From NCBI GenBank assembly GCA_964017155.1, contig OZ024855.1, forward strand, positions 5,006,190-5,070,189: a stretch of DNA of 64,000 nt, given 5' to 3'. A model generated the notes under the pieces. That model was not told where the DNA came from and made no database searches. It was given only the letters and a program-made list of their open reading frames with translations. The position numbers and the translations under genes are program-made. The stretch is from Oasisia sp. SBJ-2009. Taxonomy: Eukaryota > Annelida > Polychaeta > Sabellida > Siboglinidae. Positions 1 through 64,000 of this stretch are shown piece after piece; position 1 is the stretch's first letter, and each line of letters opens with the position of its first letter.

Positions 1-39
1 CTGCTACGCTAAAATATATTTCGACATGTTGCACGACAG

Positions 40-3000
40 ACAAGGACGAGTGTGTGGACGGGTCGAGTCCGTGCGGTGACGACGGCGTGTGCAACAACAC
101 CATCGGAGGGTTTGAGTGCAGCTGTCGCCCAGGAAGCGTCCTGACACCCAACAAAAGATCCTGCACACGTACGTATTATCGCTCAGACGACATAGCTCTG
201 TCACTTAGTTAATATTTACAGCCTGCTCGAACAGTATTGTCTGCTGACATGTTGTTGTGGTAAATGTTTCCGTTTGTCCGGTCAGTTACCGAACGAGAAC
301 GGTCTGAAAACATCTTGTGTTTAATATTTAGGCTACAGCTTCTCCGGACGAGTACTGATGTGATAGCTGTCTCCTGGACCTGGTGTATTGCAGTTAACAT
401 TTGCAACCTAGCCTGCAAGAATCAGTACTGAGGCGAGAACTGTATCCTGACATGTCATTGTGATTACCATTTCAGCCTGCCCGGTCGGCTACTGGGGCGA
501 GAACTGTCAAAACCTGTGCAAGTGTAATTCGCTGTCGACGCCGTGTGACCCGGCGACTGGCTGCGAGTCGTGCTCGGTCGGCTGGACGGGCGGCGACTGT
601 TCCCTCGACAGGAACGAGTGCGAGGAAAACAACACGTGCGGCAGCCACGCGAGCTGCACGAACGAGCCCGGCACGTACTCGTGCCACTGCGCCGAGGGGT
701 TCTACCGGGTCAACGACATCTGCAAACGTGAGCGCTCGTGTTAATTTTGTAAATTTGTCAATGGCGTACACTTTACGGTCACCTGGATAATACGACCAAA
801 TTTGTCAATGGCGCACACCAGACCCTCGCTTTACGGTCACCTCCGTAATCCGACCACCTGGCAATTACGGGACAGGCCAAAAATTGTTTTGTAGCAATAC
901 CGTATGTGAAACTACTCTCGCTGTTGGTGTTGCTTTTCCCCAGTCCTGGTGATGATCTCAATGGTGACGGTCTGTGCGTAGGTCACGCTTTATTCCTACC
1001 ACTATCCGTTATCATTACTGTCTATCATTACTCTCCCATGTGAATACAAACACGTGTAAATTCCGATGAGAGCAGTAAAGATTACTCACAAATTACCGGG
1101 TTACATTACTATGTATGTTACCAAAAAAATAGCATTCAAATACCATTGGTACTTGAATGGTATTTGAATGGTACTTGAATGGTCCTAGGGGGTATTATGG
1201 CCAAGGATATTTGAATGGTATCTGAATGTTTTTTAATTATATTTTGGATTCTTTGTACCGTCCAGTGGTATCGAATGGTATTTTATATTACCGTTGAGTG
1301 TACCACTGAGTCCTGCCGAAATATCATTGAATGGTCAAATGGTACTGAATGATACTGAATGGTATTCAATGGTAATCAGTGGTATACCATTGGCTCTTTT
1401 TTGAAAGGGCTGTTGGTCAGTCCTTAGTGTCAGTTGATATGTGTCACATTGTCGTGTACGTTAACGCCATGTTTGTCCCCCGCAGCAATCGACGAGTGCG
1501 CCAGTGACCCGTGCCAGAACTTTGGATGTTGCAACGACACCCACCTCGGCTACACGTGCAAGTGTGAGCCTGGCTATACCGGCATGCACTGCGAGACAGG
1601 TATGACTGGCACACAAACGGTGTGTTACGGATGTATACAATAACGTGTTTGTCCGCTATTACTCTACCAAAGAGTACCCTATAAAACAGCATTATGCTTG
1701 GTTGCTTAGGTTGTCTGAATTTCTGTGATGACATATGTAATGTAGAGTGAGTAAAACTCATGCTTTTGTTCAGCGTAGCATCGGAGCTGTCAAATTACGA
1801 CACATGACAGTCCGTGTTTTATCTGTGTATTGTCACTTGTTTCACTTGGTGATGTCAACACGACAGATCACTGTCTGGTTGTAACAGGAATGAAGGGATG
1901 TCAGGTTTAAAAATGGTTTTAAAGTGGTTCACAAATGGCGCGAAACTGAGGTATTCGAATTTGAAGAATTGTCCAGGGCACGTCTGTAAGTTGACGTTAT
2001 ATGTGCTGTGAATTGTTCGATAACAGATGTATTTAAATTGTATAGGAAATTAAGGAAGTTTTATGATGGTCGCCGATGGAAAAGTCAAACGTGGTCTTAG
2101 GTTTACAATGCTGAGTGCAATTTGAAGAACTTTGAGTATGCCTGTGTTACCGTAACATATCACATCAGTAGGTAAACCTACATCGACTGAACATAATATA
2201 ATATAATACTGGTCTGTGTTGTCCCTGACCCGTGGGTGTTCCGGTAAATGTCCACATTTAGCATTCTTACTACATTTTTGCATTTTCAGAAATCAATGAG
2301 TGCGAAACGTTGAACGAAACCTGCCTGCACAACGGACAGTGCGTGGACAAGGTCAACAGGTTCGAATGCAACTGTAATTCGATGTACAGTGGCACGATCT
2401 GTCAATACGGTATGTATCAGATTATAGATATATGTGGAGACACATCCTATTAGAACGATGCGGGTCCCGTATGTGATTAACGTTATACGTTCTACCAGTA
2501 CGAAACGTGCTAAGTGTATGGTTAGCAGTAACACTACATGATGTCACAGATCATTTAGATTACGTAGACGACGTACCCGTTAACTTGAGGGTTACACCCA
2601 ATGATGTTGCTATCCTGACATGATGTAGCTGAAAATATATATATATATATTGTTTTAGGTGTTTTGCTATTAAAATGGGACATTGTTGTTTGTGCAGGTC
2701 GAGTTGACACTACTGAGGCGCCGACAACGAACGAAACAACAACAGAGGGTAAGTGTCTCACTATACCTATGAACACACGTGCCTCATTCGTTATACCATC
2801 TCAGTAACTACCCCAACCACCACCTCTATCATTCAGCTCTAATGATGTTATCTACCAGTAGCCAGTAGCATGGCTATTGCTACCTCTTTTATAGCATCAC
2901 CGCCGCCACTTGCATACTTCAAAATATTAATATCCACCACTGATATATCCCCTCTCTTACTTGACCGTATCTTCTCTCATTCAACTGTGTCTCCTGTCAC

Positions 3001-4138
3001 TTGACCGTGTCTTCTCTCACAACTTAACCGTGTCTTGTCTTACTTAACCGTGTCTTCCATCAATTGACTGTGTCTTCTCTCACCTAACTATGTCTTTTCT
3101 CCCCTAACTATGTCTTCTCTCACCTAACTATGTCTTCTCTCACCTAACTATGTCTTCTCTCGCCTAACTATGTCTTCTCTCACCTAACTATGTCTTCTCT
3201 CCCCTAACTATGTCTTCTCTCACCTAACTATGTCTTCTCTCCCCTAACTATATCTTCTCTCACCTAACTATGTTTTCTCTCACCTAACTATGTCTTCTCT
3301 CACCTAACTATGTCTTCTCTCGCCTAACTATGTCTTCTCTCGCCTAACTATGTCTTCTCTCGCCTAACTATCTCTTCTCTCGCCTAACTATGTCTTCTCT
3401 CGCCTAACTATGTCTTCTCTCGCCTAACTATGTCTTCTCTCACCTAACTATGTCTTCTCTCGCCTAACTATGTCTTCTCTCACCTAACTATGTCTTCTCT
3501 CACCTAATTATGTCTTCTCTCGCCTAACTATGTCTTCTCTCACCTACCTGTGTCTTCTCTCACCTAACTATGTCTTCTCTCGCCTAACTATGTCTTCTCT
3601 CACCTAACTATGTCTTCTCTCGCATGACGTTTTCTTGTCCTATTTGACCGTGTCGTTTCGTACATGGCTGTCATATCTAACTTGACCGTGTCTTCTCTCA
3701 CATGACTGTGTCTGTTGCCAGCTGGACCCGAGAGGAAGCTCTTCCCCCTGCTTCCCGTCGTCCTCGGCACGCTCCTCGGCATCGTCTTTGCCATTCTCAC
3801 CATCATCCTCATCACCTACTACTGCTGCCCGGGCTGCTGTTGCTTCTTCCTCGGCGGCTCGAGCTCGAGTTCCTCCACGGACGACGACGACTTGTCGACG
3901 ACGGCAACCGTGCCTAGTTTCGCCGGCATACCTCGGCCTCGCTGGATGCACTGGTACCCGAGCGCCCAGCGCTACCTGCCGCCGGCCACGCCCTCCGACA
4001 AGCCGTCCGGCTACGACATCTCGCGCATGGGACAGATCAACCGGGCCTTCAGGGTCAACCCGCCAGTCGTAAGTGGTTTGTTGTCTCACCATTACGTAAT
4101 AACGCGTCTCTGTCGACCTGTTTTATGTAGCTATCGGG

Positions 4139-4237
<99 letters not shown>

Positions 4238-5872
4238 GCAATGAGTGATGTTCTAACTGAAGAAAACTATTTACAGCAATGTTTATCTAAGACAATCCTA
4301 ATTATATTTCGTTATGTAAAATCTATACATAATCTGATATGCCTCGATTAACTGTACATGCTTGTCCACCTCCAGGACTGGTCCGTCCTGCGCAACTTCT
4401 CCAACCGTTGGGGCCTGGGCTGGCCGGGTCTGTCGTCCAGCTCCGCCAGTCGCGACATGTACCACCGGGCCACGCCGCCCTACTCCAGGCGCAGCGACTT
4501 CGTAAGTGATATCTGGTTTAGTATAAATTGGCCATATAGTGCGTCGGCAAGTGTAAAGGAAGCATATTTTTGGGTATAATCTTGGCAGCATGTTTTAAAA
4601 TCATCTAAATAGTATATAGAACCTAAAACCGTTGTTGCCATTTTTAGGTTTTGATCCCAAAGTGATTTAGCGGCCATTTTATAAATGGCCACCAACATTT
4701 ATTTCGCCGTACCTTAATAACTGTTTCATCTAGAGAAATATTGTTGGTGTGTGTATATATGTTCTATGGGATAAGGATGTCAAATAAACCATTTGTGGAA
4801 TTTTCTGGCTTTCACGTCCGCCATTTTTAAGGATGGCGGTCGTCAATACAAATGTATTTAGATGATTTTAAAACCTGTTGCCAAGATTATACCCAAAAAC
4901 ATGACAAGATTGAATTATTTGACATTTACCGACGGACTAATAGTGTAGCGCCATTCATTGTCTCGCGACACACGTGATGACGGACAAACCTTGCGTAATG
5001 TGGGAAGTATACTGCCACAACTGTATATGCAATTCCATCAAAAAGCAGGCTGTCTTTTCATAGTTTTTATTATTATTTACTTATAATGTTCTTAAATTTA
5101 TAACAAGCGCACACCTGTTTCAGTACTTTTAAATCGTCTCAACTTTATAGATCGCGACATTCTCATATAAACTGATCAATTGTCTGTATACAATTAGTTG
5201 ACATTTAATCTGTTTTCGTAGTATTGTATTCCAATACAGTTATTCCAAATACAGTTGTATTGTAATATTGAACATGGTAGCAGCACAATATGCAGTGTAT
5301 TAATTAGATACAATTGCAGTTTATTTTGCACTAAAACAATTGATCACCTTTACAGAACTGGTCAAGCTCAGCTGACGCAGGCAATGAGGAAGTCTTCGTA
5401 AGTGTTCGAATTGTATTTATTACTTACTGATTGTTTTTAGACACATATAAGTATTAATAGTTCGAGTACTTGGTAATAAATATCTTACAATTGTCTTCAA
5501 ATGACAACATTACGTAAACAACGAAATATGCGTCCTCGTGAGAAATCATACATGACCTAGTAACCATAGTTATAGTTATGTAGTTAGTTTACAAATTAAT
5601 AAACATACTTTCATCTATATCAGGTAGCTACAGCTGATTTATCGGCAATGTCCATTGCACGCATCGTGCCAATAATAACCAAACATCACAATCATTCTTT
5701 ACCATTACATTAATATACTGCCACGTACGGGAATATAAGCTTCAGCATTACTTATTTTCTTTAGCTACTGTATGTATTCATCCATGTGTTTATAGCTTAA
5801 AACCTTATTCGAACTGAGAGTGTACTTATATTACAAATTTGTCAATTTCAGAGTTGGACTCCAACTACGTAA
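40..5872 (+). CDS. EGF-domain single-pass membrane protein, 3' part of gene
   Basis: Exons: 40-168, 476-727, 1486-1599, 2290-2409, 2698-2748, 3722-4068, 4376-4501, 5356-5397, 5852-5872, all GT-AG with consistent phase (class 1 for the EGF exons, phase 0 after exon 6), giving about 399 residues to a TAA stop. The 5' end lies outside the window. In order: a calcium-binding type EGF domain (DKDEC start, residues 1-43); a MEGF/laminin-like EGF followed by a second calcium-binding EGF in one exon (44-127); two further EGF domains (IDEC and INEC starts); a short Thr-rich stalk ([13 protein letters not shown]); a transmembrane helix (about residues 228-255, [17 protein letters not shown]) followed by a Cys cluster (CCPGCCCFF) that could be palmitoylated; then a Ser/Pro/Trp-rich cytoplasmic tail ending SWTPTT. 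I infer a cell-surface receptor or adhesion protein. No family beyond EGF-repeat proteins is recognised, so no symbol is given. Confidence 0.85.
222..475 (+). repeat. decayed tandem copies of the acceptor of EGF-gene exon 476-727
   Basis: The exon begins at 476 after TTTCAG with CCTGCCCGGTCGGCTACTGG and then GGCGAGAACTGT. The intron before it holds related but degenerate copies: CAG-CCTGCTCGAACAG at 219, CCGGTCAGTTACCGAACGAG at 278, TAG-GCTACAG...GACGAGTACTG at 329, and TAG-CCTGCAAGAATCAGTACT...GGCGAGAACTGT at 409. Spacing is about 54-80 bp. They are out of use (frames broken, stops present), so this is an old splice-junction-anchored duplication. Confidence 0.65.
747..858. repeat. imperfect direct duplication of about 50 bp in EGF-gene intron
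   Basis: AATTTGTCAATGGCG followed by CTTTACGGTCACCT and an AT/CCGACC end occurs twice in succession (from 747 and from 798). The second copy carries a short internal insertion. It lies just downstream of the exon 476-727 donor, but the unit does not contain the exon edge. Confidence 0.7.
1130..1400. repeat. degenerate GAATGGTA/TTGAATGGT repeat tract
   Basis: The motif GAATGGTA and its near variants (TTGAATGGT, CTGAATGGT) recur more than a dozen times, with irregular spacing of about 9-20 bp. The tract is intronic and has no open reading frame of interest. Confidence 0.7.
2975..3640. repeat. 20-bp minisatellite upstream of EGF-gene transmembrane exon
   Basis: The unit CACCTAACTATGTCTTCTCT repeats about 30 times with few substitutions. 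Each 60-base stretch contains three units in register. Edge units read CACTTGACCGTGTCTTCTCT, which resembles the acceptor region of the next exon (TGTCTGTTGCCAG then CTGGACCCG at 3709-3730). The array may therefore have been seeded on that acceptor with the AG lost in most copies. The array itself is clear; its origin is an inference. Confidence 0.9.
4140..4233. repeat. (TA)n microsatellite
   Basis: About 47 uninterrupted TA dinucleotides in the intron after the transmembrane exon. Confidence 0.97.
4563..4903. mobile_element. MITE-like element with about 45-bp inverted repeats
   Basis: The left arm starts CATATTTTTGGGTATAATC and continues through TTTTAAAATCATCTAAATA. The right arm is its near-perfect reverse complement, ending ...GATTATACCCAAAAACATG. 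The 340-bp interior is non-coding and contains smaller palindromes around GGCCATTTTATAAATGGCC. No convincing target duplication was seen, so the superfamily is not assigned. It lies in an intron of the EGF-domain gene. Confidence 0.75.
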
Positions 5873-6950
5873 ATGGACCGACCAGTCCCTGACGACAGCG
5901 CACAGCAAATGCACATCTCGACAACCAAACGAATACGAATTCCGAAGGAACCGACAATAATAAACTCTAGTTTGCAAAGACATCATACAGTATATTGCCA
6001 TTAGTTTGTAGTCACTGATGCATAATATATATTTTATTATTTGCGGGCAGATTACAAGTTATGTTTTTTTATACAATATTATCATAAATGGTATTAGTGG
6101 TGAGCAACTCTTGACAATTGGCACAGTTTACAAGGATTGTGTCAAAATAAAGAATTTTAACATACAAATATTTTTTAGGTTTAACTAAATTGTTTTAACT
6201 ACTGGGGTTAATGGGTACAATCGACAACTATGTATTTTATCACACCACGTTGTGCCTTAATTTAATTGCGATAATAGCAGAATTTATGTTTAACCATCTG
6301 ATATTCTATGTGACGCGCCTTTTTTAATATCCAGAGATTAGCATTATAATTTGCAAAGGTGCTTACTAGTATTTGTCTTGATTTATGTTGTAATGTTTCT
6401 GTCATTTATAATGTAGAGCTATTGCAATTTCCAAATATACTACTTTGGCGATGGCACGAGTTATGTGGAGATTGAATAATAACATCATTATTGTAATAAT
6501 TTCGGGAAACAATACGGGTTTTTAAACCTTTGTGTCGGCATGTGAATGTTAGGATGTATTCTAATTACGTTTTTATAGTATACGTATCAGCTACGTTTAA
6601 ATGAAAATGCGTGAAAAATTATTTAAATACTAAACATATTATCTATTAATGCCACATAATGTGTGTTAACAGTGTCGTACAATGCAAGATAAATAATAAT
6701 AACTTTATTTAAACACTTAAAATGATACTGTGTTTTAACGCTTAATATTCATTCAGATGGATGCAACATGTATGGAAGCTGTTTTATATCAATAGTGTGC
6801 ACGTTCAGCCTGTTTCTAATAGCTAATAAAATGCAATGAAGCTTTGTTATATTGTGTTATTTTGCATGTCACTTATCTGCGTCGAATTATTTGGCTCTAT
6901 ACTTCGTCGCTACTTCCTCCTTCCAGGTATTCTAGACACAAGTTCCCACG
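5873..6950 (+). other. 3' UTR and intergenic stretch of the EGF-domain gene
   Basis: AT-rich sequence after the TAA stop at 5870-5872, with no coding potential seen. Candidate polyadenylation signals AATAAA occur at 5959-5964, 6146-6151 and 6825-6830. Which one is used cannot be told from the sequence. Confidence 0.5.
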
Positions 6951-6956
6951 TTGTAA

Positions 6957-7757
6957 TTGCTGTCTATGCATGTAGCAAATACATGTGATGCAGGAGACGT
7001 TGGGAGGCAAATAGACACTTGCTGTTATTTCTTCTCCAGGGTCTCCTCAAGTGACAACCAGTTCCATTTATCTTGCTCTATCTATAAAGAGGAGGATATA
7101 ATGGTTGATGGAAACAAGCTTAACTCTGTTATGGAATTCACCTACATCGGAAGCACTATATCAAGTGATGGATGCATTGACGATGAAATACAGAGGAGGA
7201 TGGCCAAGGCTAGTGCATCTTTCGGCCGACTACGCCAGAGACTCTGCAACAACCACCATGTGTCCATGCGGGTTAAAGGCAAGATATACCGTGCAATTGT
7301 GCTGTCCACCCTCCTATATGGAGCTGAGGCCTGGACAGTGTACAGACGACAGGTGAAAAAGCTCCATGCCTTCATGATGCGACATCTGCGTTCGATCATG
7401 AAGATAACCTGGATGGACAAAGTGACAAACAAGGAAATATTAGAACGTACAGGGCTGCCATCTATGGAAGATCTTCTGATCAGAAAGAATATCCGGTGGA
7501 CTGGACACCTCATGAGGATGTCACCAGACAGACTACCGAAGCAGGTTCTCTACTCTCAACTGTCTTCTGGTCACAGAAAGAGAGGGCGCCCTCGTCTCCG
7601 ATTCAAGGATACCATCAAGAGAAACCTGAAGATGAGAGACATAAAGATCGACTCATGGACATCACTCTCACAGCGGAGAGACAAATGGAGAGCAACAGTT
7701 AAGTGATGGAAGCAGTCTTTGTCGCTTTGCGACCGACAGCATGATGATGATGATCTA
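6957..7757 (+). mobile_element. 5'-truncated LINE, C-terminal part of reverse-transcriptase ORF
   Basis: An open frame ends TGA at 7704-7706. Its protein has the standard tail of non-LTR polymerases: FTYIGSTISSDG, DEIQRRMAKASASFGRLRQR, then LLYGAEAWT, then RWTGHLMRM and KRGRPRLRFKDTIKRNLK. The catalytic palm motifs are missing because the copy is truncated on the 5' side near 6950. About 30 bp past the stop is an (ATG)n-type tail (ATGATGATGATGAT, 7741-7754), which is typical of RTE-like elements. The frame is nearly intact, so the copy is young, but it is a fragment and cannot encode an active polymerase. Confidence 0.85.
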
Positions 7758-8498
7758 TAAAGTAGTCTGGTTACATTTAGAGGTCGTGTTAATGTTTGAA
7801 ATTATAATACTTGTGTTGATAATTTGCATATACATAGTAGCCGGTGGCTCATTTTGCACAACTCGGCCTATTTCCAGCTATTATACTCGCTTTGATTCCG
7901 ACTCTATTTGGAGTTCTGCTATGCAACTTACTTAGGGACTAAGATAGTTCACATTTTGCCATTCCAATAACTACCTAGTGTGTTGGCATATACCTATTTG
8001 CATAAGTTAACACGTCTAACATTACGAGTGTATAAGTTTATTAGACAGAGATTATTGACAACAATACCAACACTACAAATATGTATAGGTGAATGTGAGG
8101 TTTACAAGTTACTTTTGCTGTCAACAAGTTACTTTTGCTGTCAACGATTCGCACAGTTTCATGGATTCCATCGTCGTCTTCTAACGACTTTAGAGTGTCG
8201 ACGTATTGCACCATAAGGACACATCGATTAATCCGGAAGACAAACATAGTAAATCGTTAAACGAAGACATTATTCCCCACATCTAATTGAAGGACTTGGT
8301 CGCTGGGTTATCTGTCCGAATCATTATCTTATTGCAGCGCGGATTCGCCGTTTCTTCCTCTGGCGGACTGGTGTAGTTTCTGGCAAAGTTTGAAAACCGA
8401 ATATTAAACACGTGTAAAGTAATATGAATAAATACTCACGCCCATACGGACACGCATGTACACATACATATATTAGCTGGATTATAAAATAGAGTAAC
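7758..8498. other. intergenic, no gene seen
   Basis: AT-rich unique-looking sequence. The only structure noticed is a 20-bp tandem doublet (AAGTTACTTTTGCTGTCAAC) at 8105-8144. Confidence 0.5.
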
Positions 8499-8758
<260 letters not shown>

Positions 8759-8782
8759 CCGACTTAGTGGGTATTCGGGAGA

Positions 8783-10831
8783 CTAGTCCTTACTTTCTGT
8801 AATGACTGTCATAATTTCGCCCTCAGCGGCCGTGGATTCGCTGATGTTTGGCCAATGGGCATAGAACACGTTCCTGCTCAAGTCGTGTGTCTTGTGCGAT
8901 TGTCGCTTCTTTTTTGAATGATCGAGATGTTCGCTGGGATCCACTTTAGCTGCTGCTGTACGGTGGTGTTTCACGTGGTGCTTTTTCGTGGATGAATGTC
9001 TCGATGTTACGGCCGATGAACCTTCCAATGAGACTGTCGTGTCGACGACATCAGAACCCTGATCATCTGTTGCCTGCTGTGAAGACGCCACCCTTGTCGG
9101 CTCTGGTCTTGCCTTTGTCGTTGCCGTCTGCGATTTTGGCGAGTTTCTGTGCGAGTGTTTCTTCTTGTCTCGCGTGCGCTTTTTCATTATTGAAGACGTT
9201 GATATATCATCTTCTTCCTTAACGGAAACACTCGCAGGGATGTCGGTTCTTTGCGTTACTCCCTTAACGGAAACACTTGCAGGAATGCTATTTCTTTGTG
9301 TTGTGGTGGCAACTGGAAATTTTCGTTTTGGTTTTAAATCGCTCGTGGCTTGGAATATTTCAGTGAATTTGACCGTCTTGGCATCCTTATCCTTCAACTT
9401 CGAATAAAACCAAAACATCCCCGTCGTTCCGTGTTTGGCAGTTATAGTTTTACTCCTAAAATGGCCGGTTCGGATATGTCCTTCTTTAACTTTATTTATT
9501 TCCATGTGGGACTTCAGAATCTTGTTCACAAGCGCAGTTACATTTATTCTTTCGTCCATGATATCTGTATGCGAGTGGGGTTTGACGTGCTTATTTCTGA
9601 GCCGTTCGAGTATTCTCCTTGAGCTATGATGTTTCGTGTGTGGATGTGGTTTTACGTTGGCGTGTATTCCCGGGCTGGTGTGTTTTTCGCCTTCCTTCGT
9701 CGCGATATGTGTGCTGTTTTCGCGCCTCGCCTCAACGTCTTTCACCTTCTTCATTTCGACGGTGTCACTGGTTTGGTCGCTACCTCCGACGGGCTGAGCT
9801 AGACGTGTGGTGGTCCTGCGTAGGCGTCGACCAGTGTTTCCAGGCGTCAATTCATGTCGTCGACTTCCTTCTCGAGTAACGTGTGCAGTCCGTCGATCAT
9901 TGTCATCTTCCTTAGCTGTGCCAACTCCGGCGTCATCATAAGCACCGCCGTGCTCGCTGCTATTTCCGGTTGCGCTGTCTTCCCTGCGTCGAGTCCAGCG
10001 AAAGGGAGCGGGTCGTCCGTCTCTGCGTGCACGCTTATATCCACGCCTGTCTTTTTCTTTGTCTCCGCGCGCAACCTCCCGACGCTTGGACTGCAGTGGC
10101 GCAAAATCACCACGCACGATTTTCTGAAGCAGCTTCTTAAGCAACTCACCGTCTTCGTTCTCCTTGGCCGGCTTGTGCGGCGACGCGTGACGGCGGACAC
10201 TCCGTTGGCGGCCGCGGCGGCGACGACGTAAGTCAGCGACGGCGTCGGGCACGATCATGCTGGCGGGGGCGGCGGCCCACTCATGCTGTCTCCAGCCGGC
10301 GTCAGACACCGCCGGCTGCTCCGAAGGTCGCTGTGCCGTTTGAGCGATCGTCTTGTTCGCCTTCTTGAGGAGCGTGGCGAGGTGGTGTCGAACTTTACTG
10401 GCGATCATCTCCGTCACACGCTCGGTGATGCGCGCCTCCAGCAGCCGCAGCAGCTTCTTGGACTTGCGCAGGAAGGCTTCGTCGAGAGCCGACGTCGTCG
10501 TAGTCTGACCGGCGCTCGCGTTGTTCTGCACTAACCGGATGTTGATGTCGAACGACGTCTCGCTGCCGTTCGTTATGCTGCCGCCATTCGACACACTAGC
10601 CTTCACGACAGCGCCCCCTGCCGGCTGAGGGGAAGGCCCAGTCGTCGTCTCTGCCGTCGACACGGTCGTCGTGGCTGATGTCTTCTCTCCGAAAGGCCAC
10701 CAGGCGCGTGCGACGCGTTTCTGCTGTGCAAGGACGTCGTCGACGTCATCCGACAAAACTTGTTTGGATAACCTGTGAACAAGACGACATTTCGCTGAGG
10801 GAACTTTGCGTTGCATGTTTTGGTCGAACAA
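8783..10831 (-). CDS. large basic, disordered hypothetical protein (probably one long exon)
   Basis: A 682-codon frame stays open over 2 kb. The first in-frame ATG is at 10816, and the frame upstream begins only at a TTG. A possible acceptor (TTGTTCACAG) ends near 10772, and a donor-like GAAA-GTAAGG overlaps the last codons, so it may be an internal exon. The product is rich in Lys, Arg, His, Ser and Thr. A predicted helical stretch lies near residues 118-165 ([22 protein letters not shown]). There are Arg-rich blocks (RRRRRGRQR), a repeated [16 protein letters not shown] motif and a duplicated IPASVSVK motif. I do not recognise a domain, membrane segment or signal peptide. The length and biased composition argue for real coding over chance, but function is unknown. 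Confidence 0.55.
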
Positions 10832-10912
10832 CTACACATTGCCGTAATTTATGCCAGGGTTGGATATTTGCCGGACAAAAAGGGATTGGCACAGGAATTG
10901 CGAATGTTTTAT

Positions 10913-12207
10913 TTATAGAATACGTTGTCAATATCGTTGCATACCAATCGATCTGACTACCTCTACGAGTACACTATTATGACTACAAGTGCATTTATAT
11001 TATAGTAACACGATGTGTACAAGACTTCCATTATTGCCCTTATCTCTGCTAATTAATGCCCTCGTCTCTACTGTCACTCCCCTCGTCTCTACTGTCACTC
11101 CCCTCGTCTCTACTGTCACTCCCCTCGTCTCTACTGTCACTCCCCTCGTCTCTACTGTCACTCCCCTCGTCTCTACTGTCACTCCCCTCGTCTCTACTGT
11201 CACTCCCCTCGTCTCTACTGTCACGTCTCTACTGTCACTCCCCTCGTCTCTACTGTCACTCCCCTCGTCTCTACTGTCACTCCCCTCGTCTCTACTGTCA
11301 CTCCCCTCGTCTCTACTGTCACTCCCCTCGTCTCTACTGTCACTCCCCTCGTCTCTACTGTCACTCCCCTCGTCTCTACTGTCACTCCCCTCGTCTCTAC
11401 TGTCACTCCCCTCGTCTCTACTGTCACTCCCCTCGTCTCTACTGTCACTCCCCTCGTCTCTACTGTCACGTCTCTACTGTCACTCCCCTCGTCTCTACTG
11501 TCACGTCTCTACTGTCACTCCCCTCGTCTCTACTGTCACTCCCCTCGTCTCTACTGTCACGTCTCTACTGTCACTCCCCTCGTCTCTACTGTCACTCCCC
11601 TCGTCTCTACTGTCACTCCCCTCGTCTCTACTGTCACTCCCCTCGTCTCTACTGTCACTCCCCTCGTCTCTACTGTCACGTCTCTACTGTCACTCCCCTC
11701 GTCTCTACTGTCACGTCTCTACTGTCACTCCCCTCGTCTCTACTGTCACTCCCCTCGTCTCTACTGTCACGTCTCTACTGTCACTCCCCTCGTCTCTACT
11801 GTCACTCCCCTCGTCTCTACTGTCACGTCTCTACTGTCACTCCCCTCGTCTCTACTGTCACTCCCCTCGTCTCTACTGTCACGTCTCTACTGTCACTCCC
11901 CTCGTCTCTACTGTCACTCCCCTCGTCTCTACTGTCACTCCCCTCGTCTCTACTGTCACGTCTCTACTGTCACTCCCCTCGTCTCTACTGTCACTCCCCT
12001 CGTCTCTACTGTCACGTCTCTACTGTCACTCCCCTCGTCTCTACTGTCACTCCCCTCGTCTCTACTGTCACTCCCCTCGTCTCTACTGTCACTCCCCTCG
12101 TCTCTACTGTCACTCCCCTCGTCTCTACTGTCACGTCTCTACTGTCACTCCCCTCGTCTCTACTGTCACTCCCCTCGTCTCTACTGTCACGTCTCTACTG
12201 TCACTCC
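10913..12207. repeat. 21-bp minisatellite with unique 5' flank, copy 1 of a duplicated block
   Basis: From about 11059 a 21-bp unit (CTCCCCTCGTCTCTACTGTC + A) repeats for roughly 1.15 kb, interspersed with 14-bp truncated units that lack CTCCCCT. The 146 bp of single-copy flank (10913-11058) and the first 778 bp of the array recur at 17542-18465 with a constant offset of 6629 bp and the same order of full and truncated units. The array is open in all three frames of the + strand and in one or more of the - strand. Those frames (LVSTVTP, TVETRGV) are artefacts of unit length. Confidence 0.95.
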
Positions 12208-13144
12208 CTGTGTACCTCAGTGTTATTGCTACCCTAGAAGCATACTGCTTTTGACTAAGACTGAATGACAGTTTTCTTAAATCCCATTTTAAAGGTGATG
12301 TGCCCCTTTCCTGCCGTTTCGCTGGTTCATCGCGTCTGCTTTCATATTATTCTTCCCCGTGTGGCCAATTTAAGGCATCCGGTTTATTTCCATCATCCCC
12401 GTTAAACTGCATAGCATCCAGACCTCTTCCGCCAGCTCAAGTGTTCTTCCTCTGTTCACTATCTTTCTTTGCGCGACTTCGCAGCATAGGCTCTAATACA
12501 TCTCACAACTTCTGCTGCTACGATTAATCGTTATTTTTTTGGAATCGCTTCAACTGTTGATCCGGTCATGTCGACAAGCGACCCGGGTTGTGTTTAGTTG
12601 CGATCCGTTATTTATATGGCACAATTAGTCCGCTTTTGATCAATCAAGCAAGACTTACAAATAAAGGTTTAACAGTGTACGTCGGGCATTAGACCTATGT
12701 TTCTACTTTCCATGTGTTTCCAGTATTCGGCAGGGTTCTATAAACTATAATTATATAATATAAAATATATAATAATATATATTATATAAACAATAATCTA
12801 TAAACTGACTAGTCTGTATTATTGTTGTTACAATGTTATGATCATGTAAAGTCTCATTGAATTAGTCAGTCTTCTTCAGAACATTTACGCCAAGCCGACC
12901 TTTCTATGCTAGCACTGACGGCGGTTAACGCATCAGCCTGAAACATCGGCGGTCCTGGCTCAATACGCATGTTCTAGTTGGTGCAAAAAACTGGCTCTCA
13001 ACATTGGGGACTGTGTATCACTCGTGAATCGGATTATCACATTAATTTGATTTTGGCATTTCACTGTGCTGTGATCAATGCCATTTTCATGTAGTTAATT
13101 AGCGGGAAAATGTTCGACGAGGGCTTTGCTTTCGTAAGATTAGG
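12208..13144. other. intergenic, degenerate tRNA-like segment only
   Basis: No gene seen. Near 12910-12975 the sequence GGCGGTTAACGCATCAG followed by GGCGGTCCTGGCTCAATACG looks like a decayed tRNA-derived SINE head (A-box and B-box spacing), but it is too diverged to assign. An AT-rich palindromic tract lies at 12745-12800. Confidence 0.35.
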
Positions 13145-13149
13145 GTTCT

Positions 13150-13745
13150 TGTTACAACCGATAATGTAATAATCGCCCGTTAATGTAATAACTGCCCGAT
13201 AATGTAATAAAATCAACCGATAATGTAATAACCGCCCGTTAATGTAATAAAATCAACCGATAATGTAATAAACTTGCTACCCGATAATGTAATAATTTTC
13301 GCCCGTTAATGTAATAACGTACATATTTCACGTAGGACTTAGTCGTTTTCGTGGATTTCATGTTGATTTCTTGCACTTAGTCCATTTTTTCTGTCGCCTA
13401 TTTCGCAATACTGCCATGTTTACTAATGGGTAGTAGTAATCTTTTTAGATTAAATCCAATATGTTGATTCCAAACCTGAAGTTAGATTTGTTAGGTCAGG
13501 ATTTTGAGTTATACATTTTCGCACCACGTTATACATTCTCGCACCATTTACGAATGACGGTTTGCTATAATGTTAGGGTATCTAATGCCGCAGGCTTGGT
13601 GTTCGCCAGTTCGATGCTAGTTTGAAAGCCAGGTTAAGAAATGGTTGATTAAAGAATGTTTTATTGAGGTTTTATTACGTAGTTTGTTGACACTTTCGTG
13701 TCCACATATTCTCGTATGAAGATTTATCGATCAAATTATATATGC
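13150..13745 (+). repeat. left terminal inverted repeat
   Basis: Starts TGTTACAACCGATAATGTAA, with about nine subrepeats of the form CCGATAATGTAATAA or CCCGTTAATGTAATAA to 13317. Then comes a conserved arm including TTGTTGACACTTTCGTGTC near 13685, matched in reverse complement by the right arm. Confidence 0.85.
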
Positions 13746-13756
13746 ACACACATATT

Positions 13757-13866
13757 TTGCCTAGTTCGTCTATTTTTCATCTATTATATATATATTATAT
13801 ATATATATATATTATATATATATATATATATATAATAGATGAAAAATAGATGAAATAGGCCAAATG
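13757..13866. repeat. hairpin with about 30-bp arms around an AT loop
   Basis: TTTGCCTAGTTCGTCTATTT through CATCTATTA pairs with TAATAGATGAAAAATAGATG through GGCCAAA. The loop is a TA-rich tract of about 50 bp. The hairpin lies just inside the left arm of the big element and may be a nested small MITE. Confidence 0.7.
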
Positions 13867-13944
13867 GCCAAACTGCATAAGATATCACTTCTATAACCTT
13901 TGTCATTTCAATTACCCGAATGTATTTGTCTGTCCGGGTATTTA

Positions 13945-14083
13945 TTTATGCACATATATATACATATATACATATATACATATATACATATACATATATA
14001 CATATATACATATATACATATACATATACATATACATATATATATATATACATATACACATATACACATATACACATATACAC

Positions 14084-14157
<74 letters not shown>
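13945..14157. repeat. TATACA/TA microsatellite tract
   Basis: Interspersed (TACATA)n and (TA)n with about 33 uninterrupted TA units at the 3' end. Open frames over it are artefacts. Confidence 0.95.
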
Positions 14158-14162
<5 letters not shown>

Positions 14163-14382
14163 TTATGTTTTGGTATATGAAAAGAGAAACTAGCAGTGAG
14201 GAGAAGAATTGCCATTTTGCGATGAGTAGCCTACTATGGCGTCCGAGTAATACCCTTGTACCCACAAGTCTGCGCTTCATGGTAGTCTACCCAACATCCG
14301 ATCTATCTTAACAATGCCGAATATGAGTAGTCTACTATAAAGAGTGGACGTAGAGTACGCAGAAAAATGTGGGAACGCTTTC

Positions 14383-14610
14383 GGCACGCACACGTGATAA
14401 TGGAAAGACACAAAAAAAGACCGCGGGAACGGGAACACGTGATCCTGGTCTTAGGAGGCGGGAAAACATGAGTATATAAAGATGTTGGCGGGCAATATCA
14501 GTATTGGCGAGCTACTCCATACCTAAGGTATCTTCACGTCAGCGATGTAGGAAAGAGAGCAAGTTAGACGAAAGAAACAAAGAGAAGAACAATTTCCATT
14601 CGAAGGTGAG
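14383..14610 (+). promoter_or_regulatory. promoter-like segment inside the inverted-repeat element
   Basis: Two E-box sites of the form CACGTGAT (14391-14398 and 14435-14442) precede a TATA box AGTATATAAAG at 14470-14480. About 125 bp further on a good donor site, CGAAG-GTGAGTAAAATGG, lies near 14602-14615, as if a short non-coding first exon started around 14500. No following coding exon was recognised. The motif order is seen in the sequence; promoter activity is inferred. Confidence 0.4.
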
Positions 14611-16380
14611 TAAAATGGCGCAACGCATCTTGCAAATGTGTCGTTCATATTGAATGTTGTTGTAAATCTTCTATGGAGTAGGCAGTTTCTATGTGATTGT
14701 CTATGTAGGACTTATCGCCTCTCTGTGAAAAGACCAGTGCTATCGGACGGAATCATACCGGAGCATCGCAAGGATGAGTTATTTCTCAAGTTTTTTCTCG
14801 ATTTATACGAACGAAATATCACTTTCTTAGTATTGCTAGCAAACTGATTTCTAACTTGTCAGTTAAGTCGGAATACTGGTTAGCTTCAAGTACCTGGATA
14901 AGTGAACCCGGGGTTGGTTACCACACGGATTAGTTGTCACAAAGCAAGTAGTGCATCTCCTAGAAAGCGAGAACACTGCAATGATCGTTTAGTAAATATG
15001 AATCCCCATTTGTAATTTTTGTTTCCGCAACTGAATATTGAAGCGCTTGCGACGTCTTTCGTTTTGTTTATGTAAAGTAAAGTATATATACGTTATTGTA
15101 ATTTTAGTTGTGCTTGACTAAATTGTAATATAGAATACTTACGTTATGATCAGTATTTTATAAACCGTTTTGGTTAGATTCATACAATGGGTACCTGTCC
15201 TATTCATGTCCAAATATGTCGTCCTGAAATGGTCTACGATTCCAACAAACATTTTTTTGACGTAGCGTGTGAGTAAAATTGATTAATTACGCTTAACGTG
15301 ACACTTTTTTATATAGCGTTTAGCTACTTAATAAAAATTTAGCTTAGCTTATAACATTTTGTGACAAACACACCCACATTGTGTGAGACAACCAAACAGG
15401 GTGTCGGGTAGACTCACAAAAGAGAACCTTTTTGAATTAATAAAATATACTATTTTTAATAAGGGGACATCGATATTAATATTCGTACATGAATTATAGA
15501 TTGCAATTAATCTTAATAACAATAATGCTCAAGGTAACATTTATTATAAAGAATAAAATAGGGAAAATTCGAAAAAGTATGACAACTATCCCCTGTCTGC
15601 CTGCTTTATTAGATCAAAGCTTTGACATACGTCAGTCAGCAATTTCATTTATCTTATCTACTGAGATTTGATAGAACACATTTCGATATTTAAATACTTA
15701 TTTACATGGCACGGCAATATGACCAATACAAATAAAGTTCGCACGCATTGTGAACATAGCAAGCAAATTGATTGGCCGTAGGACAGTTGTCTAATTTGAA
15801 TAATATGACGCTAAAAGGAAACCCTCTCAAATATTACACGATGTATATCCCCTGAACGATGCAACATGAACTCAAAAATTATGTCTATCAAATCTTTCAC
15901 CGTTCTATACTATCGCTTGCTTCGACACAAAAATATCAAACGAACTGATTCGGAAATAAACAACCAAGTTAAAGGCAATATGTTACTGAAACGCACACGT
16001 CCCGTTGGACACAACGAATATACATATATATGGTGAATTTATAAATACCATATCAAAATATGTGTGCACAGTATCTAGATGCTGTGTATACACAAACTCT
16101 ATACAATTAGGAACACTATTTAGAGATGGGTTATTCCCAGATAAATTTATAATCTAAATATGATGCAGTACATAAACACAATATTGGCTAGAATTGCATA
16201 TACGTTACTGTGCATTTTTGGATATATATTATACATCACTTAAAAAAGTGGTAACTACACCAGAATAAACGCTATTATGTGTACGTTTCCATGCGTCTAG
16301 GATGTAAAATCTAGCATCCCGAATAGCACTGAATTCGCTGGCCTTCAATTCATTGACGTGATAGTAATAACACATGGATA
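14611..16380. other. interior of the inverted-repeat element, no gene recognised
   Basis: AT-rich sequence. A 69-codon frame at 14638-14847 has no recognisable similarity and may be chance. Confidence 0.4.
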
Positions 16381-16840
16381 GACATGGAATTCCCACAAAT
16401 ATCAGCTGGACTTTTCAAAAGCCTTTGCTACTTTGGGTTATAGGATATTACTAGACAACATAGTATGGCGTTAGTGGAGTAGTATTAAGTTTAATTAGAA
16501 ATTATTTAACTAACAAAAAGAGGTATATTGAAGTAGAGAACGAAAAATCTGAAATACATGATAGTTCAACCGGCGTACCTCAAGGCTCGATGTTAGGCCC
16601 ACTGTTGTTTATTATATACATTATTGACTTTGCCAAGGCCAGTGAAAAAATTATTTTCTGTACGGTTAGGTACTCTTGATTCATTTGCAACGTAATAAAA
16701 AATATCGAAACGTAGACGATGCGTTAAATACAGAACTAGGAATAGTTAATGAATGACTCAAACTTAACACTGTGTCTGCTAACTTAGCCAAAACTAAATA
16801 CTTGGTTTTTCAAAACAGCCAGTAACATTTACTCCTCCAG
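16381..16840 (+). pseudogene. broken LINE reverse transcriptase fragment
   Basis: Reading across shifting frames gives LDFSKAFATLGYRILLDNI at the start, then LIRNYLTNKKRYIEVEN, then the polymerase motif GVPQGSMLGPLLFIIYI (about 16570-16621). Next comes a degraded VDDA in place of the catalytic (Y/F)ADD, then LKLNTVSANLAKTKYLVF. This motif order is that of jockey/CR1-type non-LTR polymerases. Stops, shifts and the altered active-site motif show it is dead. It is nested in the inverted-repeat element. Confidence 0.85.
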
Positions 16841-16940
16841 TAATATCGTAGGTAACAGTATTATTGATAGTGTCAATAATATATCAAATACATAGTACTT
16901 CATAATATAAAGATTATGACATACTATATATGTTATTGAC

Positions 16941-16948
<8 letters not shown>

Positions 16949-17002
<54 letters not shown>
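16949..17002. repeat. (TA)n microsatellite
   Basis: About 27 TA dinucleotides. Confidence 0.95.
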
Positions 17003-17005
<3 letters not shown>

Positions 17006-17541
17006 CATACAATAGCCGAATTATCCAGCCGTGCTTGGAGACAAAAAGCAGTCTTCCGCAATAACACCGTTTGAAAATTACAATCCCATTAATCTGTTCG
17101 GGATCGGTTCATTTATGCTATGCACAAAGTATCCTAGATATATATCCCCTCATTTACATAGCGCAAAGCCTAATTTAACCAAACTGTGCCAAGAACAACT
17201 GTGACGAAATCAAAGTGAATGATATGGCACAGGCAGACAGAATTACATTAAATAACTCGGCAGTTCATCCACAATGCAAACAAATATATTTTGCAATACT
17301 CGGTTACATTTTACATTTGTTTGCGCAATCGTTTGCCGACTAGTTCGGTATTCCACGGTTTCGCCGGTTTACCTCTCAATTGTTCCTCAGGTTACTATTA
17401 CTAATTGAGACTGACCAGAGGTGTGTTACGCGCTCCGTGACCAAGTTGTGTTTTCTTCTGTTTTATGCGTGCTTTGCCTTGTCTGAGCACTGCGCTTGAC
17501 GTATAATGACTTAGTGATTGTGACAGTCATCCCTTTCCCCG

Positions 17542-18465
17542 TTATAGAATACGTTGTCAATATCGTTGCATACCAATCGATCTGACTACCTCTACGAGTA
17601 CACTATTATGACTACAAGTGCATTTATATTATAGTAACACGATGTGTACAAGACTTCCATTATTGCCCTTATCTCTGCTAATTAATGCCCTCGTCTCTAC
17701 TGTCACTCCCCTCGTCTCTACTGTCACTCCCCTCGTCTCTACTGTCACTCCCCTCGTCTCTACTGTCACTCCCCTCGTCTCTACTGTCACTCCCCTCGTC
17801 TCTACTGTCACTCCCCTCGTCTCTACTGTCACTCCCCTCGTCTCTACTGTCACGTCTCTACTGTCACTCCCCTCGTCTCTACTGTCACTCCCCTCGTCTC
17901 TACTGTCACTCCCCTCGTCTCTACTGTCACTCCCCTCGTCTCTACTGTCACTCCCCTCGTCTCTACTGTCACTCCCCTCGTCTCTACTGTCACTCCCCTC
18001 GTCTCTACTGTCACTCCCCTCGTCTCTACTGTCACTCCCCTCGTCTCTACTGTCACTCCCCTCGTCTCTACTGTCACTCCCCTCGTCTCTACTGTCACGT
18101 CTCTACTGTCACTCCCCTCGTCTCTACTGTCACGTCTCTACTGTCACTCCCCTCGTCTCTACTGTCACTCCCCTCGTCTCTACTGTCACGTCTCTACTGT
18201 CACTCCCCTCGTCTCTACTGTCACTCCCCTCGTCTCTACTGTCACTCCCCTCGTCTCTACTGTCACTCCCCTCGTCTCTACTGTCACTCCCCTCGTCTCT
18301 ACTGTCACGTCTCTACTGTCACTCCCCTCGTCTCTACTGTCACGTCTCTACTGTCACTCCCCTCGTCTCTACTGTCACTCCCCTCGTCTCTACTGTCACG
18401 TCTCTACTGTCACTCCCCTCGTCTCTACTGTCACTCCCCTCGTCTCTACTGTCACGTCTCTACTG
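17542..18465. repeat. 21-bp minisatellite block, copy 2, inside the inverted-repeat element
   Basis: Matches 10913-11836 at an offset of 6629 bp in the same orientation. It includes 146 bp of single-copy flank and the same succession of 21-bp and 14-bp units. It stops abruptly at 18465, where copy 1 continues for another 370 bp. No difference was noticed by eye, so the duplication is recent, kept alike by conversion, or an assembly effect. Confidence 0.92.
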
Positions 18466-18796
18466 CGATATGTCCATCATATATTTCATATTCTATTGAT
18501 GTTGCCCTGCCCAGGTCCAATTCCATCTTCTGACTTGTTCAGTCACGTACTTGACCTTTGCCTTTCGCATTCCCAATATGTTTCCTTTCTATCCCGGTAT
18601 GCTATGTTTGACATACTTCTTTCCATCGTTATTTATGGGGTTGTTAGCTTGTTCATTGTAGTCTTATATAAAAATGTATAAATCTACGAACCATCCACAT
18701 GGACCCATTATATCACATGCACAATATCAGGCGATACATGCAAATTTAGTATAGGCAGAGAGGCGGTGTCTTTTGGTAATGTGTGTATAAATATAC

Positions 18797-18956
<160 letters not shown>

Positions 18957-18960
<4 letters not shown>

Positions 18961-19594
18961 TAATTGGATCGAGACTACATCATGGGAGAATTTACAGACA
19001 CGAAAGTGTCAACAAATTACATAATAAAACATTCTTTAATCAACCATTTCTTATTCTGGCTTTCAAAATAGCATTGAACAGGCAAACACCAAGCCTGCGG
19101 CATTGGATACCCTAACATTGTAGCATGGAAAGGGAAACCGTCATTCGTAAATGGTGCGAGAATGTATAACATGGTGCAAAAATGTATAATCCAACAATCT
19201 GATCTGCTGCGACGAATCTAATTTCAGGTTTGGAATCAACATATTGAATTTAATCTAAAAAGATTACTACTACTCATTAGTAAACATGGCAGTATTGCGA
19301 AATATGCGACAGAAAAATTGACTAAGTGCAAGAAATCAACATGAAATCCGCGAAAACGTCCTACGTGAAATATGTACGTTATTACATTAACGGGCGAAAG
19401 TTATTACATTATCAGGCAAGAGGAGTTTATTACATTAACGGGCGAAAATTATTACATTATCGGGTAGCAAGTTTATTACATTATCGGTTGATTTTATTAC
19501 ATTAACGGGCGGTTATTACATTATCGGTTGATTTTATTACATTATCGGGCAGTTATTACATTAACGGGCGATTATTACATTATCGGTTGTAACA
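18957..19594 (-). repeat. right terminal inverted repeat
   Basis: Reverse complement of the left arm, including GACACGAAAGTGTCAACAAA near 18999 and the subrepeated end TTATTACATTATCGGTTG, closing with GGTTGTAACA at 19594. Confidence 0.85.
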
Positions 19595-19651
19595 GTTCTC
19601 CTTTGCTGCGGAATTGTGTGATAAATGAGAACATGTGACCAGCACATTTAG

Positions 19652-19945
19652 CTGACGTCAGTGCCTACGGAACTATTGATACGTAAAGTTTGGAACCGCA
19701 AAGGTTGGTTGCTCCGGACCACGGATCTATCTGACGTCACACTGTCCGAAACAAACAACGCACCTCTTTCAGACACCACCAGTAAAAGGAGCAATAGAAA
19801 TACTCACTGTACGGCAACAATGATAAACTTTACACAACTGAGTATACGCAACACCATGCTTTTGTCTTGCCAATGCTTCTTGAAGATGATTATGACGTAC
19901 GCTACGAGCGACGCTGACGTAATCTCTTACGTCACAACCGCTCGT
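19652..19945. promoter_or_regulatory. cluster of CRE-like TGACGTCA sites
   Basis: The full palindrome TGACGTCA occurs at 19653-19660 and again at 19731-19738. Half or near sites ATGACGTACG, CTGACGTAAT and TTACGTCACA follow at about 19891-19936. This motif is the CREB/ATF site and is not expected this often in AT-rich DNA. No gene is recognised next to it; a frame at 19661-20077 has no recognisable similarity. Binding is inferred only. Confidence 0.35.
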
Positions 19946-21249
19946 GCGTGTAATCTCGATGCGCTAACGCATCCTGTACAGCACGTTGTCCATTCTGCTG
20001 GGCAACGCAGGAGTGTCAAACAAAATGGTTTTACTCCTTGTCTACAAGAAACAAAGAAAGACACGACCTGTAAATGATGATGTGTTACCTCCACAATATA
20101 ATGTCTCTTGATAAGACACATACACTGGTAAGGTGTGAACAATGCAGCGAACGACAGTGCGTGGGATATATGGGTGATTCCTATGCGAGCCAGGAGAAAC
20201 GTAGAATGCCAGGACCCAATAGTACAAACCTACATTTGGAAATGAAGTAGCGATGCAATTAGTGCATGGTACAAGGTTGAAGTGTCTGGCATCAGAAGGA
20301 CTTAGACGGCTGACAATTTGAAACGGATATAATTGGGGCCAAATCGATAAATAAAATAAAATATTGGCAGTCATGACAAACAGAAAAACGCTTAACAATG
20401 CGCATATAACACGAGGAAATGGAGAACCGACGCGCTAACGCCGAAAAGACATAACTGTGCCGACTCCAACGTGCTGAAAATAGATGAAAAAGTCACCGAT
20501 ACATTGAGCCGTGTGTGGATGTGTCACATACAGGTAGGTTTGGAGAAACACAGACAAGGACAAGACTTTGATCATCCTGGATGGAGAATCTTGCGAAAAG
20601 GTATCAATCAATCTGTCGACAACTGGAATCGTTTATTGACTCTCAAATCGATTAACTCTTTTGTGTTGATGCGCCTGAGCTTGGTTTCTAAGGACTTAGG
20701 CGCAATTTAAGTCACCTAATTATTATTGATAACAAGGAAAACACTGAGGCAACCAGACGATAAGTTGACACCCAACGTGAGATCGAACGTGTTACATGAC
20801 TACAACTACAGTAAATGGGAACGCGGATATTTCCTGCGCAGCAAACTAATATTTGTGGCCGATATTTGTACTAAAACTAGATCATGCCCAGTTGACACTA
20901 CGCTGCAGAATACACGTAAACAATACTAAAGTGCGGTGCAATTGCGCACCAGACTTTCAACTGAAAGAGTCCTGTTTCGAATCTTCATGTTGCCGTATTA
21001 TACCCTAGCTTTAAGCAAGTTCTTTTATTGCATCATTTGTGGATATGCGTATATGAACAGTGCAGTAATTGCAGCATCGCTGAAAACTTCCCACTAAGTC
21101 GAGATCACATTCGATTGAATGAGTATGACAGGAATCAAGGTGTAAAGCTATTTGAGAAGCCATGAGAACTGGATGCTGCGCTATATAAGAATTATACACG
21201 GGATGGTTCTGCTTTGGCAAAGAGTGTTTGTTGGAGTGTGTATGTGAAA
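19946..21249. other. intergenic with dispersed repeat fragments
   Basis: No gene seen. At 20665-20737 lies a piece (GAGCTTGGTTTCTAAGGACT, then GCGCAAT, then TAATTATTATT) that recurs at 47597-47667. Near 20935-20990 GGTGCAATTGCGCACCAGAC followed by TGTTTCGAATCTTC resembles a decayed tRNA-derived SINE head. Confidence 0.45.
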
Positions 21250-21640
21250 CCCAGTGCTTACCCAATGTAGCCCGGAAGTTACCAATATCACAAGTGTGCT
21301 ACGATCATTAAGGAAAGACTATACGTTTTGGGATACTACATGTTATGGATGTGAGCTGTGGGAATTTACTCCATGCAAGCTCGTGGATGAAGAGAACACA
21401 TTATTAAAACGTTTAAACAGCGTAACGGGACTTACACTACACAAGTTGGTTACAATCAATGATTTCATCTGGTCGCGTTTACCTCACAAGAGACCATGCA
21501 CTAGAGACACTAGCAGCTATCTAGTAGAGAAAACGTCCTTAGCTACCGGGTGGTCGATCCTTTAATCAGACTCATAGAAAATTGAGTAGGATACAAAAGT
21601 GTGCGGGGTACTTCACTGTGCTGGCGAAACGAACATGGGC
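21250..21640 (+). pseudogene. possible LINE polymerase remnant
   Basis: A frame contains DTTCYGCELWEF, then LVDEENTLLKRLNSVTGL and LHKLVTINDF. The YGCELW followed by a short helical, Leu-rich stretch resembles the post-catalytic region of CR1/L2-type polymerases. It is degenerate and lies just past the ELAC1 3' end. The assignment is tentative. Confidence 0.35.
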
Positions 21641-21692
21641 ATTTAACTGGCACAGCCAAATTGCAAAGATTAAAAGTACAAGAAAGTAATAT

Positions 21693-21698
21693 TTTATT
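21693..21698 (-). terminator. candidate polyadenylation signal of ELAC1
   Basis: TTTATT on the + strand (AATAAA on the gene strand), 22 bp past the stop codon. Confidence 0.5.
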
Positions 21699-21719
21699 TG
21701 CGGGTATTATCTACAATCG

Positions 21720-24700
21720 TCATAAACTCTTTCTCAAAGGCACTGTGACGACAAGAAAGTCTTCTGCTGCCTCAATGTTCTCACTGCCAAAAGCTGCTTT
21801 CGCCTGCAAGACCAGTTTGTGCACCCCTTCTGGCACCGTGACGTCATCGTCGTCTTCCTGCAGAGGAAAAGAAACCTATTATCAAGGTACATTCAAGAAC
21901 CGCAGTCTGACCAATGTAATAATTATTTTAATTACTTGTACAACACTTACACATTAAGAAATCAGGACCCAGGGGCACAACAAACAAGACTCGTTAGGTA
22001 AAATTATTATCAACCATACGCAAAAGTCGTTAGAGGATTGGACCACTGATGTTTTACAACTAGTCTGCAATTGTAAATATAACAAAATGGTTTGTGTTTA
22101 CTACGGAAATAGCTATAATTTCAGAACAGTTCAAAATTTATTCCAGGTTTTGGATGCAGCTACAGAAAACATAGTCATATTTGGCTATGCTTAGGAACAA
22201 CAAATAGCGAGACAGGCGAACTGTGCTGCTTATTTGAATAAAACAGGAAACATGCCAAATGCGTTGCATATTATGTAGAAAGGGCACAATATCCAATAAA
22301 GGGTATGTATCCTGGCATAACGTTACTCACAACAGAGTTGAGCACCAACCTTGTTTAACTGTGAAGCTGGTCGGTACCGCTGGCTGAAGTGAGTCAGGAT
22401 GAGTTTTCTAGCGTTTATTTGACGTGCAAATCTTCCTGCCATTCCTACAAAGAATAGTTTCAAAAAAGTTAGTTTAGTATTTTTTTAAATTATTTCATAT
22501 AGGTAATCAAGTCGTTAGACAGCATGCCAATTGTGTACATAACATAATAATGATTTATGAATGACATAGCGGTGGTACCAAATTAATGTTTTACAAAAAC
22601 TGTTTACTTTCCGTAAAGAGAAACTTAAATGAAACAGCACAGTCGTTTCTCAAGTAGCTTATAAAAACAAATCACACTCAATGTTGTGTTGTGTTGGCTG
22701 GCTGGAATATATAGTGAATGAGAGTTCCACCTACACCACATCGCATGAATCGGTGACACTTAAGAACATAATAATTTTGATTTTATGCCATTTGAAAGAC
22801 TCCAATAATTGTTAAAACAAACAAAAAGTTAGTTGAGTGCATTGGACAGAAACAAGACATGAGGTCGACGCTACAGGCTGATTGGCCGAGGGCAAGGGTA
22901 ACGTTCTTGTCACTGGTCAACGTGTACTTCACCAGCTAGTGAAGTGTGTATGACACTGTTCAAAGCAGGTAAAAACAGACAACGAGTGAAACAGTTATTG
23001 AGCTGCCGACCTGCCGTGGAGTGACCTTTCTCTGCAGCACTCTCGGCCATCTCGTCCTCCAGCGTCGCCTCATGGACAAGCAGATCAGCATCTTGACACA
23101 GTGGTGCCATCTGGCAACTGTCACATGTGTCACCTAGAATGATGACCTTCCGACCAGACTGTGGCGGACCAACCACATCGACAGGTCGTATCTGAACACA
23201 TTGTTAAAGAACACATCCGAGACAAAAATAAGAATTGATGTCTTGCCAGGTGTTTCAATTTTTCTCAAACACACACACACCACACGCACTCACTCACACA
23301 CACACGCACGCACGCACGCACGCATGCACACACACTCACAGTAGCTTAGATACAAATAACTTCACTGACAAAGGATACTGTTTCTCCATCAGCTGTTGTG
23401 ATGCTCTCACCCGCCTTGATCTTGGCGTAAAGTGGCCCCGGTTTGACTCCTTTTGCCTTTAGTGCAAGTACGTCCAACCTACACATGTTTGAGATTAAGA
23501 CGAAGGATAAACGTACAGTAATATCACCTCTCAATCAGGTCACATGCAGTTTATATCACAGATGAAGATATAGCAGTACAACTCAATCATGCCATTCATG
23601 TTTGACATCACAGACAAATCTCAGTCAGGCCGTTCTGACAGGCGACAAACCTACTTGCAATGTCTGACATAGATCATTCGCGGAACGTTTTAGGAGCTTT
23701 GCAAATTTAACAAATAAATTATAAGTACTTCGTTACATTTAGAAAAAGTACACACATTTGTACTTCGTTACAAGTAGAAGTACTTCCCAAAAAATTTACT
23801 CTGTTACTCAAGAAAAGTAAACTTTTCTACTTAAGTAAAGTAACGAAGTAAATGTACTTTGTTACATTACGGCTCTGGTGACCGTTGCAATGATGTGTGA
23901 TGGATCTACTTGCAAAGATGTATGATATACCCACTCGCAATGAAGTATGACTGATCTAGTTGCAATGATGTGTGATGCACCTACTTGCCAGGAAGAGGAC
24001 TCTCTGTGATGACGTAGCCGTAGCATGGAATTCGGTGCTTCAGCCAACTCGCCTGCACTGTCAGACCCCCCTCACAGCAGCTGTAAGACAACAATCCACA
24101 CTCACAAGTCATCACAGCGAAATCTCTTCGTCCTTTCAAAACTCCTATATTACAATAACTATATATAATTATGCATGAAACAATATTCCTATTCGTCATA
24201 CTCTGCCGGTCTCCAGACGTTTCTGTTCCACATTATCATATGTGGCTTTACTGGATAGAGTTACAATTATGGGTATAAAATAATAAAACATAGTCATCCA
24301 AGACCGTAACCACTGAAGTATGCCCCTTCTGTTTATGATCCTTTCCCACAGTCAAAGTAATTCACTACAGCCCTGGTTGGTTTATGGTTGTGACTTACAT
24401 GTCCCAGACATGTTGAGAATCTGGTTCAATGTCACTTCCAGCCTCTTCGTTTGGATGCATCTCCTCTGCTGTGGTCGTCTTGTCAGTGTCCCACTCCTAA
24501 AATTTGACATGGTATTGTGCCAGGTTGAAATATACAATACTGGGTATAATTAGTATACCAGTGCCAAGGAAAGCAAAACACCATTGCTCCCAATAATAAC
24601 ATCAATATAATAATGGACATTAAACATGAAAATGTGATGTGTATAATATTGTACCATTTTGATTAATAGTACCCCATTCGTGTGACATGTTTATTTATAT

Positions 24701-26988
24701 ATTAATGTGTGTGTGCTGATAAATCGACAGATTGTGTAATATCAAAGGCATGATACACATGTCACATATATTACACGTTCAAATTACCTCAAATTCAAAT
24801 AAATGTGTGAAATAACAAAAGCACAGCCAAACTAGATGTTTCTTAAACAAGTTTTTAGAGCAAGTTTAGCATCAACAAAAATGTGTACCATGTAATCAAT
24901 ACAAAACAACATTGTTTAACCATTCACCTTTGACCTGTCATCAAGTTGTTCAGGCACAGGGAGCAACTCATGTATGGCAAACTTGTAACACAGCTCAGAT
25001 CGAGACAGTCGTAAACTGGTGCGGATAAACTGTCGAAGTCCACGAGGGCCGTACAGGTGGATTGTGGGACGGTCATTTTCAGCATTGATGTTCATGCTGA
25101 TGGTGCACAGTAGTCCTGGTAACCCAAACACCTGGCAAGAAAGGTGGCAATCTGACAATGTTTATTCTTTGTTGACTTTCAAATACTTACATAGATCTAT
25201 ACAGTGGCAATGATTACCTTGGGTAAGCATGGCAAAAGCTTTTAGACCATTCCAAAGGAATTTCCCTTCACCAACCTGGTAAACATCACTTACAACACTT
25301 ATAAATTATGAAAAGGTAGTTACTTTTTTCAAATAAATTATGGACAAATGAGTATGTGCGAATATGTTGTACTTACATGGTCACCATGGAGATGTGTAAT
25401 AAAGATTTTGCTGATTCTTGCTGCTTTCACATTGCTACGCATCAGCTGTGTTTGTGTCCCTTCTGCGCAGTCTATCAGCCAGTTGATGCCCTCTGACCAA
25501 GCAAATAACACATGACAGATCAGTACATTGCTCAGCTAGACCACACCAATGACACTGATGAAATTATTGATTGTGAGAATGTACATTCATTCCCTGTTCC
25601 ATAAATACACAACATTCTGCATAATAGGCAAAATATGAATATCGGAGCCTTGAATTATACGACCCTAGAACTATTTGTTAGACAAACTTCAGTCTTGCCA
25701 ACATATTTATTCAGTGCAGAGGGGCTTACTGCATGTCATGGACTGGAGGTCAGAAAATTACAACCTACATCAATATACACTCAGTCTCTATGGCAACTCT
25801 TTCGGCACTTATGCAGAAGTCGGACCCACCTCAATTGTGCCATTATAACTGTATCTTTGCCAACATTTGATAATTGATTTTGATAATTCAATCATTTAGC
25901 ACCATCTTGTGCATTGTTATGTTTTATAAACCGCGTGACTTAGCAGACTTTTGAGGTAGAAAAAACAGCGGGGTTGGCATAAATAAACTGGTTACCGCTC
26001 ATTCCATGTGCACGGCGCAATAACACATGCACAACTGCGCTTGGGACTGGCACAAATCAGAGCGCTATTTCAGTGTCTCAAAATGCAGTATTTGTGAAAC
26101 ATAAATATACCTGGGTATGCTGATTGATCATGGATAGGATTACAGTTTCTGTAAGGTATCCAATATATATATGCATATATAGCGTGTGGGTACCTTTCAT
26201 CGACAGGGTCCCTAATGATCGACCGTTTCATAAATGCAATAATTTTGGTGATTTGGTGTTGACTGCTACTGTACTAACGTAATTGTATATATGTGTAAAC
26301 AAAAACGCGAACTGATGTCATGGGCGAATAAAATCATTGTTGACACTGTCACATCATTACTCAAACCCCTCAAGTCTATGTGCTGAACGGTCGATCATTA
26401 GGGACCTATTGGGTGAGAACGTAATCACTGCTGGTATTTTGTTGTATCAAACAATTTTTTTGTGTTTGTAGAAATCGTCAATGAATATGCTTTGAATAGA
26501 GAATAATTTAAATTGCGTAACTTTACATCAAAGGCGAATAAATCGCGGAAAACTACGCAAAAACGGTCGATCATAGGTCCCTCGCCGCTAGTTATAATGG
26601 GAAAATCGAGGTGGGTCCGACTTCTACATAAGTGCCACTCTTTTTGTCCAACTACTAGTGGAACGCCCTCTTTTTATAACACAAAAGCAAAGCTGTCTTC
26701 GGTCTTTAGATGAGCGGTTTCTAACTTAGTCTTAGCCACGGGTGGCCTAGCCCTAGGCTATGGCCCTATGCCGACCAACCACATGGGTGTCACTTAATTA
26801 TCGCCCATCAGTGGTGCAATACTTCATTAAATAATACGGCTCCTAAATAATATGCTATCCACGATAACTCGATTATATCATTATGAACGTATGTATACAA
26901 ACAACTTACCACTTCGAAAAACGATGCTGGTCGCGCCCCTTGTAGGGCTGGGATACGCTGATCCGGTGCCCAAAAACGTTACCTCCAT
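21720..26988 (-). CDS. ELAC1: zinc phosphodiesterase ELAC1 (short-form tRNase Z)
   Basis: Nine coding exons, in order: 26988-26910, 25492-25377, 25131-24928, 24496-24399, 24080-23985, 23478-23379, 23191-23011, 22444-22350, 21857-21720. Together they give 1107 bp, 368 residues plus stop. Vertebrate ELAC1 is about 363 residues, so the gene looks complete and intact. The enzyme cuts the 3' trailer from precursor tRNAs as a zinc-dependent endonuclease. Seen: N-terminal [18 protein letters not shown]; the metallo-beta-lactamase motif THLHGDH (His60-His65); [17 protein letters not shown] with metal-ligand Asp near 252; [10 protein letters not shown] (His near 271); and LTHFSQRY (His near 310). All expected metal ligands are present. 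The start is the only ATG that gives the canonical N-terminus. Intron 5 carries donor duplications (see separate entry). Intron 1 is about 1.4 kb and holds an inverted-repeat pair. Confidence 0.95.
23257..23340. repeat. (AC)n/(ACGC)n microsatellite in ELAC1 intron
   Basis: CACACA, ACTCAC and CACG repeats between coding exons 6 and 7. Confidence 0.9.
23720..23873. repeat. TACTT/AAGTA-rich palindromic tract
   Basis: GTACTTCGTTACA occurs directly twice, and in inverted form (GTAACGAAGTA) near 23840, around AAGTAAACTTTTCTACTTAA. It looks like a small decayed inverted-repeat element; the superfamily is uncertain. Confidence 0.45.
23874..23990 (-). repeat. tandem copies of the ELAC1 exon 5 donor
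   Basis: On the gene strand the exon ends TGGCAA followed by GTAGGTGCATCACACATCAT. The next units read TGCAA-CTAGATCAGTCATACTTCAT, TGCGA-GTGGGTATATCATACATCTT and TGCAA-GTAGATCCATCACACATCAT, at about 25-27-bp spacing. Each unit carries a copy of the last exon bases and the donor; two still have GT. Confidence 0.75.
26207..26406. mobile_element. 200-bp MITE-like inverted-repeat pair in ELAC1 intron 1
   Basis: GGTCCCTAATGATCGACCGT at 26207 is matched by the exact reverse complement ending at 26406. A third, slightly altered arm (CGGTCGATCATAGGTCCC) lies at 26563-26580 in the same orientation as the right arm. The interior is non-coding. No clear target duplication was seen. Confidence 0.65.
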
Positions 26989-27441
26989 CGCTGAGCAGAA
27001 CGTAAACAAACCCTAGCGATCACTTCATATATTACAAAGGTATTACAAAGACAGCATGTCACTGTGACTTGCAAGTGCTTGCAACAGTCGTTTTAATTTT
27101 GAGCCGATATCTTAAGTAATGTTGGCCACCATATATTTTGAAGTAATGTCGTCATTTAGTTTATAAAAATAAATGTATGTGTGCTAAACAAATTGCTTAA
27201 AATGTTGCCTGTTTGTTTCCTAGGCTATCCGCTAGGGCATTCGCAACACAAATCATATCGTCTGCTTGTCTCTTCTTCCCTGACAACGTCTACGTCCACG
27301 ATGACCTCAAGTTGATGATGGGAATGTTAGGCGGCTGGCTGTCTAATTTTATTGTAAAGGATTTGTTATCGGAAGCAACTGGGCGAGTATGACCACTTGT
27401 AACTAGTGCTTCTATCTAATGATGTGTTCCACTGTCTCCAC
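26989..27441. other. upstream region of ELAC1
   Basis: No TATA box or gene seen. The ELAC1 promoter must lie here or just inside, but no specific site is supportable. Confidence 0.4.
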
Positions 27442-27819
27442 TTAGGGGTCATCCATAATTATCATCATTTTCACAAGCGTACAAACCGTACACTTTTTCT
27501 GACCCCCCCCCCATGAAAGTGTACAAATGTAAATAGTGAAAATGATGACAGTGTTTCACAGTTGCCATGTTTCGCAATAATGCGTCATTCTGATGAATCA
27601 CTAGCATACAAGCAAATATCATTCGAGCACTATTTTCTTTTCGTTTTGGTCTTTACCTCTCCCTTGTGTGAGGATGAGCGAGCGAGCGATAAGTGAGCAC
27701 TTCGTTTTTGTCATTATTTTTCAACATTAAAAAAAGCGTACGTTCAAGTCATACCCCCTCCCCCCCAGCGTACGGTTTGTACGCTTGTGAAAATGATGAT
27801 AATTATGTATGACCCCTTA
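27442..27819. mobile_element. 372-bp Harbinger-like MITE with TTA target duplication
   Basis: The element spans 27445-27816, begins GGGGTCATCCATAATTATCA and ends with the reverse complement (...ATTATGTATGACCCC). The inverted repeats are about 47 bp with one mismatch noted. TTA flanks both ends (27442-27444 and 27817-27819). A 3-bp TTA duplication with GGG-type ends fits PIF/Harbinger. The interior is non-coding, with C-runs next to each arm. Confidence 0.8.
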
Positions 27820-28471
27820 CTGACTTAGTCAGACTTAGTCTTACTTAGTTCAGTGCAGTGTGCCCAGTGACATCTATAGACATATTACAGTGACAGTCAC
27901 AGTGTTACTGACACTGACTTCAGATCAGATTCAACAAGATAAAACCAGCGGTACTATTTTTTAAATATTTATTTACACTATATACAGCTACACTCACGAA
28001 TACATGCATACACAAGCATTTTATAAACATATAGGTACATAGCAAGAACTAAAATATACAATAATAAAATTGATTTAAAAATGTGATATCATAACTGTGT
28101 TGTAACAATAAATCAGTTAATCTGTGATGTGGAAGAGTTTTTTACAACACAGCTTGTTCAAAGTTACAAGCTGAAAGCAACATGGAACAGATGATTTTTT
28201 AGAAGTTGTTTGAATGAAACAAGAATTGTGAGTGTCCTTTAGATCTAATGGAAGATTGTTCAACTTCCATGAGGCCGAGAGATAAAATTATCGGTCCCCG
28301 AACATGCTGGTAGAAGGGGGCACTCGCAGGTCATTATTGTTCGCGGATTGTAACGCACTTGACTACAGTAGGCCTACATGTAAATGAATGTTTACACTTG
28401 ATATGACTCACTTCTTCATATGAGTCCATTTGAGATATGAATGTAAGACTTATGTTTACATTTCAGTTGAT
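27820..28471 (-). other. probable MANBA 3' UTR and intergenic spacer
   Basis: No gene seen. TTTATT on the + strand (AATAAA for MANBA) at 27968-27973 is a candidate polyadenylation signal about 500 bp past the stop. Confidence 0.4.
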
Positions 28472-31400
28472 TCACTCGTATAAGTCCATCAGAGATTTGA
28501 TTGTTAGACACCTGTAGAATTCAGCGATGCTAATATGTTTGTCCCAAGCATGAAACAGTAACACTTTCTTTGGTTCCACCATGATGAATCCATTGTTGGA
28601 GAACCGGCCCCTGATGGTGGGTGTCTCGAGCCAAACAAATGGAGCAATCGAATCTGTTGTGAGGTTGATGCTCAGTGTCTGTGGGTCAACTTGTGTGACG
28701 TTTGTTACCTGAAACAGAAAATAAATAAAGTAAATACTGATTAAAAATCCATCTCAGTGGAATTTACAGCACAAAACAGCAATTGCAAAATGTATACACA
28801 GTATCACAAGAAACATACAGCAACAGTGTATTAAGACTTGAGAAAACAGTTTTGTTAACAAATAATAACAATACAATTTGTTTAACAAATGATGACAATA
28901 CAATAATATCTTCCATCAAATCTAGACACTTACAAAGCTTGCTTCTTTCAAAAGACTTCTAAAATCACACCTGTTCCATGTTGCTGTCGGCTTGTAGCTG
29001 ATACTGTTTTATGTAAAGAATGTTGTTAACCAAAATCTGATATTACGAAGTGTCTATCAATGGCATGAAGTAGATCAATGAATAAGTAGATATAGCACAA
29101 ATTGTAACAATTATCAACACAAAAATAATGCATAGTGAATTCAATTCCAAAACCATATCTATATTAACACTCATCAGATAGCATTGAAATGTATTTAATT
29201 TTAATGTCTAAATTTTATCACATAAATAATCAAGCTGATATTTTTATTAATTGTGACTCATTTGTTACCTTACCTTGAGTAAAAACCTGTAGGTCAACAG
29301 CTGTGGTGACGTCTTACCTTGAGTGAAGCCTAGTGTATGTTGACACCTATAGTGAGATCTTACCTTAAGTGAAGCCTTCTGTAGGTTGACAGCTGTGATG
29401 AAGTCTTACCTTGAGTGAAGCCTTGTATAGGTCGAGAGCTGTGGTGAAGTCTTACCTTGAGTAAAGCCTTGTATAGGTCGACAGCTGTGGTGAAGTCTAA
29501 CCGTGAGTGAAGCTTTGTGTAGGTTGATAGCTGTGATAAAGTCTTATCTTGAGTGAAGCCTTATGTAGGTGATGAAGTTTTATCTTGAGTGAAGCCTTGT
29601 GTAAGTCGACAGCTGTGATGAGGTCTTACCTCGAGTGTAGGTTGACAGCAATGGTGAGGTCTTAACTTGAGTGAAGTATTGTGTAGGTTGACAGCTGTGA
29701 TGATATCTTACCTTGAGTGAAGCCTTGTGTTAGTTGATAGCTGTGGTGAAGTCTTACGTTGAGTGAAGCCTTGTGTTGGTCAGCAGCTGTGGTGAGATCT
29801 TACCTTGAGTGAAGCTTTGTTCAGATTGAGAGCTGTGATGAGATCTTACCTTGAGTGAAGCCTTGTGTATGTTGACAGCTGTGGTGAGGTCTTACCTTGA
29901 GTGAAGCCTTGTGTATGTTGACAGCTGTGGTGAGGTCTTACCTTGAGTGAAGCCTTGTGTATGTTGACAGCTGTGATGAGATCTTACCTTGAGTGAAGCC
30001 TTGTGTAGGTTGACAGCTGTGGTGAGGTCTTACCTTGAGTGAAGCCCTGTGTAGGCCGACAGCTGTGGTGAGGTCTTACCTTGAGTGAAGCCTTGTGCCG
30101 ATTGACAGCTATGGTGAGATCTTACCTTGAGGGAAGCCTTGTGCACATTGACAGCTGTGGTGAGATCTTACCTTGAGTGAAGCCTTGTGTAGGTTGACAG
30201 CTCTTGGTGAGATCTTACCTTGAGTGAAGCCTTGTGTATGTTGACAGCTGTGGTGATATCTTACCTTCAGTGAAGCCTTGTGTATGTTGACAGCTGTGGT
30301 GATATCTTACCTTCATTGAAGCCTTGTGTATATTAACAGCTGTGATGAGATCTTACCTTGAGTGAAGCCTTGTGTAGGCCGACAGCTGTGGTGAGGTCAG
30401 AGAGCAGGAGCCAGTTGGTGGCGAAGTCTCTTCCAGACTGCTCCACCCTGAAGTGGAGGAAGCAGTGCTCACGACCCTCACACCCGCACTGCGACAACAT
30501 GGACGTCACACTCATCCGAGCCACTTCATGGGATGGTAGATGTGGCTGAAAACAACATACATTGTTGATAAATTCATGACAATCGTGGTTGTTTAGATGA
30601 ATAGACGAAGAGCATTTAAGCAATAGGTATTAGCTTGAAGTCATTTTGCTCCCAAGGATTTGGAACATAGCATATTTTCATATAGACTTCTGCAGTTCAA
30701 ACATAGCTTTATTTTGAAGAAAATATAACAATTGATAAAAACATGTTGGTTACAACACTGCCAGAAGTATCACAGTCCTCTATCAGGCATATACTAGTAG
30801 AAATATATGTATTGCTATATTAAATACAAACGGGAAAAAATCAAACAAAACAACATGACCAGGTTGAAATGTTGTAAACCCTGTACTAAGTTATTAGTCT
30901 AACAATGCTGACCTACAACATACACTAAATTAATTATAAAATGTTGTCCAAAAATTTCTCATTTTGAATCAAATTTTTAAATAATATAACTGGACTAGGT
31001 TTTAAAACAATTTCCCATTCAAAAAATCAAATAACTCTGAAAAACAATAACAAAACAACTACTTTTAATTTACAATAAATCCATAAATAAATATAAATAA
31101 GCATAGTAATAGTGGACAATCTTACTAAGAGCTTAATCTAAATGATCTGGTTACTTACCTTTGAGAATGTCTTCTTCCAAGAATACGAGGGTTTTAAGTT
31201 ATTCCAGTGGAAACAGTGAATGTATAGCGTGATTTCTGGTTTGTCTTGGTTGGTCTCTACTGAGTTGTCTTTCCATTGGCTGTGCATCTTCAGTGTTTCA
31301 GAACGTTTCGATGTCTTATCTAAATAGTCGTGATCTTTATGTAGTGTGAAATACTCTTCTTGTTCCTCAGTCAACACCAGGGTCTTCTCTAGCTCAGTTG

Positions 31401-34400
31401 GAGACTTCACTGGTGAGACTGACTGCTGGTTGACTTCACCACCACCAGAAGAATGGATTACATTGTCCAATGGTGAAATCTAAAATGGCAACACAGAATT
31501 TTACACCATGATGCTCTTTCAATAAATTATGGCTAACGTGGCTATGGCACCCAATATGAATTTACGTAACAACAATTAAGTTTTCTTCACATAAATGATG
31601 CATGATGACAAAAAATGTTGACATAAAATTTGATAAGAATGTTGTCAAACTTCACATCATTGGGTTTTTTTCCACACCAATAAAACAAGACTAAAAATAA
31701 AATGTCCCATCTGTGAGATTCATTGACTTATAACTATATATTTGTAGTGTTACAGAGCAGTGACAAAAACGAAAGAGAAACCATCCACCGACAGATTCTC
31801 CAATTCTTCATGTTCTCACTGTTACTTTACATCTTTCTAAAGTGCTGATCTAACCATACATTGCGACCAACCTGCAGCCTGTTGACTGCCTGCTTAGTTG
31901 TGTCTTCTGTTGATGAGAAATTCTGTTGAATGTCATCGTCGATGTAATACACAATCACAGTGTCGTCCTTCAGGTAAGGCGATATGAGGATCTTGTTGAA
32001 AAATATTTTTGCGAAGTAATGCAACATCTTCCATTTGCCTCCGTATTCTGGAAAATAATAGATACTTATATATGTGACATCGTGTATCATTTTACAAGAA
32101 ATATATCTCCTTAGAAAATATACATTAATGCAACAACAGGAATCAGAAAAGAAGGCTTGGTGTCACCTTAATTAATCAAAACTTCTAACCTACCATGGTA
32201 TTGTGGCCTAAATAATAAAACAAAAAGTCCCAAAATATTTTATGTATTACATAGCATGTGCTGGCTCAGTCAGACAAGGGAAAATAAACATGAAATTGAG
32301 AATAACATTAAAAATGCATTTATTCCAAATAGCCATTTCGGGGGATAACAAGTTGTGTGAGGGAGACTTGAACCATCATTAGGTTATATCATCCAGTGAT
32401 GGTTCAGATTTATTAAATAACAAGTTTTAGAACTTTGCAGGCATTTGAAAATATCCCTGAAATCCTAGATAATAAAAGGCAAATATATTTTGTTAACCCT
32501 TTGCAAAATTTATAACATTACCAATGTATACAATTATTAATAAAAACAAGGGTAGGGGTACAGCAATGTCTTACCTATTGAAGCCCAGGTCGGGGCTTGC
32601 CAGATGTCATTGAGTTGCCAGTAGAGCGCGCCACTGGTGAAGCCTAGACCACCAGTGTCCAGGCGGCTCTGACTTCTGCGATACAGCTCTGTCTCGGTCT
32701 TGATGCCCACAGCCTGAGTGATCTGTTGACCAGGATAAAGAAAGAGTCAGAGTGTCCCAGTGAGATTTAGTAATAACTTGTGAAAATAGTGCCAAAGATG
32801 CATGTAATCAGTTGTATCATGCCCATAACATTTAACAAATCTCACAGGAAGTGTTACGTATTGCAGGCTTAATGCTGAATCGCACTATGCAAATTTTACT
32901 TGCTAAATGTCATTACAAATGCAAAAATAAACTCAGGTTCATACTACATGTACATACTTCTATTCTAAACTTGCAATAAACCTGTAATAGACATAGCTGT
33001 AATTTTTGTACAACTTTATGTATTTTTTGGTATTTTATGAACACTGTAACCAAATTTCTCTTCCAGGATAATACAATTTTATTGTATTAGTTTTTTATAT
33101 GAGGACAGGTTAACATGTTCAGCTTGACAGTTTATATCTCATGAACCAAACTTTCATATACCTGTATTCAGAATTCCTCATTTATTAAGGATTTCTAATG
33201 TCTGTATAACATGCTGAACGACTTGAATTTATTGTTCACGCCATCCATACACAAGTAGTCAGTGACTGTCACTTGGTCTGTCAGCCACTGCACATGTAAT
33301 TTAATGTACCGGGGGGTGGTAGTACTCATTACATTAATATAAAAATTATACATTAGACTATTTTGCAGGGAAACACACCTGTGTTAGATATATGTAGTCT
33401 ATGAATCTGGCAGTGATGTTTCTACTTGTCGGTAGAATGAAGTGTCTCGTTACTTCAAACAGCAGGTTTGGGTTCCCTGTGTAACATACAGTTGAAGAGA
33501 GCATGCGTCTCGGAGCTTAAATTTTCAAGGATCTAGGTGCTATAAAAGTGTTACAATTATGCTGTATTATTACTATATCAAACAGAAAAACTAATATACA
33601 TTAATACATTATCTGGTTAAAGTTACAATAAATATCACCATACATTAATGAATGACTTAATTTAATTGATAAATAAATATGCTAAGTTAATTTAATCAGG
33701 AAATGTCTTAAGTTAGTTAATTGTAATATAATGAACGTGTTGAGTTAGTTGCCCATACCACTGTCACGGTGGTTCCGCTGTCGTGTCATGTTACAGAACA
33801 TGTCCCAGTCAGAAGGGAGTGACACCTTAGAGTACGTCTCAAATGAACACCACGACTGCCGGCCATATTCGGAGGCAAACCTTGGCACTGGGTAGAATGC
33901 AGGGTCCCAGCTGTCAGCCACATAGTTGTAGTGGTGGGCTGTCAGGGAAATGGATTCACAATGTTCAGTATGAAGACCACGATGGTAGAATAAATAAAAT
34001 TTAGAATGAATACAATTTCATTTTGCAAAAACAAACTGCAACATAAACGCACACACAAAACAGTCACAAAGAAATAGTGTTGTGTTGCATGGTGTCACAT
34101 GGCATATTAAATGTCATCTTCCTGTAACCCTCACTGTACAAGCATGACTTGAATTTGAACTATGACACACACTTAAAGATTGAAGTGATGCTAGGCTTTT
34201 AGATATAGATGAGGCATGATTGGTAACTTCAAATGGCATGTTTCTTAATTTTAATTATTAAAATGAGCAGTTAAATGTTACCACTTCAAACACAACTCTA
34301 TGTGGACAGATACTAACCATATACAGTTTAGGTCTCATTCATTTGCACACATTGTTCACAACATTTTTGGTTGGTTGGATAAAGAAAATGTATAAATTAC

Positions 34401-37400
34401 GAAAACGCCTTATATTTGGTATCAAGATGGCTCCCACACAAAACATGCAGATCACGAACAACCAGATGATTGAAGATAGATAAACAAGACATGACTATAA
34501 TAAATTAGAGTATGTCATATGATATATTAAACTCTGGACTCCAAGGAAGTGATAAAACCTGAATTAAAATTCAATCATTTGGCTGTTTTATGTATTACTG
34601 TGACAATTAGAAATTAAGTGTCTTAGCAGTGGCACACAAAGCTGCCCTGATACTCACAGTCTCCATATCTCGGGTCCTTCGGGTCGACTGAGACCCACCC
34701 CTCATGCAGTGTCGTCTCTAGTCCATTTGAAGGACTTGACAGTACAAATGGTCGTGACGTGTCTTCAGTCAATGCTATCTCACGCACGACGTTCACATTG
34801 AGGGTCACATAGTCTTGGTAGTACTGCTTCCACACGTGTTGCCCACGGTAACTGGTGAATGAAGTGCCAGTCAATGTTACTCTTACGTTTCAGTTCACCA
34901 TGTCAAGTCACATCACAGATTCTGTTTAAGGTATTGTGTTGTTTCTCAAGTGGGTAGACTCTATATGATGAATATGCAGCATACATGGCTAAAATATGGT
35001 TATATAATCATGTATGTATAGCAGCAGTATAATCACCCTAACAAAATGCTGTATAATGCTAGCGTGTCACCAATGTGCCTTGATTAACTATCACTTGACA
35101 CACAGAAGGTGACAAAGCCTGTAAGGAGCAGTGGTTGTGCGGTAGAGCGTCGGACTGTCAGTCGAGAGGACAGTGGTTCAATCCCACCTACCGCCGTTTA
35201 GAAACTTAGGCAATTTAGTTCAACCCACATTTGCCTGTGTCTTTCGGAAGAGACACTAAAAGCCGGTGGTCCCTTCTATCTGGTGTATATGCCAGGGGAA
35301 GTAAAAGATCCCACACATGGGGTAAATGTGTAACATGTAGTGGACTCAATAATTCTAGAAAGAAGGACAACTCCTGCGTTAGCCCAAGTTTGGGCTGTTT
35401 CAAGGTAAACCACCTAAGACCTAAGTATCACAAGTCAACCACCTACTGGTTCAACTCCTCCTCATTCTCGTTGTTGCCGGCCCACAGCGCAATAGACGGG
35501 TGATGTTTGAGACGTCGAATCTACAACAGCGACAGAGTCATCCATGTGAGATACTTCAGTCAACACATCCACAACTACACAACTGTGATGCACAGCTACA
35601 GTGCACTGGCCTAGAAGTTAGCATTGTCATCAAATGTTGGTCATTAACAAGCTTGATTTGGTAGGTGTTTTAAAACATGTCACAATTCAAAAGAAATACT
35701 GTAATAAGTAATAATACTGACACAAAATAAAAACTCATGTTGTGGCAGTTACTGATTTGACACATCAAATACATAACTGATGTTGACATCATTCACAGCA
35801 CCAACACCATTAAGATACATGCTAACAGCTGCTCAATGCAATGCATTACCTACTAGCCCATGACCGTGCATACAAACTCAAAATGCTGGTCTACTGACAG
35901 GCAATCAGATGTCAGCAAAAGCGCCCCTTCAACCAAATCAAGAAAGCATAGTACGGTGAATATGAATTTAAATATACACAAAACTGTTTGGTCATCAAAT
36001 GGAACCAGTGTGACATCTCCCTGATGACAATGTTCATAACCAGAAGTTGGGTTAAATGCTGCACTTCCTTATCCTTGAATGCATGCATAGCTGGGACTTA
36101 CATTTCTAGCTCAAATATAAATTTAGAAACTGAATGATATTTCGATCTTGTATATACAGTGGACCCTCACTAATAATGTCACCCCTGCGCCTGGGCAATG
36201 GTAACCTGAATAGCAAGATAACCGGGACTAATTTCCTATGCATTATTGTTATAAAATAATTTGTGATTGTCACAGGGTGAACTTAATTTGGAGGTGGCTG
36301 CATTGGTGAGCTGACTAAAGTAATGCTCAGCTGTAACAAATTACTGATGATCTGAGTGAAATGTCATTAATATAAAAAAAACAGTGTTGATTACTAAAAC
36401 CTTATTGTCCCCACATCCTTAGAGTGACCTGTAAAGTCCAGTACCTGATGGGTGATCTCAGACTGGACGTTGGTCAGGAACGACTGGTCAGTGGGATAGA
36501 GAGAGCACGCAAACATGAAGTCTTGCCACAGGAGGATGCCCAGCTGATCAGCCAGGTCATAGAAGTGGTCCGACTCATACACCTGCAACACACCATGGAT
36601 AACACACTTACTAACACACCTGGAACACAGCACAGATAACACACTTACTAACACACCTGGAACACAGCACAGATAACACGCTTAGTAATACACCTGGAAC
36701 ACAGCACAGATAACACACTGAATACACCTGGAACACAGCACAGATAACATGCTTACTCATACACATGGAACACAGCACAGATAACACACTGAATACACAT
36801 GGAACACAGCACAGATAACACACTTACTAACACACCTGGAACACAGCACAGATAACATGCTTACTCATACACCTGGAACACAGCACAGATAACACGCTTA
36901 CTCATACACCTGGAACACAGCACAGATAACACGCTTACTAACACACCTGGAACACAGCACAGATAACATGTTTACTAACACCCCTGGAACACAGCACAGA
37001 TAACATGCTTACTCATACACCTGGAACACAGCACAGATAACACGCTTACTAACACACCTGGAACACAGCACAGATAACACGCTTACTCATACACCTGGAA
37101 CACAGCGCGGATAACACACTTACTAACACACCTGGAACACAGCACAGATAACACGCTTACTAACACACCTGGAACACAGCACAGATAACACGCTTACTCA
37201 TACACCTGGAACACAGCACATATAACATACTTACTCAGAGACGTGGAACATACCACATATAACACACTTACTAATAGACCTTGAACACACTACAGATAAC
37301 ATATTATCTGCAAATGGAACATCCCATGGATAACGCGCTTAGTCATACACCCTCCAGCCTCTGCAACATGTGATCACCCAATCATCCTATACCCATAACA

Positions 37401-40400
37401 AGTTATATGGGGTGATATACCCAACCTCCCAACAGTCTCATATTATTATAAGAGGTGACTTACCCCACCACCCCACACCCTGAGCATGTTCATGTTGGCG
37501 TCCACTGCGGACTGCAGCAGTGAGTGGATGTAGGCCGGGGTGATTCGCTCCTGGAAGCTGTCTGCAGGGATCCAGTTGGAACCCTTCATGAACACACGCA
37601 CCCCATTGATCTTGAAGTAGAACATCCGACCTACACAAACACATTTATACGTCACAATTTGACCAAAATACACATAGTACGAAGAAAGAGGTGTAACCAT
37701 GATGGAGCTACATTTGCACTTAAATTAAATCAATGGTGAGACCACTGTATTGTTGTCCATCCTTGCAATAGAGAATCCCAACCAGCACAGTGACTACTGT
37801 TTATTTGTGATACCAGTGGGTATACCCATCATCCAGATCCGTGATAGAACAATATGATAGTATGTAACTAAACAGCTCTATGAGATTGTCTTCATGGGTA
37901 GACCAAAAATCAAACAACAAATATCATGAAGCACTAGATATTTGGTAAATATTATGTAACAATGAGCAATCGTTAACAATGTTATACATGATTCTGTATG
38001 ACTATTTCAAGCTACTTTAAGTAATCCTGTGAAAAGACAACCTACCAGCAGATTGTGGCAGCACAGTTTGGACTAACTCGACTGTGCGGAACCCAATGTG
38101 TAGCAACGTGTGTGTGTCCTCACCCACATTCTCAGATGTGAATGTCACATGAAGGTCATACAGTGTTGGCAGTCCAACACCATTTGGCCACCAGGGTAGA
38201 ATGCTAGCCTGCAATAACCAGACAGTTTATAGTTGGGTGTTCTATTGTAAAACCATTTGTGGCGGTTTCTATAAAAAGTAACAATATCAAAATGGTAAGA
38301 ATTAATATTAATTTGCATAGGAATAACATGATAATCAAAATTTTGCTTTCTTATTTTTATTCCCTTTTACAATTGGATAAATAAATAATGACAACTGTCT
38401 ATAAAAAAAATACAGTCTGATTGCAAAATAACCCATCTTGATAGCATGTTTTTGATTTCAAATACATTTTTTATTTGAATGGATTTTTTTAATATAACAC
38501 ACAGGCACACACACATACATAGTTTTATTACATACACACACATACACATGTTGAATAAATATGTAAAGATTACCATTGGAATGTTCACAGAGAAGTTATG
38601 TACAGGTGACTGAGGACGCAGAGTTATGTGGTGCGTGTAATTGAACACGTGAGGTATGAAAATGGACACTTGGCCAGCCACGGTCCTCTCTTGTAGACCC
38701 ACATCGAAATAGACAGACCCATTTAGAGTCCACATTGAATCACCAGGTTCTGAAAGAATAACATTGAAATTGCAGATTGTCAGGAAAAAAATATCACGAG
38801 TTTTCAGCAGTTGCAAATTTTCTAAACCAAGTGATGACATACCCCTGTATTAACTGATGTCGTAATGAATAATAAAATTCACTGAAATAATAGTGATCTA
38901 CAATAAAAAAAAGATAGTATGCCATGTCTACTGTACTTTCAAAAATGTTACATACCAAAGACAGATCAGGGTTCTATGAATATATCGTCTGCAATACTCT
39001 GCACATGTTTTACCATATTACTATCTTAATTCAAGAGTTAAATAAATACCTATATAATATGCAGTATTTACTTACTTTTGTGTGTTTCTGTAGTAACATA
39101 TCTTATCACTGTTGAATTGTACGCCTCCAAAGAAATGTTCCGCCTGTGAATTTGTACACCAAATTATTCACTTGATATAGAACAATACATTTGTTTACAC
39201 CAGTTTCATATATATTCCATTTTGTAAGCCTTTTAAGTTGTCTGAATTTTTATATTTTTTATTCCAATGTATACATCCAAGTGGGGTGTGACGTTTGAGC
39301 CCACCACAACATGTGGCTGACTGCATATGGGTCCACTATGGGACAGCCTGTGAGTAACTGTTTCTTAATTTGCAATGTGGCATTATATACTGGCAATAAC
39401 ATCGCAGGCAATATTTGCCATCTGACACTATAATTATAGCAATTTTGTAGCTATTCATAAGCAGCATTAACCAGAACAGGTTATAGGCCTGTACTACAGT
39501 AAAAGGAAAATTCCTATATAGGGCGACATCTAGTCCTCCTCAGGGCTGATCAAGCCACTACACACTTTATACCCTGTCCAACCTAACACCATCTCTGAGA
39601 AACATCCAGCAATGCTGCAATTAATGCATAAAACTATTCATACACAAATATCCACCACTGTCTGTAGCCAGGTACACATTTATACAACTGAATGTAGAGC
39701 TTAGTTGACTCATTCGAGAGTCCAACACTCTAACCACTGAGCCACAGTGCCACCACATTACTAGATGTTTCAACCATTCAGGGCCAGGATAACACACTAA
39801 ATCCAACAATCGTTTCATCAGTAAATCAGCTGTGTTCTACAATGTGTGGCTTCAGTATTCACGCATGGGTATTGTGGAAGACAACAGGAGACTCACCATA
39901 TCCCCGAGGTGGGGAAGGCAGGTCCCCAGTCCCAGCTGAAGGAGCAGGCTTCCTTACGGATGAAGTTGAAGGAACACTCCCCCTGCTGTACCAGTGGGGG
40001 ACACACCTCTGGCACGTCGTACGGGTAACTAGACGCCTGTCTCTTTGCGTACATCACAGGTGACTCAATCACAACCTCAACTTTATTACTGCCAACCTAG
40101 ACCAAATAACACAACAATGTGATATGGTTGATAAGAATCAATAAACACTGAAGCTTTTAACATTTCAGTTATATTGCTCACCATGAAATTACAAGCCAAC
40201 AAATGATTGACCATTCACTGCATCCACTGAAGTGCAAATAAATCTAAATATTTATCTGTGTATTTTTAACTGTAAACCAACTTTTGCATTTTAACACAAG
40301 GTGCTAGTGTCACATCCTCTTTTGTAGTTTTCAATATTCACGTCTTGTATGCTGCTGTTGACATAAACCTCATTATGCCCCACCAGCAAATCACTCCAAC

Positions 40401-42341
40401 ATACTGAGAACATAATTGAGCAATTGCGCTAATAAGACTACCAAGGTATTAGTGAGATTGTTCCTTGGTGACCACACTACCTGGTGGTCCTGTAGTCAGG
40501 TACCTGCAAGGCTTTCTTCACGTCAACCACATATCTCCTGAACATGTTGTCTGTGTTCGCTATGGCCTGTCCATTCACAGACACAGTTGCTACAGTGTCA
40601 ACGCCTTCCAGCACTAGCTGCACAACATGATGTTGGAGAAAGTCATCTGAAACTGGGGAAAACCAGGCTCATATATACTTGAGCAGCAACTGCCAAACAT
40701 CAAAATTTAACAACATTTCCAGGCTTCTCCATCCATGCTTGTGTTAAAAACCAACTTATGTGTTGGCACTGGAGTTAAACAAAAAACATACATTATGGAA
40801 CAATCCATAGGCAGGAGATACCATTGTTACAGTATTTTGATGTTTATACAGCTCTTCCCCACATTGTCGCCCCTGGAGAGAGGTTTGCCAGTCATAGTTG
40901 CCACATGTGGAACACTGAAACATTTTGGTGTCTGCCATTTCATTTAAGAAAAGTTATAATTTGACTTCCAGGCTTTCCTCTAGCTTTTATAAATCCATGG
41001 CTCTCAATAACCTGACTTTTAACCAATACTATACCATGCTATTCAAAGATGTGCATGTCTTATATGAAACATGTGAAAGATAAATTGTAATGTGTAATAA
41101 ATTCACTTCACATTTTCAAATCCCCACCACAGTGAGCACTGGCTAAATTGTCACATGCATTTTTATTTTTGAAATTGGAACAGAAAATCTGGTTACGTTG
41201 AAATGATCGGTGAAATGTCCAGTTTTCATAGGCAACCCATCGATAGTTGAGACTGTTGTTTCTGTTATAGGGATCATCGATTATGCCACTGTTCAGCAAG
41301 TCTGTATAGATACTGCCTGGTATTGTGGCTGGCACTGTGATACCTGCAATTGCAAAGAAAGCGAAATACAATAACACTATTTCATCAATTTATACATTAC
41401 AGTGAAGATGCCTGTTATACGCTAGAAATGCAATAAATTACAATACATATGAGTACCGTAACAAGTATAATTATTTACAAAATGAGTGTAGTTCAATATT
41501 AAAACTTGTTCTTGTTATGCATAAAATACCATGATGGCAGTGAGTCTATACAATATATTTTTAATGACGGGAGCTATGATAGTAACCATCATTGTATCAG
41601 ATAAAAAACATGCATTAACAAACTATTGTATAAAAGTGACATAAGAACACTGGTACGTAATTTTTCATTAGCATACTTAAAATGTTCATTAGTTATATGG
41701 TCGTAACCAGAGGATTTTCCAACTGGCATAGTCAATATTATTTCGTGTAGTTCTATAACTTTAACAACCATATGATCATTAAATTGAATACCGGCTTATA
41801 CCGCTACAGTACATATCAATCTTGTGAACGTGAACAGAACTAGTCAGATATAGAATTAAGCAGCGATTGGTAATGATGATGATGATATAAAAAATTATTT
41901 ATATATATATGTGTGTGTTGCTCATTAATGGTATGACTTGTCCTAGTAGCAAAGAAAAAATTCATGTAAAAAAAGAATAATAAAATTTACATCCATGAGG
42001 ATGACATGCATGGCCAAAGTTTCATTTACAAACATGCCACGAAATCCCTGTTCTATGAATGGACTCTACTTCCAATGCCAATGGCGGTAATTTTGGTAAT
42101 CGTCCGCTTTGCCCTGGTTTGGGTTGCCTTAGTGTATGAAAGTAAATATGTGGCCTTGGCCTGGCCATGGCCCTGCCCCTGGCCTGGCTTGGGCGCACCG
42201 GCCTGGGCCTTTTTAGCACTTACTTCCGTTACGGTTACATACTGTCCATTTTCCATTTAGCGTGATACTTGTCAAGCACAACACTGTATTTGTAAAGCAC
42301 AGAAATATAAACAGCCGAAGCACGTTTGTGACAAGATTCAT
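28472..42341 (-). CDS. MANBA: lysosomal beta-mannosidase (GH2)
   Basis: Eighteen coding exons, in order: 42341-42224, 41343-41197, 40646-40504, 40096-39897, 39143-39076, 38749-38574, 38208-38046, 37630-37464, 36582-36445, 35520-35447, 34851-34658, 33938-33759, 33476-33379, 32722-32575, 32047-31872, 31479-31159, 30545-30357, 28708-28472. Total 2937 bp, 978 residues plus stop, with all phases closing. It removes terminal beta-mannose from N-glycan-derived oligosaccharides in the lysosome. Seen: a signal peptide (residues 1-22, hydrophobic [10 protein letters not shown]), the [10 protein letters not shown] segment, [16 protein letters not shown] loop, acid/base Glu in GNNENE (about Glu458), nucleophile Glu in RFASEYG (about Glu553), and [14 protein letters not shown]. 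It is roughly 100 residues longer than the human protein (879), largely from exon 16 (107 codons, acidic and Ser-rich insert). Introns 8 and 17 carry splice-junction arrays. The start is shared-promoter divergent with COPA. Confidence 0.95.
29270..30356 (-). repeat. 46-bp array repeating the MANBA exon 17 end and its donor
   Basis: About 24 copies of a 46-bp unit directly downstream of exon 17 on the gene strand. The exon ends CTACACAAGGCTTCACTCAAG, then GTAAGATC. Array units read CTACACAAGGCTTCACTCAA + G, then GTAAGATC or GTAAGACC, so about 30 exonic bases and the donor are repeated. The units nearest the exon are the most alike, and distal units are more diverged. Confidence 0.92.
35118..35400 (+). 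repeat. tRNA-derived SINE in MANBA intron 10
   Basis: The tRNA-like head has an A-box region (GTTGTGCGGTAGAGCG) and a B-box (GTGGTTCAATCCC). It is followed by a conserved body (TTTGCCTGTGTCTTTCGGAA, GAGACACTAAAAGCCGGTGG). A second member with the same body lies at 62518-62830. Confidence 0.8.
36583..37330 (-). repeat. 37-bp array repeating the MANBA exon 9 acceptor
   Basis: About 17 clear and 3 decayed copies. On the gene strand the exon starts TTGCAG-GTGTATGAGTCGG; array units read TTCCAG-GTGTATGAGTAAGC or -GTGTGTTAGTAAGC. The 12-base CAGGTGTATGAG is thus shared between many units and the true junction. Each unit presents a pyrimidine-flanked CAG. Confidence 0.9.
39625..39772 (-). repeat. 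tRNA-derived SINE, second family, in MANBA intron 4
   Basis: On the - strand GTGGCTCAGTGGTTAGAGTG (A-box type) is followed by CTACATTCAGTTGTATAAAT and ACCTGGCTACAGACAGTGGT. The same body (TGTATAAATGAGTACCTGGC, TATAGACAGTGGTG) occurs at 59735-59905 in COPA. Confidence 0.75.
41589..41790 (-). pseudogene. LINE reverse transcriptase fragment (N-terminal palm)
   Basis: A frame on the - strand reads [20 protein letters not shown], then [12 protein letters not shown], the fingers/palm entry region of non-LTR polymerases (GKSSGYD is the usual K(A/S)xGxD motif). It is truncated on both sides, within MANBA intron 1. Confidence 0.75.
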
Positions 42342-42659
42342 TGTGCACTGCGAATTGAATTAAATCCTGTGTGCAATAAACAAGATAGCAAATTTACCGA
42401 CACAACAAAAGTATAGAATTGATCACATGATTAATCACGTGATGAGTATACTCTAACATCGAGTGCTACCTGGTGAGCATTGTATAACCACAGTTTCATC
42501 AGTTATCCGGTAGATGGCAGCACATTACCGTCCGCCATATTTGCTCCACGTCAGTTGCACCGTGGCTGGCAGTTTTTGACATAAGAAATTAACCAGACAG
42601 TACATTGAAAGTGTAACTGTTAATGATTACGACCACATCTGACTCAACAAAAGGCGAAA
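42342..42659. promoter_or_regulatory. bidirectional MANBA-COPA promoter region
   Basis: 318 bp separate the two divergent ATG codons (42341 on -, 42660 on +). Seen: TCACATGA at 42423-42430 and TCACGTGA at 42435-42442, the latter the core of the CLEAR/E-box motif recognised by TFEB-type factors at lysosomal genes, 82-101 bp upstream of MANBA. TCCGCCATATTTG at 42531-42543 resembles a YY1 site. No TATA box is evident for either gene. Site function is inferred from motif identity and gene type. Confidence 0.6.

Positions 42660-64000
<21,341 letters not shown>

Follow-up and report, generated by a model that had tools for sequence, protein, structure and literature searches.

Mirage-like tandem arrays at exon-intron junctions of a 64-kb genomic stretch and the candidate decoy splice sites they carry

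Introduction

Do the tandem repeats in the introns of one 64-kb stretch of DNA copy the exon edges beside them, and do they arise at exon-intron junctions oftener than expected by chance? The stretch, called the window below (C2:5006190-5070189), belongs to an assembly whose 33 contigs total 764,102,534 bases. The genome is made up of 14 chromosome-sized pieces: contigs C1 to C14, of 42-71 Mb each, hold nearly all of the assembly, and C15 measures 11.5 kb. Repeats across splice junctions, called mirages, have been described in the amphioxus globin genes BflGb6 and BflGb9, with Adh3 and other loci cited alongside (PMC3087553), and also in PGBD5 and troponin C (PMC3902484). According to the globin report, the units measure 10-72 and 150-160 bp, lie at 5' and 3' boundaries, show length instability and are homogenised in their interiors; RT-PCR found regular splicing despite the mirages, and their mechanism is called unclear (PMC3087553). 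The original prediction suggested that the arrays of the window may belong to this class, and the match with both descriptions bears it out.

Genes and arrays in the window

Four genes were modelled, giving 54 introns and 108 junctions with GT-AG in all (Table 1). The ELAC1-like, MANBA and COPA models were obtained by spliced alignment to human proteins. The COPA model is open for 1,053 codons up to the end of exon 27, and residues 557-1049 of coatomer alpha in the PDB align with its last 493 residues. PDB matches were also found for pieces of the beta-mannosidase and ELAC1 models, and Pfam found EGF domains in the EGF gene model; in the same Pfam search of the gene models, one MANBA piece had no match. 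Two introns are uncertain: MANBA 4, where an exon is missing and the frame is lost, and ELAC1 3, which may conceal an exon. The head-to-head arrangement of MANBA and COPA, with roughly 330 bp separating the coding starts (42332-42660), suggests a promoter region in common. Searching the window for tRNAs and for Rfam families (at the gathering threshold) gave no matches.

Several other features lie around these genes. The stretch 10913-11836 recurs at 17542-18465 (924 bp, 100% identity) and takes in much of a 21-bp tandem array, and 13150-13317 recurs inverted at 19594-19427, also at 100% identity. These perfect intergenic duplications may reflect recent rearrangement or an assembly error. A dispersed repeat with 87% identity is shared by MANBA intron 9 (35147-35373) and COPA intron 26 (62527-62741). 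The minus strand carries a low-complexity, basic, S/T-rich open frame of 682 codons (8783-10831), and the plus-strand open frame at 6957-7706 is one that we take to resemble the end of a reverse transcriptase of LINE type.

TRF recovered arrays at the places where the original prediction had put them, and the junctions concerned were sorted by firmness, partly by eye. The firmest class, in which the splice site and at least five exon bases are copied, contains ten junctions, some of whose exon matches are only 7-10 bases long: the donors of MANBA 16, ELAC1 4, COPA 13 and COPA 16, and the acceptors of MANBA 7, COPA 9, 20, 25 and 27 and EGF 1, the last old and decayed. A weaker class, with only the splice site or an abutment, or with doubtful copies, is formed by the COPA 12 and 14 donors and the COPA 16, EGF 5 and COPA 5 acceptors. 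The predicted count of ten, probably twelve to fourteen, introns agrees with ten copied junctions plus four or five weaker ones, and the predicted use of both junction types with four donors and six acceptors whose splice site is copied. Copies in all four genes had also been claimed; they are present in MANBA, ELAC1, COPA and the EGF gene, with the EGF gene as the weakest case. The arrays of COPA 6, 10 and 11, the 30-bp array of COPA 12, the EGF 2 arrays and minor arrays in MANBA 10 and MANBA 16 were rejected as junction copies.

Table 1. Positions of the modelled genes and of the arrays at or near their junctions (window coordinates unless a stretch is named)
Feature	Position	Strand	Description
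EGF-repeat transmembrane gene	about 44-4122	+	modelled by eye
ELAC1-like gene	about 26988-21720	-	spliced alignment
Beta-mannosidase gene (MANBA)	about 42332-28472	-	spliced alignment
Coatomer alpha gene (COPA)	42660 onward	+	spliced alignment
EGF gene intron 1	267..475	+	about three strongly decayed copies of exon 2 start; acceptor 475/476
EGF gene intron 5	2953..3721	+	20-bp array 98 bp upstream of acceptor; weak
ELAC1-like intron 4 donor array	23885..23988	-	25-bp unit, about 4 decayed copies; donor 23985; first of 54 introns
MANBA intron 16 donor array	29288..30398	-	46-bp unit, last 42 exon bases + GTAA; about 24 copies
MANBA intron 7 acceptor array	36579..37301	-	37-bp unit, TTCCAG + about 10 exon bases; about 19 copies; acceptor 36582
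COPA intron 5 acceptor	46251..46321	+	one upstream copy of exon bases +9 to +30; AG absent from copy; weak
COPA intron 9 acceptor array	48052..48985	+	41-bp unit, TTGCAG + about 22 exon bases; about 22 copies; exon 10 start 48964
COPA intron 12 donor array	50072..50123	+	13-bp unit GTGAGTAGGGGGC, four copies; begins exactly at donor; zero exon bases copied
COPA intron 12 internal array	50303..51447	+	30-bp unit; ends 11 bp upstream of acceptor; clear non-junction array
COPA intron 13 donor array	51535..51603	+	15-bp unit including 5-7 exon bases; decoys in frame and open
COPA intron 14 array	52255..52826	+	26-bp unit, 22 copies; begins one base inside donor; abutment only
COPA intron 16 donor	55170..55363	+	single old duplicate, 24 exon bases + GTCAGTC at 55333-55363
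COPA intron 16 acceptor array	55557..56026	+	26-bp unit, 18 copies; reaches to about 8 bp from acceptor; weak
COPA intron 20 acceptor array	58500..59140	+	33-bp unit ...TTACAG followed by AGTCCCTGGCCTACCT, 16 exon bases
COPA intron 25 acceptor	62080..62295	+	five to six decayed copies of GTGCTTGCAG followed by CTGCTGCATGACC, counted by eye; 3 core copies
COPA intron 27 acceptor array	63692..64000	+	44-bp unit, TTTAG followed by GCCCAGCAG; continues beyond the window to exon 28 (window-equivalent 64098)
IQCG-like gene, last intron	L009 6522-6732	-	nine tandem acceptors of about CTGACACTGAGTGTTGTGTTACAG, the real one last, directly at the last exon

Copies of exon edges in their own introns

We used each exon edge together with adjoining intron bases as a probe and asked whether its own intron, with the probe itself removed, beat the 53 other introns. 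With 20 exon and 20 intron bases, 14 of the 108 junctions ranked their own intron first, where about 2 are expected. A probe of 24 exon and 6 intron bases gave 11 of 108 (about 2 expected, P=6e-6), and one of exon bases alone gave 7 of 108 (about 2 expected, P=0.004). With the 30+14-base probe, the own intron was the best of 54 for 10 of 108 junctions against 2 expected, and the corresponding controls gave 3 (reverse complement), 0 (reversed) and 1 (next intron). The controls of the 24+6 probe were equally flat, with 3 for the reverse complement, 1 reversed, 1 for the next intron and 0 for the intron after that (n=108 in each set), and a control probe taken 27-51 bases inside the exon edge ranked its own intron first in 1 of 88 cases. 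The own-intron excess with flat controls indicates that the exon edge recurs in its own intron in the sense orientation. For these 54 introns, the claim of seeding on junctions above chance is upheld.

Individual junctions depend on the probe. The COPA 13 donor is first with the 20+20 and 30+14 probes and not with the 24+6 probe. For the EGF 1 acceptor, the reverse-complement control is equally high with a short probe (22), whereas a long probe scores 37.5 vs 23.5, with control orientations at 22 and 16. The final 20 intron bases of EGF 5 resemble a diverged unit, and this junction is not first with the 20+20 probe. At the COPA 16 acceptor, we found a gapped match to AG and 5 exon bases, with an in-phase AG in 0 of 16 core copies. 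The MANBA 16 acceptor and the COPA 9 donor, both ranked first with the 24+6 probe, were set aside as probably due to chance. The COPA 5 acceptor is at best a weak case of a copied junction and also ranked first in the reversed control.

The array in COPA intron 27 is cut by the window end, and its unit runs from TTTAG into GCCCAGCAG (Ala-Gln-Gln), the start expected by homology for the next COPA exon. This array had been named beforehand as the probable exon 28 acceptor, and the flanking DNA (stretch L009) contains exactly that acceptor at the array end. The own intron of the COPA 27 acceptor ranks first of 67.

This forecast bears on whether the arrays are assembly artefacts, which we consider very unlikely. 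The 924-bp intergenic duplication, whose copies lie 6.6 kb apart, is possibly an assembly error and is a warning that the assembly may affect copy numbers, so that those of near-identical arrays may be wrong. However, misassembly cannot create diverged copies of precisely the adjoining exon edge in many genes, and it cannot predict an unseen acceptor.

Insertion of a dispersed element at splice sites would also place arrays at the splice sites of many introns. Introners are one sequence in dispersed copies. The arrays are like introners in that repeated DNA is tied to introns and splice sites; unlike introners, each array copies its own junction, so that units differ by locus and match their own exon edge. 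The cores of COPA 9 and COPA 20 are largely confined to their own introns (23 copies vs 7 in the 53 others, and 20 vs 5), while the shorter cores found elsewhere discriminate less well, with loose matches in the 53 remaining introns numbering 70 for the 12-base core of MANBA 16, 59 for ELAC1 4, 181 for COPA 12, 136 for the COPA 16 acceptor and 20 for MANBA 7. One unit was searched genome-wide, a 24-mer of COPA 20, and all 17 of its occurrences in 764 Mb lie within the COPA 20 array. We found no sequence common to many unrelated introns, the whole-genome search covering this one unit. An introner-like or satellite element as the source of the arrays is thus extremely improbable.

Apparent seeding at junctions

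To what extent junctions are favoured over other places was judged on a TRF array list compiled blind to junctions. Among its 20 arrays inside introns, seven carry a copied junction as judged by eye on alignments, against 1.41 expected under random seeding with uniform breakpoints over the intron and its edges (P=1.9e-4). Counting COPA 12 and the COPA 16 acceptor as well gives 9 of 20 (P=1.5e-6). A test of the array ends only is weaker than this test of unit content, with 8 of 20 arrays touching a junction where 3.8 are expected (P=0.02). Junctions seem to seed arrays oftener than intron interiors do. The exon share of the units varies from none up to 42 of 46 bases, and the duplication ends therefore look scattered round the junction instead of being anchored at the splice site.

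The excess might arise with no special seeding, if random duplications strike a minisatellite-rich genome and those at junctions are over-noticed, or live longer because the conserved exon copy re-homogenises the array. Arrays are indeed common everywhere: within the window their share is 20% for intron bases and 14% for intergenic sequence, and in 166 kb of unmasked random stretches it is about 5%, with slightly different cut-offs, by hand from TRF for the window and at a score cut of 50 for the random stretches. Several intron arrays also lack a junction (COPA 6, 10 and 11 and the 30-bp array of COPA 12, among others). Over-noticing is countered by the junction-blind list, which still holds far more junctions than random seeding predicts. 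The internal TRF match is 70-98% for junction arrays and 83-97% for interior arrays, with no clear age difference, which makes persistence alone a poor explanation of the junction excess. We regard the reading without special seeding as rather unlikely.

It is possible, and we propose it tentatively, that in an animal outside the lancelets splice junctions are genome-wide duplication hotspots, so that a large share of introns has, at some time, one real site facing many near-identical decoys. The cause would then be tied to the junction itself, through transcription, splicing or a sharp change of base composition.

Arrays outside the window

We fetched nineteen 10-kb stretches at round coordinates, blind to content, and further genes were taken from C2 and C3. 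De novo exon prediction on stretches L009-L028 gave 141 candidates, mostly noise, and the exons used were those confirmed by Pfam or by tblastn with fumarase, plus an exon that we take to be IQCG-like; the gene-bearing stretches L016, L017, L020, L025 and L027 were left out of gene modelling. Three of 24 junctions ranked their own intron first of 67 (P=0.0053), and four of 26 with COPA 27 added (P=0.00057). The genes were partly picked because arrays adjoined exons, and both P values are optimistic, since L013 and L015 were modelled after arrays had been seen beside their exons.

The fibrinogen-domain gene in L013 has two acceptor arrays, with units of TTGTAG and 15 exon bases and of CGCCTAG and 12 exon bases. 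Its exon starts were placed by eye from the reading frame and the homology between its two domains, and the probe for FReD intron 4 was one base off the acceptor that is now preferred. Intron 4 of the fumarase gene (L015 and the adjacent L030) shows a simple duplication spanning the donor, in two copies, which is apparently a newborn mirage. In fumarase intron 5, arrays approach both ends, to about 10 bp at the acceptor and about 25 bp at the other end, and neither has a significant exon match; for the acceptor array, 18 of 196 control stretches and 17 introns did equally well. This intron of 2,089 bp is almost filled by tandem arrays and is probably a GC-AG intron (CACAG, then GCAAGT). The PARP introns in L015 gave no junction copies in the own-intron test. 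The gene adjoining COPA, which we take to be IQCG-like, carries nine tandem acceptors in its last intron; with the 24+6 probe of its acceptor, 16 of 54 introns do as well as its own, and with a longer probe its own intron ranks first (34.5 vs 30.5). A genome-wide process had been proposed, and the fumarase, fibrinogen-like and IQCG-like genes extend it beyond the window, in a sample of few genes on C2 and C3.

Candidate decoy splice sites

Judged by splice-site scores, a real splice site may stand among up to about twenty look-alikes. Strong candidate decoys are denser in introns with junction copies than in others, at 4.9 vs 2.2 per kb for donors and 6.0 vs 2.1 per kb for acceptors. In MANBA 16, the 12-base core has 24 copies with GT intact in 21, and 17 intron sites score at least as high as the real donor (30357). 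In COPA 20, AG is intact in 17 of 20 copies, and 16 decoys score at least as high as the real site. AG is also intact in 16 of 19 copies in MANBA 7 and in 20 of 23 core copies in COPA 9, but the best decoy of MANBA 7 stays below the score of the real acceptor, and no decoy of COPA 9 equals the real site. The predicted decoys are present as sequence, with scores as good as the real site in MANBA 16 and COPA 20 and not in COPA 9 or MANBA 7. Since decoys in MANBA 16 and COPA 20 equal the real site, site choice would have to rest at least partly on context, most simply on exon definition.

Some decoys could instead serve as alternative splice sites, for example adding 11-residue insertions in COPA. 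Their offsets are multiples of three in COPA 20 (17 of 17), COPA 13 (3 of 3) and COPA 25 (3 of 3), the translated inserts are open in COPA 20 (with 1, 5 and 16 copies, an 11-residue repeat) and in COPA 13, and the MANBA 16 and COPA 20 decoys have the high scores given above. However, most unit lengths (46, 41, 37, 44, 26, 25 and 13 bp) are not divisible by three, so that decoy use would shift the frame in essential genes, and three in-frame arrays among about ten are at the level of chance. Amphioxus mirages also leave splicing undisturbed, according to the globin report (PMC3087553). Use of the decoys is improbable in our view.

Beside the real site in MANBA and in COPA stand about 16 sites of equal score, whereas the usual study material is one-base mutations or engineered duplications. 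RNA sequencing alone could tell whether the exon body, the order or the distance decides site choice.

Proposed origin and growth of the arrays

We are confident that the arrays are minisatellites of the mirage type, grown from tandem duplications that span splice junctions. A short segment across a splice junction, 13 to about 150 bp, would be duplicated in tandem, and the extra copies would end up in the intron. The mRNA can stay intact because the exon body keeps one complete junction beside it, and for the same reason such a duplication can be nearly neutral, unlike exon-internal ones. Slippage or unequal exchange may then enlarge the array to about 24 copies. Interior copies would be homogenised, coding selection would pin the exon copy, and outer copies would decay. 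Splicing most likely picks the copy next to the full exon, by exon definition, and ignores the decoys.

Two-copy, many-copy and decayed stages are all present. The predicted range of ages was found, with TRF matches from 70% (ELAC1) to 98% (COPA 14). In COPA 9, MANBA 7 and the COPA 16 acceptor, similarity to the medoid is 0.81-0.85 for the junction unit and mostly 0.86-1.0 for interior units; in COPA 14 and COPA 20, the junction unit is identical to the medoid, and COPA 14 is nearly uniform. Concerted evolution inside with diverged cluster ends is seen in COPA 9, COPA 20 and MANBA 7. An outward gradient of identity from the junction appears in some arrays only, and the unit comparison of MANBA 16 is unusable for it beyond about 16 units, where the phase is lost. 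The claim that the process is ongoing agrees with the near-identical arrays and the fumarase two-copy duplication, which as features of one assembly may point to recent activity.

Relation to known systems

The arrays resemble amphioxus mirages as these are described, with tandem units across intron-exon boundaries at donors and acceptors, many copies that keep AG or GT, and a homogenised interior from which the cluster boundaries are excluded (PMC3087553, PMC3902484). Unlike the loci in those reports, for which regular splicing and somatic instability are on record, ten lie in one 64-kb window, with more in other genes, and they are described here from the sequence of one assembly. The host is probably an animal outside the well-studied lancelets: B. 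lanceolatum and B. floridae are listed with 19 chromosomes, the former with 474.8 Mb (PMC9673378), compared with 14 large contigs and 764 Mb here. In the model of Rogers, as cited in the globin report, introns are gained through tandem duplication of AG/GT proto-splice sites (PMC3087553). Both that model and the mirage reading begin with a tandem duplication carrying splice signals; unlike in the model, existing introns here acquire decoys.

In the open-access literature searched, which holds few subscription papers, we met neither a genome-scale count of mirages nor a test for junction bias, nor any clear case beyond lancelets. What is new here is apparently the array density with a measurable junction bias, and the host, while the kind of array is already known. 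If junctions are duplication hotspots, newborn two-copy cases such as fumarase intron 4 can address the cause. Should the host lie outside the lancelets, mirages would be older or more easily evolved than these reports suggest, which bears on duplication models of intron gain.
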